Below, piece after piece: positions 1 through 64,000 of a stretch of DNA of 64,000 bases (its first letter is position 1; each line of letters opens with the position of its first letter). Below the pieces are notes generated by a model. The model was not told the DNA's origin and did no database searches. It saw only the letters and a list, made by a program, of their open reading frames with translations. Position numbers and translations under genes: made by a program. This stretch comes from Pseudomonadota bacterium (GTDB taxonomy: Bacteria > Pseudomonadota > Gammaproteobacteria > Steroidobacterales > Steroidobacteraceae): positions 62,001 through 126,000 of the forward strand of contig JAFEDS010000015.1 of the NCBI GenBank assembly GCA_018241505.1, read 5' to 3'.

Positions 1-1596
1 GCTGGAGGTGCGGCTGGTGCGGGGCTGCACATTGAAGAGGGGTATCCGGGTATCGAGCCGATACGGATTCTCAATCTGGAAGAAGGTCTCTTCGCCGGTG
101 AAGTCCTTGTTCTCACGAATGAAGCGGGCACCGGCAATCAGGGTGAGGCTGTCGGTGAGATCACGCTCAACCTGCCCGAAGATGGATGCCGAGCGAGTCT
201 TCAGGCGGGCCAGGGCCGCATCGTTCCACGGCACCCCCACCAACGGCTCAAACAGGCTGTCAGCGGGCGCCGAAAGCGCAAACGCCGAGTCGAGATCAAC
301 GTTGAGGTAGTACAGACCGGTTACCCACCGGAACCGCGGGATTTCGCCATTCAGGCGCAACTCCTGCGCCCAGGTACTGGAGCTCGCATCAAACAGAGCA
401 TTGACACTGCTGGCCGGGCCGCCATCGGCCGAGATCCCCTGGAACTTGGAGTAGTGTTTGTAGTCGGTGACCGAGGTGAGCGTGCTGCTCCCGAGGGGCC
501 ACGTGAATTTGCCCGTCGCGCTGTACGTATGCGTTGTATTCCAGTCGGGGACCGCGAAGTCCTGGCTGCATGAGAGGTCTTTGCGGTTTTGCGTGGTACA
601 GCTCGGGCCGTAGAGATTGCCGCCCGGTACCGGCCTCAGCACACCCGGGTCGAAACTCAGGGGATGATGGATTGGCGTACCGTCAGGAAGAATGGCCTGC
701 CGGTCTTCGTTGGGACCCGCGACAATCGTGCCGACGTGATTGCCCGCTGCGTCGAAGATCGGGACCGTGGGCTGCTCCAGGAAGGGCGCGGCATTCTGGA
801 TGGTGCGGGCGTAACTGCCTATCAACAGGAAGTTGGGACCGGCGGACTCGCCGAACTGCATTTCGCCGCGTACGCCGAGGGTATCCTCATCGCCTGTGCC
901 GGCGTGATCGGGGGAAATCGGCTTGCCGTCGAGCGTGGCCAGCCGGTTGGGATAGTCATTCTTGATGAACGGATCGTGCTTGCTGTACAGGAGGGCAACG
1001 CGAGCGCCGATTGCATCGGTCAGGGGCCCGCCCGCCGCGCTCTCTGCGCGGATCTGGTGATAGCTGCCGTAGGTAACATCCGTGTAGGCCTCAAACTGGT
1101 TCGTGGGCCGCTTTGAGAGGTAATGGACGAGGCCACCGGTGGCGTTGCGCCCAAACAGGGTGCCCTGGGGTCCCTTCAACACTTCGACGCGATCGAGATC
1201 GAAGACGCCGAAAATCTGGCCTTGCCCGAATGCGACATAGCCGTCGTCGACATAGACGGCGACCGGGGCTTCGGTGTGGTCATTGAAGTCGTTCTGGGTG
1301 ACGCCCCGGATGGTGAACAGCGTCTTTTGACCGCCGTTGTTGCCGCTGATGTACACCCCGGGCGACATCGCAGCGATATCCACGCTGTTGACGACGCCCA
1401 TTTCCTTCAATTGTGCGCCCGAAAACGCGCTGATGCTGATACCCACATCTTGAATGGATTGCTCGCGCTTCTGAGCGGTTACAGTGATTTCATCGAGTAC
1501 GCCCTCGGAGGCCTGGCCGGTGAGCCATGCGCCCGCAAGCACCGCCGTGGCCACACCGCCCCGCCACGCCGCACTCATTCGTTGGTACGCAGCCAT
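1..1596 (-). CDS. TonB-dependent receptor (partial, C-terminus beyond window)
   Basis: An open frame runs on the minus strand from an ATG at 1596 to the window edge, about 532 codons. After a signal-like segment (start MAAYQRMSAAWRGG, then a hydrophobic run ending near GQAS) comes the TonB-box/plug signature DEITVTAQKREQ, then a plug domain with VYVDDGYVAFG, DRVEVLKGPQGTLFGRNATGG and following barrel sequence. Such receptors import siderophores, glycans, sterol-like or other large nutrients across the outer membrane using TonB energy. The AQKREQSIQDV style is typical of sphingomonad and Steroidobacter receptors for organic substrates. The substrate cannot be read from sequence. The gene is divergent from a LysR regulator 129 bp away, which probably controls it. 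Confidence 0.93.
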   Translation of the reverse strand, partial: MAAYQRMSAAWRGGVATAVLAGAWLTGQASEGVLDEITVTAQKREQSIQDVGISISAFSGAQLKEMGVVNSVDIAAMSPGVYISGNNGGQKTLFTIRGVTQNDFNDHTEAPVAVYVDDGYVAFGQGQIFGVFDLDRVEVLKGPQGTLFGRNATGGLVHYLSKRPTNQFEAYTDVTYGSYHQIRAESAAGGPLTDAIGARVALLYSKHDPFIKNDYPNRLATLDGKPISPDHAGTGDEDTLGVRGEMQFGESAGPNFLLIGSYARTIQNAAPFLEQPTVPIFDAAGNHVGTIVAGPNEDRQAILPDGTPIHHPLSFDPGVLRPVPGGNLYGPSCTTQNRKDLSCSQDFAVPDWNTTHTYSATGKFTWPLGSSTLTSVTDYKHYSKFQGISADGGPASSVNALFDASSSTWAQELRLNGEIPRFRWVTGLYYLNVDLDSAFALSAPADSLFEPLVGVPWNDAALARLKTRSASIFGQVERDLTDSLTLIAGARFIRENKDFTGEETFFQIENPYRLDTRIPLFNVQPRTSRTSS

Positions 1597-1665
1597 GTGA
1601 GCCGCCCCTTTATCGTTGTTGGCGAGGCGAGTATATTTTTGACATCCGGAGCCAAAAATCCCGCG

Positions 1666-1688
1666 CGAGTCATAACTTTGTTGACTCG
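1666..1688. promoter_or_regulatory. Inverted repeat, candidate LysR operator
   Basis: A perfect 7-bp inverted repeat (CGAGTCA, 9-bp spacer, TGACTCG) lies in the 129-bp gap between the divergent TonB receptor and the LysR gene, 37 bp before the LysR start. Position and dyad symmetry fit an autoregulatory LysR-type site also acting on the receptor. Binding is inferred. Confidence 0.45.
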
Positions 1689-1725
1689 GCGAGAACAATC
1701 CCTACAACACAACGAGGCGCGGAGC

Positions 1726-2619
1726 ATGAGTCGCTGGGATCTGATGCAGTCTTTTGTCCAGGTGGTGGATGCCGGCAGCTTCTCGGCGGCCGCCGAGCGC
1801 ATGCAGGTGTCCAAGTCGCTATTGAGCAAGAATGTCGCGCGGCTCGAGCGGCACCTGGGTACCCAGTTGCTGGTGCGCACGACCCGGCGGCTGAACCCGA
1901 CCGATGCCGGCGCAGCCCTGTTTCAGAAGTGCGAACGGCTGTTCAATGATCTCGAGGAGGCTGAGCAGTCGGTGCTGAGCCTCGATGTGAAGCCTCGGGG
2001 GCACCTGCGGGTTGTGTGTACGGATGTGTTGGGGGAGCAATATGTTGCGCGGGCGGCGGCGGCCATGTGCGCTCTACATCCTCAATTGAAGGTGGATGTG
2101 CATGTAACGATGCGCACTGTCGACCTCGTGGCCGAGGGCTACGACCTGGCGATCCGCTATGGAGAGCTCACCGACTCATCGCTGAAGGCGCGCAAGGTGT
2201 ACGAGCTTCCCCACGTCGTCTGCGCATCCCCGGAGTACTTTGCAAAGCACGGCAGGCCCGAGACCATCGAGGACCTGCGCCAGCACAATTGTATTGTCGC
2301 CACATTCGATCCGTGCACGACCTGGCACTTCAAGGTCGATGGGCGCGACATCCCCATCGATCTGCAGGGGAATTGGCGCAGCAACAGCGGCTCGGCACTG
2401 GTGACGGCCGCGGCTGAGGGCGTCGGTATCTGCCGCCTGCCGCTTCTGTATGTACGCGACTTTCTCAACAGCGGGCGACTGATAGCGGTTCTCGAGGAGT
2501 TCCGTTCGGATCCCCTGCCCGTCTGGATGGTGTATCCCAATGCACGCTACGTGCCGGCCAAGGTGCGTTTCTTTATTGACTACTTCTGCGACAACATTGA
2601 GCGGTTGGCGCAGCTTTGA
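1726..2619 (+). CDS. LysR-family transcriptional regulator
   Basis: The 297-residue protein starts at the ATG at 1726 (MSRWDLMQSFVQVVDAGSF). The open frame continues far upstream, but that part overlaps the receptor gene on the other strand, and the LysR family begins here. Residues about 1-60 form the winged helix-turn-helix (SFSAAAERMQVSKSLLSKNV, then LERHLGTQLLVRTTRRL). Residues about 90-295 form the substrate-binding domain. The style matches the large CrgA/DsdC-like branch of LysR proteins that regulate a divergent neighbour, here the TonB receptor. The stop codon is one base from that of the convergent GMC gene. The effector is unknown. Confidence 0.93.
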   Translation: MSRWDLMQSFVQVVDAGSFSAAAERMQVSKSLLSKNVARLERHLGTQLLVRTTRRLNPTDAGAALFQKCERLFNDLEEAEQSVLSLDVKPRGHLRVVCTDVLGEQYVARAAAAMCALHPQLKVDVHVTMRTVDLVAEGYDLAIRYGELTDSSLKARKVYELPHVVCASPEYFAKHGRPETIEDLRQHNCIVATFDPCTTWHFKVDGRDIPIDLQGNWRSNSGSALVTAAAEGVGICRLPLLYVRDFLNSGRLIAVLEEFRSDPLPVWMVYPNARYVPAKVRFFIDYFCDNIERLAQL

Positions 2620-2620
2620 C

Positions 2621-4192
2621 TCAGGCGACGACGCGGTTCCAGTCGGACAACAGGTGAGCCGCCGATCGGGCCGCCAGCGCATGCGCGGTGAAGGTGGGAT
2701 TGACGCCCGCGCTGGTTGGAAATAATCCGGGGCCGGCCACGACCAGGTTGGGAATGTCGTGCAACTGACCGAACGAGTTGGTGACGGAATCGGCCGGTGT
2801 GTTACCCATCACGGTTCCTCCCATGATGTGCATGCTGCCCGCTGGGTTGTTCCAGACCTCCGGCGCGCCGGCGGCTGAGATGATGGCTTTGCCTTCGTTG
2901 ATCGCCGCCTGCCACAACGCAGCGGACTCAGGATGAGCAGTGTGGGCAACACGCGCCTGGGGTACACCGTGCTCGTCCAGACTCTGCGCTAACGTTACTC
3001 GATTCTCCGCCACCGGCAGTCCCTCGCAGACAGCCGTCATGACGGCATAACCGCGTTTGGCCCGCTGCATGAACGTCTGCAGCGGCGCACCGATCAAGTC
3101 GGGCCGCGAGGTCGAGACACCCAGCAGGTCCGTAGGTTTGACAGCCTGGGCGATGATCCATTGATAGCTGCCGAACGCACCGGCCTTGCGGTGAGTCAAC
3201 TTGGGATAGCTATCCTGGTTGACCAACTGACCACCCAGCGCACCCATGTAGTGTTGAGTCTCCTCGTAGAATATGCCGTTCACCACCCCCGCCAGGTGGG
3301 TCATGACATAGCGGCCGAGCTGGTCGGTTGTATTGCCGAGGCCTTTGGGATGCTTGTTGTTGGCGGATGCGAGCAGCAGGCGGGGGTTCTGGATGGAGAA
3401 CGCCGCGAGCACTACGAGGCTCGAGTTCAACGTCTGACGCTCGCCTGAGTGTGTGACGACCTCCACTCCCGTTGCTCGCCGGCCCGTTGAATCGGTCAGC
3501 ACTTTCGTCACGGTGGTATCGGTCAGTAGTGTTGCGCCCTTTGCAAATGCACGCGGCAGGTGGACCGCGTGGGGGTTGCCAAGGGCGCCGATCGGGCAGC
3601 CTGCATCACACCAACCATCCCAAAGACAGGCCGGGCGGTTGTTGTAGACCACGGAATTCACGGCTAACGGCAGGGGCGCGACCGTCTTGCCCATCTTGGC
3701 GAAACCGCGGGCCAGGGCATGACCTTGCGCAAAGACTTTGACCGGCGGCATGGGATAGGGCTCGCCGGACGGGCGCCAGATCTCCTGCCTGGCATCACCC
3801 GAAATCCCCACTTCGCGCTGCACCCGGTCGTAAAAAGGAGCGAGATCGCTGTAGGCGATGGGCCAGTTCCTGCCGCGCTGGTAGCGCGTGAACATGTCGA
3901 AATCTTCCGGATGCATGCGCGGCCAGACGGCGTAGTGATGAGCCGCGCTGCCGCCAACACCATACCCGGTGTTGAACACATAACTGATCGGGTTCTTGCC
4001 CTCTTCCAGGACCGGCGTACCGGTCCATTTGAGGCGCCGGGCATAGAGAGATGAGCTGATCATCTGGCTCGGCTGCCGGTCGGGACCTGTCTCCAACATC
4101 AGGACGCGCTTACCGCCTTCGGCGAGGTAGGCCGCCATGGCACTTCCCGTGGCACCCGACCCGACAACAATCGCATCAACAGGTTGGTTCAC
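2621..4192 (-). CDS. GMC family FAD-dependent oxidoreductase
   Basis: The protein has about 523 residues. An N-terminal Rossmann motif (VVGSGATGS, residues about 10-17) binds FAD. The C-terminus carries the GMC active-site region SMHIMGGTVMG and the NPTFTAHALA segment with the conserved His/Asn pair. This C-terminal pattern is that of gluconate/sorbitol dehydrogenase flavoprotein subunits, which oxidise sugar or polyol hydroxyls and pass electrons to a cytochrome. The upstream gene encodes the matching subunit-3-like protein. Its TGA overlaps the GTG at 4192 (GTGA), implying translational coupling. A second GTG at 4201 is possible. I see no cytochrome c subunit next to it, so the electron acceptor is unknown. 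Confidence 0.88.
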   Translation of the reverse strand: MNQPVDAIVVGSGATGSAMAAYLAEGGKRVLMLETGPDRQPSQMISSSLYARRLKWTGTPVLEEGKNPISYVFNTGYGVGGSAAHHYAVWPRMHPEDFDMFTRYQRGRNWPIAYSDLAPFYDRVQREVGISGDARQEIWRPSGEPYPMPPVKVFAQGHALARGFAKMGKTVAPLPLAVNSVVYNNRPACLWDGWCDAGCPIGALGNPHAVHLPRAFAKGATLLTDTTVTKVLTDSTGRRATGVEVVTHSGERQTLNSSLVVLAAFSIQNPRLLLASANNKHPKGLGNTTDQLGRYVMTHLAGVVNGIFYEETQHYMGALGGQLVNQDSYPKLTHRKAGAFGSYQWIIAQAVKPTDLLGVSTSRPDLIGAPLQTFMQRAKRGYAVMTAVCEGLPVAENRVTLAQSLDEHGVPQARVAHTAHPESAALWQAAINEGKAIISAAGAPEVWNNPAGSMHIMGGTVMGNTPADSVTNSFGQLHDIPNLVVAGPGLFPTSAGVNPTFTAHALAARSAAHLLSDWNRVVA

Positions 4193-4695
4193 GCGCCCCA
4201 CCCCGATGGCGGAGCAATGTGTGCCATGTAGGGCACGCCCAATGACTGATACCCCTCGGGGGTGCCGTACACCACGTCGATCGCGTCATTGCGCAGGACG
4301 AAATAGAAAAGAGGCGCGGGAGGACCGTTCCAGTCGGGGACAGCATCCTTTGCCATCGCCTGCAACAGGGAGGGCACATCCGAGTGCCGGGCGGCTGCAG
4401 CCAGTCCGGACTGATAGAAAGGAGCGAAGGGCGGGTTGATGCCAAGGTACTTGAGCATGAGGAGGCTGTTCGCGAGTGGGCCGGAGAGCTGAATGTCTAT
4501 GAAGTGCGCCAGGCCCGCCTTCTTGCTCCCCGGAACCAGGGCCTCACCCAGGGACTCCAGTGTTCGTACCTGGTCCGGCGTGAAGATGCGATGAGGCACG
4601 CCCGCCGAGCGGGCCTGCGCGGGGGTGAGCAGCCTGGCACCCGCAAAGGCGAACAGCGCACCCTGCTTCAGAATGTCTCGTCGCGAGTGGGACAT
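4189..4695 (-). CDS. Gluconate 2-dehydrogenase subunit 3 family, Tat-exported
   Basis: The protein has 168 residues from the ATG at 4695. An in-frame start 39 bp upstream would bury the signal peptide. It opens with MSHSRRDILKQGALFAFAGA, a twin-arginine signal, followed by an LTPAQARSAG cleavage-type region. The mature part (LESLGEALVPGSKKAGLAHF, then ALFYFVLRNDAIDVVYGTPEGYQ in two stretches) is characteristic of the gluconate 2-dehydrogenase small subunit. In the family this subunit escorts the flavoprotein through Tat and forms part of a periplasmic, membrane-attached dehydrogenase. It overlaps the GMC gene and is divergent from the M20 peptidase 128 bp away. Confidence 0.85.
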   Translation of the reverse strand: MSHSRRDILKQGALFAFAGARLLTPAQARSAGVPHRIFTPDQVRTLESLGEALVPGSKKAGLAHFIDIQLSGPLANSLLMLKYLGINPPFAPFYQSGLAAAARHSDVPSLLQAMAKDAVPDWNGPPAPLFYFVLRNDAIDVVYGTPEGYQSLGVPYMAHIAPPSGWGA

Positions 4696-4823
4696 CGGGA
4701 CTCCGTAGCCAAGCCATGAGTATAGTGTCTCCATTTGGAGGAGAATGTTCGCCGGAAGTCACTAGATTGTTGATCCTGGGTGAACAATAGCTCACCTGAT
4801 CGATTTTCCGCCAGGGGCGTACC

Positions 4824-6284
4824 ATGGCGCGCTTCGTCACAAAAATGAGGGGATTCGCCTTGATGGTTCACCGCATGCTGGGATTGTGTGTTGTGCTGAC
4901 TGCGAGTATTGCCCAAGCGGCGGTTCCGCAAAGTGATGAGGCCACGCGCAAGCTGGCACACGACGTTCTCAAAGAGCTGATTGAAATCAACACCACGGAT
5001 TCCGTGGGCAGCACGACAGCGGCCGCCAACGCCATGGCGAAGCGCTTCAAGGCAGCCGGCTTCGCCGATGCCGACATGACGGTCATCGGTCCCAACGAGC
5101 GCAAGCGAAACCTGGTGGTACGCCTGCGCGGCAAGCCGGGCTCCAAACTCAAACCAATTCTGATCATTGCGCACACCGACGTCGTGGAGGCGAAGCGCGA
5201 GGACTGGACGACCGACCCGTTCGAGTTCGTCGAGAAGGACGGGTACTTCTACGGCCGTGGCACGCAGGACATGAAGGGCAGCGATGCCATTGCGGTGGCT
5301 GACCTGATACGTCTGAAGAAGGAAGGGTTCGTACCCAAGCGCGACATCATCCTTGCGCTCACGGCCGATGAAGAAAACGGCAAGTCGAACGGTGTCGACT
5401 GGTTGCTGAAGAATCATCGCGACCTGGTCGATGCGGAGTATGTCCTCAATCCCGACAGCGGTCAGGTGCACACGGACGAGCCGCTCACTTTGGAATTCGA
5501 AGCCACTGAGAAGCTGTACGCCGACTACCAGGTCATGGCGACCAACGCGGGGGGTCACAGCTCACTGCCGGTGCCGGACAATGCCATCTATCAGGTGGCG
5601 AACGCATTGAGTGCGCTCCAACACTACTCGTTTCCGGTCGAAATCAACCCGGTGACGCGCGGTTACTTCGAGGCGATGGCCAAAGTGGAGTCGGGGCAGA
5701 CTGCCGCCGATATGCGCGCCGTGTTGCAGAATCCGCCGGATCCTCAGGCTGCTGAGCGGCTGTCGAAAGACGCACGTTACAACTCAACCCTGCGAACCAC
5801 CTGCGTAGCCACGATGCTCAGCGGCGGTCACGCTCCCAATGCACTGCCCCAACGCGCCGGCGCGAATATCAATTGCCGCATCTTCCCGGGCCATCCACCG
5901 GAGGAAATCCGCCAGCAGCTCGCCAGGGTGATCAACGATCCGGCGGTGACGGTCCGCTATGTAAACACGAACGGCGAAGTGACTGACCATGCGCCTGAGC
6001 GCAAGGCGATGGCCGTGCCGCCGCTGCGTGCTGACATCATGAAAACACTCAACAAGGTGTCGCAGCAGATGTGGCCGGGAGTAACGCTGGTGCCACGAAT
6101 GGAAGTGGGCGCATCGGACAGCGTGTACAGCATGGCGGCCGGAATACCGAGCTACGGGATTTGCGGGCTGGCTATAAACCGGCACGACGACCGCATGCAC
6201 GGGCGCGATGAGCGGTTGGGAGTTGAGTCGTTTGATAACGGGCTCACCTTCTACTACCTGATGTTGAGAGATTTGACGAGCTGA
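4824..6284 (+). CDS. M20/M28-type zinc peptidase, exported
   Basis: The 486-residue protein has an N-terminal hydrophobic signal (LGLCVVLTASIAQAA). M20 metallopeptidase ligands are visible: H117 and D119 in AHTDVVE, D149 in GRGTQDMKG, and the catalytic/metal pair E183-E184 in TADEENG. A dimerisation-domain glycine/histidine patch (NAGGHSSLP, about residues 247-255) follows. The family hydrolyses dipeptides, acyl-amino acids or carboxy-terminal residues; the signal suggests a periplasmic enzyme. ATGs at 4845 and 4863 are alternatives, but 4824 has an AGGGG motif at good distance. A flavoenzyme gene follows 35 bp downstream, probably in the same operon. Confidence 0.92.
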   Translation: MARFVTKMRGFALMVHRMLGLCVVLTASIAQAAVPQSDEATRKLAHDVLKELIEINTTDSVGSTTAAANAMAKRFKAAGFADADMTVIGPNERKRNLVVRLRGKPGSKLKPILIIAHTDVVEAKREDWTTDPFEFVEKDGYFYGRGTQDMKGSDAIAVADLIRLKKEGFVPKRDIILALTADEENGKSNGVDWLLKNHRDLVDAEYVLNPDSGQVHTDEPLTLEFEATEKLYADYQVMATNAGGHSSLPVPDNAIYQVANALSALQHYSFPVEINPVTRGYFEAMAKVESGQTAADMRAVLQNPPDPQAAERLSKDARYNSTLRTTCVATMLSGGHAPNALPQRAGANINCRIFPGHPPEEIRQQLARVINDPAVTVRYVNTNGEVTDHAPERKAMAVPPLRADIMKTLNKVSQQMWPGVTLVPRMEVGASDSVYSMAAGIPSYGICGLAINRHDDRMHGRDERLGVESFDNGLTFYYLMLRDLTS

Positions 6285-6319
6285 GGGGATGATACCCCTC
6301 GTCAACCGCCCAGGCTGAA

Positions 6320-7450
6320 ATGAGCTCCGTCGACTTCGATGTGGTGGTTGTAGGCGCCGGGGTGGTGGGACTGGCGGTGGCGCGCGCGTGCGCGCTTGCA
6401 GGCCATCGCGTGCTCGTCATGGAACAGGCGGGTCGCGTTGGCACCGGCATTTCGGCTCGCAACTCCGAAGTCATCCATGCGGGGCTTTACTACCCTGAGG
6501 GAAGTTTGAAAGCCACGCTGTGCGTGCGCGGCCGTGAAGCATTGTATGAATACTGTCGGCAGCGGGGCATTGCTCAGCAACGTTGCGGCAAGCTCGTTGT
6601 CGCAACCGATGTGTCACAGCACGAGCAGCTCGAGGCGATTTTCCAACAGGGCGCGCGCAACGGGGTACGCGATCTCGTGTGGCTCTCCGGCACCGAGGTG
6701 CGGCAACTCGAGCCGGAGGTGTTTTGCACGCAGGCCTTCTTATCGCCGAGTACCGGCATCATCGACGCCCGGGCCTTCATGACCAGCCTGGTCGGCGACC
6801 TGGAGGCCCGGGGCGGTTGGGTGTCACTGCAGACTCGATTCGAGAGTGCTGAACGCGACGCCGCGGCGTTCCGCATCAACGCACGGTCCCAGGGAGAAGC
6901 GACTGTTGTTCGCAGCCGCTGGCTCATCAACAGTGCCGGGCTCGATGCAATGGCCGTTGCCGCACGGGTGTCGGGGCTTGCGCCGCAGTTCATCCCGAAG
7001 TTGTACCTGGCCAAAGGCCACTACTTCGCGGTGAGCGGACGGCCTTTCAAGAGACTGGTCTACCCCTTGCCCGCCGCCGGCGGCCTGGGCGTGCACGCGA
7101 CACTCCAACTCGATGGAGCGGTACGTTTCGGACCCGATGTTGAATGGGTTGACCGGGTCGATTATGACGTACAGCCAGGCCGCGCGAGGTTGTTTCAGGC
7201 GGCCATCCGTCGCTACTGGCCGAACCTCCCAGAGGGCGCCCTGCAGCCGGCGTATGCCGGGTTGCGGCCGAAGATCTCGGGGCCGGGCGAGCCGGCGGCC
7301 GACTTCAGAATCGACGGTCCGGGCGAGCACGGCATCGAGGGGTTGATCAACCTGTTGGGAATCGAATCGCCGGGGCTGACTGCCTCGCTTGCGTTGGCGG
7401 AGGCCTGCGCCGCGCTCGCCGGCCTCACCCCACCCGGCAGCCTCACATGA
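6320..7450 (+). CDS. L-2-hydroxyglutarate dehydrogenase-like FAD oxidoreductase
   Basis: The protein has 376 residues. A FAD-binding GAGVVG motif lies at residues 12-17. The segment ISARNSEVIHAGLYYPEGS is typical of L-2-hydroxyglutarate/LhgO-type enzymes. The middle contains STGIIDARAFM, and the end carries GIESPGLTASLALAE, the second FAD contact of the DAO superfamily. Relatives oxidise L-2-hydroxyglutarate or similar hydroxy acids and feed electrons into the quinone pool. The exact substrate here is inferred from family only. It follows the M20 peptidase by 35 bp, suggesting joint use in degrading imported amides or amino acids. Confidence 0.85.
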   Translation: MSSVDFDVVVVGAGVVGLAVARACALAGHRVLVMEQAGRVGTGISARNSEVIHAGLYYPEGSLKATLCVRGREALYEYCRQRGIAQQRCGKLVVATDVSQHEQLEAIFQQGARNGVRDLVWLSGTEVRQLEPEVFCTQAFLSPSTGIIDARAFMTSLVGDLEARGGWVSLQTRFESAERDAAAFRINARSQGEATVVRSRWLINSAGLDAMAVAARVSGLAPQFIPKLYLAKGHYFAVSGRPFKRLVYPLPAAGGLGVHATLQLDGAVRFGPDVEWVDRVDYDVQPGRARLFQAAIRRYWPNLPEGALQPAYAGLRPKISGPGEPAADFRIDGPGEHGIEGLINLLGIESPGLTASLALAEACAALAGLTPPGSLT

Positions 7451-7494
7451 ACCTTTCGAGCTCTGAAGCGTTGTATTGCTGTGTCGTGCGGCAA

Positions 7495-7508
7495 TTAACA
7501 TTTGTTGT
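7495..7508. promoter_or_regulatory. TAAC-N4-GTTA-type site upstream of Crp/Fnr gene
   Basis: TTAAC-ATTT-GTTGT lies 74 bp before the start of the first Crp/Fnr-type regulator and matches 8 of 10 half-site positions of the palindrome repeated through this window. It suggests autoregulation or cross-regulation. Confidence 0.4.
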
Positions 7509-7582
7509 TTCGCCGGCCACCCACTTGGAGAAAATACGCCGCTACGAAAATTCTATATGGATGGACCGTCCCGACAATCCTC

Positions 7583-8344
7583 ATGGTAATGAATCCGGCT
7601 CGTTATGTGCTGCACCGACGCGAACTGGTCGGCTCGCTGATCAGGGGTGATGCAAAGCTGTCTGAACTGATGAAGGGATCCGCGCGTACCCTGCCGGCGG
7701 GCCACGTGCTGATTGAAGCCAACACGGAACATGAATATGTCTACCGGCTGCGCGCGGGGTGGGCGTGCCGCAACCGGGCGGTACCCGACGGGCGCGACCA
7801 ATTCATTCTCATTTTTCTGCCCGGCGATCTGTTTGCCGTGAAAAGCCTGTTCATAACACGCCATCCCGACCGGGTGCAGATTCTTTCGGGCGCCATTGTT
7901 GAGCGCGTGCATTACATGCAGCTACAGGAGGCCTATTCACGGGACGTTGATATTGCCAACCTGTGCATGTGGCAATTGACCGAGGAAGAGCGCCGCCTGC
8001 ACGGCTGGGTATTTGGCCTCGGGCAAGGCAGCGCGGAGGAACGATTGGCACTGCTGCTGGTCGATTTACGAGGACGGCTCGTGCTTTCGGGCGCTATCCC
8101 CGCAGACACGTTGAGTTTCCAGTTCCCGTTGACGCAAGTCCAGGTTGGCGAGCAGCTCGGCATCACCCCTGTGCACACCAATCGCGTGATCAAATCGTTC
8201 CGGGAGCGCGGCATCGCCGCCTTCAGAAATGGCGAGTTGCACATCCAGAATTTTCCGGAATTGCGGCGTATTGCAGAACCCCTGATGGACGCGTATGAAC
8301 GAACGGCGGCACACTACGGGCTCGCCGAAGTTGAGAAGCCATGA
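7583..8344 (+). CDS. Crp/Fnr family transcriptional regulator (paralogue 1)
   Basis: The protein has 253 residues from the ATG at 7583; an ATG six bases on is equally possible and longer frames extend upstream without support. The N-terminal cyclic-nucleotide-type sensor barrel includes FLPGDLFAVKSL, about residues 75-86. The C-terminal winged helix has QVQVGEQLGITPVHTNRVIK, whose V-H-T-N-R recognition helix is shared by all four Crp/Fnr paralogues in the window. No Fnr-like N-terminal cysteine cluster is visible, so oxygen sensing through iron-sulphur is unlikely. The next gene overlaps by ATGA. A palindromic site sits 74 bp upstream. Confidence 0.9.
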   Translation: MVMNPARYVLHRRELVGSLIRGDAKLSELMKGSARTLPAGHVLIEANTEHEYVYRLRAGWACRNRAVPDGRDQFILIFLPGDLFAVKSLFITRHPDRVQILSGAIVERVHYMQLQEAYSRDVDIANLCMWQLTEEERRLHGWVFGLGQGSAEERLALLLVDLRGRLVLSGAIPADTLSFQFPLTQVQVGEQLGITPVHTNRVIKSFRERGIAAFRNGELHIQNFPELRRIAEPLMDAYERTAAHYGLAEVEKP

Positions 8345-8634
8345 GCCACGCACACAACGAAGACGCGGGAAATGCCGATGGGCCTTCCGAGGTTTCGATG
8401 CATCTGGCCTATGCGGAAGCCTGTATTGTTCTGCTCGAAAGCCTGATGCACGTTCTCATCGAGAAGCAGCTCGTGTCCAAGACCGAGCTGCTGAACGCCG
8501 TTGAAAGCGCCATGGACACCAAAAAGGCCATGGAGGATGCCCATTGGCACGAGACCATTGCGCCGCTGGCCGCGGGGGTGCTGGCGCAGCTAGGCAACAG
8601 TTTACGGGCGCTGCCGGATCGACCCGTGGTGTAG
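8341..8634 (+). CDS. Conserved hypothetical protein, coupled to Crp/Fnr gene
   Basis: The 97-residue acidic protein has a start ATG that overlaps the stop of the Crp/Fnr gene (ATGA), so it is translated with it. The sequence is largely helical with a central ACIVLLESLMHVLIEKQL segment and no transmembrane run or recognised motif. Being locked into the regulator's transcript suggests a partner or modulator role, but this is inference. It is convergent with the histidine kinase gene, whose stop lies immediately adjacent at 8635. Confidence 0.7.
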   Translation: MSHAHNEDAGNADGPSEVSMHLAYAEACIVLLESLMHVLIEKQLVSKTELLNAVESAMDTKKAMEDAHWHETIAPLAAGVLAQLGNSLRALPDRPVV

Positions 8635-10005
8635 TCAATCTCCTGCCACAGGCAGGTAGACGACAAATTCACTGCCGAGACCAGGTCCCGCGCTGCGGGC
8701 TTCAACCCGCCCGCCATGCAGCTCCACGAGGCGCTGCACCAGCGCCAGGCCGATTCCGAGCCCGCCCTGACAGCGATTCAAGGAGTGGTCCGTCTGCACG
8801 AACAGCTCGAAAATCCGCGGCAGCATCGTTTCGTCGATACCGATTCCGTCGTCTTTGATACAGACAACGGCCTGCGCTTCCCGGCGGGCGACCGTAATGG
8901 ACAAGGGACGCCCGTTGCGCCCGTACTTCGCCGCATTGTTCAGCAGGTTGGTGAAAACCTGGTTGAGGCGTTGGTTATCGCCTTCCACCAGCAGCGGCCG
9001 ATCAGTCAGGGATAACTGAATGGTCTGGCCGCTCTGGGCAATCCGCTCCGTCGCTGCCTCCACGGCCTGGGACACGATGCGGTTCAGATCCACGAGGGTC
9101 GTCTGCAAGCGCAACTGGCCGGCGGACACGCGGGAGGATTCCAACAGATCATCTACCAGTCGGCGTAACTGTGCCGTCTGGCGCGCCATGATTTCGCGTG
9201 AGCGGCGTTTTGTGTCGGGGTCTTCAGACCGATTCAGTACTGCGAGACCGCTCTCGAGAGGCCCGATGGCATTGCGCAACTCGTGGCTGAGGGTTGCGAG
9301 GAATTCAGCTTTGCCACGATCCTCTTCGTGCATGCGGCGATTGATCTCGCCCAGCTCGACGACTTCACGTTCGGCGGCGGCTCGTGCCTCCCCCTCCAAT
9401 CTGGCATGTGCCGCGGCTTTGGCGCTGGCGTGCACTGCAGCACCCGCAAACTGCGCGATATCGGCAATCAACCGCGCATCTTCCCGATCGAACCTTCGAT
9501 CATCGGCGTGCGCGGCGACCCAGATGGTTCCTACCGCGACCTCACCCTGGTGGAACGGAAACAACAGCACCTCTTCCACCGGATCGGCGAGCTCGCCGAT
9601 GTAGGGATAGTGGCGTTCGGGATGCAGCAGTACCAACATCCGATCCGTGTCGAGAACGGCGCCGCAGGGACTGAGGCTGCGGGGGATGGTCTGACCGGTA
9701 TACTGATTAAAGCGGCCGGCGGTGGCGACCCAGCGAAAACAGGGTTCCTGGCCCTCTTGCCCGGTCTCCAGCAAGCTGAGACCTGCCGACCCGGCATCGC
9801 ACAGCTCGCACAGCTCTTCCACCAACTCCTGTAGGAGTCGCTCGGGCGCGCGCGCCATGGTCTGCGCGAGCCGCAGCAACGCGCGGTTTTCCGCTGCCAA
9901 GTCCGGGGCACGCGCCGGTCGGAGCGCCAGCACGTCGTTGGAGAACACAGAGTGCGGAGGCGCACTATGGCGCCCACCGACTGAGCCGGTACCGTATGTG
10001 TTCAT
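8635..10005 (-). CDS. GAF-domain sensor histidine kinase
   Basis: The protein has 456 residues and no transmembrane segment, so it is a cytoplasmic sensor. A GAF domain occupies about residues 55-195. A short coiled region is followed by the HisKA dimerisation domain with phosphoacceptor H241 in LATLSHELRN. The HATPase domain contains the N box NQVFTNLLNNAAKYG, the G1 box DDGIGID and the G2 box GGLGIGLALVQ. All catalytic boxes are intact. No response regulator is adjacent, so its partner is elsewhere. Upstream, at 10103-10116, is a weak copy of the recurring palindrome. Confidence 0.92.
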   Translation of the reverse strand: MNTYGTGSVGGRHSAPPHSVFSNDVLALRPARAPDLAAENRALLRLAQTMARAPERLLQELVEELCELCDAGSAGLSLLETGQEGQEPCFRWVATAGRFNQYTGQTIPRSLSPCGAVLDTDRMLVLLHPERHYPYIGELADPVEEVLLFPFHQGEVAVGTIWVAAHADDRRFDREDARLIADIAQFAGAAVHASAKAAAHARLEGEARAAAEREVVELGEINRRMHEEDRGKAEFLATLSHELRNAIGPLESGLAVLNRSEDPDTKRRSREIMARQTAQLRRLVDDLLESSRVSAGQLRLQTTLVDLNRIVSQAVEAATERIAQSGQTIQLSLTDRPLLVEGDNQRLNQVFTNLLNNAAKYGRNGRPLSITVARREAQAVVCIKDDGIGIDETMLPRIFELFVQTDHSLNRCQGGLGIGLALVQRLVELHGGRVEARSAGPGLGSEFVVYLPVAGD

Positions 10006-10102
10006 GACCTATCCCCGTGGCGGCGCCGCGCAGCTTTCGCATCGCGCTGAAAGCGTGGCACCTTTATTTAGAGGATTGTGCTTGCGTGAGCGCAGGGGTG
10101 CA

Positions 10103-10116
10103 TTAACCCAGGTGAG
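10103..10116. promoter_or_regulatory. Weak TAAC-N4-GTTA-type site
   Basis: TTAAC-CCAG-GTGAG lies 97 bp upstream of the GAF kinase start. One half-site is perfect and the other is degraded, so this is the least certain member of the set. Confidence 0.25.
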
Positions 10117-10156
10117 CAACGGTCATCTGAGCGCAGTTCTGTGTCGTGAGGAGGCC

Positions 10157-10945
10157 TCAGTGATTGCCGCCGGTGCCGGGCTCGGCCATCTTACGATGTT
10201 GCTCGGCCAGCAAAGCTGACGGGGTGATGGAGGCCATGGCGGCCTGCATTTTGTTCTTCCAACCGGCGACCACATCACCCTCGCCGTCCATCATGGCCTT
10301 GAAGCCGATTTTCGCGACTTCGTCCGGGTCCATCTTCTCACCGGTGCCGATCTTCGTGTCCTGCATGCCGGCACGATCGAAGAACTCGGTATCGGTAACA
10401 CCCGGCATCAGGCAGGTCACTGTGACGGCCGTGTCTTTCAACTCATTGCGCAGCGCCCACGAAAAAGAATCAATGAAGGCCTTGGTGCCGTTGTAGACCG
10501 CCTGGAAACTGCCGGGCATGAAACCGGCAATGGATCCGGTGATGAGGATCCGGCCCTGGTTGCGCGCGCGCATTTCGCGGCCGACGCGGTAGATGAGCGC
10601 GAGGGTCCCGGTGATGTTGGTATCCACCACCTTGATGATGGACTGGAAATCCTGGTCCAGGAAGGCGTTGCCGAGGCCCTGACCGGCGTTGGCACACAAG
10701 GCGACTACCGGTCGGCCACGGGTGGCGGCGTGCACCAGGCCTACGCCTTGCGGCGTAGCGAGATCCACCTGCACAGCCTCGACCTGAACGCCTGTTGCCT
10801 TCAACTCCGCCTCGGCGGCTGCCAGCGGCCGGTCAGCGGCAATGACCAGATCAAATCCCGCGCGGGCACATTCGCGGGCGAGGCCTAGGCCGATGCCGCT
10901 CGAGGCGCCGGTTACGACAGCCAAGGGGCGAAACGCTGCACTCAT
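10157..10945 (-). CDS. Short-chain dehydrogenase/reductase
   Basis: The 262-residue protein starts at the ATG at 10945, which is preceded by a perfect AGGAGG; the longer upstream frame overlaps the ADH gene and is not credible. The cofactor motif VTGASSGIGLGLA (about residues 10-22), the CANAG segment, a catalytic Ser (ILITGSIAG) and Tyr/Lys (AVYNGTKAF) give an intact classical SDR. Relatives reduce carbonyls or oxidise alcohols with NAD(P). It lies 70 bp downstream of the zinc alcohol dehydrogenase on the same strand, probably one operon. The substrate is unknown. Confidence 0.92.
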   Translation of the reverse strand: MSAAFRPLAVVTGASSGIGLGLARECARAGFDLVIAADRPLAAAEAELKATGVQVEAVQVDLATPQGVGLVHAATRGRPVVALCANAGQGLGNAFLDQDFQSIIKVVDTNITGTLALIYRVGREMRARNQGRILITGSIAGFMPGSFQAVYNGTKAFIDSFSWALRNELKDTAVTVTCLMPGVTDTEFFDRAGMQDTKIGTGEKMDPDEVAKIGFKAMMDGEGDVVAGWKNKMQAAMASITPSALLAEQHRKMAEPGTGGNH

Positions 10946-11015
10946 GTGGAAACCTCCTAGAGTTTGAACATCAGCGCTTCGACCCGCACGCGGCATTCCC
11001 GATAGCGACCCGCCG

Positions 11016-12233
11016 CTAGTGCCGCGCGTGAGCGTGACTGTGCGCACGGCTCTTTTTGGGATGGGCTTGCAATGTGTCACGGGTTTTGGACTGTGTCGCG
11101 TGCGGCCTGAGGACGACTTTCGTCCAGCCTTGCTCGCGGGCATCGAAATGCCGGTAGGCGTCGGGTGCGTCTTCGAGCGACAGCTCATGAGAAACAATGA
11201 AGGACGGGCGCGCTTTGCCGAGCTCGATGAGCTTGCACAGGTGACGGTTGTAGGCTTTGACACTCGTCTGGCCGGTGGCCATGCGCAGCCCCTTGGACCA
11301 GAATTCGCCGAAGTCGAAGGCCAACTCGCCCTTGCGGGCGAGCTCGTGGCTGGATTTGGGATCTTCGGGCATGAAGACGCCCACCACGCCCAACGATCCG
11401 GTGGCACGCACGGATTTCACCAGGTTGTTCATTACTTCGTTCGGCACTTCGTGACCCTGTGGGTCATGGGCGTGGAAGCCGACACATTCGCAGCCACGAT
11501 CCGCACCCTCGCCCATCGTCAACTCCATGACGCGTTCGACGGGGTCTTCCTCGCTGTCGTTGATGACGACGGCGCCCGCCTTTTCGGCCAGCGCCAATCG
11601 ATCCGGATGGCGATCGACGACCATGATCTGGCCCGCGCCCTTGATCTGGGCGGAATACGCAGCCATCAGGCCGACGGGACCGGCGCCGTAGATAACGACG
11701 GACTCGCCCGGCATCAGGCCCGCGAGCTCGGTCGCGTGCCAACCGGTGGGGAAAATGTCCGACAACATGACATAGTCGTCCTGCTGCTCTGCCGCGCCGT
11801 CCGGTAACTTCAAACAATTGAAGTCCGCGTACGGCACACGCAGGTACTCGGCTTGCCCGCCGGGCAGCTCGCCCATGTCGGCGTAGCCATAGCCGGCGCC
11901 CGCGGTGCCGGGATTCAGTGTCAGGCAGGCGGCCGTCAGGCCACGCTCGCAGTTCTTGCAATAGCCGCAACTGGCATTGAAAGGGATGCAGACCAGGTCG
12001 CCGGCTTTGACGCGCGCGACCGCGTTACCGCATTCGACGATCTCTCCCAGGTTTTCGTGGCCAATGACAGTTCCCGGTTTCAAGCTGGTGCGGCCTTCAT
12101 ACATGTGCAGGTCGGATCCACATATGTTGGTTGTGGTGATTTTCACGATGGCATCGCTGGGATGTTTGATCTTCGGATCGGGTACGTCCTTGACCTGAAC
12201 GTCACGTGGGCCGTTGTAGACGATGGCTTTCAT
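11016..12233 (-). CDS. Zinc alcohol dehydrogenase, glutathione-independent formaldehyde dehydrogenase type
   Basis: The protein has 405 residues from the ATG at 12233 (MKAIVYNGPRDV). Catalytic zinc ligands C38 (NICGSDLH) and H59-E60 (GHEN) and structural zinc cysteines C89, C92, C95 and C103 are present. The Rossmann motif is YGAGPVGLMAA. The sequence pattern is that of the FdhA-like glutathione-independent formaldehyde/aldehyde dismutase group. The C-terminus has an odd basic, histidine-rich tail (SRAHSHAHARH), perhaps metal binding. It heads a probable operon with the SDR at 10157. A 14-bp palindrome lies 65 bp upstream, shared with the divergent SDR at 12384. Confidence 0.88.
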   Translation of the reverse strand: MKAIVYNGPRDVQVKDVPDPKIKHPSDAIVKITTTNICGSDLHMYEGRTSLKPGTVIGHENLGEIVECGNAVARVKAGDLVCIPFNASCGYCKNCERGLTAACLTLNPGTAGAGYGYADMGELPGGQAEYLRVPYADFNCLKLPDGAAEQQDDYVMLSDIFPTGWHATELAGLMPGESVVIYGAGPVGLMAAYSAQIKGAGQIMVVDRHPDRLALAEKAGAVVINDSEEDPVERVMELTMGEGADRGCECVGFHAHDPQGHEVPNEVMNNLVKSVRATGSLGVVGVFMPEDPKSSHELARKGELAFDFGEFWSKGLRMATGQTSVKAYNRHLCKLIELGKARPSFIVSHELSLEDAPDAYRHFDAREQGWTKVVLRPHATQSKTRDTLQAHPKKSRAHSHAHARH

Positions 12234-12298
12234 ACGAGCTCCGGGATGCTGGTGTCGGCACGGAGTGGATTTCCAGCACGCGCCATTCCCGCACAATG

Positions 12299-12312
12299 CT
12301 AACGCAAGTTAA
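12299..12312. promoter_or_regulatory. TAAC-N4-GTTA palindrome in divergent promoter
   Basis: CTAAC-GCAA-GTTAA sits between the divergent zinc ADH (65 bp to start) and the Tat-type SDR (71 bp to start). Symmetric placement fits bidirectional control by a Crp/Fnr-type dimer. Confidence 0.5.
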
Positions 12313-12383
12313 ATTTCACCCGGTGGGCTTGAAACGTGCTGGATGCACGGGGTGTTGATTGCGAGCTGATGGAAGGTAAACAC

Positions 12384-13376
12384 ATGGACACTCTGACACG
12401 GCGGGAGGCATTGAGCATGGTGGGTGCCGGTGTGGCTGCCTCCACGGCCGGTCATGTTCGCGCGGAAAGTTCCGCGCCCCATTCACAAGGTGCTGCCGCT
12501 ATGGAAGACCCACGCGAAAAATATCCCAAGCCGCCGTTCAAATCGCAGCAGCAGCCGTGGCCGGGGCTGGCGCGCGACATGGACCCCCGACCCGATCATG
12601 GGGAGAAGAGTTACAAAGGCTCCGGTCGCCTGCAGGGCCGCAAGGCGCTGATCACGGGCGGTGATTCCGGGATGGGGCGCGCCGCTGCAATCGCTTACGC
12701 GCGCGAAGGCGCTGATGTCGCGATCAACTACTTTCCGAGTGAGGAGGCTGATGCCCGGGAGGTCGTTGAGATCATTCAACAGGCCGGACGCAAGGGCTTT
12801 CCCATACCTGGGGACCTGCGTGAAGAGGCCTTCTGTGAGCGGCTCGTTGCCGAGGCCGTGCAGAAGCTCGGCGGCCTGGATATCGTGGTGTGCAACGCCG
12901 GCCGACAGCAGGCGAAGCAATCGATCCTCGATATCTCGACCGAGGACTTCGATGCGACCATGAAGACCAACCTTTACGCGCCGTTCTGGATCATCAAGGC
13001 AGCGCTGCCGCATTTGAAGGCCGGTGCCTGCATCATCGGTACCACCTCGGAGCAGGCTTACGATCCGTCTCCCGACCTGTACGACTACGCGCAAACGAAG
13101 GCGGCGACCATGAACTACGTGAAGTCGCTGGCGAAGCAACTGGGCGGTCGGGGCATTCGGGTGAACGGCGTTGCACCGGGTCCTATCTGGACCCCTCTGC
13201 AGGTCAGCGGGGGCGCGACGCAACAGAAGCTGCAGCACTTTGGTGGTCAGACTTCATTGGGGCGGCCCGGTCAGCCGGCGGAGCTGGCCTCGATCTATGT
13301 GCAACTCGCTGCCAGCGACGCCAGCTTTGCCACCGGAAACATTTACGGTTCGGGCGGCGGAACCGGTCAGCCGTGA
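12384..13376 (+). CDS. SDR family oxidoreductase, YghA/GSP39-like, with Tat-like leader
   Basis: The protein has 330 residues from the ATG at 12384, preceded by GGAAGG at good distance. Residues 1-30 (TLTRREALSMVGAGVAAS) look like a twin-arginine-type leader, unusual for an SDR. A family-specific N-terminal arm rich in proline (YPKPPFKSQQQPWPG) follows, then the cofactor motif TGGDSGMGRAAA. The catalytic YDYAQTKAA and the PGPIWTPLQ stretch are intact. Relatives (E. coli YghA, Bacillus general stress protein 39) are NADP aldehyde or ketone reductases induced by stress. A paralogue lies at 15264. Confidence 0.88.
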   Translation: MDTLTRREALSMVGAGVAASTAGHVRAESSAPHSQGAAAMEDPREKYPKPPFKSQQQPWPGLARDMDPRPDHGEKSYKGSGRLQGRKALITGGDSGMGRAAAIAYAREGADVAINYFPSEEADAREVVEIIQQAGRKGFPIPGDLREEAFCERLVAEAVQKLGGLDIVVCNAGRQQAKQSILDISTEDFDATMKTNLYAPFWIIKAALPHLKAGACIIGTTSEQAYDPSPDLYDYAQTKAATMNYVKSLAKQLGGRGIRVNGVAPGPIWTPLQVSGGATQQKLQHFGGQTSLGRPGQPAELASIYVQLAASDASFATGNIYGSGGGTGQP

Positions 13377-13430
13377 GGTGAGTGACAGCGGGATCGTTAC
13401 CGCAAAGGCTTCGCCCGCCAGGGGTGGAAT

Positions 13431-13444
13431 ATAACTTGCGATAG
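13431..13444. promoter_or_regulatory. TAAC-N4-GTTA-type site before PRC-barrel gene
   Basis: ATAAC-TTGC-GATAG lies 29 bp before the PRC-barrel start. The core TTGC matches the perfect copy at 16161. Its closeness to the start is unlike the usual 62-74 bp, so it may repress rather than activate. Confidence 0.35.
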
Positions 13445-13473
13445 AAATCCCAGATCACAACAGGAGTACGTCC

Positions 13474-13839
13474 ATGCCAACACAGTCCGGGCACACCCGT
13501 GCCATCTGCGCCAATAAAGTCATCGGTACTACCGTACGTAACGCCGCGGGCGAAAGCATCGGCAAGGTCGAAGACGTCGTTCTCGACAAGCAGTCGAACA
13601 ACATCATGTTCGCCGTGGTCGGCTTCGGCGGTTTCCTCGGAATGGGTGAGAAATACCATCCAGTTCCCTGGAGCACGCTGAACTACGACGACAGCCAGAA
13701 CGCCTACATCGTGAACTTCACCAAGGATCAGCTCAAGGCCGCGCCGGCGGATTCAATGGATGAGCTCACGAGGAATGACGGATTCAATTATCGGGATCGT
13801 ACCTACGACTATTACAAGGCACCTCACTACTGGTCGTGA
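13474..13839 (+). CDS. PRC-barrel domain protein
   Basis: The 121-residue protein's start is supported by AGGAG upstream. Residues about 14-90 form a PRC-barrel (NKVIGTTVRNAAGESIGKVE, DVVLDKQSNNIMFAVVGFGG), the small beta-barrel found in photosynthetic reaction-centre H subunits, RimM and many stress-induced cytoplasmic proteins. No enzymatic residues are seen. The tyrosine-rich C-terminus (YRDRTYDYYKAPHYWS) is typical of stress-associated family members. It sits among SDR, DUF427 and CinA genes, supporting a general-stress role rather than photosynthesis. Confidence 0.88.
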   Translation: MPTQSGHTRAICANKVIGTTVRNAAGESIGKVEDVVLDKQSNNIMFAVVGFGGFLGMGEKYHPVPWSTLNYDDSQNAYIVNFTKDQLKAAPADSMDELTRNDGFNYRDRTYDYYKAPHYWS

Positions 13840-13860
13840 GCGGCCAGGCGCGCGGGCGTG

Positions 13861-14118
13861 TCAGTTGGCGGGCTGCGCCTCCTGCACGCTCGCGCTGCTC
13901 TTGCGCTCGCCTCTGATGTTCATCGCCGCCAGGGCGATCTGTAGCACGATGAGAGCGTACGCATGGGTGTGCAAGCCCCACACTACCCACAAAACGTTGC
14001 TCACAAGATAGAGCCAGAAGCCGATTCTGCGGCGGCGACTTTGGGTAGACGCGACGAACCAGGCGGCAGTGATGGTGATCAGCATGGCCGGCCACTGAGT
14101 CAGGTCGAGCAAACTCAT
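13861..14118 (-). CDS. Small membrane protein
   Basis: The 85-residue protein has two to three predicted membrane helices: a stretch around LITITAAWFVAS (about 13-25), then IGFWLYLVSNVLWVVWGL and YALIVLQIALAAM. The ending is polar. It resembles short PQ-loop-like or nicotinamide-transporter-like half proteins (the W-L-Y-L-x-S-N pattern) but is too short to assign. It is divergent from the DUF427 gene 69 bp away and convergent with the PRC-barrel gene. Confidence 0.65.
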   Translation of the reverse strand: MSLLDLTQWPAMLITITAAWFVASTQSRRRRIGFWLYLVSNVLWVVWGLHTHAYALIVLQIALAAMNIRGERKSSASVQEAQPAN

Positions 14119-14187
14119 CTCATCTCCGCAAGCGACACCTGCTTCGCAAGCCGAAGCAGGAATCGATCCTCACAAATGGAGGGACAC

Positions 14188-14595
14188 ATGGCCAAGTCTC
14201 CAGGGCACCAGGAACATCCGGAGCACAAAGTGCACTCGCTGCACGTGCAACAACATATGTCAGTGACCGCCAACGGCGAGCTCATTGCGGAGTCGAGCGA
14301 CGTGCTGCGGCTCAATGAGGATGGCAGTCCGGGACGCTACTACTTCCCGCGCAATGCCGTGAAAATGGAGAAATTGCAGCCGTCGGACACAACTTCAAGA
14401 TGTCCTTACAAGGGGACAGCGCGGTACTTCAACGTGGTGTTGAGCGACGGCGTGTTGCACGATGCCGTATGGAGCTATGAGGAGCCGTACGACGAGCATC
14501 GGGACCTGCAGGGCCGACTGGCGTTTTATGATGACAAGGTGCCACAGTTGCACATTGGGAAGGCTGTCATGGCCGGGGACAGCAACGTAGGTTGA
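14188..14595 (+). CDS. DUF427 domain protein
   Basis: The protein has 135 residues from the ATG at 14188, which has GGAGGGA directly upstream. The DUF427 core is visible: an alpha/beta region with ADSSDVLRL-like ESSDVLRLNEDG, RYYFPRNAV, TSRCPYKGTARYF and VWSYEEPYDE. DUF427 proteins are small, widespread and functionally uncharacterised; the conserved CPYKG and YFP motifs may form a ligand pocket. The N-terminal 25 residues are histidine-rich. Context is stress-type genes. Confidence 0.88.
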   Translation: MAKSPGHQEHPEHKVHSLHVQQHMSVTANGELIAESSDVLRLNEDGSPGRYYFPRNAVKMEKLQPSDTTSRCPYKGTARYFNVVLSDGVLHDAVWSYEEPYDEHRDLQGRLAFYDDKVPQLHIGKAVMAGDSNVG

Positions 14596-14628
14596 CGTCG
14601 GTGACGCCGATGCGGGCGCCACATGCAC

Positions 14629-15135
14629 TCACCCCGCGCTGGCGGCACCCTCCAGCAGCTCGAGCGCCCTGAGAACCGTCTGCTCACGGACGAAGTCCGG
14701 ATGAGCGGCCGGATAATTCAGCCTCACGACCTGCGTCGGAACACCATTGCGGGCCAGCGACAGGTAGACCAGCCCGGGCGGGTTGTTATCTTCGTCGCTG
14801 TCGGGGCCTAGTACGCCGGTGATGGCGATCGCCAAAGAGGCCTCTGAGCGCCGCAACGCACCCTCGGCCATCTGCTGCGCCACGTCCGGATTCACAGCGC
14901 CCTGCTCGCGCAGGAGCTTTCCGTCAACACCTAACACCTGGCTCTTCTGCTGCTTGGTATAGACAACGAACGCCCCATGGAAGCAACTGCTTGCATCCTT
15001 CCCCTGCGTCAGGCACGCCGCCACGAGGCCGCCGGTACAGGACTCGGCGGTCACGACGGTCGCGTCGCTCTTGCGCAACTGGCGCATGGCGGCTTCGGCT
15101 TTGCGGGTCAGATCTTCATTGATGCAACAATGCAT
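14629..15135 (-). CDS. CinA family protein (nicotinamide-nucleotide amidohydrolase domain)
   Basis: The 168-residue protein corresponds to the stand-alone C-terminal domain of CinA (PncC type). The signature TAESCTGGLVAACLT is near residue 28, followed by FHGAFVVYTKQQKSQVLGV and IAITGVLGPDSDEDNNPPG. PncC deamidates nicotinamide mononucleotide to nicotinate mononucleotide in NAD recycling; the glycine-rich ITGVLGP segment differs slightly from the usual ITGIAGP, so substrate use may differ. It is divergent from the SDR at 15264. Confidence 0.85.
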   Translation of the reverse strand: MHCCINEDLTRKAEAAMRQLRKSDATVVTAESCTGGLVAACLTQGKDASSCFHGAFVVYTKQQKSQVLGVDGKLLREQGAVNPDVAQQMAEGALRRSEASLAIAITGVLGPDSDEDNNPPGLVYLSLARNGVPTQVVRLNYPAAHPDFVREQTVLRALELLEGAASAG

Positions 15136-15263
15136 TCGAGCAGACTATACAGTGTGGTGTTGGGCGCCGATCTAACAAATATCAATTTAGGTCGCGGCCG
15201 CATGGAAATTGCTTCGTAGTCCATCGCGTTGGTTGGAACTTACTCACTGATGAGGTATGCCCC

Positions 15264-16136
15264 ATGCTTACAGATCCCCGGGCCGCCGGCCCACGGCCAC
15301 CGTTTCCGAAGCAGCAACAACCCCCACCGGGCAAGACGGCCCGACTGGACCCGGTACCCGACCACGGTGAAAACAGCTACCGCGGCCATGGGCGACTGGC
15401 GGGCTGCAGCGCCATCGTGACGGGGGGCGATTCGGGAATCGGCAGGGCGGTTGCCATTGCTTTTGCCCGCGAGGGCGCGGACGTTTTGATTGCCTATCTC
15501 AATGAGCACGAGGACGCCGAGGACACCGCGAGTTGGGTGAGAAGGGCCGGCCGAAGGGCGTTGCTGGTGCCGGGTGACATCGGCCACGAACCCCATTGCC
15601 GACATGTCGTCGAGCGCGCCGTCAGCGAATTCGGGAAGTTGGATATCCTGGTGAACAATGCTGCCTTCCAACGCACGCACGAGAAGCTTTGGGACTTCAC
15701 CGCCGAAGAAATAGACACGACCTTCCGCACGAACATCCAGAGCTTGTTCCACTTATCCAAGGCAGCGGTTCAGCACATGAAAGCCGGCGGCTCCATTATC
15801 AACACCGCCTCCATCCAGGCGGACAAACCTTCACCGAGCCTTTTGGGCTATGCCACGACCAAGGGCGCGGTCGCCAATTTCACGGGCGGCCTCGCCCAGC
15901 TCATCGCGGAATCCGGCATCAGGGTCAACGCGGTAGCGCCGGGACCCGTATGGACGCCGTTGATCCCATCGACGATGCCAGAGGAGCAAGCTTCCAAGTT
16001 CGGCGAGAACAGCCCGCTCGGGCGACCTGCACAACCGGCCGAGCTCGCCGGTGCGTACGTATTTCTCGCGTCGAATGACGCCACCTACATCAGCGGCGCT
16101 ATTCTCCCCGTGACGGGCGGGAAGCCCTTCCTGTAA
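15264..16136 (+). CDS. SDR family oxidoreductase, YghA/GSP39-like
   Basis: The 290-residue protein is a paralogue of the product at 12384 without the Tat-like leader. It has the proline-rich arm (PPFPKQQQPPPGKTARLD), cofactor motif TGGDSGIGRAVA, LVNNAAFQ, catalytic Ser in NTASIQA, YATTKGA as Tyr/Lys, and PGPVWTPLIPS. A ribosome site GAGG precedes the ATG. It is likely an NADP-dependent aldehyde reductase of the general stress group. The product is complete. Confidence 0.9.
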   Translation: MLTDPRAAGPRPPFPKQQQPPPGKTARLDPVPDHGENSYRGHGRLAGCSAIVTGGDSGIGRAVAIAFAREGADVLIAYLNEHEDAEDTASWVRRAGRRALLVPGDIGHEPHCRHVVERAVSEFGKLDILVNNAAFQRTHEKLWDFTAEEIDTTFRTNIQSLFHLSKAAVQHMKAGGSIINTASIQADKPSPSLLGYATTKGAVANFTGGLAQLIAESGIRVNAVAPGPVWTPLIPSTMPEEQASKFGENSPLGRPAQPAELAGAYVFLASNDATYISGAILPVTGGKPFL

Positions 16137-16160
16137 CTTGGATTAAAAGATATGTGAACT

Positions 16161-16174
16161 TTAACTTGCGTTAA
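16161..16174. promoter_or_regulatory. Perfect TTAAC-N4-GTTAA palindrome
   Basis: TTAACTTGCGTTAA is a perfect 5-4-5 inverted repeat 93 bp before the HWE-like kinase gene, which begins an operon ending in a Crp/Fnr gene. It is the best copy in the window and fits feedback control of the operon. Confidence 0.55.
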
Positions 16175-16267
16175 CGGCCGGGAGGCGGACGTGATGCAGA
16201 CTTGGCAACTCGAAAACCCAGGGGGAACCGGCGCAAAGCCTAGGCACAGGCTTCGCCGAGGATAAGC

Positions 16268-16930
16268 ATGCCCGTGAGTAGCGAACCTTCCACTTCAGCA
16301 AGAACAGCCGCCGGTGAAGCACTCGCTGGGTTTCAGCCCGACGAGCGCCGCCGATTTTTTGATTTCCAGCGCCAGGTACGGGGGCTCCTGGCCATTGTTC
16401 GATCCATTGTACGGCGTATGGCCGAGAGCAGCGGATCGGTGGAAGACTTCGCGGCGCACCTGGAGGGACGATTGGGCGCGCTGGCCCGGATCCAGGGATT
16501 TTTGTTGCGGGCTCCGGATGCTCCGGTGGACTTGGAGGAGCTGGTCCGGGCTGAGTTCCTGGCCCAGTCCATTCCGGATGAGCACTTTGAAATCAAGGGT
16601 CCGCGCGTCCTGCTGACCGCGAAGGAAGCCGGCACACTTGGACTGGCGTTGCACGAGCTGACGACCAATGCCATCAAATTTGGAGCGTTCGCCAGCCCCG
16701 CTGGCCGACTGAGCGTCGAATGGGATCGCTGCGGGCGCTCGTCTGAATACGTAACGCTCGAGTGGCGTGAGCGCACTCGACACGTTGTTTCCGCGGCCAC
16801 TCACAAGGGCTTTGGCTTCGAGCTGATTGAACAGACCCTGCCGTACGAGCTGGGCGGAACCAGCTCCCTCGTTCTGACACCCTCGGGCTTGCAATGTTCG
16901 ATTACCTTCCTGTTACCCGCGCACGAGTGA
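16268..16930 (+). CDS. HWE-type histidine kinase domain protein lacking the phosphoacceptor His
   Basis: The protein has 220 residues. The catalytic half is a recognisable HWE kinase: the N box ALHELTTNAIKFGAF (about residues 123-137), the W-x-E motif in LEWRERT, and the G box GFGFELIEQTLPYELGG. In the dimerisation helix, where the family has H-R-x-K-N-x-L-A, this protein reads Q34-R35-Q36-V-R-G-L-L-A, so the phosphoacceptor histidine is replaced by arginine (codon CGC at the site). No sensor domain is present. It may be a pseudokinase, a phosphatase, or may phosphorylate in trans. It is followed 5 bp later by a receiver protein gene. Confidence 0.85.
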   Translation: MPVSSEPSTSARTAAGEALAGFQPDERRRFFDFQRQVRGLLAIVRSIVRRMAESSGSVEDFAAHLEGRLGALARIQGFLLRAPDAPVDLEELVRAEFLAQSIPDEHFEIKGPRVLLTAKEAGTLGLALHELTTNAIKFGAFASPAGRLSVEWDRCGRSSEYVTLEWRERTRHVVSAATHKGFGFELIEQTLPYELGGTSSLVLTPSGLQCSITFLLPAHE

Positions 16931-16935
16931 CTGTC

Positions 16936-17349
16936 ATGGAAAGCGCAACAACTCACCTGCAGATGACGGATGACGGCAACGAGCTGAATGGCTTGCGAGT
17001 GCTGGTGGTCGAGGACGACTACCTGGTCGCGGCTGACATGTGCGCGGCGCTCATGCGCAGGGGAGCAATCATCATCGGCCCGGCGAGCAACCTGCGGCGT
17101 ACCCGTGAGCTGTTGCGCCAGTACCGGCCGGATTGTGCGCTGCTGGACCTGAATCTGAACGGGGTGCTGGCGTTCGAGCTGGCGGAAGAGTTTGAACACG
17201 AGGGCGTACCCACCATCTTCACAACCGGTTACGACGCGGCGTTCCTTCCGGAATCGCTGCGCGCGGCGCCCTGCCTGCAGAAGCCGGTCAACTTCAAGGC
17301 GCTCGTGAAGCTGATCCAGGCCAACGCCCGTTGCGCGCCGCTCGCATGA
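16936..17349 (+). CDS. Single-domain response regulator (CheY-like receiver)
   Basis: The protein has 137 residues from the ATG at 16936. All receiver residues are present: acidic pocket E26-D27-D28 (VVEDDYLV), phosphoacceptor D71 (ALLDLNLNG), T96/T97 (IFTTGYD) and K116 (LQKPV). There is no output domain. The sequence is of the type that pairs with HWE kinases in alphaproteobacterial general-stress circuits. It lies between the kinase-like gene (5-bp gap) and a Crp/Fnr gene (ATGA overlap), so the three are one operon. It may shuttle phosphoryl groups or bind a partner protein. Confidence 0.9.
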   Translation: MESATTHLQMTDDGNELNGLRVLVVEDDYLVAADMCAALMRRGAIIIGPASNLRRTRELLRQYRPDCALLDLNLNGVLAFELAEEFEHEGVPTIFTTGYDAAFLPESLRAAPCLQKPVNFKALVKLIQANARCAPLA

Positions 17350-18119
17350 GTCCGCAGTCCCAACCCAACGTCCTGTCGCTGGTCCGCAAGCTGGAACATT
17401 GTGCATTGTTGTCTTCCGAGGAAAAGCGCGCGCTGGAAAATGCCTGCAGCTCGGTTCGCCAGCTCATGCCGCGAACCAACCTCGTGTCAGAAGGCGATCC
17501 GGCCCCGCGGGTGAACGTGATATTGGAAGGGTTCGCCTGCCGCTACCGGTTGCAGGCGGACGGTCGCCGACAGGTTGTGGGCCTGCTGCTGCCAGGGGAC
17601 ATGTGCGATATTCGAATCTGCATCCTCAAGCACATGGATCATTCCATAGGCACGCTGAGCCCGGTCCGCGCGGCACAGATACCGCGCGAGACCGTAGACG
17701 CGTTGCTCGACCGCTACCCGCGACTGTCGCGCGCGTTGTGGTGGTCCACGCTGGTCGATGAATCGATCACGCGCGAATGGGTTGTCAATGTCGGACACCG
17801 GACGGCCTTTGAGAGGATGGCGCACCTGTTTTGCGAGATCTTCGAACGGCTGCATACGGTCGGCTTGACACGGGGTGATACGTGCGACCTGCCGCTGACG
17901 CAGGCGGAGCTGAGCGATGCGCTCGCGCTGTCAGCGGTTCACGTGAATCGCGTCCTGATGGAGATGCGGCACAATCAACTGATCACACTGCGCAACCAAC
18001 AACTCACGCTGCACGACTACCAGGCGCTGCGCAACATCTCCGGCTTTGATGGGCGCTACCTGCATCTCGACGGTGTGAACGGGCCGTCATTCGCAGTCGC
18101 GGAACAGCGTACCGCGTAG
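17346..18119 (+). CDS. Crp/Fnr family transcriptional regulator (paralogue 2)
   Basis: The protein has 257 residues. The ATG at 17346 overlaps the receiver gene stop (ATGA); an ATG 15 bp upstream is possible. The cNMP-type barrel has LLLPGDMCDIRI. The winged helix includes LTQAELSDALALSAVHVNRV, with the V-H-V-N-R recognition helix identical to that of the 36083 paralogue; the C-terminal halves of the two are closely similar (both contain REW, then AHLFCE). It is the likely DNA-binding output of the kinase-receiver operon, though no direct phospho-signal link to this fold is known. Confidence 0.9.
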   Translation: MSPQSQPNVLSLVRKLEHCALLSSEEKRALENACSSVRQLMPRTNLVSEGDPAPRVNVILEGFACRYRLQADGRRQVVGLLLPGDMCDIRICILKHMDHSIGTLSPVRAAQIPRETVDALLDRYPRLSRALWWSTLVDESITREWVVNVGHRTAFERMAHLFCEIFERLHTVGLTRGDTCDLPLTQAELSDALALSAVHVNRVLMEMRHNQLITLRNQQLTLHDYQALRNISGFDGRYLHLDGVNGPSFAVAEQRTA

Positions 18120-18617
18120 TTACAGGATGCGGATGTCGATTTCCGCTTGAAAGAAATGGCACGCGAGCCGCATCGTAGCCGCAAGCCTGCAAAACTCGCC
18201 CGGGTTCAGGGCCCGCGTAATTCGGCCAACCCGGGAGTCGGGATATTTGAAGCGACGCGCATTGAGCGGTGGAAACTGCGAAGACACGATGTCGGAAAGA
18301 GCAATGACTCCATCGCGCATCTGCAGCAATATGCCGTGCAGGCGCAAGTCCGCTCCGAGATCCGCCGCCAACGACAGGAAGCATCCGCGTTGCTCGGGAG
18401 TTTGATTGACGGCGTCGGCGCGCTCTGTGAAAGGCCGGCTGTAGGACATCAGCGCACCCAGCGCGGCACCCGCGTGGACCATCGAGCCAGCGGGATGTTT
18501 CGCAGCGACGTGCCCAAAATTGATGGCGACCTCGAGATCACGCACAGCACGACAGGACCAAGGGTCCGTCGGGGCCGGAGGCACGGGCATTCTCAGCAAC
18601 AGCTCGCGATGGTGCAT
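18120..18617 (-). CDS. Hypothetical protein
   Basis: The protein has about 165 residues from the ATG at 18617 (MHHRELLLRMPVPPAPT); a start at 18662 is also open. I recognise no domain. A central segment (AINFGHVAAKHPAGSMVHAG, GAALGALMSYSRPF) is followed by a basic C-terminal half. The opposite strand also holds a 165-codon frame, but its composition (runs of R, Q and H) looks like a shadow. The stop abuts that of the Crp gene. A copy of the recurring palindrome sits 63 bp upstream of 18617, which supports this start and reading. Confidence 0.55.
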   Translation of the reverse strand: MHHRELLLRMPVPPAPTDPWSCRAVRDLEVAINFGHVAAKHPAGSMVHAGAALGALMSYSRPFTERADAVNQTPEQRGCFLSLAADLGADLRLHGILLQMRDGVIALSDIVSSQFPPLNARRFKYPDSRVGRITRALNPGEFCRLAATMRLACHFFQAEIDIRIL

Positions 18618-18680
18618 GTCGTTCAACCCTGGGCGCAAGAGTAGGTCGACAAAAAATATCACCAGCGCCGCCGGCTCGCG

Positions 18681-18694
18681 CTAACCTGCGATAG
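18681..18694. promoter_or_regulatory. TAAC-N4-GTTA-type site
   Basis: CTAAC-CTGC-GATAG lies upstream of the hypothetical gene ending at 18120, 63 bp from the preferred start at 18617. One half-site has a T-to-A change. Confidence 0.4.
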
Positions 18695-18801
18695 GGTTCG
18701 CGCCGGCGCGTCAGGCCGTTGCGTCGCTGGATATGCGAGCAGCCTATTGGCGCCCGGTAAATTTTGCGCCGCGCGCGGGCAAGAAGTGCCGCTGATGCAG
18801 G

Positions 18802-19971
18802 TTACGTTTTGAGTACGATCTTGGTGCACTCGTGTTGTTTGTCGCGGAACATGCGGTAGCCCTCCGGCGCCCGGTCGAGCGGTAACTGGTGGGACACGAC
18901 AAAGCTGGGGTCCACTTTGTCCTGCTCGATGAGATCCAACAGTGGGCGCAGGTAGCGCTGCACGTGGGTCTGCCCGGATTTGATGGTCAAGGCTTTGTTG
19001 ACGATGGCGCCGAACGGCACTTTATCGAGGAAGCCGCCATACACGCCGGGGACGGAGACCGTCCCGCCATTGCGGCACGCAAGGATGGCTTCGCGCAGTG
19101 AGGTGGGCCGGTCGGTTGCGAGCATCAATGCCTGCTTGACCTTGTCGTAGGTTCCGAAGAATCCGTGGGCATGGCCTTCGAGGCCGACGGCGTCGATGCA
19201 GGAATCGGGACCGCGGCCGCCGGTCATCTCCGACAGAGTCTCCAGCACGTCGACACCTTCGTAGTTGAGTGTTTCAGCGCGGCAATTCTCACGCGCCTTG
19301 CGCAAGCGCTCCTCAAACCGATCGATGGCAATGACGCGCTCGGCTCCGAGCAGGAAGGCGCTGAGGATCGCGAACAGACCCACCGGTCCGCAGCCCCACA
19401 CCGCCACCGTGTCGCCCGGCTGAATGTTGCAATATTCCGCGGCCATGTAGCCGGTTGGAAAGATGTCGGACAGAAACAGAACCTGCTCATCGTCCAGGTG
19501 GTCGGGGACCTTGATCGGACCTACGTCGGCGAAGGGGATGCGTGCGTACTCAGCCTGGCCGCCAGCGTAGCCACCCAACATGTGAGAGTAGCCGAAAAGA
19601 CCGGCCGGCGAGCGTCCCCACAGCTTCTCGGCCATCCAGGCATTCGGATTCGAATTCTCGCACAGCGAAAACTGTCCGCTGGTGCAGAAGTAGCAGCGTC
19701 CGCACGCAATGGGGAAGGGATTGACCACGCGGTCGCCTACCTTCAGGTTTGTGACCGCCGAACCGACTTCGACCACTTCACCCATGAATTCGTGGCCCAG
19801 GATGTCGCCCTGCATCATGGTCGGGATATAGCCGTCATAGATGTGGAGGTCCGAGCCGCAGATGGCCGTGGAGCTGATCTTGATGATGGCATCGCGCGGA
19901 TTGAGTATCTTGGGATCCGGGACATTCTCAATGCTGAGCTTGCCGGTTCCATTCCAACAATTGGCTTTCAT
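18802..19971 (-). CDS. Zinc-dependent alcohol dehydrogenase
   Basis: The protein has 389 residues. The catalytic zinc site is C38 (AICGSDLH) and H60-E61 (LGHEF); structural zinc cysteines are C90, C93, C96 and C104. The cofactor motif is [11 protein letters not shown] followed by [10 protein letters not shown]. It belongs to the same threonine-dehydrogenase-like group as FdhA-type enzymes, and variants carrying [17 protein letters not shown] are usually annotated as glutathione-dependent-like formaldehyde or general alcohol dehydrogenases. The ATG overlaps the stop of the upstream SRPBCC gene (ATGA), so translation is coupled. Confidence 0.9.
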
Positions 19972-20948
19972 AGCAGGCTCCCGAGCAGGCTGCGCCGGCC
20001 GTTGGGTTGGCCCTCGGTGGTGGGGATCTCACCAGCCTCGAGGAGTTGTTTGAAGCGCCGCAGATCCTCGCGGACTTCTTTTCGTGGGTCGGCGCCGATC
20101 AGTTTCGCGAGCGCCACACCGGCGGAGCCACCCGGCACCCGGTAATGCATGCTGGTGGTGACAAGGGTACCCCGCCCCCCCACGGCCTCTTCGAAACGGA
20201 TGACGCCCGCGTGATACAGGCCGCCTCCATCCACCGAACGCCACGAGATGCGTTCACCCGGGGTGTCGCCGGTGACCTTCGAATCCCACTCGATGCGCGT
20301 GCCCAGTGGGCTCCTGATGCACCAGCGTGAGGTGCGGTTGTCCACCACGGTCACCGATTCGACGATGGGGCTGATTCGCGTCATGTTGGTGGGATCACGC
20401 CAGAAGTCGTAACACTCCTGAGTGGATTTGCCCACGATCACGCTTGCGGTTACCAGGGCGTCTGGCGCGGCACTCGGCGCCTTCTCATCGCTGCTGCGCA
20501 AGCTCTCCCGCACGTCGATTGCCGTGATTGCAGCGACAACCGCGGTTGCCACCGCCGCGTTCAGCCGTCGCGGATTCCTAGGGCTGAGCAGGCAGCTCGC
20601 GAGCACGACGAGATCCATTCCGTCGCCCACTACACGCGACCACAGCCAGGGCCGTGGATTGTCGGCGCTGAGCAGCCCGACGCCAGCCGCCAGTTCTCGC
20701 ATGCCCACCAGCGGCAGCAACCGACGACGCTGCTCGAGACCGCCGATACGCGACAGCAAGCCAGGCATGAACAGTGCCCCGGCACCCAGCACCAGACTCA
20801 GGAGCCCGAGATTGCGGGCAGCTTGCGAGGCTATCCGGGGTGTCAACGACTGTGACTGATCGTCGAATTCATCGTAGACGTGCGCAGGACCAAACGTGGC
20901 TGGACCGCCGCGCTCGGCCTGGGTGGAATTGGAAAACTCGGCGACCAT
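19968..20948 (-). CDS. Membrane domain fused to SRPBCC (cyclase/dehydrase-like) domain
   Basis: The protein has 326 residues. Residues about 40-155 contain several hydrophobic segments ([51 protein letters not shown]), resembling the small DUF4267-like membrane module. Residues about 165-300 form an SRPBCC helix-grip domain ([20 protein letters not shown], then [19 protein letters not shown]). SRPBCC domains bind lipids or other hydrophobic ligands. It is coupled to the zinc ADH by ATGA and divergent from the glycosyltransferase, with a palindromic site between. Confidence 0.8.
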
Positions 20949-21015
20949 GGGCGCGCTCCTTCGGAAAGGCTGGTGTTGGTTGTCGAGATGAGCAAGGGGG
21001 ATTCCCGTCGCCGTT

Positions 21016-21029
21016 CTAACCTAGGTTGT
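21016..21029. promoter_or_regulatory. TAAC-N4-GTTA-type site in divergent promoter
   Basis: CTAAC-CTAG-GTTGT lies between the SRPBCC gene (67 bp to start) and the glycosyltransferase gene (38 bp to start). Confidence 0.45.
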
Positions 21030-21067
21030 AATAGGTGCAGCGCCTTTCCTACTAGGCTTGCGTGTAC

Positions 21068-22120
21068 ATGAAGATTGCGCAGATCGCTCCGCTTTTTGAA
21101 TCGGTGCCGCCAAAACTGTATGGAGGAACGGAACGGGTAGTCGCCTCCCTGTGTGATGCGCTGGTGGAGCTCGGACACGAGGTCACGCTGTTTGCCTCGG
21201 CCGAGTCGCGCACCCGTGCTCCCCTGATCGCCGGGCGCAAGTGCGCGATACGGCTGGATGAGGCGCCCCTGAAATCGGACCTCGCCGCCCACTTGCGTTT
21301 TCTGAACGAGGTCCGCCACCACGCTGCGCAGTTCGATGTGCTGCATTTTCATCTCGAGCTGCTGCACCTCCCGTTGTTTGAGTTGGATTGCCATAAGTGC
21401 GTGACCACCTTGCACAACCGCCTGGACGTGGCGGACCTGCGGGCGGCGTATGACGCCTGGCCCGGATTCGGCCTGGTGTCGATCTCAGACCACCAACGCC
21501 TGCCGATCCCGAACGCCAACTGGCTCGCCACGGTGCCGCATGGGTTGCCGGCCCGCATCTACGACTTCCGTGCGCAACCGGAGGGGGGCTATCTTGCATT
21601 TCTGGGACGTGCCTCGCCGGAGAAGGGTCTGGAGAGCGCCATCCGGATTGCCATCCAGGCCGGCATGCCGTTGAAGATTGCCGCCAAGGTGGATTACGCC
21701 GATCGGATCTACTTTGAGGCTCACATCAAACCGCTGCTGCAGGAGCCATCGATTGAATTCATTGGCGAAATCAGTGACGCACAGAAGTCCGACTTCATTG
21801 GCAATGCCCGCGCACTGTTGTTTCCGATCCGCTGGCCTGAACCCTTCGGACTCGTCATGATTGAAGCCATGGCGTGCGGCACCCCTGTGATTGCATTCGA
21901 GCGGGGCGCGGTTCCCGAGGTGCTCGAGAATGGCGTCAGCGGGTTCATTGTGAAGTCCGAGGATGAGGCAGTGGCCGCGCTATCGCGACTGCACCAGCTC
22001 GATCGACACCGAGTACGCGCGGCGTTCGAACGCCGTTTCAGCGCTGAGCGCATGGCGAACGATTATGCGAGCGTATACAGGCGGTTGCTCAAGACTCCGC
22101 GACTGGAGTGCGTCTCGTGA
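21068..22120 (+). CDS. Glycosyltransferase family 4
   Basis: The protein has 350 residues from the ATG at 21068; a GTG two codons earlier is possible. It has the GT-B fold: an N-terminal half with APLFESVPPKLYGGTERVV, and a C-terminal donor domain with LGRASPEKGLE and the nucleotide-sugar motif WPEPFGLVMIEAMACGTPVI containing the two conserved glutamates. The acceptor is unknown. Its stop overlaps the GTG start of the amylo-alpha-1,6-glucosidase-like gene. The pair may act in trehalose, glycogen or compatible-glucoside metabolism under stress, which is inference from context. Confidence 0.92.
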   Translation: MKIAQIAPLFESVPPKLYGGTERVVASLCDALVELGHEVTLFASAESRTRAPLIAGRKCAIRLDEAPLKSDLAAHLRFLNEVRHHAAQFDVLHFHLELLHLPLFELDCHKCVTTLHNRLDVADLRAAYDAWPGFGLVSISDHQRLPIPNANWLATVPHGLPARIYDFRAQPEGGYLAFLGRASPEKGLESAIRIAIQAGMPLKIAAKVDYADRIYFEAHIKPLLQEPSIEFIGEISDAQKSDFIGNARALLFPIRWPEPFGLVMIEAMACGTPVIAFERGAVPEVLENGVSGFIVKSEDEAVAALSRLHQLDRHRVRAAFERRFSAERMANDYASVYRRLLKTPRLECVS

Positions 22121-24234
22121 CAGCGTCCGACACACCGGAACGGCGCGGCCTGCTTCCGCGCTTCACTCTGAAGGATTCCGACACTTTCCTTCTAGCCGAT
22201 GCCCTCGGCGATGTTCGAGACGCCGACGACGGGATGTTCACAAACGACACTCGCGTTTTGTCGCGCTATGAGCTACGAATCGCGGGTGATTCACCATCGC
22301 TGTTGGGCGCGGCCATTTGTCAGGACAATTCGGTGTTTACGGCGCACCTAACGAATCGACCCCTGCCGGCGTTGAACGAGCGCTCGGTTCCGCAGGGCGT
22401 CATCCATCTGGAGCGTACGCGGTGTCTGTCCGGTGGCCGTCTTTATGAGCGGTTGCAACTCACCAACTTCAGTGAAGCAGCGGCTGTTGTGCCGCTCGAG
22501 CTGCGCTTTCAAGCCGATTTTCGCGATATCTTCGAGGTGAAGGGCCACTCGCGTCCCGCCCGCGGCACTGACCTGCCGGCGCGACAGCAGGAGCATGCAG
22601 TTCAGCTCGCGTATCGCGGGCTCGATGGGGTTCTACGTGTCACCTGCATTGAGTTTTCCCCAGCGCCTCGGGCACTCGACACGCATTCGGCACAATTCGA
22701 AGTCGAGCTCGGACGCGGCGAAGTGGCGCACCTGTACGTCAAGATCGGCGTAGCCGATGGTATTCCGCTGGAGCGCGAACGGTTCGACGCGATCATGCGG
22801 GAGTTACACGAACGAGAGACCTCGTCAGCCGCTGTCATCACTACCTCCGGTCGACTCTTCGATCAATGGATTGAACGATCGCGCTCGGACCTGGCGCTGC
22901 TGACGACTCAGCTCGCGACGGGTCCGTATCCCTATGCGGGTATCCCGTGGTTTGCAACCCAGTTCGGGCGCGATGCCATTATTACGGGGTTGCAGACGCT
23001 TTGGCTCGATCCGGAGCTGTCGGCTGGAGTGTTGTCATTTCTCGCCTCGACCCAGGCGCAGGAAGAATCTGCGTTCCGGGATTCGCAACCCGGAAAAATT
23101 CTACACGAAGCGCGCCGCGGGGAAATGGCGGCGCTCGGTGAGGTCCCGTTCGGCCGCTACTATGGAGGCGTGGATACCACGCCGCTGTTTGTGATGTTGG
23201 CAGCGGAATACGAGCGACACACGGGCAGTCGCCGCGTTGTAGACGGGATCTGGCATCAGATCATGGCCGCCACGGCCTGGATCGAGCGGCAACTCGATGA
23301 GGGCCGCCACGGACTCCTCTATTACCAGCGCGCACGCGAGTCCGGTCTGAAGAATCAGGCGTGGAAAGACAGCCAGGATTCGATTTTCCATGCGGACGGA
23401 TCCCTTCCCAATGGCGCCGTTGCCGTTGTGGAAGTACAAGGCTACGCCTACGCCGCATTGAATGGAGTTGCCGATCTGGCCAGTGTCCGAGGCGAGTTCA
23501 GTATGGCGCAGCGATGGCGCGAGCGGGCCGAGACCCTGCGTGCCACCATTGAGCGCCTGTATTGGATGCCGGACATGGGCTTCTACGCGATTGCGCTCGA
23601 TGACGACGGGGAGCAGTGCAAGATTCGCGCTTCCAACGCGGGACACTTGCTCTATTGCGCAGTTCCCGAACCTGACAGGGGCGCCTCAGTCTGCGCACAA
23701 CTTCTCGCAGCGGACACGTCGAGCGGTTGGGGGATCCGGACCCTGGCCGAGGGCCAGGTGCGCTACAACCCAATGTCGTATCACAACGGCTCTGTCTGGC
23801 CACATGACACCGCGATTTGCGCGGCCGGAATCGCTCGCTATGGTGAGCGCGCAGCCGTGGTTCGTATCGTGAGCGAGATGTTTGAGGTGGCGAGTCATTT
23901 CAGCATGCGCCTGCCGGAGCTGTATTGTGGATTCGAGCGCGTGGCTGGGCAGGGTCCCGTCCCCTATCCCGTGGCCTGTCTGCCGCAGGCTTGGGCTTGC
24001 GGCTCAGTATTCATGCTGCTGCAGGCTCTGCTCGGGTTGCAGATCAGCGGCCGGCGGGCCGAGGTGCACATCCACCGGCCCGAATTGCCGGTCGGCATCG
24101 AGTCAATCACTCTCGCGGGGCTCGCTGTCGGCGAGGAGCGCATCAACCTCGAGTTCCAACGCATCGGCGGCGGAATCGTGGTGATTCCGACACAACATAC
24201 CAACACCAAGGTGCGCGTCCTCGCACACCTTTAG
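22117..24234 (+). CDS. Amylo-alpha-1,6-glucosidase / glycogen debranching-like enzyme
   Basis: The protein has 705 residues from the GTG at 22117, which overlaps the upstream stop (GTGA) and has GGAG 8 bp before it; a GTG at 22108 is possible. The N-terminal domain (LLPRFTLKDSDTFLLADALG, then DTRVLSRYEL) is the GDE N-terminal bis module. The C-terminal (alpha/alpha)6 barrel contains IPWFATQFGRDAIITGLQTL, FGRYYGGVDTTPLFV and SYHNGSVWPHDTAI, with conserved acidic catalytic-region residues. It is expected to hydrolyse alpha-1,6 or related glucosidic bonds in the cytoplasm. No signal peptide is seen. Confidence 0.9.
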   Translation: MTASDTPERRGLLPRFTLKDSDTFLLADALGDVRDADDGMFTNDTRVLSRYELRIAGDSPSLLGAAICQDNSVFTAHLTNRPLPALNERSVPQGVIHLERTRCLSGGRLYERLQLTNFSEAAAVVPLELRFQADFRDIFEVKGHSRPARGTDLPARQQEHAVQLAYRGLDGVLRVTCIEFSPAPRALDTHSAQFEVELGRGEVAHLYVKIGVADGIPLERERFDAIMRELHERETSSAAVITTSGRLFDQWIERSRSDLALLTTQLATGPYPYAGIPWFATQFGRDAIITGLQTLWLDPELSAGVLSFLASTQAQEESAFRDSQPGKILHEARRGEMAALGEVPFGRYYGGVDTTPLFVMLAAEYERHTGSRRVVDGIWHQIMAATAWIERQLDEGRHGLLYYQRARESGLKNQAWKDSQDSIFHADGSLPNGAVAVVEVQGYAYAALNGVADLASVRGEFSMAQRWRERAETLRATIERLYWMPDMGFYAIALDDDGEQCKIRASNAGHLLYCAVPEPDRGASVCAQLLAADTSSGWGIRTLAEGQVRYNPMSYHNGSVWPHDTAICAAGIARYGERAAVVRIVSEMFEVASHFSMRLPELYCGFERVAGQGPVPYPVACLPQAWACGSVFMLLQALLGLQISGRRAEVHIHRPELPVGIESITLAGLAVGEERINLEFQRIGGGIVVIPTQHTNTKVRVLAHL

Positions 24235-24282
24235 CGCCGGAGAGCAGTCTCAGGGGCAAACGAAAGCTGCGAGTGCAATGGA

Positions 24283-25524
24283 TTACAGAAGCCGCAGCAA
24301 CAGGCAGGCGTTACCGGCGATGACGAGCACTGCCACACTCCACAGAAGAATAGCCGTTGAGCGTTTGAAGGCGTGGGCACCCACGAACCGGGAGCGGGTC
24401 GTAAACCACAGCAGCGGGACTACGGCAAAGGGTAACTGCAGACCGAGCACAACTTGTGTAAAGACCAACGCCTTGCCGATGCCGCTCTCACCTACCCACA
24501 ATGCAACGGCAAAGGCGGGCACAATGGCCAGCAGGCGACCCCACAGTGCACGTTGCGTACGCGAAACGCGCATGTCGAGAAATCCTTCCATGACAATCTG
24601 ACCGGCCAGGGTCCCTGTAATGGATGAGCTCAGGCCGGACGCGATCAGGCCGAGGCCGAATACAGTGCTGGCGGCGCCCACCCCGAGCAACGGGCTCAAC
24701 AGGTGATAGGCATCTGACAACTCGGTGACGGAAGTCTTGCCCGAGTAGTGGAATGCACCTGCGGCCAGGATCATGATCGCGGCGTTGACTAACAGGGCGA
24801 GCGACAAGGCCAAATTGGAATCCCATGTTGCATATTTGATGGCCGTCCGCAGCGAACTGCCGACCGCGCCTTTACGAACAATGGCCGAGTGCAGATAGAG
24901 ATTGTGTGGCATTACCGTCGCACCCATGATTGCCACGGCGACGTAGAGCATCGAGGGTTGACTGAGGATGGCGGCGCTCGGTATGAATCCAGCGAACAGC
25001 GCGGCGCCGGGTTTGAGCCACCAGAGCTGCAGCGCGAGGCAAGCCGCGATCAGGGCGGTGAGCCCGATGATCAAACTTTCCAGGTAGCGTGCGCCGCGGT
25101 TCCGTAGTTGCAGCACGAGTAATACGTCGAGCGTTGTCAGGCATACACCCCAGATCAGCGGGATGTGCAGGAGAAGTTGCAACCCGCAGGCCATGCCGAG
25201 CACTTCGGCCAAGTTGCAGGCAACAATCGCGAGCTCGCAGGCGATCCAGAGAAGGAAGCTGGTTCGCCTGTGAAGATGCAGCCGGCATGCCTGTGCCAGG
25301 TCCATCTTGCCGGCAAGTCCCAGGCGGACTGCGGCAGCCTGCAGGAACATGGCCATGACACTCGACAGGAGCACCACACTCAACAGGGAGTAACCAAACG
25401 CCGAGCCACCGCTCAGCGCCGTGGCCCAGTTGCCCGGGTCCATGTAACCAACCGCTACGAGATATCCAGGGCCGGCGAAAGACAGGAATCGTCGCAGCAC
25501 GCCCAACCGCCCAGGGCCCGGCAA
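24283..25524 (-). CDS. mntH: Nramp-type divalent metal (Mn2+) transporter
   Basis: The protein has 413 residues with about 11 membrane helices. The metal-binding TM1 motif DPGN (D29-P30-G31-N32 in GYMDPGNWAT) and the TM6 motif MPHN (ATVMPHNLYLHS) are both intact, as in MntH proton-coupled manganese importers. The start is uncertain: TTG at 25524 is used here, and a GTG at about 25500 is also open; no ATG lies before TM1. It lies 49 bp downstream of the manganese catalase gene on the same strand, so cofactor import and the enzyme are probably co-transcribed. Confidence 0.9.
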   Translation of the reverse strand: MPGPGRLGVLRRFLSFAGPGYLVAVGYMDPGNWATALSGGSAFGYSLLSVVLLSSVMAMFLQAAAVRLGLAGKMDLAQACRLHLHRRTSFLLWIACELAIVACNLAEVLGMACGLQLLLHIPLIWGVCLTTLDVLLVLQLRNRGARYLESLIIGLTALIAACLALQLWWLKPGAALFAGFIPSAAILSQPSMLYVAVAIMGATVMPHNLYLHSAIVRKGAVGSSLRTAIKYATWDSNLALSLALLVNAAIMILAAGAFHYSGKTSVTELSDAYHLLSPLLGVGAASTVFGLGLIASGLSSSITGTLAGQIVMEGFLDMRVSRTQRALWGRLLAIVPAFAVALWVGESGIGKALVFTQVVLGLQLPFAVVPLLWFTTRSRFVGAHAFKRSTAILLWSVAVLVIAGNACLLLRLL

Positions 25525-25573
25525 TGCGGGCCCCCAAGGACGGGACGGTGCGACGACTCGACCGCCGATCAGA

Positions 25574-26452
25574 CTATTCAGCGGCCTGGCCTCCGTCCAT
25601 TCCCAACATCGCTCCCGTGACCGGATCGCGGCTCAAATTGGACTTCAGGCGTTGCGCGGCCTGTTGCATGACTTTGGCCTCTTCCGCACTGACTTTCACC
25701 TGCGGCAACCCGGTGCCGCCATCCACGGCGGTCTGAGCTTCGCGGAACTGGAACGTGGGGTCCTTGTTCCAGGGCCCACTCTGGTCGCCATCGCCGGTGG
25801 ACATGTTGAAATAGACGTTGCTGAACTCCGGCATGCCGGGCATCTTGCCGGGCGGGAAGTTGGGCTGAATCGAATATAGAGCCTTTTCAAAGGATTGCTG
25901 ATGGGCGATCTCCCGGGTCATCAGGAATCCCAGCGCTTCGCGGACCCCAGGATCCGTCGTGCAATTGATCAGGCGCTCGTAGATGATCTTGGCGCGCGCT
26001 TCGGCCGCAATGTTGGAACGCAGATCGCATGTGGGATCGCCGATGCTGTCGATGTATGCCGCGCTCCAGGGTACGCCTGCCGAGTTGGTATAGGCGGGCG
26101 CACCGCCGTATAAAACCTGCGTCAGGTGGGAATCATTACCCGCACCGGTAATCGAGCGGTACAGCTCGGCCTGAGTGCCAACACCTTCGCTGATGCGACC
26201 CTTGGCGCCCTTGTTGAGCATCGCGACAATGGTGCCGATGACTTCCAGATGGCTGAGCTCTTCTGTGGCGATGTCAATCAACATGTCTTTACGGCCGGGA
26301 TCGTCCTCCGCAAGGTATTGATTGAAATAGCGTGTGGCCGCCGCGAGCTCACCCTGGGGCCCGCCGAACTGCTCGAGCATCAGGTTGGCGAGGCCGGGAT
26401 TGCTTTCAGTGACGCGCACCGTGTATTGCAGGCGCTTGTTGTGCATGAACAT
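25574..26452 (-). CDS. Manganese catalase
   Basis: The protein has 292 residues from the ATG at 26452 (MFMHNKRLQYTVRV); the upstream in-frame start has less support. It is a ferritin-like four-helix protein of the Mn catalase family: FGGPQGELAAATRYFNQYL, the ATEELSHLEV helix, EARAKIIYERLI and TREIAHQQSFEKAL supply the Glu/His ligands of the dimanganese centre. It degrades hydrogen peroxide without heme. The C-terminal arm is glycine/aspartate rich, as in typical members. An Nramp importer gene follows 49 bp downstream. Confidence 0.95.
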   Translation of the reverse strand: MFMHNKRLQYTVRVTESNPGLANLMLEQFGGPQGELAAATRYFNQYLAEDDPGRKDMLIDIATEELSHLEVIGTIVAMLNKGAKGRISEGVGTQAELYRSITGAGNDSHLTQVLYGGAPAYTNSAGVPWSAAYIDSIGDPTCDLRSNIAAEARAKIIYERLINCTTDPGVREALGFLMTREIAHQQSFEKALYSIQPNFPPGKMPGMPEFSNVYFNMSTGDGDQSGPWNKDPTFQFREAQTAVDGGTGLPQVKVSAEEAKVMQQAAQRLKSNLSRDPVTGAMLGMDGGQAAE

Positions 26453-27225
26453 GGAATGAGGCTCCGTGTGAAGTGTTTGGACCGGGTCCAAACAAGCATT
26501 TACTGTTCCGTGCCGGGCTGCGCGAAAGCGTTGCCTCGAGAGTTTCCGACGGCGCTTCTCGCCATTGTCGCGCTGGCGCAGCTTCCGGACGTGCTCTTAC
26601 GGTGACAGCAGGAGCGCACCGCCCACTCCGCACCGACTTCGATGCTGTAGGACTCGTAGGGTTACGCTGACAATTGATTGAGTGGTCCAGTGTTGCACTC
26701 ACCAGAATGCGGGCGGATCCTCTGATTTGCGATGAAAGCACCTCACAACAGTCGAGCTCCATTGTGGCCCGAACAAGAACGGGCAACGGATGGCACAGAC
26801 AGGAAGGTTGTAGTGTGAGTCAACGTGTCGGGCGCTCCACCATCCTCATTGCCGATGACGACCGCCGTTGCTCATGGCGGTAGGCGGGCTCCTGTTCGGG
26901 TATCGGCTCACCCTTCGACAGGTCATTGCCATTGCGGTGGGGTCGCTCGGCATCCTTCTGCTGATAAGCGGTTCGGGCTCCTCGAGCTCCAGTAGGGCTG
27001 CTGTCAATGACAATCGTAACAGTCGGCTGGTCAGCCGGCAGTCTGTTAGGCAAGGGCGTCTTCCAATCAGCGCCGGGTCTGATGGGTTTCGCGAGCCACG
27101 TGATTTGTGCAGGTGTGCTGCTGGGCCCTATCCGCCGCGAGGACGAATGACCCCAATGGCCGCCTACGAACGAAACGAGTTTCGCATGTCGCGCTCATGC
27201 TCCAAAGGCAGCCGCTCGATCGAAG
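26453..27225. other. Gene-poor stretch with decayed coding fragments
   Basis: No intact gene is supported in these 770 bp. The plus strand holds fragments: about 26817-26882 encodes a receiver-like start (RSTILIADDD) that ends at a stop within 10 codons; directly after it, about 26871-26975, a frame reads VGGLLFGYRLTLRQVIAIAV, resembling the end of an EamA/DMT transporter; and 27006-27149 encodes a 47-residue membrane-like peptide (GFASHVICAGVLLG). The mixture looks like gene remnants rather than one pseudogene. Confidence 0.4.
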
Positions 27226-27855
27226 CTATTGAGTTTTCGCTTCACCGTGAGCCCGAGCGGAGTGCATCGCGCTGGGCAGTTCGCCAGCCATGTGCTTGTG
27301 CTCCGTCAGGGTAGGCAACGTCTTTTTGGCAAACGCGGCCAAGTCCGGATCAGACGTTTTAGTGGCGGCCTGGAACAACGCGACCGTCTTCGTGTGATCC
27401 TCCTTCATCTGCTTCCCGTAAGCAGCATCGAAATCGGCGCCCTGCTTGTTGCTGAGTCTTTGAACGATAGCCTGATGCTCGGCGTCGAGCGACGTCGGCA
27501 CTTGCAGGCCCTTGGACTTCGCCAGACTCGTCAGCTCGTCATTGGCTTTGGTGTGGTCACGGACCATCTGTTCAGCAAATTGTTTGACCTTCGGGTCCTG
27601 AGAGCTGGCTTCGGCCGCTTTGGAAACTGCGACCTCGGTGAGACCTCCCTGAGCGGCTTTCGTTACGAATGTGGCAGGATCGACGTTACTCTCACCCGCG
27701 GCTCCTTCTCCCCAATGGGATTTGGTGGCTGACGATTGGTGGGCAGATGTCGCAGCAGTTATATCGGGTGCTGTACTCGTGGGCGCTTGCGCGTATACGG
27801 CCGAGATAACGCCGGCGGTCAGCACTACTGCAATCGTCTGGGCAACCTGGCTCAT
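27226..27855 (-). CDS. DUF4142 protein, exported
   Basis: The protein has 209 residues from the ATG at 27855, with a signal peptide (VAQTIAVVLTAGVISAVYAQ). The mature part contains the ferritin-like DUF4142 helical bundle: DPATFVTKAAQGGLTEVAVS, VKQFAEQMVRDHTKANDEL, DAAYGKQMKEDHTKTVALF and a final TLPTLTEHKHMAGEL. Histidines at the helix ends are conserved, but a metal role has not been shown. DUF4142 genes are commonly stress-linked. A second copy lies at 31914. The recurring palindrome is 99 bp upstream. Confidence 0.9.
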   Translation of the reverse strand: MSQVAQTIAVVLTAGVISAVYAQAPTSTAPDITAATSAHQSSATKSHWGEGAAGESNVDPATFVTKAAQGGLTEVAVSKAAEASSQDPKVKQFAEQMVRDHTKANDELTSLAKSKGLQVPTSLDAEHQAIVQRLSNKQGADFDAAYGKQMKEDHTKTVALFQAATKTSDPDLAAFAKKTLPTLTEHKHMAGELPSAMHSARAHGEAKTQ

Positions 27856-27954
27856 AAATTCACCCGAGTTCAATGGAGAGGAGATAACCAATGCAACGGA
27901 CCATAGCCGGTTTGGGTCCCCTCTTGTAGCTGACGTGGGAGATGCGCGAGCAAT

Positions 27955-27968
27955 CTAACCTAGGTTAA
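27955..27968. promoter_or_regulatory. TAAC-N4-GTTA palindrome
   Basis: CTAAC-CTAG-GTTAA has a palindromic CTAG centre and lies between the DUF4142 gene (99 bp) and the divergent membrane protein gene (152 bp). Confidence 0.45.
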
Positions 27969-28062
27969 AAGCATCTGCAGGACGAGCTGGCCAAGGCTGA
28001 TGACGTTCGGTGATCCCACGCCGTAGGCAATCGTGGAAATGATTCCAACAGCGCTCCGGCAT

Positions 28063-28076
28063 GTAACTTGCTGTGT
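28063..28076. promoter_or_regulatory. Half TAAC-N4-GTTA-type site
   Basis: GTAAC-TTGC-TGTGT lies 44 bp before the membrane protein gene at 28121. The left half and core match the consensus, while the right half does not. Confidence 0.25.
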
Positions 28077-28120
28077 TGGAAAGAAATCGATTCCGCACCA
28101 ACTTTTCGTCCGGGGAACCT

Positions 28121-28996
28121 ATGTACCCAAGTGAAGAACACAGCAACCGAGCTGTCATCGAATCGGCCAGTCAGTCAAATGAGTCGGCTGTCTCTGCCGT
28201 CTCGTGGGCGGCTATTCTGGCGGGCTCCGTAACGGCGGCCGCGAGCACGATCATTCTCGTTGCGCTGGGATCCGGCATCGGTTTGGCATCTGTGTCCCCC
28301 TGGCCCGGCAGCGGGACCAGCGCGACCGCATTTACGGTGATGGCTGCGATCTGGCTCATTGTAGTCCAGTGGCTGTCGTCGTGCGTCGGCGGCTATATGA
28401 CGGGCCGGCTGCGGGCCAAGTGGGTGGGCACCCATACACATGAAGTCTTCTTTCGGGATACCGTCCATGGATTCGTGACATGGGCAGTTGGGACACTGAT
28501 CGGCGCTCTTCTCTTACTGTCGGCCGCTGCGGGTGTCGCAAAAACAGGCAGTGAAACGGTCGCGGCCGCCGCAGGCGGGGCGGCCCATGGAGCTGCATCC
28601 ACGCTACCAGACGCGGTTTCTTCCTATGACGTCGGTCGTTTGCTGCGTCCGAGCGCACCTGGCAACGATCCATCCAAGGCAGACGGACGCGCGGAAGTGG
28701 CGCAAATTTTGGGCAAGGGAATCACTGAGGGTGGAGTTTCACAAGAAGACCGTGACTATTTGATCAAGCTCATCGCCGCTCGCACTGGAGTGTCTGATTC
28801 GGAAGCTCGCGCTCGCGTTGACCAAGTCATTGCGGCGGAAAAGGCAACAGCGTTGAAGGCACGCGAAGCAGCCGATGCCGCGCGTAAAGCGGCTGCGAGC
28901 GCAGCCATCTTTACCGCGCTATCGATGTTGATTGGCGCATTCATTGCATCGGCGTCAGCAGCGTTAGGCGGACGGCTGCGAGACCTCCACCCGTGA
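28121..28996 (+). CDS. Membrane protein, YrzE-like
   Basis: The protein has 291 residues from the ATG at 28121, preceded by GGGGAA. Three to four membrane segments are visible: VSWAAILAGSVTAAASTIIL, a second around FTVMAAIWLIVVQWLSS, a third AVGTLIGALLLLSAAAG, and a C-terminal IFTALSMLIGAFIASAS. Between them lies a soluble region with an alanine-rich coiled segment (EKATALKAREAADAARKAA). The AVSWAAILAGSV opening and GGYMTGRLR motif fit a family often annotated YrzE or PhnA-like, of unknown function. Confidence 0.75.
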   Translation: MYPSEEHSNRAVIESASQSNESAVSAVSWAAILAGSVTAAASTIILVALGSGIGLASVSPWPGSGTSATAFTVMAAIWLIVVQWLSSCVGGYMTGRLRAKWVGTHTHEVFFRDTVHGFVTWAVGTLIGALLLLSAAAGVAKTGSETVAAAAGGAAHGAASTLPDAVSSYDVGRLLRPSAPGNDPSKADGRAEVAQILGKGITEGGVSQEDRDYLIKLIAARTGVSDSEARARVDQVIAAEKATALKAREAADAARKAAASAAIFTALSMLIGAFIASASAALGGRLRDLHP

Positions 28997-29100
28997 GATG
29001 TGAATTGCGGCGAATTCGACTGATAACCGGGGTCCCAAAAGGTAGCTCTGATGGTTCAGTTTGAGCTGGCGCGCCATCAGGTATCGGTTCGCAAACGTGA

Positions 29101-29508
29101 CGAATACCTGGACGCCCCGCCCCCCCCGACATCGGCGTTTACAACACCACGCTCGCTCCTGTCACACTCACCTATGTAGCGACTCACCTGTCAGCACAAA
29201 TATGGCTGTTGGGCTTGCGGATCCGCCAATCCGACTCCGAGTCAGTCGATTACGGCAACGAAAGTCTGGTGTTCAGCCTGGAAACACCCACGAATGGCAA
29301 GCCTGCGACTGCCGGAAATGGCGTCCACATTGCTTTCACTGTTCCGGACCGGGAGACCGTGGATTCGTTCCACACAGCAGGGCTTCGGTTGGGAGGCCTC
29401 GATGGCGGGGCTCCGGGGTTACGCCTACAGTACGGCGATAACTACTACGCTGCCTTCGTATTCGATCCAGATGGTAATAAGATCGAGGCCGTGACTGGTT
29501 CAGATTAG
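29101..29508 (+). pseudogene. Truncated VOC (glyoxalase-like) domain gene
   Basis: From about residue 1 of the frame at 29209 the sequence is a clear C-terminal half of a VOC fold (VDYGNESLVFSLETP, GVHIAFTVPDRETVDSFH, YYAAFVFDPDGNKIEAV). The first half of the fold is missing: the frame opens at 29101 after a stop, has no ATG, and its upstream residues do not resemble the family. A run of eight Cs interrupted by G near 29116-29127 may mark a frameshift. It is likely a remnant; a TTG start at 29209 would give only 99 residues. Confidence 0.6.
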
Positions 29509-29611
29509 GTCAGCCTCCAATACGGGCAGACTGATGTAGCCAGCATAATTGCGGACGCGAAAAGCATCACGGCGGTCGCCCACCTGGAAAAGCTGGCCGC
29601 AGGTGGCAAAG

Positions 29612-30193
29612 CTATTTCGGAGCTGGGTCACCGTCCGCAGGACGCGTAGCCCTGGCTTGCTCGGTTTCTGCTCCAGCGCTTTCGCCCGAAGAGGCAATAT
29701 CGGATGCTCCCGTGCTCTCCAACACCTCGCGTGCGCGAAGAATCTCTCCCGGTGTTTCGCAGTGAACCGACATCAAAATTCCGCCGTCCTTGACTCGGCC
29801 CTCGTACCGTCGCGCCTCGTACTCCGGGATTCCCATTCCAATCAACGCGCCGATGAGTCCACCAACGGCGCCGCCAGCACCGAGGCCCGCCAGTCCGGCT
29901 ACGATGGGCCCGGCTGCCAACAGCGGGCCAATTCCCGGAACAGCCAACGCACCCAAGCCGATCAATACACCCAGCGATCCCCCAACAACGCCGCCGGCGG
30001 CTGCGCCAGCGGTCGCGCCTTCAGGCGCCTTGGTATCCTTGTGGTGAGCAAACTCGCGCGTGCTGCGCTCATCCGGCATGAGAACGGATACCTCCTGAGA
30101 AGCAAAACCATCGCTTATCAGAGCACTGACCGCGCGCTCTGCCGCGTCAGCGGTGGGATAGATTCCGAATACTGACTTGCTTTTCCGCGTCAT
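29612..30193 (-). CDS. DUF1269/general stress protein 17M-like
   Basis: The protein has 193 residues from the ATG at 30193. The N-terminal SVFGIYPTADAAERAVSALI is the general-stress-17M/YflT-like module. The middle is a glycine/alanine-rich hydrophobic region (GGVVGGSLGVLIGLGALAVP, then GLGAGGAVGGLIGALIGMGI) that probably inserts in membrane. The region IPEYEARRYEGRVKDGGILM, followed by a ferredoxin-like end, is typical of DUF1269. Stress induction is known for the family; the mechanism is not. The KGG-protein gene lies upstream on the same strand. Confidence 0.85.
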   Translation of the reverse strand: MTRKSKSVFGIYPTADAAERAVSALISDGFASQEVSVLMPDERSTREFAHHKDTKAPEGATAGAAAGGVVGGSLGVLIGLGALAVPGIGPLLAAGPIVAGLAGLGAGGAVGGLIGALIGMGIPEYEARRYEGRVKDGGILMSVHCETPGEILRAREVLESTGASDIASSGESAGAETEQARATRPADGDPAPK

Positions 30194-30276
30194 CTGGCAT
30201 CTCGTCAATTCGTTGAGTTGTAGATAGTTTCCAGCGGGCGGCGGCCCAAAGGGACCGCCGTCGGCCGAAGCACTCA

Positions 30277-30501
30277 CTAACGGTCAGATCCTCCTCCGTG
30301 CGAGCGCTGCCCACCCTTACGTCCCGCTTCGGAAGCCTTTTCCCGGTCATCTGCGAAATTACCTCCGCTTCCCGAATGGCCGGGCGACGATCCGGATGAA
30401 TGCGAATGCTCACCGCCCTTGCGGCCCGCTTCTCGAGCCTTATCTGGGTCATTCGCAAGATTGCCGCCCTTCTTCTGACTGTCTGAACTGGATGTGGCCA
30501 C
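30277..30501 (-). CDS. KGG-repeat stress-induced protein
   Basis: The protein has 74 residues from a GTG at 30501, 6 bp after AGGAG. It is hydrophilic and glycine/serine rich, with two copies of the KGG-type motif: NLANDPDKAREAGRKGGEHS and NFADDREKASEAGRKGGQRS. It resembles YciG and GsiB, hydrophilin-like proteins made in stationary phase or desiccation. An exact 14-bp tandem repeat lies 20-48 bp upstream of the start, in the promoter position. Confidence 0.9.
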   Translation of the reverse strand: MATSSSDSQKKGGNLANDPDKAREAGRKGGEHSHSSGSSPGHSGSGGNFADDREKASEAGRKGGQRSHGGGSDR

Positions 30502-30521
30502 TTGATGCTCCTAGGTCGTAA

Positions 30522-30549
30522 CTTTTAGGTCGTAACTTTCAAAGAGCGA
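30522..30549. repeat. Tandem 14-bp direct repeat upstream of KGG gene
   Basis: The unit TAGGTCGTAACTTT occurs twice, back to back and exactly (30522-30535 and 30536-30549), beginning 20 bp before the GTG start. It covers the expected promoter and contains GTAAC half-sites like those of the recurring palindrome. Confidence 0.8.
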
Positions 30550-30560
30550 AAGGGCCGCGC

Positions 30561-30582
30561 CTTGGCGGCCCTCTGCTCGTAG
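30561..30582. terminator. GC-rich hairpin, possible terminator
   Basis: An 8-bp perfect stem (AGGGCCGC / GCGGCCCT) with a 6-base loop is present. On the minus strand it is followed by a short T-rich stretch, as in an intrinsic terminator. It lies between the decayed stretch at 30.6-31.1 kb and the KGG promoter and would insulate the latter. Confidence 0.4.
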
Positions 30583-31161
30583 AGGGATTTGTCGCAAGGA
30601 CTTTCCCGAAGCTACGCCCACAGTATTGGACGCCAGCAGGCCCACGTCAGTCGCCAACATCCTCGTCATGTGGTCAGTGTTTTCTTACGCGAGCCTTCAA
30701 CGTGAGTACTTCGCTGTACGCACCTCAGCCTCGAGCGCGACCAATGTTTCATTCGCCGAGACCGAGGCAACGGCGCGAGAACGCGCTACTTTCTGTCCCG
30801 CGCCTTGGGTTCACCGTCAGTCGACCCAGTTCTGTCGAATGATGCGATTCAGAGCGCGCACCAATCGGATGCCGATCCACGCTCAAAACCGTGCCGCAAC
30901 GGCAACGAACAACTGCCTGCTGGTGCGGCGAAATGTGCCCGCTGCATGCCTGCCGCAATTCAGCGCCAAGCCACGAGCACAGGCGTGCGCGTCAGAAAGT
31001 CGAACAACGCCAACGCAATCAGCACTGCGAGCCATACAAACCCAACGCTCGATACCAGGTCAGTCTTCGCTTCACCGCCTGCCCGAGTGTGTCATTTCCA
31101 CTTGTTGAGTTGTTCTGACAGAGCCCAATCCGCCCCACCGTCTTCCGCTCACCGCGCCCAA
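30583..31161. other. Gene-poor stretch
   Basis: About 580 bp without a supported gene. A plus-strand frame of 160 codons exists but is compositionally a shadow. On the minus strand about 30960-31068 encodes a start-less membrane fragment (GFVWLAVLIALALFDFLTRT), probably the remnant of a deleted gene. Confidence 0.35.
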
Positions 31162-31680
31162 CTAACGCCGCTGCTGGGATCCGCCATTTCGATTCGAGCG
31201 CGAGCGACGATTGCCTTTCGTGCCAGGCGGAGCGATATCGCGGGCGGCTTCGCCAAGGAGCGCCTTCTTCCGCTTCTCCAGTTCCGCGCCGATCGTTTCC
31301 AGGTCCAGGCCGCTCTTCTCAACCTTCGGAAACAGCTCGCCTTCCTCTTCCTTGACGTGATGCTGCACGTACTCGCCGAGGACCTTTACTTTGGCCTCGA
31401 ACAGGTCGTCGCTTTCGCCGACGTCCTCAATCTGCGCAATCAATTCCTTAGCGCTGGCGTGCTCCACCTCTGCCTCATCAAGAAGATCGTCAACATCGTC
31501 AGTCCCAGAGGCTTCGCGGACCGCTGGATAGAAGATCTCTTCTTCAATCTGCGCATGGATTGTCAGCAGCCGACAAACTTCGGTGGCGATCACGGACTTG
31601 TCAGCGTCGCCTTGCTGGAAGGTGTCAAAGAGAGTCTTCACCTCCTGATGATCTTGCTTGAGCAAGTTGATTGCATCCAC
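31162..31680 (-). CDS. Hemerythrin domain protein
   Basis: The protein has 172 residues from the GTG at 31680 with GGAG at good distance; the family start is DAINLLKQDH, so the longer upstream frame is rejected. Di-iron ligands are visible: H11 (LLKQDHQEV), LLTIHAQIEEEIFYP, AEVEHASAKEL and YVQHHVKEEEGELFP. A basic C-terminal tail (KGNRRSRSNRNGGSQQ) is unusual and could bind nucleic acid or membrane. Hemerythrin-like proteins bind oxygen or detoxify NO or peroxide. It is divergent in family from the second copy at 36866. Confidence 0.9.
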   Translation of the reverse strand: MDAINLLKQDHQEVKTLFDTFQQGDADKSVIATEVCRLLTIHAQIEEEIFYPAVREASGTDDVDDLLDEAEVEHASAKELIAQIEDVGESDDLFEAKVKVLGEYVQHHVKEEEGELFPKVEKSGLDLETIGAELEKRKKALLGEAARDIAPPGTKGNRRSRSNRNGGSQQRR

Positions 31681-31913
31681 GTGACTTCTCCAGTTGAAAG
31701 TGGTCAATTCGCAGCAATGGACGTTCCCGTTCTGGTCCTGACACCTGGAATTCCAGGTTGGACCGCAAGCCGACTTGGCGAGGTTCGGGGCGCACTGCCC
31801 TCCGAAAGCGCTGAATGCGCAACCTCGGGCGGAGCGGTGCAAGGGAGCCCTCACCGCTGAAAGCTACATCGCCACCGACAAAGCCTAACTCATCGGCTCC
31901 CAGGCGCCCCTAA

Positions 31914-32444
31914 CTACCGGCTCTTCTTTTCAGCCGCGCTCAGGCGCTTCGCCAACATGAGGTGATGTCGCAACGTAGGCAGTGTTTGTTCGGCGAACGC
32001 CTTCACGTCAGCGTCCTGCGCCTTTTTGAGCTCTTTCTCAAAATCGCTGATGTCGGCCATATGATCCTCGACCATCATTTGCGAATAGGCTTTATCGAAG
32101 TCATTACCGTTGAGAGTCTCGAGCTTTCCCAACGCATCGCGCTCGTCCGCTGAAATTGAATCCGGCAAGTTGACCAGCTTGGAGTCGGCGAGCTTCTTTA
32201 GCTGCATATTCGCGACCGTGTGGTCGGTCACCATCTTCTGCCCGAAGTGCTTGACGGCCGGATCCAGCCCGCGCTGCGCTGCCAGCTTGCCCGCCAACAC
32301 TTCCATCTGGCCGCCCTGCGCCGCCTTGTTGATGAACTCCCGGTCGGTCGCATTGAGGCCCGTGTCCGCTGCCACAGCCATGGCGGATGAGGCGACCAGA
32401 TTCCAAACAACCGCTGCTGTAAGATACTTGAAGTACGCGCCCAT
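31914..32444 (-). CDS. DUF4142 protein, exported (second copy)
   Basis: The protein has 176 residues from the ATG at 32444, with a signal segment (YLTAAVVWNLVASSAMAVAA). The bundle motifs are those of the copy at 27226: NATDREFINKAAQGGQMEVL, VKHFGQKMVTDHTVANMQL, FDKAYSQMMVEDHMADISDF and TLPTLRHHLMLAKRL. It is a predicted periplasmic ferritin-like helical protein of unknown biochemical role. Two paralogues within 5 kb support a stress cluster. Confidence 0.9.
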   Translation of the reverse strand: MGAYFKYLTAAVVWNLVASSAMAVAADTGLNATDREFINKAAQGGQMEVLAGKLAAQRGLDPAVKHFGQKMVTDHTVANMQLKKLADSKLVNLPDSISADERDALGKLETLNGNDFDKAYSQMMVEDHMADISDFEKELKKAQDADVKAFAEQTLPTLRHHLMLAKRLSAAEKKSR

Positions 32445-32785
32445 GGGACTCTCGCTCCGATTTGCTCTGAGATGCCCGATATTCCGCGCAATGCGCAGCG
32501 CCATCTGTCAGACAAAGTCACACAATAGTGTAGTAACGGTCTTCGACTTCAACGGTGATGTGCTCGGTGTGGTGCGCAGCGCGCACGGTGATCGCGCGAC
32601 CTCCTGGCTGAACTTGATGGCGTTGCGTTCAGCGGCCGTTCAGCGGTCAGAGCAACTCATCGAGTACGGTCGGCCCATTCCTACAAGCAATTGAGTCGTG
32701 CCGCGCGCAAGACGGAGTCGCAGTCCGGATAAATCTTGCACCGTCCCGAGTGAAACTCATGCTCCGCGGACCAGGTGGGCACGAC

Positions 32786-33979
32786 ATGCAAAGGTCGGTA
32801 AAAACTATGTTGTCGCTGCTGCTGCCGGCATTGCAGAGTGTTGCACGCGCGCAAAGTGCATTTGCGAGCGACTGCGCCGATGTTGCCGTCGAGTCATCAA
32901 CGGAGTTGGCTTCGCCCACACAGACCTCGCCGCCGGCTGATATGGCCACAAACTCCATAACACTCCCGGTTGCCGCGGCTCCGCCAGCCGAACCTGCGGG
33001 CAAGTCGCTGGACTCGCAGGCTCCATCGCCCGCACCGCCTGATGCCAACGAGCCGAACCAGGACATCCCGTACCACTGGCTCGATCGAACACACGAAGTG
33101 CTCTACAACACGTTGTGGCACTCGGCGGAGCACGTGGATCGCTGGTTCGGTTCGGTGGAGGACGACACAGTGTACAAACAGATGTACGGCAGCATTGCAC
33201 CGGCCCTCCTGTACACGCAATACGACCGGCTGCGCGCTCAGATACGCTTCAACATGAACATCCCGTTGCCGCAACTCAATGATCGCTTTCACGCCTTCGT
33301 GGGGCGATTCGACCCGAACGAATTCATTACCGAGCAAAACGAACCCTCGGGCGCCTTCCCGCGCACCTATGGACCGCCTACTGAAGATCAGACGCTGCTC
33401 GGCATCGGCTATCACCAGGCGGACAAGCCGCAGGAGGGCGGGCGCTTCGATGCCGGTACGGGTATTCGCGTCGCCTTGCCCATGGATCCCTATGTCAAGG
33501 GAAGTTATATCTACCAACGCGGCGCGTCCGAAAGCGGCTTGCTCAGTGCGAGAGAGACCTTGTTTTGGCAGCACAGTGACGGAGCGGGCGAAACAACTCG
33601 GTTGGACATGGAACGCATCTACGACGTGCACTGGCTGCTGCGCTATACCGCCTCCGCAACGCGTTCCCAGCACTCAATGGGTCTGCGTGGATATTCATCG
33701 GTGTTTATTCTGCACGATCTGCCCTCGCGGCGTGCGGTGGCATTCGAAATGGGCGTCGACGGACAAACGCAAGCGCCGGTGCCCTTACATGACTATGGCC
33801 TGAAGGTCGCCTATCGGAAGGGAATATTGCGTCAGTGGTTGATCATGGAAACCCGCGCGAGCATCGACTGGCCCAAGGACTATACCTATCAGCAACGTAC
33901 CGCGAGTTTGGGTGTAGGAGTTGGATTCGAGATGCTGTTCGGAACCAACACGTTTCTGGCGAGACCCGTTACCTTCTGA
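32786..33979 (+). CDS. Predicted outer-membrane or periplasmic beta-rich protein
   Basis: The protein has 397 residues from the ATG at 32786, following AGGTGGG. A signal peptide (MLSLLLPALQSVARAQSAFA) is followed by a proline/alanine/serine-rich linker of about 60 residues. The remaining 300 residues alternate hydrophobic and polar, with many aromatic strand ends (LLRYTASATRSQHSMGLRGY, YGLKVAYRKGILRQWLIMET), and end in ARPVTF, a C-terminal Phe as in outer-membrane barrels. I do not recognise the family. Confidence 0.7.
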   Translation: MQRSVKTMLSLLLPALQSVARAQSAFASDCADVAVESSTELASPTQTSPPADMATNSITLPVAAAPPAEPAGKSLDSQAPSPAPPDANEPNQDIPYHWLDRTHEVLYNTLWHSAEHVDRWFGSVEDDTVYKQMYGSIAPALLYTQYDRLRAQIRFNMNIPLPQLNDRFHAFVGRFDPNEFITEQNEPSGAFPRTYGPPTEDQTLLGIGYHQADKPQEGGRFDAGTGIRVALPMDPYVKGSYIYQRGASESGLLSARETLFWQHSDGAGETTRLDMERIYDVHWLLRYTASATRSQHSMGLRGYSSVFILHDLPSRRAVAFEMGVDGQTQAPVPLHDYGLKVAYRKGILRQWLIMETRASIDWPKDYTYQQRTASLGVGVGFEMLFGTNTFLARPVTF

Positions 33980-34142
33980 TGTGGATGCGAAGCGCTATCG
34001 GCCGATTTTCTCGCCCGCGAGAAGGGCGACGCACGAGGCGAGCCCCATTGAGGGCTGCCCAGAGGTACCATCGGGCTTGCGGCTCCTGTCATGCGAATGA
34101 CGACGCACCCCATCGTTGCGGCCATTGTCAGGACCAAGCTAA

Positions 34143-35054
34143 ATGGCTGAGTGCATTCTCGCGAAACGTCTGAAACTTTCCCTGGATGAATTGCGCATGC
34201 AAACGCTGGGGGCCCAGGTGTTGCTCGGATTTCAAATGCAATGCCTGTTTCAACCCAGCTTCCAACACGCAAGCCTGGAGGAACGGCTGGCCGACAGTGT
34301 TTCACTTGCTGCCATCCTGCTTTCATTGACCTCGCTTCTCGTTCCGCCATCCCAACATCGCCTGGCAGAATCAGGAGAAGCCAGCTTCAGATTATTGCGC
34401 ATCAGCGATCACTCGGCCGAATTCGCCTTGGCGACGATGGCGATTGCGTTGGGGTCCATTGCCTTCTCCATCAGCCGGCACGTTGGCATCGAGCATCCTG
34501 CCGTCATCGGTATCTGCGTGGGCATGCTCGCCTCATTTGTCTGGTTTGGGGTCGGCAATCTCCTGAAGCGTCCCTCTCACACGCGATTACCGGAGCATGA
34601 ACCTGTGGATCTGCATACGAAAATCGATCAGATGTTGACAGAGGCTCGCGTTGTCCTTCCTGGCGTGCAAGCCATGCTCGGTTTTCAACTCATCGTGGTG
34701 ATGACAGAGGCCTTTCAGCGCCTACCCAGTACCTATCGCGATTTGCATCTGGTCGGCCTGGCTCTGACGATCCTATGCGTTGCGCTGCTGTTGGCACCCG
34801 CGGCCATTCATCGCTTGGGCTTCTCGGGTGAGGACGACGCATGTTTCCACGCTATTGGAAGCCGATTTGTGAGCTCAGCTTTGACTCCACTGGCGTTGGC
34901 GATGGCATTTGAGGTCACAATCGCGGCGTGGAAGCTGTCGGAGAATGCAACTGCTGCCTTTGCAGCGGGATCGAGTGCTTTGATGGTGCTCTTGGGTGCT
35001 TGGTATGCCATTCCACTGATAGCGAAGCGACAGGCGGTTCGGCGCCTCGAATGA
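34143..35054 (+). CDS. Membrane protein with internal duplication, DUF6328-like
   Basis: The protein has 303 residues. Two similar halves are visible: residues about 12-30 (LSLDELRMQTLGAQVLLGFQ) and about 160-185 (KIDQMLTEARVVLPGVQAML, GFQLIVVMTEAFQRLP). Each is followed by three to four membrane segments. The pattern E-x-R-x-x-x-x-G-x-Q-x-L-x-x-F is that of the DUF6328 membrane family, which is usually one unit of about 150 residues. The tandem form is unusual. No function is known. Confidence 0.75.
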   Translation: MAECILAKRLKLSLDELRMQTLGAQVLLGFQMQCLFQPSFQHASLEERLADSVSLAAILLSLTSLLVPPSQHRLAESGEASFRLLRISDHSAEFALATMAIALGSIAFSISRHVGIEHPAVIGICVGMLASFVWFGVGNLLKRPSHTRLPEHEPVDLHTKIDQMLTEARVVLPGVQAMLGFQLIVVMTEAFQRLPSTYRDLHLVGLALTILCVALLLAPAAIHRLGFSGEDDACFHAIGSRFVSSALTPLALAMAFEVTIAAWKLSENATAAFAAGSSALMVLLGAWYAIPLIAKRQAVRRLE

Positions 35055-35399
35055 CTGGAAGAGGTGGGCGGCGGCCGGTCGCCGTTGAGGAATACAAAGC
35101 TCTGCCTACTCTCCAATAGCCGCCCTAGATTCGCGCATCAGTTTTATTTCGGCGTGCGGCCGTCGTCGGTGGCGGGTAGCTGCGAAAGATCCCGGCGGCG
35201 AAGATGAAGCTGGCGGTCGGTCCCACCGCCTGCAGCATCAGGTCCTTCAAGTCGAAGCCGGGGCAGGGCAGCTTTACGGCCATGGCTGTACCGCGCACCG
35301 CGCTCGCGATTGTTAACCTGAGGCAAGGAGTTTGATCCAGATCATCTCGCGACCGCAGTCGGCCCGATAGTTGCTGTTTAAACCCTCAGGAGGGATTCG
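35055..35399. other. Intergenic stretch before Crp/Fnr pair
   Basis: The stretch is 345 bp long. A small minus-strand frame at 35125-35283 (52 codons, MAVKLPCPGFDLKDLMLQAV) is possible but unsupported. The promoter-proximal part carries the site at 35313-35326. Confidence 0.4.
35313..35326. promoter_or_regulatory. TAAC-N4-GTTA-type site before Crp/Fnr gene
   Basis: TTAAC-CTGA-GGCAA lies 73 bp before the start of paralogue 3. The same spacing is seen upstream of paralogue 1 (74 bp). Confidence 0.4.
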
Positions 35400-36086
35400 A
35401 TGTACATAAGCGACCAATTGGGACAGCGCGCGCGCGAAACTCCATTCCCGCCGACTGCACGACAGGAGCAGCGGGTCACCGGGCGACATACCTTCCGCGC
35501 GCGCGAGCAGATTGCGAACAGCGTTGGCGCTGGTGCAGGCGCTCACATTGTCCTGAGCGGAATGCTGTCCCGATACACGCTGACGCCGGATGGGCGGAGA
35601 CAATTCACCGCGCTGCTGTTGCCGGGAGATGTGATTGGATTCGAGTCAGTACTGAACCTCAAATGTGCGGACAGCACTATCGCTCTGACCGACAGTGTGT
35701 GCAAGCCGCTCACGTCGACTGACCTGGCAGAATCCGACACCTGGATGCAGGTGTGGGATGCAATTGAAAGACAGACGCTCGCGGCGAGCGACTGGACGTT
35801 GAATATCGGAACGCGGCCCGCCCTGCAGCGCCTCGCCTATTTCTTTCATGACACGTTGACTCGCATGCGCGCGCTCGGTGTCGTCGGCGCCGGCACTCGC
35901 TGTCAATTGCCACTGACGCAAATGGAGCTTGCGGACTTCCTCGCGCTGACGCCGGTGCATATCAACCGCTGCCTCTCTGTTCTTCGGTGCAACGGGATTG
36001 CAACGTTTCGCAGTGGCAGTCTCTACGTACCGAATCTCCAGGAGCTGTGGCGAGTGGCACAATTCGAGGCGGAGATGCCGCTTTGA
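35400..36086 (+). CDS. Crp/Fnr family transcriptional regulator (paralogue 3)
   Basis: The protein has 228 residues. The sensor barrel is shortened at the N-terminus and includes LLPGDVIGFESV. The winged helix contains QMELADFLALTPVHINRCLS, with the V-H-I-N-R recognition helix of the group. AGGAGG precedes the start. The gene ends within the start of a second Crp/Fnr gene (TTGA overlap), so the two regulators are made together. Lack of the usual N-terminal residues suggests a divergent effector site. Confidence 0.88.
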   Translation: MYISDQLGQRARETPFPPTARQEQRVTGRHTFRAREQIANSVGAGAGAHIVLSGMLSRYTLTPDGRRQFTALLLPGDVIGFESVLNLKCADSTIALTDSVCKPLTSTDLAESDTWMQVWDAIERQTLAASDWTLNIGTRPALQRLAYFFHDTLTRMRALGVVGAGTRCQLPLTQMELADFLALTPVHINRCLSVLRCNGIATFRSGSLYVPNLQELWRVAQFEAEMPL

Positions 36087-36802
36087 ATTGCTTCATGCGC
36101 AGGCTGGAAAACCATGCCACCTTGTCAGAGGCGGAAAAGGGTGTGTTGCGCCATGCGCTCAGCTCTCGCCAGCTCCACAAACAGAGCCGAGCGTCGATCG
36201 CTACCCGCCACCCCGCCGACGGCCTTACGATCATTCTCGCAGGCTTCGCCTACCGGTATCAGTTGCTTGCTGTCGGGCGACGACACATTTCAGGGTACTT
36301 TGTCGCGGGAGACCTCTGTACCCTGCGACAATCTTCCCTGAGTCGTTCCGATTATTACATTGGAACGCTCGGCCCCACCGAAACTGCAATTCTCTCTCCG
36401 GGCGACATACTCAGTGAGCCGGAACGTCATCCCAATCTCACCCGGGCTTTGTGGTGCGCGATGCTTGCGGAGCAGTCGATCGCTCGCGAATGGATCTCAA
36501 ATGTCGGACCGCGCACCGCGTATGAGCGCGTGGCGCACCTCTTTTGCGAAATGTTCGTACGCCTGCAGTGGGTCGGACTGACGCGGCAGGAGCGCTGTAG
36601 CCTGCCGCTCACACAGCGCGACCTGGCGGATGCACTGTCACTTTCCGCGGTGCACGTGAACCGGGTGTTGCGCCAGATGCGCCTGGATGGGCTGCTGACA
36701 TTCCATCGGGGGCTGCTCATCATCCCGGATTTGGCCGCACTACGTATTGCGGCGGGTTTCGATTCAACCTACCTGCATCCGCCCACCACCGTCCCGATCT
36801 GA
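36083..36802 (+). CDS. Crp/Fnr family transcriptional regulator (paralogue 4)
   Basis: The protein has 239 residues from a TTG at 36083 that overlaps the previous stop; the resulting start MNCFMRRLENHATLS matches the usual family opening. The ATG at 36095 is the conservative alternative. The barrel has GYFVAGDLCTLRQ and the helix-turn-helix LTQRDLADALSLSAVHVNRV. It is closely similar to paralogue 2 over the C-terminal half. The pair with paralogue 3 could act as homo- or heterodimers on the same palindromes. Confidence 0.88.
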   Translation: MNCFMRRLENHATLSEAEKGVLRHALSSRQLHKQSRASIATRHPADGLTIILAGFAYRYQLLAVGRRHISGYFVAGDLCTLRQSSLSRSDYYIGTLGPTETAILSPGDILSEPERHPNLTRALWCAMLAEQSIAREWISNVGPRTAYERVAHLFCEMFVRLQWVGLTRQERCSLPLTQRDLADALSLSAVHVNRVLRQMRLDGLLTFHRGLLIIPDLAALRIAAGFDSTYLHPPTTVPI

Positions 36803-36865
36803 GAGCCCCGTTTCAGTTGCCGGAGCGGCGAGGCTGGCGGTGCAGCGCGAAGCGGGCCGAGTCCA

Positions 36866-37477
36866 TTAGGGGCCGCTCGGGCGAGGGTTCGCTCCCGCAG
36901 CGGCCCGAGAGGCGCCGGTATTCAGCGCGCCGTCGCCCGCCTGGCCGGGGCCGCGAACATACCGGTCGAACTCCTCCTTGAAACGCTGGGTCAAGCGGGA
37001 TTGATCGGGCGCGGGCAAATCCTTCAAATCCAGGAAGCGATCGTTTTCCTCCTCATACATATGGTGTGCGACAGCGCCCCGGATGTGCTCGAGCTTGTCC
37101 ACGTATTCCTGGCTCATGGGATCGAGGTATTCCAGCTCGCCCATGTTGGCTTTGGCGCCCGCCTGCTCGGTGTAGCCCATCATGCCGTGGGACTTGTGGC
37201 CGAAGCGCACCAGGGCGGGATAGATGACAGACTCTTCCGCATTGGAATGGCCCGTCAGCAGAATCGCGAGCCGCTTCTGTGCCGCGAGGCGCGACTGGGC
37301 ATCGGGCGCCGTCCCAACATCGGCGAATGCCGTTTCAATCTGCATGTGATGTTCGAGGACGATGGCGAGCCAGTCACCCTCTCCTGCCGCAGCCAACGCT
37401 TTGGCTCTGGCTTTGCGCCGGGATTCTTCGCTCTCGGGCGGTGTAACCGCGGCAACCACCTTATCGACAATTGACAT
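36866..37477 (-). CDS. Hemerythrin HHE domain protein
   Basis: The protein has 203 residues. Metal-ligand segments are visible: VLEHHMQIETAF (about residue 41-52), LTGHSNAEESVIYPAL and HHMYEEENDRFLDLK. The N-terminal region is charged and the tail is glycine/alanine rich, without a signal peptide, so it is cytoplasmic. Possible roles are oxygen or NO sensing, or iron storage. A perfect ATAAC-N4-GTTAT palindrome lies 62 bp upstream, and a separate 12-bp palindrome (TCTCACGTGAGA) between it and the gene. Confidence 0.9.
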   Translation of the reverse strand: MSIVDKVVAAVTPPESEESRRKARAKALAAAGEGDWLAIVLEHHMQIETAFADVGTAPDAQSRLAAQKRLAILLTGHSNAEESVIYPALVRFGHKSHGMMGYTEQAGAKANMGELEYLDPMSQEYVDKLEHIRGAVAHHMYEEENDRFLDLKDLPAPDQSRLTQRFKEEFDRYVRGPGQAGDGALNTGASRAAAGANPRPSGP

Positions 37478-37514
37478 GATCGCTCCTGCTGTGTTGGTCG
37501 GTCAGCAGCGAGCG

Positions 37515-37526
37515 TCTCACGTGAGA
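37515..37526. promoter_or_regulatory. 12-bp palindrome in hemerythrin promoter
   Basis: TCTCACGTGAGA is perfectly palindromic, 37 bp before the hemerythrin start. It may be a second operator. Confidence 0.3.
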
Positions 37527-37539
37527 GGTTCTCTACACG

Positions 37540-37553
37540 ATAACCTGCGTTAT
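37540..37553. promoter_or_regulatory. Perfect ATAAC-N4-GTTAT palindrome
   Basis: ATAACCTGCGTTAT lies 62 bp upstream of the hemerythrin gene. It is a perfect inverted repeat with the same CTGC core as other copies. Confidence 0.5.
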
Positions 37554-37564
37554 ATGGCGCCCGA

Positions 37565-37834
37565 TCAATGGGCGGACTCGCGGCTCACCAGCTTGGAGAA
37601 CATTGAATCTTCCTCATAGACGAGCGCCAGTGAGCGCTTTTCAAACTCCTGGAAAAACTCGCCCCAGGAAATCTCCTCGAGGTTGCCGTGTTCCGACTGC
37701 TTCGATTTGGGGAACATGATGCGAATGATGCCGACGTCGCTCTGCTGGTGAGTGCTGGCGACAGCGGCGGGCTTGCCGCCGTGGCGCTCGGCCCAACGCT
37801 GTATCCTCTTGTGATCGGTGGTGACGGTGCTCAT
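37565..37834 (-). CDS. Conserved hypothetical protein
   Basis: The protein has 89 residues from the ATG at 37834 (MSTVTTDHKRIQRWAERHGG); an ATG at 37846 is possible. The fold looks alpha/beta with DVGIIRIMFP, LEEISWGEFFQEFEKR and LALVYEEDS. The pattern W-A-E-x-x-G-G-K-P-A-A-V then I-R-I-x-F is a recurring small protein family of unknown function found near stress genes in proteobacteria. Confidence 0.75.
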   Translation of the reverse strand: MSTVTTDHKRIQRWAERHGGKPAAVASTHQQSDVGIIRIMFPKSKQSEHGNLEEISWGEFFQEFEKRSLALVYEEDSMFSKLVSRESAH

Positions 37835-37942
37835 GTTGATATCCATTTGGCGGCTCGGTAGGTAGAAGAGCCTGCGAGCAATGCACGTGCCCCCGCCCCG
37901 CTGGCGCCCCGCGTTGGTCACGGGCTCTGGCGCGCGCCGAAG

Positions 37943-38230
37943 TTAAGGGGCACCGACCAGGCTGAGCTGGCGCTTCTCGGCCTCATCGAACCAGAATTGA
38001 GCGCATTGCGGATGCATGGCGACACGCAGATTGAGCCGTGTGCCCACGGCGCTACCCAGCAACGTCAAGCGAATCTGGCCATTCGGGATGTCAGTTTCAC
38101 AACAAGCGCAACATGTTGCATCGCCACAGCCGCCGGAGACTGTCAATCCCGCCAATAGTGGCAGCTTTCCAACATTGAGAGCGCGTCTAATCCGATCACG
38201 TAGCAGCTCTGCTGTCAGTTCGGCGTCCAT
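37943..38230 (-). CDS. Cysteine-rich small protein
   Basis: The protein has 95 residues from the ATG at 38230 (MDAELTAELLRD). Its distinctive feature is the cluster GGCGDATCCACCETDIP (six residues from Gly to Cys, four closely spaced cysteines after it) followed by a histidine/cysteine pair in AMHPQCAQFW. It is a candidate zinc or iron-sulphur binding protein. I do not recognise a family name. A copy of the recurring palindrome lies 69 bp upstream. Confidence 0.75.
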   Translation of the reverse strand: MDAELTAELLRDRIRRALNVGKLPLLAGLTVSGGCGDATCCACCETDIPNGQIRLTLLGSAVGTRLNLRVAMHPQCAQFWFDEAEKRQLSLVGAP

Positions 38231-38299
38231 AATTCTTGTTCCTGCGTTGCTGTTCTGAAGCTGTGCCGCGCACATTATCCGGGGCGGGCGGTGCCCGCA

Positions 38300-38313
38300 C
38301 TAACATGTGACAT
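38300..38313. promoter_or_regulatory. TAAC-N4-GTTA-type site (weak)
   Basis: CTAAC-ATGT-GACAT lies 69 bp before the cysteine-rich gene and 84 bp before the divergent gene at 38398. The right half is degraded. Confidence 0.3.
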
Positions 38314-38397
38314 ACCCGGAAACGTGGAAAGCGCGTATATCTGCGGCAGAATAAACAATTGTCCGCGGCCCTTTCCAACAAGCAGAAAAGTACCGCC

Positions 38398-38976
38398 ATG
38401 AAAAGCGACCCAGCACTGGACCAAAGCCTCGCACCGCTCATGCCGTTCTCGCGACGGCGGGCGCTGCATCGAGCCCTCGACAGCAACCCGTGTTTGAAAA
38501 GATTTCTCGAGTCAGCCAGGCGAGGCCCCGATCACTTCGCGTATGGGTTGATCGCGAGCGTGCAATCGCTGACGCGGTACCATCGCGACCCGGAGTATCG
38601 CCGTTACGTGCAGCAGGCTCAGCTCGTATTGCCGGCTGAGAGGGCGACCGCGTGGCTGATTCGGCAGATGTTTGGCGTACGGCTGCCTATCTGTTCCCCA
38701 CCTTCGGCGGCAAGTATGCTGTTGCATATTTCGCGTCCGGTCGATCGAATCCTATGCGTGGGGCCCGCACCGGGCGGTGACGCATGCTCGAGCTCGCGGA
38801 ACGTACGACACTATCGAGGCCACGGGCTTGCCGGCTGTATTGATTTTATTGAAGCGAACGAGCCGTTTCACTTTTGCCTGTTGACACTGAGCTCACCGGA
38901 CCAGGAGCTCGTTGCCAACGAGGTGTTGAGGAGAGGACGCGCCAGAGGACTGGCATTGTGCGTGGGCCCCACGTGA
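38398..38976 (+). CDS. Divergent WecG/TagA-like protein
   Basis: The protein has 192 residues from the ATG at 38398. The order LVLPAERATAWLIRQMFGVR, LPICSPPSAASMLLHI, VDRILCVGPAPGGDACSSSR, then FIEANEPFHFCLLTLSSPDQ and LALCVG parallels WecG/TagA/CpsF glycosyltransferases (donor-site aspartate loop, then a P-K-Q-E-like segment, here SPDQELVAN). Several family residues are absent and the protein stops just after the equivalent of the I-G-V-G motif. It may be a degenerate or non-catalytic member. Confidence 0.5.
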   Translation: MKSDPALDQSLAPLMPFSRRRALHRALDSNPCLKRFLESARRGPDHFAYGLIASVQSLTRYHRDPEYRRYVQQAQLVLPAERATAWLIRQMFGVRLPICSPPSAASMLLHISRPVDRILCVGPAPGGDACSSSRNVRHYRGHGLAGCIDFIEANEPFHFCLLTLSSPDQELVANEVLRRGRARGLALCVGPT

Positions 38977-39080
38977 AGGATCGTCGACGCAACGCGGCCC
39001 GTCGGGCGCAGGGAGTTGAAAGTAAGGCGAAAGGGGAGTGAAAGGTGGCCGTAGGCAGTTGAAGCGCGGTCGGGCGATGG

Positions 39081-39659
39081 TCAACCGCCGCCGGGCGGGA
39101 ACCTCGCCAGCACGGCCGCGACGGCCGTGCGAATCGGCTCTTCGGAATTCTGGATATCGCTGCGATTGAGCTCCTTCTTGGCCCAGCCGTGCCAGACGGG
39201 GCGATGGGTCTTGGCATCGAAGATATCGATCGACAAGGTGCCCTCGCGGTACTGGCGTACATCCAGGTTATTGCCCCAGTACTGACCGCCCCACCAGCCG
39301 CGGCGGCCCCAGCCCCAGCCCGTACCGAAGTACGGATCCGGATAGGCATTCACATCGGTGCGCTCCTTGGAACCGATCGTGAAGTCAACGCTGAAATCGG
39401 CCGTCGACGCATCCGTTGCCTGTTGATAGCCCTTGCGAATCAACTCCGCGCGGATCGCGTCGTCGGCGCGCGTAACCACGAGCGGGTTGTGCACGTCTTG
39501 ATGGGCTCGCTGCATCACAGAGAAAGTGTGGTACCCGGCGAAAGAGGCGTCGCGATCGTAATCGCTTCCCACACTCAGGGTGGTACAGGCGGCCAGGGCG
39601 GACAGACACAGGGTGACGGAAATCAGCCACAACGCAGTCAGGGATGATCGATAGCTCAC
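39081..39659 (-). CDS. DUF4136 lipoprotein
   Basis: The protein has 192 residues. The signal peptide ends in the lipobox LSALAAC (C25), so it is a lipoprotein. The DUF4136 domain follows: VGSDYDRDASFAGYHTFSVM, YQQATDASTADFSVDFTIGS, a glycine/tryptophan-rich loop (YFGTGWGWGRRGWWGG), and TLSIDIFDAKTHRPVWHGWA. DUF4136 proteins are outer-membrane lipoproteins of unknown function. A recurring palindrome lies 71 bp upstream, shared with the divergent PQQ dehydrogenase. Confidence 0.9.
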   Translation of the reverse strand: MSYRSSLTALWLISVTLCLSALAACTTLSVGSDYDRDASFAGYHTFSVMQRAHQDVHNPLVVTRADDAIRAELIRKGYQQATDASTADFSVDFTIGSKERTDVNAYPDPYFGTGWGWGRRGWWGGQYWGNNLDVRQYREGTLSIDIFDAKTHRPVWHGWAKKELNRSDIQNSEEPIRTAVAAVLARFPPGGG

Positions 39660-39730
39660 GGCAACTCCTTTTCTCGCCTGGATCGCAGCAAGGGCTGTTC
39701 CGTTCGTGCCCTGCGGATGACGTCCCGGGT

Positions 39731-39744
39731 CTAACGCAGGTTAA
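39731..39744. promoter_or_regulatory. TAAC-N4-GTTA palindrome before PQQ-oxidase operon
   Basis: CTAAC-GCAG-GTTAA lies between the DUF4136 gene (71 bp) and the divergent PQQ dehydrogenase (45 bp). It links the alcohol-respiration operon to the regulon of the stress genes. Confidence 0.5.
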
Positions 39745-39789
39745 CCTATTTAATGTTTAAAGTTGGTTTCAGATGGTTAAGATTCGGAC

Positions 39790-41553
39790 GTGAGTACGCG
39801 CCGCCTCTCATGGGCCATCTGCACCTTCCTGGCCGTCGCCTTTGCAAAGGCTCAGGCGCAGTCATCACCAGGCGAGTGGACAATACCCGCCCGTGACTAT
39901 GCCAACACCCGCTTCAGCGAGCTGAAGCAGCTCGACAGCGGCAACGTGGCACGCCTCGCGCTCAGCTTTACGTTCTCCAGCGGTGTGTTGAGAGGACACG
40001 AGGCGGCGCCGATCGTGGCAGAGAACACGATGTTCATTGTGACGCCGTATCCCAACGTGCTGTATGCGTTGGACCTGACCCGGCCGGGTGCACCGCTGAA
40101 ATGGAGATTTCAACCGAAGCCGGTGCCCGCGTCCCAGGGCGTCGCGTGTTGCGATGTAGTGAATCGGGGTGCCGCGTACTCGGCCGGCAAAGTGTTCTTC
40201 AATACTCTGGACGGTCAAACCGTAGCCGTTGATGCCCACACCGGCGCGGAACTGTGGCGCGTACATCTGGGCAACATCAACAAAGGAGAGTCGATGACCA
40301 TGGCACCGCTCGTGGTCAAGGGCAAGGTATTGGTAGGTAACAGCGGCGGCGAGTTCGGGGTGCGGGGGTGGCTGACCGCACTGGATGCGAGCTCCGGGAA
40401 GTTGCTTTGGCGTGCTTACAGTACGGGACCCGACTCCGAAGTGCTCATCGGCCCGGACTTTCATCCCTTCTATTCACAGGATCGCGGCACCGACCTGGGC
40501 AAAACGAGCTGGCCGGGAGATGCGTGGCAGCGGGGCGGCGGTACGGTTTGGGGCTGGATCTCCTACGATCCAGAGCTGAATCTCATCTACTACGGAACTG
40601 GAAATCCGGGGCCATGGAACGCCGAGCAGCGAGCCGGTGACAACCGCTGGACCGCAGGGATCTTCGCCCGGGATTTGGACACCGGCCAGGCGCGTTGGTT
40701 CTACGAGATGAGCCCGCACGACCTGTTTGATTACGACGGGGTCAACGAGTGCATTCTGCTCAACCTGAGCGTGAATGGAGCCACCCGCAAGGTGTTGGCC
40801 CATCCGGACCGCAATGGATATCTCTATCTGATTGATCGGGTCAGTGGCGAGGTACTGTCGGCCAAAGCGTTTGTCAACGTCAACACCATCAGCTCGGTTG
40901 ATCTGCAGACAGGTCGTCCGCAGTACGTGGAGGCCAAGCGGCCGATTCCGGGTACTACGATCCATGGTATTTGTCCGCACGCCGCGGGCGGAAAGGACTG
41001 GCAGCCTTCGGCGTATTCACCGCTCACTCATCTCATCTACATACCGCATCAGAACCTGTGTCAGGACGAAGAGGCACGGCCGGCCAACTACATCGCCGGC
41101 ACCCCGTATGTCGGCGCGAATGTCAAGATGTTTGCCGGCGCGGGCGGTTATAGGGGAGCTGTGACAGCGTGGGATCCGAGTGCCGGCAAGTCGGTTTGGG
41201 AAGTCCACGAAGATTTTCCTGTCTGGAGTGGAGCGCTCGCCACTGCAGGGAAACTGGTGTTCTACGGAACCATGGATGGCTGGTTCAAGGCACTGGATGC
41301 TGACACGGGGAAGCTGCTTTGGAGCTTCAAAGTGGGCTCTGGAATCATCGGACAGCCAACCACATATCAAGGGCCTGACGGCAAACAGTACGTGGCCGTC
41401 CTGGCAGGCGTGGGCGGTTGGGCCGGCGGTGTCGTGAGCGGGAAGCTGGACACACGCGATGACAGTGCAGGCAACGGTTGGGGCAGTGCAATGGGTGATT
41501 TGCCGAAGCATACCAACCTCGGCGGGATGATATATGCGTTCGCGCTGCCGTGA
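39790..41553 (+). CDS. PQQ-dependent alcohol dehydrogenase, lanthanide-type active site
   Basis: The protein has 587 residues with a GTG start and a signal (TFLAVAFAKAQAQ). It is an eight-bladed beta-propeller quinoprotein with W-docking motifs (for example GKLLWRAY and GKLLWSFK). The vicinal disulphide cysteines C120-C121 (GVACCDV) and metal ligands E188 (GGEFG), N272 (GNPGPWN), D314 and the extra D316 (HDLFDYDGVNE) are seen. In XoxF enzymes that second Asp coordinates a lanthanide; calcium MxaF enzymes have Ala there. It is periplasmic, with electrons going to the cytochrome c encoded next. The substrate is an alcohol, not defined further. Confidence 0.9.
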   Translation: MSTRRLSWAICTFLAVAFAKAQAQSSPGEWTIPARDYANTRFSELKQLDSGNVARLALSFTFSSGVLRGHEAAPIVAENTMFIVTPYPNVLYALDLTRPGAPLKWRFQPKPVPASQGVACCDVVNRGAAYSAGKVFFNTLDGQTVAVDAHTGAELWRVHLGNINKGESMTMAPLVVKGKVLVGNSGGEFGVRGWLTALDASSGKLLWRAYSTGPDSEVLIGPDFHPFYSQDRGTDLGKTSWPGDAWQRGGGTVWGWISYDPELNLIYYGTGNPGPWNAEQRAGDNRWTAGIFARDLDTGQARWFYEMSPHDLFDYDGVNECILLNLSVNGATRKVLAHPDRNGYLYLIDRVSGEVLSAKAFVNVNTISSVDLQTGRPQYVEAKRPIPGTTIHGICPHAAGGKDWQPSAYSPLTHLIYIPHQNLCQDEEARPANYIAGTPYVGANVKMFAGAGGYRGAVTAWDPSAGKSVWEVHEDFPVWSGALATAGKLVFYGTMDGWFKALDADTGKLLWSFKVGSGIIGQPTTYQGPDGKQYVAVLAGVGGWAGGVVSGKLDTRDDSAGNGWGSAMGDLPKHTNLGGMIYAFALP

Positions 41554-42088
41554 GACCGTCGCCGCAGTGATGGTGGCGGTCGCGGGGCTCACTGGATGCA
41601 CCCGGGAACACCGGGAGCTCAGCGACGAGCCGCCCGCAACAGGGCCCATCATCGGGCGTGTTACATCGGCTGAGAATGGGGTCGGACTGACGGCGGCCCA
41701 ATTTGCCCGGATGTATCAAGACAATGCCTACGCCATGTCGCAGGGAAAGCATCTGTTTGAATGGTTCAATTGTGTCGGCTGCCATGCGCACGGAGGCGGC
41801 GCAATCGGGCCGCCGCTGATGGACGCGGATTGGATTTACGGAAGCGATCCAAGCTCGATTTATCAGACGATCCTGGGCGGGCGACCGAATGGGATGCCCG
41901 CGTTTCGCGGACGCATTTCACAGACCCAGGCATGGGAACTGGTGGCCTATGTTCGCTCCTTGTCAGGCCAGGCTTCCAAATCCGCGTCGCCGTCGCGTTC
42001 GGACAGCCTGCAGGTGAAGGAGGCCGAGCAGTCACAACCTCGTCAACAGCCACGGCCGGGCGTACCGGCCTCCGCCCAACACCAATGA
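41534..42088 (+). CDS. Cytochrome c lipoprotein
   Basis: The protein has 184 residues. The start overlaps the PQQ dehydrogenase gene by 20 bp in another frame. A lipobox (GLTGC, C near residue 22) anchors it, and one c-type heme site CVGCH (about residue 80) is followed by a methionine ligand region (GMPAFRGRIS). The C-terminus is a polar proline-rich tail. It is the expected electron carrier from the PQQ dehydrogenase to the oxidase. The stop overlaps the subunit II start (ATGA). Confidence 0.88.
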   Translation: MRSRCRETVAAVMVAVAGLTGCTREHRELSDEPPATGPIIGRVTSAENGVGLTAAQFARMYQDNAYAMSQGKHLFEWFNCVGCHAHGGGAIGPPLMDADWIYGSDPSSIYQTILGGRPNGMPAFRGRISQTQAWELVAYVRSLSGQASKSASPSRSDSLQVKEAEQSQPRQQPRPGVPASAQHQ

Positions 42089-43029
42089 ATCACTCCGCTT
42101 TGCATCCCGCGGGATTGCACGCCGCGCAAATTGCTCACCTCGGGTGGATATTCCTCGCGGTGAGCTGTGTGGTATATGTGGTTGTGATCGGCATCCTGAT
42201 CGTGGTGCTCGTGCAGCGACGACGCCACGGCTCCGATCCAACCACCTTGAGCCGCGCCGAACGCCGCGCGTTGACGAGCGTGGGGATAGCAGTCGGTATC
42301 ACCACTGTGTTGGTCACATGTCTCGCCGTCAGTGAGTTCCTTACTCGCCGCACGCTGGAGCAGGATACAGGCGAGCCACTTCGCGTGCGGATCATCGGGC
42401 ACCAGTGGTGGTGGGAAGTGCAGTATCAATCGGACACCGCCGCAGGGCAGGTCCAGACCGCCAATGAATTGCATATTCCGGTAGGCAGGCCTGTGCAACT
42501 GCAAATGACCTCTCAGGACGTCATACACAGTTTCTGGGTGCCGAACCTGCAGGGAAAGCGCGACCTCATTCCTGGACATACTACCCACATCGTGCTCGTA
42601 GCCGACCAAGCCGGGCGGTACGAGGGGCAGTGCGCGGAGTTCTGCGGCTTCCAACATGCGAAGATGCGGATAGTGGTGGATGCGCAGAGGCCGGCCGACT
42701 TCGACGCATGGCGCCAGGCGCAACTGCAACCCGCGCGCGAGCCGGCAAGCGAGCAGGAGAAGCGGGGCAAGCAGGTGTTCGATAGCGGCACCTGTGTCAT
42801 GTGTCATTCAATTCAGGGGAGCCCGGCGGGCGGCACCATCGGACCTGATCTGACACACGTGGGCAGCCGTTCGTCCATCGCCGCCGGCGCGTTGCCTAAC
42901 ACGCCTCAGACTCTTGCGCTGTGGATCAGCAATCCTCCCGCAATCAAGCCGGGCACCACCATGCCGGCCGCGGCCCTCTCAGGCGAAGACCTGCTGTCTC
43001 TGGCGCTGTATCTCGAGAGTCTGAAATGA
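42085..43029 (+). CDS. Cytochrome c oxidase subunit II with fused cytochrome c (caa3 type)
   Basis: The protein has 314 residues from the ATG at 42085. Two N-terminal helices (IFLAVSCVVYVVVIGILIVV and VGIAVGITTVLVTCL) precede the cupredoxin domain. CuA ligands are complete: H148, C183, E185, C187, H191 and M194 (CAEFCGFQHAKM). A C-terminal cytochrome c domain carries the heme site C237-x-x-C240-H241 (CVMCH) and a GTTMPAA methionine. This caa3 architecture receives electrons directly from small cytochromes. It overlaps subunit I by ATGA. Confidence 0.95.
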   Translation: MNHSALHPAGLHAAQIAHLGWIFLAVSCVVYVVVIGILIVVLVQRRRHGSDPTTLSRAERRALTSVGIAVGITTVLVTCLAVSEFLTRRTLEQDTGEPLRVRIIGHQWWWEVQYQSDTAAGQVQTANELHIPVGRPVQLQMTSQDVIHSFWVPNLQGKRDLIPGHTTHIVLVADQAGRYEGQCAEFCGFQHAKMRIVVDAQRPADFDAWRQAQLQPAREPASEQEKRGKQVFDSGTCVMCHSIQGSPAGGTIGPDLTHVGSRSSIAAGALPNTPQTLALWISNPPAIKPGTTMPAAALSGEDLLSLALYLESLK

Positions 43030-44936
43030 GTTACCCGGAAGAGAACCAGGAGGCTCTTTGGCGGACCTGGTCCGAGCGACCCGGCTTCCTCGGCTGGCTG
43101 ATGGCGGTGAACCATCGCGCCATCGCCCGGCGCTTCATTGTGACTTCGCTGTTGTTCTTTGTCGCCGCCGGCATCATGGCCTTGCTGATGCGGCTGCAGC
43201 TCGCACGGCCCGAGAATACGCTCATTGGCACCGATCGGTATTCGCAACTGTTTTCCATGCACGGCTCGGTGATGATGTTTCTGTTTGCGGTGCCGATCAT
43301 GGAGGCCGTCGGCGTGTATCTGGTGCCATTGATGGTGGGCGCGCGAAACATCGCCTTTCCGCGTCTGAACGCCTTCAGTTACTGGATCTACCTGTTCGGT
43401 GGGTTGATGTTTTTCAGCGCCTTCCTGCTCAACATCGGGCCGGAAGCCGGTTGGTTCAGTTATGTGCCGCTGGCAGGACCGGACTACAGCCCGGGGAAGC
43501 GCACGGATTTCTGGGCACAGCTCATTACTTTTACAGAGCTGTCCGCGCTGGTGGTGTCCATTGAAATCATTGTGACAGCGCTCAAGATGCGCGCGCCCGG
43601 GATGTCGCTCGATCGCATCCCACTGCTGGTGTGGGCGGAAGTCGTCACGGCCTTCATGGTCATTTTCGCCATGCCGGCGGTGATGCTGAGCAGCACCTTT
43701 CTCATTACGGATCGGCTGGTGAGCACGCATTTCTACAACGCCGCCGAGGGTGGGGACCCCCTGCTGTGGCAACACCTGTTCTGGTTCTTTGGTCATCCCG
43801 AGGTCTACATCATCTTCGTGCCGGCACTGGGGATGATTTCTCAGATTGTCCCTACATTTGCCCGCCGCCCGGTCTTTGGCTACCTGGGCCTGGTGCTGGC
43901 GCTGGTGATCACCGCGTTTCTCGCCTTCGGGCTGTGGGTCCACCATATGTTCGCCACCGGCCTGCCCCCGCTTGGCATGAGCTTCTTCACGGCGGCCAGC
44001 ATTCTCATTGCCATACCCACCGGATTGCAGATCTTCTGTTGGATTGCAACGTTGGCCACCGGCGGGCAGGTCCGGTTCGCAACGCCGCTGTTGTTTGTCA
44101 TCGGGTTCTTCTTCACGTTCATCATCGGCGGACTGACCGGTGTGTGGCTCGGGTCCACGACACTCGATTCGCAGTTGCACGATACGTACTTCGTGGTGGC
44201 TCACCTGCACTATGTGTTGATTGGGGGGGCCATCATGCCGCTGTTCGGCGCGTTCTACTTCTGGTTCCCGAAGGTTACCGGGCGAATGTTGTCGGAAACA
44301 CTCGGGAAGTGGAACTTCTGGCTGTTCTTCATAGGGTTTCATGTGACCTTTTTTCCAATGCACGCGCTCGGCCTGGACGGCATGACGCGTCGGATCTACA
44401 CCTATGGCGCTGATCGGGGCTGGCAGGAACTGAATGTCGTTGCCACTATCGGGGCCTTTGTTCTCGCCATCAGCGTGCTGATGTTCATCATCAACGTGAT
44501 TGTGAGTCTGCGACGAGGCACGGTGGCAGGGGACAACCCATGGGGCGCCTCGACACTGGAGTGGGCCACCAGCTCCCCTCCTCCGCCCTACAACTTTCAG
44601 TTCATTCCGATTGTGGGTTCGCGAGATCCATTGTGGGAGAAAGGTGAACGCCGGTACGTCGTCGGATTGCCGAACGAAGTGCGGTCTGTGTTGATAACCG
44701 CCATCCATGACGCGGAGCCCGACCACACCACCAGTTTTCCGTCGCCCACGTTGTGGCCGCTGCTGTCGGCGCTGGCCACAACGGGTTTGTTCATAGGGAG
44801 CATCTTTACTCCCTGGGCGGTAATCTGGGGCGCAGTGCCGGTGGCTGTAGGATTGATTGGCTGGTTCTGGCCGTCGCGGCAGGAGACGGAAGTCAACTGT
44901 GCGTTGGAGCAAAAGCCGGAGTTGCCTGCGCAATGA
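43026..44936 (+). CDS. Cytochrome c oxidase subunit I, with substituted proton-channel residues
   Basis: The protein has 636 residues and twelve or more helices. Heme and copper ligands are intact: H79 (low-spin heme a), H257 with E259 and Y261 (GHPEVY, CuB and cross-linked Tyr), H306-H307 (CuB), H393 (heme a3) and H395. Two normally invariant channel residues are replaced: the D-channel entrance Asp (GAPDMAFPR in A1 oxidases) is N108 in GARNIAFPR, and the K-channel Lys (IPTGVKVF) is Q335 in IPTGLQIF. Gene order resembles the alternative CoxMNOP oxidases. It may translocate protons by a different path. Confidence 0.93.
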   Translation: MSYPEENQEALWRTWSERPGFLGWLMAVNHRAIARRFIVTSLLFFVAAGIMALLMRLQLARPENTLIGTDRYSQLFSMHGSVMMFLFAVPIMEAVGVYLVPLMVGARNIAFPRLNAFSYWIYLFGGLMFFSAFLLNIGPEAGWFSYVPLAGPDYSPGKRTDFWAQLITFTELSALVVSIEIIVTALKMRAPGMSLDRIPLLVWAEVVTAFMVIFAMPAVMLSSTFLITDRLVSTHFYNAAEGGDPLLWQHLFWFFGHPEVYIIFVPALGMISQIVPTFARRPVFGYLGLVLALVITAFLAFGLWVHHMFATGLPPLGMSFFTAASILIAIPTGLQIFCWIATLATGGQVRFATPLLFVIGFFFTFIIGGLTGVWLGSTTLDSQLHDTYFVVAHLHYVLIGGAIMPLFGAFYFWFPKVTGRMLSETLGKWNFWLFFIGFHVTFFPMHALGLDGMTRRIYTYGADRGWQELNVVATIGAFVLAISVLMFIINVIVSLRRGTVAGDNPWGASTLEWATSSPPPPYNFQFIPIVGSRDPLWEKGERRYVVGLPNEVRSVLITAIHDAEPDHTTSFPSPTLWPLLSALATTGLFIGSIFTPWAVIWGAVPVAVGLIGWFWPSRQETEVNCALEQKPELPAQ

Positions 44937-45535
44937 ACCCGCAACATGTTCTGGATGTTTCAAAGCTGCCCACCTACGCCTATGGGAACCGGAGCCTGAT
45001 GTGGTGGGGCACGTGGGGAATGATCTTAATTGAAGGCACGGTGTTCGCTCTTGCGCTGGTCACTTACTACTATCTGCGGGACTTTTCCGAAACGTGGCCG
45101 CCGGAAGGCGATCCGCCCCGACTGCTGTTCGGGACCCTCAATCTGTGCATTCTGCTGGCCAGCGGACTACCGAACCAGTGGGCCAAGAAAGCCGCGCAGA
45201 GAGAGGACCTGCGCGCGGTGCGACTGTGGCTCGTGGTCGGGCTGCTTTTTGCGGCGGCGTTCATTGTGGTCAGGGGATTTGAGTTTCCGGCGCTCAACAC
45301 GCACTACGATGCCAACGCGTATGGGTCGATCGTGTACATGATTTTGATCCTGCATACGGTTCACCTGGTAACGGATACCGCAGATACGGTCGTGCTGACG
45401 GTGCTGATGTTCACGGGGCCGCTGGAGGGGCGGCGGTTCGTGGATGTGGCGGAGAATTCGCTGTATTGGTGGTTTGTGGTGTTCAGTTGGATTCCGATCT
45501 ACTTCACTCTCTACGTTGCGCCGCGAATGTTATGA
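44933..45535 (+). CDS. Cytochrome c oxidase subunit III
   Basis: The protein has 200 residues and five predicted membrane helices, with the family opening SLMWWGTWGMILIEGTVFAL, the ILLASGLPNQWAKKAA loop and the C-terminal WWFVVFSWIPIYFTLYV. It is a shortened subunit III (families with seven helices have about 260-280). It overlaps subunit I (ATGA) and the next small-subunit gene (ATGA). Confidence 0.9.
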   Translation: MNPQHVLDVSKLPTYAYGNRSLMWWGTWGMILIEGTVFALALVTYYYLRDFSETWPPEGDPPRLLFGTLNLCILLASGLPNQWAKKAAQREDLRAVRLWLVVGLLFAAAFIVVRGFEFPALNTHYDANAYGSIVYMILILHTVHLVTDTADTVVLTVLMFTGPLEGRRFVDVAENSLYWWFVVFSWIPIYFTLYVAPRML

Positions 45536-45867
45536 AAGAGCTGATGTTCCTGTGGTTCGCGATGGCGGCTCCACCAGCCGCGTGGCTGGGCGCGTTCTCG
45601 GTACTCCTGGTGCTCGTCAATCACGGTTGCGAGCACGAGCCGGTCGCATTGCTCCTGACTGTCGGCATAGTGGGCGCGGTGATTGCCCTCGGCGCTTCGA
45701 TCGCTGCCTATGTCCGAATGAGGCGGGTGGCTGGTGACGCGGATGTGTTGCGGGCTGAGAGGGTCCGCTTCATGTTGCAGATGGCCGCGGGGTTGGGGTT
45801 GATGTTTTTGCTGCTGATTGGGGTGACGACGGTGCCGGCGTTCTGGTTGAGTGCGTGTCCAACATGA
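45532..45867 (+). CDS. Small membrane protein, probable oxidase subunit IV
   Basis: The protein has 111 residues from the ATG at 45532, with three predicted membrane helices (WFAMAAPPAAWLGAFSVLLV, a second around LLLTVGIVGAVIALGASIAA, and a third MLQMAAGLGLMFLLLIGVTT). The position after subunit III parallels coxP in CoxMNOP clusters. No sequence motif proves it. It overlaps the CtaG gene by ATGA. Confidence 0.7.
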   Translation: MKELMFLWFAMAAPPAAWLGAFSVLLVLVNHGCEHEPVALLLTVGIVGAVIALGASIAAYVRMRRVAGDADVLRAERVRFMLQMAAGLGLMFLLLIGVTTVPAFWLSACPT

Positions 45868-46892
45868 GGGTTCGAGCGCGCGACAGTATGGTGCGCCGGC
45901 TAAGCGCGGTGCGGATGCGGGCTGGGGGGCTGCGGGCTGGCGTGCTGCGGGCGGGCGGGCTGCGGGCTGGCGGGGTGCTTGCCGGCGGAGTTCGGCGAGC
46001 TGTTGGCCTGTCAATCGCGCTCACTCTCTCGTCCGTTGCGGCGCACGCGCACAGCCCAGGTGCCGCGGCAACCTCCGGGGGTGATAGTGAGCTTGGGGCG
46101 CTGTTGCCGCTCGCGATCTGCGCCCTGCTCTTCTTTGCCGGCAGCTTGCGGCTCGGGTGGACAGCCGGCCGGGGATTGCGGATCGCTGCGTTTGTGTCGG
46201 GGTGGCTCGCTCTCGCATTGGCGCTGTTGTCGCCCATCGACACGATGGGTGCGGACCTGTTTTCCGCTCACATGGTTCAGCATGAGGTGCTGATGCTCGT
46301 GGCCGCACCCCTGTTAGTTCTTGGGCACCCGCTGCCCGTCTTCCTGTGGGCGTTTCCGGCGAGTGCTCGCAGACGGATTGCCTCGGCCTGCCGGCTGAGT
46401 ACGGTGCAGACTGTCTGGGCCACATTGACCCAACCGCTGTCGGGCTGGCTGCTGCATGCTGCTGCACTCTGGGGTTGGCACGCGCCTGCACTGTTTGAAG
46501 CCGCCCTGGAACATCCGTGGGTCCACACCCTGCAGCATCTGACGTTTCTGCTGACAGCGCTGCTATTCTGGAATGGGTTGTTGCGCTCGCGCTCGACTGG
46601 CAACGATGGTGCTTCAGTGCTTTACCTGTTTACAACCACGGTACACAGTGGAGTGCTGGGGGCATTGATCACTTGTGCCACCCACCCCTGGTTTCCACAC
46701 TACCGGGAAACGGCGCCTGCATTCGGGTTCAGTGCGCTGGAGGATCAGCAGCTCGGCGGCCTGATCATGTGGATTCCAGGGTCGCTGGTTTACGTGGGAA
46801 TCGGCTTGTTTTTGCTGGCACGGTGGGTTTCAACGTCATCGCAGCAACTTCGGCCTACTTCGACGTACCCATGTCGGCATGGCGGTGGATGA
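45864..46892 (+). CDS. ctaG: Cytochrome c oxidase assembly factor, CtaG (caa3 type)
   Basis: The protein has 342 residues from the ATG at 45864. The CtaG_caa3 family region has a signal near HAHSPGAA, SPIDTMGADLFSAHMVQHEV, LLVLGHPLPVFLW, AALWGWHAPALFEAAL, LQHLTFLLTALLFWNG and the ending LGGLIMWIPGSLVYVGIGLF. Residues about 20-45 before it are a tandem repeat of L-R-A-G-G units encoded by 15-bp repeats, an unusual leader. Caa3-type CtaG helps insert copper into the oxidase. Its 3' end overlaps the convergent FMN-reductase fusion gene by 38 bp. Confidence 0.88.
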   Translation: MRVRARDSMVRRLSAVRMRAGGLRAGVLRAGGLRAGGVLAGGVRRAVGLSIALTLSSVAAHAHSPGAAATSGGDSELGALLPLAICALLFFAGSLRLGWTAGRGLRIAAFVSGWLALALALLSPIDTMGADLFSAHMVQHEVLMLVAAPLLVLGHPLPVFLWAFPASARRRIASACRLSTVQTVWATLTQPLSGWLLHAAALWGWHAPALFEAALEHPWVHTLQHLTFLLTALLFWNGLLRSRSTGNDGASVLYLFTTTVHSGVLGALITCATHPWFPHYRETAPAFGFSALEDQQLGGLIMWIPGSLVYVGIGLFLLARWVSTSSQQLRPTSTYPCRHGGG

Positions 46893-47799
46893 GGTGCCAG
46901 TGGCCGCCTTCGAGCCGAAAGACCTCGGTGACGCGCAGGCTCATGGGGATGGCTCCCTCTTTACCCTGCATCTTTACTTCGGCGTGTTGGATTCCGGTCC
47001 AGAAACCGAGTTGGCCATTGGCTGACTGAAGCACCTCGAGCTTGCTGGTGCTGCCCTTGGTAAAGTGCGCGGCGTCGGCCTTGTACCTGTTTGCCACGAC
47101 GGCGGCACCGGTGACGGCATCTCCACCGGGGGACAGGAACGTGGCGGGATCGGTTCGGGTGATGATGCTGTCCAATGGTGACCCATCACCATTCACGTAT
47201 GCGGTAGCAACTGAATCACGGCGCTTCATGAAGTCAGGGAATGACTCAGGCTTTGCCGCACGCGCGATCCACCCGGCAAATGCCGCAATGAAGGCATCCA
47301 GCAACTTGCCGGTGTCGGAATCGGTCAGCTTGCCGGCCGAGTCAAACTTGTCGCCGACGGTGCCGATGTACATTTCAGGTTGCTGCAGGACCGGCATGTC
47401 CAGAAAGACGAACGTCTGGCGCAACGCATGGTTGGCGCCGAAGGCGCCGAGCTTGTAGGGCGTCTGGCTGACCACGGCTGCAGGCTTACCGGACCAGTGA
47501 TTCTGATTGCCCGGCCGAGAACCGATATCGAGCGCGTTTTTCAACACGCCGGGAACCGAGCGGTTGTACTCCGGGGTGACGAATAGAACTGCATCCGAAG
47601 CATCAATCCCCGTGCGGAAGCGCTTCCATTCCAGCGGTGGCTGCGCATCGAGATCTTCGTTGTAGAGCGGCAGGTCGCCGATCTCGAGGATGTGGCAGTT
47701 GAGCTTGCCTTGCGCGCGATGAATGATTTCGGTGGCGACCTTTCGGCTCCACGCTTGTTTGCGCAAGCTTCCGATGACGACGGCGACCGTTGCGGCCAT
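46855..47799 (-). CDS. NADPH-dependent FMN reductase fused to SnoaL-like domain
   Basis: The protein has 314 residues. Residues about 1-185 are a flavodoxin-fold FMN reductase (VAVVIGSLRKQAWSRKV, LFVTPEYNRSVPGVLKNALD, PAAVVSQTPYKLGAFGANHA), similar to ChrR/ArsH/azoreductases. Residues about 190-314 are a SnoaL/ketosteroid-isomerase-like fold (RRDSVATAYVNGDGSPLD, then VTEVFRLEGGHWHLIHRHAD). The two usually occur as separate proteins, so the fusion may reduce and then rearrange one substrate. Divergent from the DUF72 gene by 78 bp. Confidence 0.85.
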   Translation of the reverse strand: MAATVAVVIGSLRKQAWSRKVATEIIHRAQGKLNCHILEIGDLPLYNEDLDAQPPLEWKRFRTGIDASDAVLFVTPEYNRSVPGVLKNALDIGSRPGNQNHWSGKPAAVVSQTPYKLGAFGANHALRQTFVFLDMPVLQQPEMYIGTVGDKFDSAGKLTDSDTGKLLDAFIAAFAGWIARAAKPESFPDFMKRRDSVATAYVNGDGSPLDSIITRTDPATFLSPGGDAVTGAAVVANRYKADAAHFTKGSTSKLEVLQSANGQLGFWTGIQHAEVKMQGKEGAIPMSLRVTEVFRLEGGHWHLIHRHADMGTSK

Positions 47800-47877
47800 A
47801 TTCGCTACTCCTCAAATGATCGAAGGCAGCAGCAAGGTGAGTGCCGACCGGCACGGGGCTTGCTGGGCCTTGGCAGC

Positions 47878-48603
47878 ATGACGCACTTCTATGTGGGTAC
47901 AGCCGCTTGGACCAACCCACCGGCTGAGCGGGAAGCCAGGCCAGATGGCACATCTCACCTGCAGCATTACGCAGCTCGGTTCAATGCCGTTGAGATCAAC
48001 TCATCGTTCTATCGAGCTCATCAGCGAAGCACCTATGAACGCTGGAAGCAAAGCACGCCAGCCGGGTTCCGGTTTTCGGTGAAGGTCCCGCGGTGCGTGA
48101 CGCACGAGAGTGCCTTGAAGCACTGTCGGACGGAGTTGCGGGAGTTCCAGGAGCAAGTCGCCGGGCTCGGTCGCAAGCTGCGGATCCTGTTGTTTCAAAC
48201 TCCGGCCAGTCTGGCGTTTGAATCGCGCGCGGTCGCACGTCTCCTTGCATCGCTCAGCCCCGGGCACTCTTGCAAGATCGCTTGGGAGCCTCGGCATCCG
48301 AGTTGGTTCACCGCCAAGGCGCAAGAGATGCTAGCGCGGCATGGCGTCACGCGGGTTGTCGCGGACCCGGCGCGGTGTCCCGAAGCGGGGAAACCTCCTG
48401 CGGGTGCTGGGCTGATCTACTATCGCCTGCACGGGTCACCCAGGATGTATTATTCCGCGTATAGCGCCGACTTCCTGCAGGAATTGCACAAAGACATGTT
48501 GGGTTCCGGGCGAGAGGTGTGGTGCATCTTTGACAACACTGCCCGGCACGCATCCTGGGACAACGCCCGGTATCTACAGCAACTTTTCGACTCTGATGGG
48601 TAG
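47878..48603 (+). CDS. DUF72 family protein
   Basis: The protein has 241 residues from the ATG at 47878. DUF72 (YecE) motifs are present: FYVGTAAWTNP at the start, INSSFYRAHQRSTYERW, FRFSVKVPRCVTHE, the LLFQTPASLAFE segment and the YYRLHGSPRMYYSAYS patch near the end. The TIM-barrel-like family is functionally uncharacterised. Its last 30 bp overlap the end of the molybdenum subunit gene on the other strand. Confidence 0.9.
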   Translation: MTHFYVGTAAWTNPPAEREARPDGTSHLQHYAARFNAVEINSSFYRAHQRSTYERWKQSTPAGFRFSVKVPRCVTHESALKHCRTELREFQEQVAGLGRKLRILLFQTPASLAFESRAVARLLASLSPGHSCKIAWEPRHPSWFTAKAQEMLARHGVTRVVADPARCPEAGKPPAGAGLIYYRLHGSPRMYYSAYSADFLQELHKDMLGSGREVWCIFDNTARHASWDNARYLQQLFDSDG

Positions 48604-50697
48604 ATCGCGAATGCGTTTGCCGGTTGCGTTGAAAACGGCGTTGGCGACCGCAGCGTTCATGCCAACGATGCCGATTTCGCCGATGCCTTTGATACCGAGG
48701 GCATTAACACGAGTGTCGCTCTCGGGAACCATGATGATGTCGACCTCCGGGATGTCTGCGTTGACAGGCACCAGGTAGTCGGCCAGGTTGCCGTTCGCGT
48801 AACGCGCGGTTTTCGGATCGATTTCAGTTGCTTCGTGAAGCGCAGCGGAGATTCCCCAGATGGTACCGCCCATGAATTGGCTGTAGGCGGTGAGAGAGTT
48901 GACAAGCGTTCCAGCAGCAAACGCAGAGGTGATCCGCTTGACGCGAATTTCGCGGGTTTGGCTGTGTATGTGGACTTCGACAAAATGGGCGCCCAGGGCG
49001 TAGGCGGTCACGTCTTTACGGCTGGCTCCGCCAAGCATCGAAGGCTTGCCCTTGTTCATTGCGCTAATCGCGTCTGGCGGCAGGCCCTCGGGCACATGCT
49101 CCGCGTAGACCTCTATACGGTGGCTTGCTGTGGGGGAACTTGCGCGTCGAGCGAGGATTTCCTTGCACGCCTTTGCTACCACGAGACTGGCCGAGGCCGC
49201 GTTGTTGGAACCGCCGGCAATCATCAATGGCGGCAAGTCGCTGTCGCCCATGCGGACGGTTACATCTTCCGGCGCGATTCCCAAGGTGCGAGCGGCGACA
49301 ATCGCGACGACCGTGTAGGCTCCGGTTCCGATTTCATGGCCGGCAATGTCAACCGTTGCTTTACCGTCGGACGTGAGAGCAACGCGGGCAGCGGCCGGAC
49401 CCACGTTGCTCGGATAACATGACGTTGCGCAACCGAAGCCGACCAGCCAATCGCCCGCGCGCGTGGACCCCGGTTGTTGCTTGCGGCGCTTCCAGTCGAA
49501 TTTGGCAGCCGCCTGATCGAAACATTGCATGAGCGAACGCGATGAGTACGGCTTGCCATCAACGGGATCGACTTGCGTGTCGTTGATACGGCGCAGCTCG
49601 ATGGGGTCCAGGCGCAATTCGTGCGCGAGCTCGTCCATCGCACTTTCCAGTGCAAACATGTAGGGGGTCTCTGGCGGCGCTCGCATGAACCCCGGGGTAT
49701 TGCGGTCGGCGTGAACGACGCTCACGGCAGTGTGAATATTGGGGCAGGCGTACATCCGCGCTGTTGTCTCGACGCCGGATACGTTGTAGCCGGACGGCCG
49801 GGACGAGATCTCCCATCCCTCATGCGACAGTGAGATGAGGCGGCCGTTCCGATCGGCGCCGAGCTTGATGGCGTGGCGCGTCTCGGCCCGATAGGTGGCT
49901 ATGGTGAATCCCTGGTCACGGGTGGGAACCAGCTTGACCGGTCTGCCAATGCGCCGCGCGGCGCGGGCAATCCAGTGAGTTCGCGGATTGGGTCCCTTGG
50001 AGCCGAAGGCGCCACCCACATAGCGGGAAATGGCCCGGACTTTGTCAGGAGGCAGATCGAATTGATTGGCGGCCGAGGCGGCGCTGCCCGCCATGAACTG
50101 GGACGGTTCATAAATGGTCAGGTGGTCGCCGTCCCACGCGCATGTGACGGTGAACAACTCGATGGGGTTGTGATGTTGCGTAGGAGTTGAATAGTGACCC
50201 TCGAATTTGATGGGCGCGTTGGCGAAGGCTTGCGTCGCTGAACCCTTGGTGGGATCCGGGCTGCGCTGCGGTTTGTGCTCCGCGACCTGGACACCCGCTG
50301 AGTCGAATGTGGCGCTGGGTGTCTCCTCCTGGTAGGTGACTTGCACCTTGTTGGCAGCTTCGCGCGCGGCTTCGAATGTGTCGGCCAAGACGATGGCAAT
50401 GATCTGGCCGTTGTGCCAGCTGCGGCTGCTTTCGAGAATTTCGGTGGTGTCGCCGCCGTCGGGACCCTTCGCCTTTTTAAAGCCCGTACCAATGTTCTGG
50501 TAGGTCAGGATGTCGATCACGCCGGGGACGGCATGAGCCTCTTCGAGTTGGAATGCCTGGATACTGCCGCGCGAAATGGAGCTGGTGACCAGGTAGGCGA
50601 AGGCCGGATTGGCTACCGGCTCATCAGAGGCGTAGCGCGCGGCGCCGGTAACCTTGGCGACGCCATCGATTCGACGCACGGGTGTTCCCAGAGTCAT
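48574..50697 (-). CDS. paoC: Xanthine dehydrogenase family molybdopterin-binding subunit (PaoC-like)
   Basis: The protein has 707 residues. The large subunit of a molybdenum aldehyde oxidase: N-terminal IDGVAKVTGAARYASDEPVA, FGSKGPNPRTHWIARAARRI with a molybdopterin region, NTPGFMRAPPETPYMFALES, and the catalytic-site end IKGIGEIGIVGMNAAV, where the Glu is the general base of the family. Together with the next two genes it forms a three-subunit PaoABC-type enzyme that oxidises aldehydes in the periplasm. The small subunit has a Tat signal, in line with that location. Confidence 0.93.
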   Translation of the reverse strand: MTLGTPVRRIDGVAKVTGAARYASDEPVANPAFAYLVTSSISRGSIQAFQLEEAHAVPGVIDILTYQNIGTGFKKAKGPDGGDTTEILESSRSWHNGQIIAIVLADTFEAAREAANKVQVTYQEETPSATFDSAGVQVAEHKPQRSPDPTKGSATQAFANAPIKFEGHYSTPTQHHNPIELFTVTCAWDGDHLTIYEPSQFMAGSAASAANQFDLPPDKVRAISRYVGGAFGSKGPNPRTHWIARAARRIGRPVKLVPTRDQGFTIATYRAETRHAIKLGADRNGRLISLSHEGWEISSRPSGYNVSGVETTARMYACPNIHTAVSVVHADRNTPGFMRAPPETPYMFALESAMDELAHELRLDPIELRRINDTQVDPVDGKPYSSRSLMQCFDQAAAKFDWKRRKQQPGSTRAGDWLVGFGCATSCYPSNVGPAAARVALTSDGKATVDIAGHEIGTGAYTVVAIVAARTLGIAPEDVTVRMGDSDLPPLMIAGGSNNAASASLVVAKACKEILARRASSPTASHRIEVYAEHVPEGLPPDAISAMNKGKPSMLGGASRKDVTAYALGAHFVEVHIHSQTREIRVKRITSAFAAGTLVNSLTAYSQFMGGTIWGISAALHEATEIDPKTARYANGNLADYLVPVNADIPEVDIIMVPESDTRVNALGIKGIGEIGIVGMNAAVANAVFNATGKRIRDLPIRVEKLL

Positions 50698-50700
50698 CGC

Positions 50701-51717
50701 TCACGCCTCCTTCAGTGCCTGAGCTTCCAACAGGGCGCGAACGATGGCTCGCTTCGCAAGCTCGGGTTTGTAGTCGTTGTGACCATGGGTCTTCGCGCCT
50801 GACAAGGCCGCGGCCGCCGCGCTCGCTGCCAATTCCGCCGTGAGCGGCTTGCCGGCCAGATGGGCTTCGGCGGCTTTTGCGCGCCAGGGCCGATACGCCA
50901 TGCCGCCAAGTGCAATTCTCGCCTCGTTGACGGTGTTGCCCGCGAGATTCAGTGCAACGGCGACCGCAGTAATGGCGAACTCGTAGGATTGCCGGTCTCG
51001 CAGTTTGAGATATAGCGAGCGGCGCATCCATGCGTCCGGCGGCACATGAAACGCGGTGATGATCTCGCCGGGGCGGAGAGTTGTCTCGATGTGCGGCTGG
51101 CCGTTCGGCCCTGTATGCAGGTCGGCGACGGCGATTGACCGGGAGCCGCGCGGGCCCGACAGGTCGACTCTCGCATCGAGCGCGATCAGGGCAACGGCGA
51201 AATCACCCGGATATTGAGCAATGCAAGTGTCATCCACGCCGAGGACGGCATGATTACGATTGGGAGCGGTGAGCGCCGCGCATCCGGATCCGGGCGCCCG
51301 TTTGTTGCAGGCTTTCCAGCTTGGGTCGCGGTAATAGGGGCAGCGGGTTTTCTGCAGAACGTTGCCGCCGAGGGTGGCCATGTTGCGCAGTTGGGCACTG
51401 GCGGCGAGTTGCAGGCTCTGGGCGATGACCGGATAGTGGGCTGTGACGGCCGGGTGGGCCGCGACCTTGGACATTTTGGCGAAGGCACTGAGAGTCATGC
51501 CCTCGGGACCGAATGCCACCGGCTCACGGGGTGTCAACAGAGAGTCCAGGTCGACGACGGTGTTGGGACGCAGGACGTCGAGCTTCATCAGGTCGATGAG
51601 TGTTGTACCGCCGGCGAGGAACTGCACGGGCGCGTCGGTTTGACCCTGGCCTGTGCCTGATCCCATTCGACACGCCTGCGCCAGGTCGCCGGCCCGCTCG
51701 AATGCAAAGGGCCGCAT
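50701..51717 (-). CDS. paoB: FAD-binding subunit of aldehyde oxidase (PaoB-like)
   Basis: The protein has 338 residues from the ATG at 51717, whose A is shared with the upstream TGA stop. The FAD motifs are FLAGGTTLIDLMKLDV and LQLAASAQLRNMATLGGNV. Four cysteines, C126, C137, C146 and C165 (RCPYYRDPSWKACNKRAPGS), match the extra [4Fe-4S] cluster known for E. coli PaoB. The protein thus passes electrons from molybdenum and FeS to FAD and on to an unknown acceptor. It is followed 3 bp later by the molybdenum subunit gene. Confidence 0.93.
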   Translation of the reverse strand: MRPFAFERAGDLAQACRMGSGTGQGQTDAPVQFLAGGTTLIDLMKLDVLRPNTVVDLDSLLTPREPVAFGPEGMTLSAFAKMSKVAAHPAVTAHYPVIAQSLQLAASAQLRNMATLGGNVLQKTRCPYYRDPSWKACNKRAPGSGCAALTAPNRNHAVLGVDDTCIAQYPGDFAVALIALDARVDLSGPRGSRSIAVADLHTGPNGQPHIETTLRPGEIITAFHVPPDAWMRRSLYLKLRDRQSYEFAITAVAVALNLAGNTVNEARIALGGMAYRPWRAKAAEAHLAGKPLTAELAASAAAAALSGAKTHGHNDYKPELAKRAIVRALLEAQALKEA

Positions 51718-52301
51718 CAGCCTCGCTCCATTTCGCCGCGGGCCTGTTTGATGGCGGCGACGATCTTGGGGTACGCGCCGCAGCGGCACAGGTTGCCACT
51801 CATGTATTCACGTATGTCGTCGTCGGTCTTTGCATGGCCCTCAGCTACGCAGGCCACTGCCGACATGATTTGACCGGGGGTGCAGTAGCCGCACTGGAAG
51901 GCGTCGTGGTCGATGAAGGCTCGTTGCATGGGATGGAGTTTGCCGCCCGGCTCAGCCAGACCCTCGATGGTCTGAACGCGCTTGCCCTGCACCGCTGCGG
52001 CAAGTGTCAGGCAGGAGAGCACGCGCTCACCATCAATGAGCACCGTGCATGCTCCGCACTGACCTTGGTCACAGCCCTTCTTGGTGCCTGTCAGGTGAAG
52101 ATGTTCGCGCAGGGCATCCAACAGCGTGGTGCGGCTGTCGATGCTCAGGGAGTTGGCTTTACCGTTGACATTGAGATTGAGCGAAGTGCTCTTCAGGCCA
52201 GCGGTCCCAACGGGCGCAGCCGAAGAAGATAGCGGACCCACCGCTATGCCTGCCGCGGCAACGCCGGCGGTCAGGACAGTTCTCCGGGTGACTTTGGGCA
52301 T
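51717..52301 (-). CDS. paoA: [2Fe-2S] subunit of aldehyde oxidase with Tat signal (PaoA-like)
   Basis: The protein has 194 residues from the ATG at 52301. Residues 5-25 (TRRTVLTAGVAAAGIAVG) are a twin-arginine signal for export of the assembled complex. Two [2Fe-2S] clusters follow: a plant-type C-x4-C-x2-C site (KKGCDQGQCGACTVLI), and a second C-x2-C...C-x-C site (FQCGYCTPGQ and NLCRCGAYP). It shuttles electrons from the molybdenum centre. The ATG at 52322 is an alternative start. The gene is the first of the operon paoABC. Confidence 0.92.
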   Translation of the reverse strand: MPKVTRRTVLTAGVAAAGIAVGPLSSSAAPVGTAGLKSTSLNLNVNGKANSLSIDSRTTLLDALREHLHLTGTKKGCDQGQCGACTVLIDGERVLSCLTLAAAVQGKRVQTIEGLAEPGGKLHPMQRAFIDHDAFQCGYCTPGQIMSAVACVAEGHAKTDDDIREYMSGNLCRCGAYPKIVAAIKQARGEMERG

Positions 52302-52518
52302 AGGCCCTTCCTTCGCAGCCAATCCATCGAACGACTTTGAGCGCCTTTACGATCGGGGCGAAGGCGGATTGTTCTGCAACGCGTGTAGGTGGAGTCCCAC
52401 GTGCTTCGGAAGGGGTGCCGTTCGCGTGACCGGCGGGCATCCACCGCAGCGGGCGTGTAAATCGGGTATAGGGATTGCGGCATACCGCTCACCTGTCAAT
52501 CAACAGTGGAGTCGGATT

Positions 52519-52950
52519 ATGAACAAGTCAGCTTACCTCGCAATCGCGTTGGTCTTGGGATTGGGCAGCGCGGCAGCGGTAGATGCGCAGTCGAGCGCCG
52601 CTACGCCTCCGGCGCCGTCAGCGAGCGCTGCTACGCCCTCGGCGCCGGCCACGTCTGGACAATCGCCGACGTCATCAGCTCCTTCAAACAGCAACCAGTC
52701 TTCGCCGTCGAATTCAGCGCTGAACCCTAAACGTCGAACGCACACCGCGGCTGCATCCGGCACGCGCAACACACCCAACAGCAACAATCCGCCGTCGGCC
52801 ACTTCACCGAGGTCACCCGCTACACCCACGCAGCCGAACTCGAACAACTCTATGACACCGCCTCCGACGCCGTCCACGCCTCGCTCGGAAACTTCGCCAT
52901 CTGCTTCGTCCTCGAGCGACGCCAACTCGCCGCAACGCCCTCCAAAGTAG
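52519..52950 (+). CDS. Secreted low-complexity Pro/Ser/Thr/Asn-rich protein
   Basis: The protein has 143 residues. A signal peptide (YLAIALVLGLGSAAAVDAQ) is followed by about 120 residues almost entirely of S, T, P, N and A, with short runs such as SNSNQSSPSNS. It is predicted to be disordered. Such proteins are often extracellular or cell-surface linkers, or pilin-like. No domain is recognised. The gene is convergent with the hybrid kinase gene at 52964. Confidence 0.7.
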   Translation: MNKSAYLAIALVLGLGSAAAVDAQSSAATPPAPSASAATPSAPATSGQSPTSSAPSNSNQSSPSNSALNPKRRTHTAAASGTRNTPNSNNPPSATSPRSPATPTQPNSNNSMTPPPTPSTPRSETSPSASSSSDANSPQRPPK

Positions 52951-52963
52951 GGGCGTGCAAGCA

Positions 52964-54754
52964 TCAGCCTTCCAGCATATGCCGAACCTTGTTGGCCAAC
53001 GTCGACATGGCAAAGGGCTTGGCCAACACTTCCATTCCCGGCTCGAGGTAACCGCTGCCGAGGGCGGCGTTCTCGGCGTAGCCGGTGATGAAGAGTACCT
53101 TGAGGTTCGTTCTGTCTGCGCGCGCGGCTTCGGCGAGTTGTCGGCCATTCATCCCACCCGGCAAACCGACGTCGGTAACCACTAGCTGAACCGGCTGTCG
53201 AGTAGCAAGGATCTCGAGTGCCGACGCGCCATCGCTCGCTTCCAGCACGTTGTAGTGGCTCTCGATCAGCACTTCGGCAATGAGCATCCGGATGTCTTCT
53301 TCGTCGTCCACAATCAACACGGTTTCGCCGAAGCCGCGCTCCACCAGCTCACTCGGCTTTTGCGGCTCTGTCTCGATCTCCCCCCGGTAGCGGGGGAAGT
53401 ACAGACACATGGTCGTGCCCCTGCCCTCCTCCGAGTAGATACGGACCTGCCCGCCGGACTGGCGTGCAAACCCGTAGATCATGGACAGTCCCAGGCCGGT
53501 GCCCCGCCCCAAGGGCTTGGTTGTAAAGAAGGGGTCGAAAGCGCGCGCGATGACATCAGGCGTCATTCCCGTGCCGGTGTCAGTCACACAGAGGGAAACA
53601 TACTGGCCGGGCGGCAGATCCCGCTCCCGGGCGCTGCGCTCGTCCAGCCACTTGTTGGCCGTTTCGATGGTGAGCTTGCCACCGTCGGGCATGGCGTCCC
53701 GGGCGTTGATGCACAGGTTGAGCAGCGAGTTTTCGAGCTGTGACGTGTCCACGTGGACAGCCCACAGTCCGCCGGCTTGCACTACCTCGACAGACACGTG
53801 GGGGCCCATTGTCCTGCGAATGAGATCCTCCATTCCCACCATCAAACGATTCACGTCCGTGGGGCGCGGATCGAGCGTCTGCCGACGGGAGAATGCCAGC
53901 AATCGATGAGTCAGCGCAGCGGCGCGGCTGGCTGAGTCGACCGCGATCTTGATGTAACGTTCGGCCTCGACGTTACGTCCGGTTTCGATCCGGCGTTGTG
54001 CCCGCTCCAGTGCGCCGGTGATACCCTGCAGCAGATTGTTGAAATCGTGGGCAATGCCGCCGGTCAACTGGCCCACAGCCTCCATCTTTTGCGATTGGCG
54101 CAAGGCTTCCTCGGCCCTGTGCAACTGACTGGTGCGCTCCTCAACCCGTTTTTCGAGAGTTGCGTTGAGGTCTTCACGGGCGGCTGCGGCCTCTTCCAAC
54201 ACTGCGGCGGCGTGCCCGGCCGCGCGCCGCGCCAACACACGCTCGGTCGTCTCGACAACGACCGCAATCACACCCCCGGGCCGGCCGCTTTCATCTATCA
54301 CCGGAGAATAAAACAGATCCATCCAGCCCTCTTCCGGGCTGCCGCGACGATTGAGGACCAGGCGCTCGTCCTTGAACTGCAAGGTTCCCCCGGCCATGCA
54401 GACAGCCATGACCCGGGTATTCAGGTCCGCGGCTTCGGGCCACGCGGCGAGGACTTTTTGACCCAGGATGCCGGGATGCCGATTGCCGGCGAATCCGCCA
54501 TAAGCGTCGTTGTAGAGCATGATGCCGTCCGGCCCCCAGAGCAGGACGAGAGGAACCGGCGAGCGCAGCATGAGTCCGACTGTTGTCTTCAGACTGGCGG
54601 GCCACTCATGAATGGGGCCGAGGCTGTCGCGCCAGTCCCGGTCGGCAATGAGTCGCGCCATCTCGTTGTCGCCAGTGAGGAACCCCGCTGGTGAGCGCAG
54701 ATTCCCGGTGTTATCAGCCACGCCTCCCTCCAGCCGCTTTTTTTTGCAATCCAT
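52964..54754 (-). CDS. PAS hybrid histidine kinase with receiver domain
   Basis: The protein has about 596 residues from the ATG at 54754; a GTG at 54721 with GGAGGG upstream is equally possible. Domains in order: PAS (about 55-180, PVPLVLLWGPDGIMLYNDAY), coiled linker (LEKRVEERTSQLHRAEEAL), HisKA with GIAHDFNNLLQGITG, HATPase with LLNLCINARDAMPDGG, DTGTGM and GRGTGLGLSMIYGF, and a receiver (VLIVDDEEDIRM, VVTDVGLPGGMNG, ITGYAE, LAKPF). All catalytic residues are present. It is divergent from a truncated kinase gene 85 bp away. Confidence 0.93.
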   Translation of the reverse strand: MDCKKKRLEGGVADNTGNLRSPAGFLTGDNEMARLIADRDWRDSLGPIHEWPASLKTTVGLMLRSPVPLVLLWGPDGIMLYNDAYGGFAGNRHPGILGQKVLAAWPEAADLNTRVMAVCMAGGTLQFKDERLVLNRRGSPEEGWMDLFYSPVIDESGRPGGVIAVVVETTERVLARRAAGHAAAVLEEAAAAREDLNATLEKRVEERTSQLHRAEEALRQSQKMEAVGQLTGGIAHDFNNLLQGITGALERAQRRIETGRNVEAERYIKIAVDSASRAAALTHRLLAFSRRQTLDPRPTDVNRLMVGMEDLIRRTMGPHVSVEVVQAGGLWAVHVDTSQLENSLLNLCINARDAMPDGGKLTIETANKWLDERSARERDLPPGQYVSLCVTDTGTGMTPDVIARAFDPFFTTKPLGRGTGLGLSMIYGFARQSGGQVRIYSEEGRGTTMCLYFPRYRGEIETEPQKPSELVERGFGETVLIVDDEEDIRMLIAEVLIESHYNVLEASDGASALEILATRQPVQLVVTDVGLPGGMNGRQLAEAARADRTNLKVLFITGYAENAALGSGYLEPGMEVLAKPFAMSTLANKVRHMLEG

Positions 54755-54839
54755 GTTAATGCCTGGCGGGACTCGAGCGTTCCATGGAGAGCTTTGAAAA
54801 CGCCATGGTTGCGCTCGCGCCTTGCTAGACTGAACCGCC

Positions 54840-55715
54840 ATGATCAATGAACTGGCGGCAGACGCGAGCAGTTTGCGCAGCGGACCCGACGTCGTCGCGC
54901 TGGCACGGGCCGTCTGTGCGGCCCCGGTGGGGATGCTCAGTCTGGCAGGTGTGGGATGGCTCGGGGCCGAAGGCGTCGATCCCATCGCCCTGGAGCGCAT
55001 TCTCCAGCTTGCGCAGCGAGCCGGCTTTTTCGAGTCGACCTGGGACTCAAATTACTGTGCGGGAGTAGTGCTCCGGGACGAGCTCGGAGTGCTGTGTGTG
55101 CTCGATGATTCGCGGCGCGCGCCCCTGACCGACGGTCAGCGCGACCTGCTGGGAATGCTCGGCAACCAGGTCGTAGAACATCATGAGTTGCATAGAGCGG
55201 TCAGGAAGTTGCGCCCGTTGGGTCACCTGGCGCGCGGCATCGCCCACGATATGAACAACGTTCTGCAAACGATTATTGGCTCGTTGAATACAGTCGACAA
55301 GTTGATAGAAACTGACAACTTGGAGCGCACGCCCCGCTTTCTGGCAGCCGGTCTACGGGCCGCACAGCGGGCGGGGGAGCTCTCTCGAAGTCTGCAACGC
55401 CTGGCGCCGCAGAAGCGCGCCGGCTCGGGCGCCGTCGAGCTCAATTCATTCATCGGCTCGCTGCGCGAATTGTTCCAACGCATCGGCGGCGAGCGCATCA
55501 CTGTACGGATTCAACTGGCCGACGCGGCGGCCAGCGTGGATTGCGATGCGGGCGAGCTCGAAGGCACGTTGTTGACTGCGGTCCTCGAGGCCGCGGAGTT
55601 GATTCCTGACCGCGGTGAGATTCTCATTACGACGCGCAAGGAGGCGAGCTTCGTATGGGTCTGCGTCCAGGAGCGCTGTTTGCGCCTGCCAGCACACCGG
55701 CCCCCGGGAATGTAG
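54840..55715 (+). CDS. GAF-domain histidine kinase, truncated (pseudokinase)
   Basis: The protein has 291 residues. A GAF-like domain (residues about 15-120) is followed by HisKA with the phosphoacceptor in GIAHDMNNVLQTIIG. The N-box region (LEGTLLTAVLEAAELI) has lost its asparagines and the G1 and G2 boxes are absent: the frame ends at residue 291 after VWVCVQERCL. It cannot bind ATP in the usual way, but could still accept or bind a phosphate. No alternative frame restores the missing boxes. Confidence 0.8.
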   Translation: MINELAADASSLRSGPDVVALARAVCAAPVGMLSLAGVGWLGAEGVDPIALERILQLAQRAGFFESTWDSNYCAGVVLRDELGVLCVLDDSRRAPLTDGQRDLLGMLGNQVVEHHELHRAVRKLRPLGHLARGIAHDMNNVLQTIIGSLNTVDKLIETDNLERTPRFLAAGLRAAQRAGELSRSLQRLAPQKRAGSGAVELNSFIGSLRELFQRIGGERITVRIQLADAAASVDCDAGELEGTLLTAVLEAAELIPDRGEILITTRKEASFVWVCVQERCLRLPAHRPPGM

Positions 55716-55825
55716 GCGGAGATCGATGTGCGTACGTCGCGTACCGCCCCTGGGGGGTTGACGCGGCCGAGCCTAGGAATGACTATTGCTGCCAGTGGGT
55801 TGATCGGTCCCACTGTGGCTGCGTG

Positions 55826-56062
55826 ATGACGCAACAAAAGGACAAAAAGGGTAGCCCGCGAAGCGCCCCGCATCTGCCGCCTGACGGACAGGGTCAGATC
55901 TTCGGCGGCCGCGGCGAGGGCGAGCTCTGTGACCTGTGCGGCACGGCCATAGATTCGTCTCAGATCGAATATGAAGTCGAGTGGCAGGATGAGGCGGGCC
56001 CGCGGCGCTCGCACTTCCACCTCGCCTGTTATGAACAATTGCGCTCGAATCAGAGGGAGTAG
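55826..56062 (+). CDS. Small zinc-ribbon-like protein
   Basis: The protein has 78 residues from the ATG at 55826. A C-x2-C pair (ELCDLCGT) and a later H-x-H-x3-C (SHFHLACYEQ) are spaced as in a zinc ribbon. The N-terminus is charged and disordered. Function is unknown. It lies 6 bp before the DUF6502 gene and may be in its operon. Confidence 0.65.
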   Translation: MTQQKDKKGSPRSAPHLPPDGQGQIFGGRGEGELCDLCGTAIDSSQIEYEVEWQDEAGPRRSHFHLACYEQLRSNQRE

Positions 56063-56068
56063 GCCTGG

Positions 56069-56878
56069 ATGGCATCGGCATCGCGGCAAGAGGTGCTGCA
56101 ATCGACTCAACAGTGGCTGGAACCGCTGATTCACGTCCTGCTGGTGTGCGGGATCACCTGGCGCGAGTTTTCCGATCTCACCAAAGCAACTTATGTTGAC
56201 GTTGCGAGCCGGCAGTTCGGCAAGCGCGGGCGGCCGACCAATGTGTCGCGAACCGCGGTGATGACCGGCCTGCCGCGCCGGGAAGTGCGGCGCCAACGCG
56301 AGCAGCTTCTGAAAGCCCCGGAAGCGCCGTCAGGTTATGTCACAAAGGCCTGCCTGGTGCTCGCCGCCTGGCATCTGGATCCGGAATTCCTGGACAAGCA
56401 GGGCAAGCCCGCCCTGTTGAAGGTCGCCGGCGAACACCGCTCTTTTGAGGCGCTCGTTGCCCGGTGTGGCGGCGGCGACGTTCGGCCTTCGACCCTGCTC
56501 AAGGAGCTCACCAGCGCCGGCGCAGTGAGTCAGCGAAGCGATGGGCGGGTGAAGGCACTGATGCGTGATTACCTGCCGCACTCCATGGACGCGCATCTCA
56601 TCCGGCTCTGGGGCAGTGTCATCGCGGATGTAGCTCGCACATACGCACACAACATGACACGGCCGGCAAAGACCCCCGCGCGTTTCGAGCGAGCCGCGGT
56701 CAACGACCGCATACCGGCCGCCGCGGTCCCCGAATTCCTCAAGATTTTGAACCAGGAAGGCCAGGCCTTCCTGGAACGCATGGATCAGTGGCTCACCGCC
56801 CACCAGGCTCGCGATCGATCCCAAGCCGATACCCCGTCCGTGCGACTCGGGATCGGAATCTATCAAGTACAGGATTGA
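56069..56878 (+). CDS. DUF6502 family protein
   Basis: The protein has 269 residues. A helix-turn-helix-like N-terminal half (LLVCGITWREFSDLTKATYV, SRTAVMTGLPRREVRRQR) is followed by an all-helical part (SFEALVARCGGGDVRPSTLL, FLERMDQWLTAHQ). DUF6502 is uncharacterised; the first half resembles a DNA-binding winged helix, so a regulatory role is inferred. The next gene encodes a DUF5666 protein, a pair often seen together. Confidence 0.8.
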   Translation: MASASRQEVLQSTQQWLEPLIHVLLVCGITWREFSDLTKATYVDVASRQFGKRGRPTNVSRTAVMTGLPRREVRRQREQLLKAPEAPSGYVTKACLVLAAWHLDPEFLDKQGKPALLKVAGEHRSFEALVARCGGGDVRPSTLLKELTSAGAVSQRSDGRVKALMRDYLPHSMDAHLIRLWGSVIADVARTYAHNMTRPAKTPARFERAAVNDRIPAAAVPEFLKILNQEGQAFLERMDQWLTAHQARDRSQADTPSVRLGIGIYQVQD

Positions 56879-56902
56879 ACCCCCTTCCAGAGAGCGCCGC
56901 CC

Positions 56903-57808
56903 ATGAAACATCCCACTACAAAACTCACAATCGTGTCATTGGCCGCCGCTATCCCTCTGGCAGGCGTGGCAGGTATCCAGGGATCTGGGCGCAATTTCGC
57001 TCTGATTGCCCCGGTCACCGCCAACCTTGGAGACACCCTATCGGTGGGCGGAGTCCCCTATTCCGACTCCGCGGCTTCCATTGAAGTCGACGGGCAAGCG
57101 GGCAAATCCAGTCAGCTCGAGGTCGGCGATGTCGTCACGGCCTACGGGAACGGCAATCACATTGAGCGGCTCATTCTGAATCACTCGGTGCGCGGGCCCG
57201 TGAGCTCGGTGGATCCGGCGGGCGGCACCTTCACGGCCGCGGGCCAGACCATTCACGTCGGCGCGCAGACGACATTGGCAGTGGGCTTGTCCGCCCTGGT
57301 CCCGGGCACAAAAGTCCAGGTCAGCGGTTGGGCCGATTCAACCGGGGACATCATTGCATCACGAGTCGATCTGCTGATTTCGCGTGAGCCGACGCAGGTC
57401 AGTGGCGAGGTGACATCTTTGGATGCAGGCCGGCATCGATTCAAGATCAACCAGCTCACGGTGGACTACAGTGCCTCGGAAGTGGAAGGCGTGCTGCAGG
57501 AAGGTGCTGACGTGGTGGTTGACGGCGTGAGCTTCGACAGAAACGGCGCGCTCGTGGCCAACGAAGTCCAACTGGTGCAACCGTTGCAGGTCACAGCCGG
57601 ACAGACCGGCCGGCTGGAGGGCATCATCACGCAGCTCACTTCGACCGCGGAGTTCGAAATTGATGGTCAGTCGGTGCGAGTGACCGCCAGCACGAAGCAG
57701 AATCTGCACGGCGGCCCCATCGCATTGAACGCCAAAGTGAAAGTCAGCGGCGTATTTGATGATAACGGCGTGCTGGTCCTCGGCTCGCTGCAGAGTCTGA
57801 GGAGATAG
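56903..57808 (+). CDS. DUF5666 domain protein, exported
   Basis: The protein has 301 residues with an N-terminal signal (LTIVSLAAAIPLAGVAG). It contains three to four repeats of a beta-rich module of the DUF5666 type (VGDVVTAYGNG, GTKVQVSGWADSTGDIIASR, EGADVVVDGVSFDRNGALVA and AKVKVSGVFDDNGVLVLGSL). The modules resemble OB-like folds. It is probably periplasmic, of unknown function. The last 65 bp overlap the convergent methyltransferase gene. Confidence 0.82.
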   Translation: MKHPTTKLTIVSLAAAIPLAGVAGIQGSGRNFALIAPVTANLGDTLSVGGVPYSDSAASIEVDGQAGKSSQLEVGDVVTAYGNGNHIERLILNHSVRGPVSSVDPAGGTFTAAGQTIHVGAQTTLAVGLSALVPGTKVQVSGWADSTGDIIASRVDLLISREPTQVSGEVTSLDAGRHRFKINQLTVDYSASEVEGVLQEGADVVVDGVSFDRNGALVANEVQLVQPLQVTAGQTGRLEGIITQLTSTAEFEIDGQSVRVTASTKQNLHGGPIALNAKVKVSGVFDDNGVLVLGSLQSLRR

Positions 57809-58487
57809 TCTGCGGGGCCGCCACGATGCCACAGCACATCTGCGTCGCATCCCAGGCGAGCGGGAAGTCCAACAGCTCATCAACGCGAAAGCCCGCGCGC
57901 GTGAGCTCTCGCTGCAGCACGCGCTGATCGAGCAGGTGCGGCCGGCGGGAGTCAGCCGCGCCCGGCCACACTTCGTCGTTTTCGCAGCGCCGCGCGTACT
58001 CCCGATGGAAGCCCGCCCAATGCGAGCCATGCGGGGTGAGGACACTGATGAACAATCGGCCATCGGGGCGCAGCCAGCCCCTGAACTGCCGCAAGGATTG
58101 CCGGATTTCGTTGCCTTCCAGCAGATGCAACACCCTCGCCGCGTGAATGGCTGTCAGGCTCGCGGACTCGAATTGCAAGGTGGGCAGCCGGCCGCCGAGC
58201 ACACGCAGGTGCGCGCGTTGCCGGACCGGAAGTTGGGCCAACAACGGCTCGATGTTGCTCGTGTCAGGATCTATCGCCACTACCCGCGCGCCGCGGACCA
58301 GCGCGGCCGCCGCCGCAATCCCGCCGCCACAGCCAATGTCCACACTGGTGCCACCCTCGCGTCCGGCCCAGACAGCGAAACGATGAGTGAGCGGATCGAG
58401 GGAAGGACTCAGTCCCAGGCCGGACGGGCGCTCGGGCATGGCCCAATCAGGTTGCAGAGCTCGCAACGCTGGAAAGCTCATCAGCAT
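57744..58487 (-). CDS. Class I SAM-dependent methyltransferase-like
   Basis: The protein has 247 residues from the ATG at 58487; an ATG at 58562 is possible. The SAM motif SVDIGCGGGIAAAAAL (about residue 49) with the following VVAIDPDTSNIEPL and LTAIHAARVLHLL fits a Rossmann methyltransferase, and the second part has LFISVLTPHGSHWAG. The substrate is unknown. The gene 3' end overlaps the DUF5666 gene. Confidence 0.82.
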   Translation of the reverse strand: MLMSFPALRALQPDWAMPERPSGLGLSPSLDPLTHRFAVWAGREGGTSVDIGCGGGIAAAAALVRGARVVAIDPDTSNIEPLLAQLPVRQRAHLRVLGGRLPTLQFESASLTAIHAARVLHLLEGNEIRQSLRQFRGWLRPDGRLFISVLTPHGSHWAGFHREYARRCENDEVWPGAADSRRPHLLDQRVLQRELTRAGFRVDELLDFPLAWDATQMCCGIVAAPQTISSDSAASRGPARRYHQIRR

Positions 58488-58650
58488 TCGATGATCTCCA
58501 TCGCCGTCCTGGCGCTCGCAGGTGGAATTATTTGTCCTACTGGCAGCAATCGCCATACCCAAGCTCGAGACTGCAGCGTCTTTGCGACTTAAGGCTCAGC
58601 GGGTACGCGTTGTACCAACATGTGCAAGGAAACGGGTGGCAAGCCGGTGA

Positions 58651-58664
58651 CTAACATGAGTTAA
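58651..58664. promoter_or_regulatory. TAAC-N4-GTTA palindrome
   Basis: CTAAC-ATGA-GTTAA lies between the methyltransferase gene and the small HTH gene (109 bp to its start). It is the most distant copy from the others in the window. Confidence 0.4.
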
Positions 58665-58773
58665 TGAGCCGGCCGGGTGGATCCGCAAAAATCGCTCACC
58701 GGGCGCGAGATAATTGCGGCCTTGGCCGCAGTGGGTACGCAATTGGGGCAGTGCTGCTTACGATGAGGGGACG

Positions 58774-59034
58774 ATGGCCGGGAATCGCCTGAAGCTGGCA
58801 ACGGAGGCGCGCAAGGCCGTTCAAGGCCGTATCGCCGCCTGGGTACGGGACCAACCGGGGACTCAACAATCCCTGTGTCGGAGGCTCAATGTCAGTCCGT
58901 CACAACTGACTGTGCTCCTGCACGAAGGAGTGGAACGCTGCTCGCTCGAGTATCTGCTCGATGTATGGGAGCGCTGTGGCGGTCAATACTCGCTGGAACT
59001 GAAGCATGCCGAAGCCGGCAGCGCGGGTAGTTAG
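58774..59034 (+). CDS. Small XRE-type helix-turn-helix protein
   Basis: The protein has 86 residues from the ATG at 58774, with GAGGGG upstream. The helix-turn-helix is RRLNVSPSQLTVLLHEGVER (about residues 35-55) within a XRE/lambda-like fold. No partner toxin is next to it. It may bind DNA as a dimer. Confidence 0.65.
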   Translation: MAGNRLKLATEARKAVQGRIAAWVRDQPGTQQSLCRRLNVSPSQLTVLLHEGVERCSLEYLLDVWERCGGQYSLELKHAEAGSAGS

Positions 59035-59169
59035 TACACCCAAGCTTGCTGCTCGCACCTCGCCGCAGGATCATCGACTGCGGCGCAGCAGGCCTTGCCC
59101 GGCTGCGACGCGCGTCACATCTTTGGCGCAGTGCAACTACTCATCATTCTTCCTCGTAAGAGGACCGAG

Positions 59170-59490
59170 ATGTCGAAGAAACCAGCCGACAAAATTTCCG
59201 GGCGCGCCGTTGCCGATGAGAAGGGCAATCAGAAATGGGTGTGGCAGTCCGAGGGCGAAAAGGCTATCGATACCGCCGTGGTCAAGGCACTTGGAGAGGG
59301 GCTGTCACTTGAAGATGAGCAGGTTGCGGGGAAGCCCGCGGGGGCTGGTTCGAACCCCTACGACCGGGCAAAGCCCTATGACCGCGTCCCGCCGCCGGGC
59401 GACCCACCCGCGAAGCGCCGGACTCTCGATGACATGCGCAAGCTGAGCGAAGCCATCAAGGCTTCCAAGCAGAAAACCGGTCGTTCGTGA
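59170..59490 (+). CDS. Hypothetical protein
   Basis: The protein has 106 residues from the ATG at 59170. It is hydrophilic, with DEKGNQKWVWQSEGEKAIDT near the start and a repeated PYDRAKPYDRVPPPGDPP stretch before a basic helical end. I do not recognise a family. It is followed by another small gene 46 bp downstream. Confidence 0.6.
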   Translation: MSKKPADKISGRAVADEKGNQKWVWQSEGEKAIDTAVVKALGEGLSLEDEQVAGKPAGAGSNPYDRAKPYDRVPPPGDPPAKRRTLDDMRKLSEAIKASKQKTGRS

Positions 59491-59536
59491 CTTCCTTCGT
59501 GGCCGCGCAGCGGTCCAAAGTTGCATCATTCTCCCT

Positions 59537-59809
59537 ATGAAAACAGCCTCCTCTCCTGACCTGCAGGACGCTCAGCCTGGCGTTTCCACCACGGGTGCGA
59601 AACCGGACACACAATATGTCACGGTGTACACCTTCTACGTATACGACCATGATCAGGGCAAGCCGGTGATCTACCCACGCATGGCCACGCCCGCGGCGGT
59701 TGCGAAGATGCGCGGCAAGCTGAATGAGGATTCGGCTTGGGTCGTGGAGGCTTCAACTCTCGATGTTGAGGGCTTCTACTCGGAGAGCAACGGCAAGCCG
59801 CGCCGCTGA
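59537..59809 (+). CDS. Hypothetical protein
   Basis: The protein has 90 residues: a polar N-terminus then [20 protein letters not shown] and [20 protein letters not shown]. No domain is recognised. It could be a small alpha/beta protein. Its last 34 bp overlap the convergent hybrid kinase gene. Confidence 0.6.
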
Positions 59810-62028
59810 AGCGGCTCAACCTCAGCCAGGAACCTGTCGAGCACAACAGCCAGCCGCTGGCGGTCCAGCGGCTTGGTGAGATGCTCATCCATGCCCGCGG
59901 CTTTGCACTTGAGCTCATCGCCCTGCATGGCGTGCGCGGTCAACGCGACAATCGGAATGTGTTGGTCCGCTGATTCCAGCCTGCGGATTTCGCGCGTGGC
60001 GTCATAGCCATCCAACACCGGCATCTGGCAATCCATCAGTATCAGGTCATAGCCGCCTGTTTGCCAGGCAGTCACGGCCGCACGGCCATCCGGCACTGCA
60101 TGAACTTCGTACCCCAGCTTCTGTAGAGTACGGGTTGCCACCATTTCGTTCACGGGGTTGTCTTCGGCCAACAGGATGCGCTGCCCGCGCGAACCTCGTG
60201 GGAGTATCGGGACGGCAGCCGCGACGACAAGTGGCGCCTGCGGTTCATTGGCGGCCGGCACTACCAGCCGCGCGGTAAACCAGAATAGAGATCCAACACC
60301 TTCACGGCTGTCGACGCCGGCCTCCCCACCCATCATCCCCGACAAACGTTTCACGATCGACAGGCCGAGTCCCGTCCCGCCATAACGGCGTGTAGTGGAC
60401 GCATCCACCTGCGAGAAAGGTTTGAATAGAGCCGGCAATCTGCCCGCGGGAATCCCGATCCCGGTATCGCGGACTTCAAAGCGCAACAGGACCGAGTCCA
60501 TGCCGTCAGCGAGGGCACTGACGCCGACAGCGATCTCGCCGCGTTCGGTGAACTTGATGGCGTTGCCGCACAGGTTGACGAGCAACTGGCGCAGGCGGTC
60601 CGGGTCACCCTGGAGGAGCCTGGGCACAGCCGGATCCAGGTGGCCGGTCATCGCGAGCTGCTTGCTCTGTGCCTGAGGGGCCAACAGCTTTACAACATCC
60701 TGCACCAGCGCATGCGGATCGAAGTGAGTCGATACCAGCTCGAGCTTGCCGGCTTCGATCTTGGAGAAATCGAGCACATCGTTGATGACAACCAGGAGGG
60801 CGCGCGCACTGTCACGAATGGTGGTAGCGCATTCGCGCTGGGGTGGCGCCAAGGGTTGATCCAGCAGCAGCTCCGCCATGCCGATCACGCCATTCATGGG
60901 AGTGCGGATTTCATGGCTCATGTTGGCGAGGAATTCGCTCTTGGCCTGACTGGCCACCCGGGCCAAGCGCGCCATCTCGGTGAGTTGGGCATTGCTCGTT
61001 TCGAGTTCGCGGGTCCGCTCACTCAGAGTGTGCTCGGCGGCGACGAGGCGATCATGCTCCTGCAGGGAGAGGTTCTGTCTGATCGCAGCCAGGACCGCCA
61101 CCAACGTGGCGCCGACGACGGCTGCCAACTTCACCGAAGCCAGGACATTAGGCAGAACGAACGCGAGCATGACGCTCAGCATCGCTGTTCCCACCACAAT
61201 CAGCGGGACCATCCTGAGCACGCCCTCGCAGCGTCGCTGCCAGCGCGGGTCTGTAAGGGTTTGCGTGTGCCAGATGAAGATGCCGTAGCCCATCATCAAG
61301 GCAATGGCGGAGAAAGCCAGGTTGAGCCACGAGCCTCCCTGCCACAAGTTGACCTCGTAAACGTGATTCCACACCATCCATACGCCGTTGTTCAGCACCG
61401 TGGCGAAGACAAAGAACACCCAACGGCGATCCAGACGCCAACGCAGCGTCGGCGCCATGATTACGGCCACGCAGGCGGGCATCAGCATGCAGACCGGATA
61501 AAGCGTCAGGATGACCAGGTCCAACGAACCGGTGTGGTCACTGTGCGGCAGGTACGAGGCACAGGTCAGTGTCAGGATCACGATTGCCCATGTGGTCACA
61601 TCGAGCAGGAAAGGCTTGCCAGCCGCCTGGGCGTGGCGTCTGAACACCGCGGCCAACCCCAGCGTGCAAAGGGGTCCAAAGCTCATGAACAGGTAGTCGG
61701 AAAGATTCTCTATCGGGTTCCAGCCCGTCAGCTCATGCAAGTCGAACACCAACTGGGCGGCGGTTGTAATGGTCAGCGCGCGCGCGAACCAGCGCCGCGG
61801 GACTGCGTCCGCGTCACCGGCTGAACGCACTCCCAGCCACGCCAACGCGGTTGCCGCCAGGTAGGCCACGGTCCAGTGCAGGTAATCAAACAGGTGAGCC
61901 ACTGCAAGGCTGCGGCTGATCCGGGCCCCCGCAAACGCGGCAATCACGAACAGGCTGGCGAGCAGCAGGAGCCAGTGTGCTGTGCGCTGCGACGCAGTAT
62001 CGGTGTGTTCCGCGGGGGGTGCTGCCAT
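59776..62028 (-). CDS. Seven-TM hybrid histidine kinase with receiver
   Basis: The protein has 750 residues from the ATG at 62028; a GTG at 62067 is an alternative. N-terminal about 310 residues contain seven to eight membrane helices ([49 protein letters not shown] and others). His[21 protein letters not shown] box [23 protein letters not shown] and [13 protein letters not shown], then a receiver ([39 protein letters not shown]). All catalytic residues are present. The input is unknown. The 3' end overlaps the small gene at 59537. Confidence 0.93.
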
Positions 62029-62320
62029 GTTTGTAGTGAAAATAGAGGCCGATGGGAGCTTATCCACTTCGGCGCCGGGCGCGGCACGCTGCAGTGCTCA
62101 GTTTGCGGATTGTGGCCATGCATTTTCCGCGTGTCCCCGCCTATCCCTCCGATGATAGAGGCCGGGCCGGTGGCACTGCACAACTTTACGCCTTTGGCCG
62201 TGTACAGGCGGGGTGCGCATCGAGTTGTAATATGACTATGACGAAACTGAATTTTAGTTGCGTCATTGGACTGCTATGTTGTGTTGAGTTTGTTGGGCCA
62301 CTGCGCCAAAGGTCTCGAGC

Positions 62321-64000
62321 TTGAATACCTACGTTCTGAAGCGAAGCGCGAGCGCGTTCGCGTTGCTTTTGTCATTGTCAATCGCTCATGCGGAGGACAC
62401 CACCGATCTCGCCGAGGTCGTCGTCACTGGTTCGCGGATTCGCCAACCAGTCGACGCGGGCACCACCAGCGTGACTGTCATCACGGGCGATCAGATTGAA
62501 AGCCAGGGTTATCGCAACGTCTTTGATGCGTTGAATAACCTTCCGCAGAACACGGGATTTACCCAGGGCGCTGATTTCGGCAACACGTTTACGCCGGCAG
62601 CCAACGCCATCAGTCTTCGCGGGCTCGGCCCCAATCACACCCTGGTTCTATTCAACGGGCGGCGCATTGCGGACTACCCCATTGCCTACGATGGCTCGGT
62701 GAATTTCGTCGACCTGGCCTCGGTGTCGTCGGCCGCCATCGATCGCATCGAAATTCTAAATGGCGGTGCTTCCGCGATCTATGGATCGGATGCGATCGCA
62801 GGCGTGGTGAACGTCATCCTGAAAGACAAGGCGGACGGCGTGGACATCAACGCGAAGATCGGCACGACTGAGCGCGGCGGAGGTAACAATGCGCGCTTTC
62901 AGGTGGTCGGCGGCGATACCTTCGGCAAGCTGAGCGGCGTGTTCGCCCTGGAGGTCGCCCGGACCAATCCGATCTGGAGCCGCGACCGCGACTTCATGTC
63001 CTCGACCACCTTGCACGGCGCGAGACCGACCACCGTCTGGTCGCGACAGAATGTCGATACTGGCGAATACCTCTCTCCTGACAATTGCGCGGCGCTCGCG
63101 GGCAATTTCGGGGGCACGGTATTACCGCGTACGACTCCAGCGGGGACCGTCTGTGCAACCGGCAAGGCCAGTCCAACTTACTGGACCGTGCAGACCGGCG
63201 ATCAAAGCGAGAATGTGTACGGCAAGTTGAAGTATCAGCTCAATGATCACACGCAGCTCTTCGCGGACGCCGCCGCGGGCTGGCAGAAGATCACCAACAA
63301 CACACGCGGTCCGAATTGGACTTCACTGCTCGCCGGCAGCGGCTACTTCTTCAACGAGAATTCGGGCGCAAACGAGTCATGGACACGGCGGATCGCACCG
63401 GAAGAGATTGGCGGGATCGATCTGTACGATCGCTACTGGCACAGCAGTAATGCGTTCGCGACGGCCGGCATACAAGGCGACATCGGGGACACCGGCTGGA
63501 ACTATGAAGCGGCATACCGCGCCTCCTACACGGAGAGCCGGGACCAGAGGCCGCGTCTCCTGGCTGGCGTGGATAGTTTCTTTCTCGGCCCCCAACTTGG
63601 TCTAACTGCGGACGGAGTGCCGATCTACGCGCCGGACGCCAATGCGTTCGCACAACGCCTGACGCCTGCTCAAGTCCAGACAATCGTTGGCCACTCCGAG
63701 AGCAAAGACACCTCCTGGCTGCAGCAGGCAAGCGCTTCGGCGAATGGCGACGTGTTTCAGTTGCCAGCCGGTGCGGTCAAGGCCGCGGTCGTAGCCGAAT
63801 GGGGCACGCAGGGCTTCAGCAACCTGGCCGATCCGCTGGTCAATGAAGGCGCGTTTTTCAACACCAGTCCGTCCCCGAAAATCAGTGGCTCGCGGCAACG
63901 CTACGCGACCGCAGCGGAATTCAACGTGCCCATCATTCAGCACCTCAACGCACATCTGGCAGCGCGCTGGGACCACTACTCCTTCGCCGACCGGGACAAC
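62321..64000 (+). CDS. TonB-dependent receptor (partial, C-terminus beyond window)
   Basis: At least 560 residues from a TTG at 62321 to the window edge; an in-frame stop lies upstream, so no ATG is available, and AAAGG precedes the TTG. A signal peptide (SASAFALLLSLSIAHAED) is followed by the TonB box and plug (LAEVVVTGSRIRQPV, NAISLRGLGPNHTLVLFNGR, IDRIEILNGGASAIYGSDAI, AGVVNVILKDKADGVDINAK) and barrel strands. It is of the type that transports complex organic substrates in this lineage; substrate not determinable. Separate from the receptor at the left edge. Confidence 0.93.
   Translation, partial: MNTYVLKRSASAFALLLSLSIAHAEDTTDLAEVVVTGSRIRQPVDAGTTSVTVITGDQIESQGYRNVFDALNNLPQNTGFTQGADFGNTFTPAANAISLRGLGPNHTLVLFNGRRIADYPIAYDGSVNFVDLASVSSAAIDRIEILNGGASAIYGSDAIAGVVNVILKDKADGVDINAKIGTTERGGGNNARFQVVGGDTFGKLSGVFALEVARTNPIWSRDRDFMSSTTLHGARPTTVWSRQNVDTGEYLSPDNCAALAGNFGGTVLPRTTPAGTVCATGKASPTYWTVQTGDQSENVYGKLKYQLNDHTQLFADAAAGWQKITNNTRGPNWTSLLAGSGYFFNENSGANESWTRRIAPEEIGGIDLYDRYWHSSNAFATAGIQGDIGDTGWNYEAAYRASYTESRDQRPRLLAGVDSFFLGPQLGLTADGVPIYAPDANAFAQRLTPAQVQTIVGHSESKDTSWLQQASASANGDVFQLPAGAVKAAVVAEWGTQGFSNLADPLVNEGAFFNTSPSPKISGSRQRYATAAEFNVPIIQHLNAHLAARWDHYSFADRDN

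Follow-up and report, generated by a model that had tools for sequence, protein, structure and literature searches.

Introduction

FixK2 and FNR, of the Crp/Fnr superfamily, read TTGAT-type half-sites, and CRP mutants altered at Glu-181 have shown changed specificity in experiments. Such position-181 mutants are mentioned in general terms in the accessible part of PMC1274295, which also describes two family members with a different half-site. NssR of Campylobacter, a nitrosative-stress regulator of a globin gene, has the box TTAAC-N4-GTTAA (TTAACnnnnGTTAA) and carries Ala-180 and Gln-181, so that there is no Glu at 181. HcpR2 of Clostridia, Bacteroides and Thermotogales has the box GTAAC-N4-GTTAC (GTAACnnnnGTTAC) and Pro in place of Glu-181; its main target is hcp, its hosts are anaerobic, and predicted HcpR regulons often contain hemerythrin-like genes (same source). 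For PrfA of Listeria, the accessible part of PMC5359189 gives the PrfA box as tTAACanntGTtAa, with S184 and R188 contacting a T and a G. Judged by its spacing to the Arg, S184 would be the equivalent of residue 181.

Here we describe a 14-bp palindrome, YTAAC-N4-GTTAR, in a window of 64,000 nucleotides (the whole stretch of DNA analysed). We consider it a likely operator of a Crp/Fnr clade with a V-H-x-N-R helix, serving nearby stress and signalling genes. The original prediction knew of no described regulon with this box. That was wrong: the NssR, HcpR2 and PrfA boxes share its half-site and spacing. The box type itself is not new; the novelty lies in the regulator clade and its proposed regulon. 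In the published features available to us, NssR is alike in family, identical half-site and spacing, and lack of Glu-181, and HcpR2 in family, TAAC/GTTA core, N4 spacer and replaced Glu-181. The likeness (TTAAC half-site, N4, no Glu-181) is one of published features. NssR differs in having Gln-181 where the present regulators have Val or Ile, and here the neighbourhood contains an HWE kinase and receiver, with stress enzymes, hemerythrins and kinases as candidate targets. HcpR2 differs in its outer base, G/C. PrfA, also a Crp/Fnr protein with this half-site and spacing in the accessible text, has a different biology and is glutathione-activated. Among the records listed in searches of open-licence papers, we found no description of an operator for VHxNR regulators and nothing relevant on a Crp/Fnr box in these genera; the accessible part of PMC12531629 contains no box of this kind.

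A palindromic box in the window

The boxes and regulator genes of the window are listed below (coordinates, strand, feature).

7495..7508, +, box with one core mismatch (TTAACATTTGTTGT), upstream of Crp/Fnr gene 1
7583..8344, +, Crp/Fnr regulator 1 (P0001), helix PVHTNR; Pfam PF13545 and PF00027 on the longer reading 7502-8344
10103..10116, -, box with one core mismatch, 162 bp upstream of GAF histidine kinase gene 8635-9948
12299..12312, unstranded, exact box (CTAACGCAAGTTAA) between divergent Zn-ADH (11016-12233, -) and SDR (12336-13376, +) genes
13431..13444, +, box with one core mismatch, upstream of PRC-barrel gene 13474-13839
16133..16146, +, extra box with one mismatch (GTAACTTGGATTAA), 28 bp 5' of the perfect copy and overlapping the end of a gene ending at 16136
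16161..16174, +, perfect box (TTAACTTGCGTTAA), upstream of the HWE kinase/receiver/Crp operon
16268..16930, +, HWE histidine kinase gene (Pfam PF07536), which may start at 16268 or at 16418
16936..17349, +, stand-alone receiver domain gene (Pfam PF00072)
17346..18119, +, Crp/Fnr regulator 2 (P0002), helix AVHVNR; HTH_Crp_2 match
18681..18694, -, box with one core mismatch, upstream of a short, unassigned gene (18120-18662)
21016..21029, unstranded, box with one core mismatch between divergent polyketide-cyclase-domain (-) and glycosyltransferase (+) genes
27955..27968, -, exact box (CTAACCTAGGTTAA), 106 bp from DUF4142 gene 27226-27855
28063..28076, +, weak box with three core mismatches
35313..35326, +, weak box with two core mismatches, upstream of Crp/Fnr genes 3 and 4
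35400..36086, +, Crp/Fnr regulator 3 (P0003), helix PVHINR; Pfam match
36095..36802, +, Crp/Fnr regulator 4 (P0004), helix AVHVNR
37540..37553, -, perfect-arm box (ATAACCTGCGTTAT), 70 bp upstream of hemerythrin gene 36866-37477
38300..38313, +, weak box with two core mismatches
39731..39744, unstranded, exact box (CTAACGCAGGTTAA) between a divergent DUF4136 gene (-) and the PQQ-dehydrogenase/cytochrome oxidase operon (+)
58651..58664, +, exact box (CTAACATGAGTTAA), upstream of small, unassigned genes

Fourteen copies of a 5-4-5 repeat had been predicted, and on checking against the window sequence all fourteen 14-mers were present at their coordinates, though their quality is uneven. Five (12299, 16161, 27955, 39731, 58651) match YTAACN4GTTAR exactly, and the copy at 37540, with outer pair A/T, is a sixth with an intact TAAC/GTTA core; the perfect 5-bp arms ascribed to 16161 and 37540 are indeed there. 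The other eight are degenerate: of their eight core bases, one is mismatched at 7495, 10103, 13431, 18681 and 21016, two at 35313 and 38300, and three at 28063. The copies with two or three mismatches are weak. A further one-mismatch copy, not among the fourteen, lies at 16133, and exact copies also lie beyond the window at C6:127123, 131022 and 132280 of the same contig (65123, 69022 and 70280 on the window scale).

Shuffled sequence gave a mean of 0.03 exact YTAACN4GTTAR, and none of 100 shuffles reached the five observed. In 60 dinucleotide shuffles, exact TAACN4GTTA averaged 0.08 (maximum 1, against 6 in the window) and one-mismatch copies 4.1 (maximum 11, against 6). The palindrome is real, and its exact copies greatly exceed what chance would give; one-mismatch copies do not exceed it by count and are set apart only by their intergenic position and central YR step. 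The count of nine sites at 62-74 bp from a start codon could not be reproduced: with our own choices of start, and distances taken from the site's inner edge, 5 of the 17 site/gene pairs in the window fall in that range. Inspection of the cluster site/gene pairs by eye revealed no -10 element at a fixed distance from the box. The original observation as a whole was thus confirmed in part.

The regulators and their candidate recognition residues

The helices of the four predicted Crp/Fnr genes were read and are all of the VHxNR type. These are the VHxNR genes found in the genome, all inside the window, with four more PF13545 matches passing the cut-off at partial profile coverage; three other Crp/Fnr genes have other helices (two RQ-type, one RE-type). 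Pfam assigned superfamily domains to P0003 and to the longer reading of P0001, and HTH_Crp_2 exceeded its cut-off in all four. An AF2 model of P0002 (pLDDT 89.7) matched FNR best, and also CRP and FixK2.

P0002-type proteins aligned without a gap to the Glu position of FixK2. Across 86 regulators (79 relatives' loci plus 7), the equivalent of position 181 is Val in 83 and Ile in 3, where CRP, FNR and FixK2 have Glu, and R202, the equivalent of CRP Arg-185, is invariant (86/86). In the alignment residues 180 and 181 both differ from Arg-180/Glu-181 of CRP. Among the matches listed, FixK2, FNR and FnrL are the closest by sequence, both for solved structures and for named NCBIfam models, but Glu is retained at 181 in the aligned FixK2 and A. 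fischeri FNR, and the NCBIfam matches of P0002 score well short of the model cut-offs (82 of 300 bits at best). PrfA was absent among the matches listed (best 60 of 97; best 50 of 1799). An FNR/FixK box was rejected, the half-site being YTAAC rather than TTGAT and Glu-181 being absent. P0002, the one protein read for this feature, has cysteines at 19, 34, 65, 87, 92, 163 and 180 (65, 87 and 163 kept in most relatives), and no N-terminal set of the FNR type for 4Fe-4S was seen.

The best candidate regulator of the box is P0002, whose gene lies with those of an HWE kinase and a lone receiver behind a perfect box. In a dimer, each half-site would receive one recognition helix. With Val replacing Glu-181, A:T would be tolerated at base 3, the invariant Arg would read the G paired with C at base 5, and both contacts together would give YTAAC-N-YR-N-GTTAR. 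Judged from sequence, VHxNR proteins probably bind the box, and the genes that carry it may form a stress regulon. The regulators would control their own synthesis as well as nearby signalling and stress/redox genes, the kinase and receiver presumably acting upstream of the regulator. The Val is a candidate recognition residue that would extend the position-181 rule given in the accessible part of PMC1274295 (Gln in NssR, Pro in HcpR2).

We see nearly an even chance that just one paralogue, P0002 or P0004, binds the box and that the others have moved to other sites, making this a one-regulator rather than a shared regulon. Exact boxes precede P0002 homologues. Sites had been predicted before three regulators or their operons: two are good (16161, perfect; 7495, one mismatch, before regulator 1), but the third, before the operon of regulators 3 and 4 (35313), has two mismatches. 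P0004 is 46% identical to P0002, as against 26% for P0003 and 25% for P0001. However, the V-H-x-N-R helix is common to all four, all inside the site cluster, and in genome G025, which is of another family, the regulator has an exact box 35 bp before its own crp start although it is just 28-32% identical to P0002.

The box at regulator promoters of relatives

Regulators of the P0002 type were found at no fewer than 79 named loci (at least 159 relatives matched), with [VI]HxNR helices in 72 of the 79. The exact box precedes the HWE kinase/response regulator/Crp operon in the genome itself, its closest relative (G005), Steroidobacter gossypii and Peristeroidobacter. At six further loci (three of Microvirga, one of Roseococcus, two of Methylobacterium) it immediately precedes crp, and in Mesorhizobium it lies between two crp homologues. 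The pairing of box and regulator gene is thereby shared with some distantly related bacteria of soil and plants. This amounts to 9 of the 79 named loci, the genome itself and Mesorhizobium not counted. Within 300 bp upstream, most relatives' regulators have no clear box, including most of those of Methylobacterium and all seen in Bradyrhizobium. The exact box is present at two of four Steroidobacter/Peristeroidobacter loci; a third has only one-mismatch words, and the fourth has none in 2.6 kb.

The 300 bp upstream of crp were scanned with a PWM at 78 of the 79 loci, one lying too near a contig end, and the scan was positive at 14 (shuffle p<=0.01), 6 of which had themselves supplied that site to the PWM. 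One-mismatch TAAC half-sites occurred before crp at 15 of 78 loci, and seven control half-sites at 1 to 10. The palindromes AAGCT (19) and ATGGA (17), in 5-4-5 form, were also raised in relatives' loci; we rejected them as shared coding sequence because most copies (17 of 19 and 14 of 17, respectively) fall within the regulator gene, at almost the same position.

It is unlikely that an unrelated factor, such as a response regulator or other palindrome-reading repressor, binds the box with the Crp/Fnr genes merely among its targets. Many box-bearing genes are two-component genes, which would suit such a factor, but the 5-4-5 geometry is that of Crp/Fnr boxes, the change of helix residue fits the change of base, and boxes stand directly before crp in the three alphaproteobacterial genera above. 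Three other Crp/Fnr lineages also use the TAAC/GTTA half-site, according to the accessible parts of PMC1274295 and PMC5359189.

Tentatively, and at somewhat less than even odds, a Crp/Fnr clade with the operator YTAAC-N-YR-N-GTTAR could be a widespread branch, wired to an HWE kinase and receiver, that runs a stress/redox programme in Gamma- and Alphaproteobacteria, with targets and four paralogues here in one 60-kb island. Its hosts would be Steroidobacter kin (gamma) and Microvirga, Methylobacterium and Roseococcus (alpha), and a stress response would then stand under an activator family, not a sigma factor.

Spacing, position and clustering

TAAC-N4-GTTA occurs 29 times in the 7.9-Mb genome, 9 of them within one 58-kb stretch (0.7% of the genome). 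The binomial p for this cluster is 6e-13 with the interval taken from the sites themselves, and 1e-7 for the given 64-kb window (6 of 29). At C6:69-133 kb, TAAC/GTTA was found nine times at N4 and not at all with any of the other ten spacers between N0 and N10. The regions surrounding the 79 relatives' regulator genes, 1.30 Mb in all, contained 18 copies at N4 and 0-4 at other spacings, and in the genome itself N4 accounts for 29 of 82 copies over N1-N9; half-sites of the same composition gave no comparable excess. The pattern read backwards (162 against 29) was dropped as a genome control, being a different word; other spacings were used because that word has another background.

The nine exact cluster copies are all intergenic, compared with 63 of 484 control palindromes (13%), taken from contig C6 only; the coding-versus-intergenic comparison put forward with the original prediction therefore came out in its favour. 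Of the 19 copies on other contigs, 12 are intergenic or overlap the end of a gene, and 9 of the 12 are located upstream of a gene or at its start. A regulon described as local is thus mostly borne out by the cluster, but less so by these copies elsewhere.

Seven gammaproteobacterial genomes holding the regulator have 124 copies at N4 and 47 at N5, and 11 genomes treated as non-holders 51 and 63 (Fisher p 4e-6), a contrast that follows phylogeny rather than independent events; G025 (N4 2, N5 3) was excluded from both sides. Four helices read among the weak Crp matches of three non-holders were none of them VHxNR. Seventeen alphaproteobacterial holders showed no genome-wide excess (N4 178, N5 259). 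A search of 10 genomes yielded 65 exact boxes classified from 8 (G042, with 4 boxes, excluded; G048 had none), gene-end overlap being scored as intergenic. A central YR step is present in the unconstrained core of 50 of 65 sites of relatives.

A compositional artefact, in which AT-rich words gather between the genes of GC-rich DNA, is very improbable. Intergenic DNA is in general AT-richer, and the window has no more one-mismatch copies than chance would give, but the absence of such an excess at other spacings or half-sites, the controls, the window clustering and the YR step all speak against it. Chance is already unlikely for the exact copies; as single sites, 28063, 35313 and 38300 may be due to it. 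Promoter elements of the general-stress extracytoplasmic sigma factor EcfG (consensus GGAAC...CGTT) misread as a palindrome were rejected as scarcely credible: stress-type genes make up the gene content, and in G005 a sigma gene with PhyR-like domains adjoins a box, but the two arms form a symmetric dyad whose spacing is fixed at 4 bp, and no GGAAC-N15-18-CGTT occurs on either strand of the window.

The original interpretation is thus supported in part. Its Crp/Fnr operator is well supported because the N4 spacing is specific, the exact cluster sites are intergenic, the sites cluster with all four VHxNR genes found, the box precedes crp or its operon in several other genera and residue 181 fits base 3.

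Candidate target genes

At orthologous promoters, a minority of relatives conserve the box before the regulator operon, but it is not conserved for the hemerythrin gene or the PQQ operon in the closest relative: the G005 orthologues (77% and 62%) have no box in 400 bp upstream. In 23 genomes, 25 Zn-ADH homologues were scanned over 500 bp upstream of the match, and not one showed so much as a one-mismatch word. Of 17 hemerythrin homologues, one of which had only 40 bp upstream, three have such a word (at -110, -148 and -473), all three below 32% identity. Since homologues mostly lack the word, these target assignments rest on one genome.

The analysis gives a concrete candidate operator and a list of candidate promoters. 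If the operator reading is true, unassigned stress genes (DUF4142, DUF2382, PRC-barrel, hemerythrins) would gain a regulator, and it can be asked what keeps regulators and targets together on the chromosome. A box also stands upstream of Microvirga DUF4142 genes, at about 200 bp, as against 106 bp for the DUF4142 gene of the window.

A palindrome of fixed spacing clusters between genes

The palindrome YTAAC-N4-GTTAR is a genuine operator-like box and most likely the putative operator of the Crp/Fnr clade whose helix reads V-H-x-N-R. The original prediction had named both the recurring box and this regulator family and was right on both, and the coordinates of its 14 words were all confirmed in the sequence. 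Its exact copies stood, while its distances and several of its copies proved too generous (those at 28063, 35313 and 38300 are weak). Five of the 14 words match YTAACN4GTTAR exactly, where 100 shuffles gave a mean of 0.03. When the outer base is left open (TAACN4GTTA), the window holds 6 copies, whereas 60 shuffles gave a mean of 0.08 and never more than 1; there are also 6 one-mismatch copies, for which the shuffle mean is 4.1. The case for the box rests on the exact copies. We found further boxes in the window and to its right on the same contig (C6), the first of which may form a double site with the perfect box beside it.

Further boxes in the window and to its right
Window 16133-16146: second box, one mismatch, 28 bp upstream of the perfect box before the HWE kinase operon
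C6:127123 (window scale 65123): exact box before a PAS kinase gene
C6:131022 (window scale 69022): exact box before a receiver/PAS kinase gene
C6:132280 (window scale 70280): exact box between the CheB and CHASE4-kinase genes

The genome is a 7.88-Mb draft of 46 contigs (completeness 93.9, contamination 5.67), and the window spans C6:62001-126000. It holds 29 copies of TAACN4GTTA, 10 of them on C6 and 9 of these in C6:74299-132292. The chance of at least 9 of 29 copies falling in 58 kb is 6e-13, for an interval defined by the sites themselves; for the given 64-kb window (6 of 29) it is 1e-7. All nine cluster boxes are intergenic, whereas of 484 composition-matched control palindromes on C6 only 63 are; the tenth copy on C6, at 40265, lies within a gene. 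In C6:69-133 kb the TAAC/GTTA pair occurs nine times at N4 and never at any other spacer from N0 to N10. N4 accounts for 29 of the 82 pairs at spacers N1-N9 genome-wide, and for 18 pairs in 1.30 Mb around 79 regulator genes of named relatives, where every other spacer has 0-4.

The other contigs carry 19 copies, 7 inside genes and 12 between genes (4 of which overlap a gene end). Three of these 12 (L047, L051, L060) sit between genes that converge on them; the other nine are upstream of a gene start or at one, including copies 55 bp from a thiamine-diphosphate oxidase-like gene, 60 bp from a dehydrogenase-subunit-like gene that itself just follows a hemerythrin-like gene, and 105 bp from a permease gene (all named by eye). 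The assembly (7.9 Mb, 5.67% contamination) or its placement deserves care: the other sampled genomes of the genus measure 1.8-4.7 Mb, except that of the closest relative, G005 (6.9 Mb), which alone among them has close homologues of P0002, the window regulator encoded with the HWE kinase.

The regulators and known systems

All four Crp/Fnr proteins of the window read P/A-V-H-x-N-R. Besides these four, a family search of the genome returned three clear Crp/Fnr genes, whose helices are RQ-type (two, on C7) or RE-type (one, on C46), and four partial matches over the cut-off; the VHxNR count covers the clear genes. Among the matches listed, the position corresponding to CRP Glu-181 holds Val in 83 of 86 clade proteins and Ile in the other 3, and Arg-185 never varies. 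No gaps interrupt the alignment to FixK2 and FNR around position 181, and the helix conservation is not built in, because the search peptides lie outside the helix.

The box had been thought undescribed, which was wrong. A literature text search for its spellings gave PMC1274295 and four papers with the PrfA box. The same half-site and spacing are reported for NssR (TTAACnnnnGTTAA, Ala-180/Gln-181) and HcpR2 (GTAACnnnnGTTAC, Pro-181) in PMC1274295, and for PrfA in PMC5359189, where a T is contacted by S184 and a G by R188. The proposed regulon is new; its kind is already known. Residue 181 and base co-vary by the published rule (PMC1274295), which the Val/Ile-181 clade fits as a further case.

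The AF2 model of P0002 (pLDDT 89.7) has FNR as its best structural match among those listed. Three cysteines of P0002 are kept in most of 86 relatives among the matches listed (Cys-65 in 80, Cys-87 in 79, Cys-163 in 83), although for Cys-65 and Cys-163 this is built in because both lie within the search peptides; Cys-87 lies outside them. Redox sensing through these cysteines is possible.

The box at the regulator's own promoter

An exact box precedes the HWE kinase/receiver/Crp operon in our genome, in G005 (same genus, P0002 homologue 61% identical), in Steroidobacter gossypii and in Peristeroidobacter. Two more Steroidobacter loci lack it: L066 carries words with one mismatch, L067 not even those in 2.6 kb. 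An exact box lies directly before crp in three Microvirga, one Roseococcus and two Methylobacterium loci, and between two crp homologues in a Mesorhizobium locus. Altogether, among the matches listed, an exact box precedes crp or its operon in 9 of 79 loci, or in 10 if Mesorhizobium is counted; the remaining exact boxes in relatives' loci lie away from them. In G025, which belongs to another family, TTAACCCAGGTTAT stands 35 bp upstream of the start of that genome's crp.

When the 300 bp upstream of crp were scanned with the PWM, 14 of 78 loci were positive (shuffle p<=0.01), of which 6 (L064, L070, L085, L104, L112, L122) had fed that very site into the PWM and 8 were new. A half-site control before crp, allowing one mismatch, gave a less clear separation (TAAC in 15 of 78 loci, seven other half-sites in 1 to 10). 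Two other palindromes in L063-L141, AAGCT-N4-AGCTT (17 of 19 copies) and ATGGA-N4-TCCAT (14 of 17), fell within the regulator gene and were rejected as shared coding sequence.

The box in other genomes and promoters

N4 copies outnumber N5 copies by 124 to 47 in seven gammaproteobacterial genomes carrying VHxNR-type regulators, compared with 51 to 63 in eleven more genomes from the same genus and order (Fisher p 4e-6, uncorrected for kinship, G025 left out). Four Crp helices read in three of these eleven included no VHxNR. The count was 178 to 259 in seventeen alphaproteobacterial holders. The genome-wide excess is therefore a feature of the Steroidobacter-like group, and what supports the box in alphaproteobacteria is local and lies at orthologous promoters.

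All 65 YTAACN4GTTAR sites of eight relatives lay between genes or on a gene end (by our own gene calls; the control palindromes cover C6). Three Microvirga genomes retain the box at the same promoters while its core varies, as in TTAACGTTAGTTAA, TTAACGAACGTTAA and TTAACGTTGGTTAA, all three located 180 bp upstream of the same gene. Box-bearing families recurring across classes are DUF4142 (window 27955 and Microvirga), hemerythrin (window 37540 and, at 234 bp, Microvirga), sugar/PQQ dehydrogenases (window 39731; in Steroidobacter, GSDH divergent from the HWE kinase), HWE and PAS kinases, and DUF2382. CBS and DUF1269 genes lie 426 and 708 bp from a box.

Three of our box promoters (kinase operon, hemerythrin, PQQ) could be compared with G005, from contigs covering part of that genome, and the box is kept in one; the hemerythrin (77%) and PQQ (62%) orthologues have none. 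Upstream words within one mismatch were found for 3 of 17 hemerythrin homologues and, within 500 bp upstream of the match, for 0 of 25 Zn-ADH homologues, which are only 37-47% identical. Two distant hemerythrin homologues (L227, L236) in Steroidobacter/Peristeroidobacter genomes share the one-mismatch CTAACATTTGATAA, 110 and 148 bp before the match. In G005 (L145, C120, 1383-3300) a box separates a topoisomerase IB gene from the gene of a sigma factor with PhyR-like sigma domains and may point to a link with the general stress response.

The two central bases, which played no part in site finding, are Y then R in 21 of 22 exact sites (9 own, 13 from relatives). The same step occurs in 50 of the 65 exact sites of the eight relatives (p 2e-18 against an expected 1 in 4, the orthologous Microvirga sites not being independent). 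In two Microvirga genomes, TAACATAGGTTA or its complement accounts for 5 of 21 (G044) and 7 of 22 (G052) TAACN4GTTA copies, and is likely a Microvirga-specific consensus.
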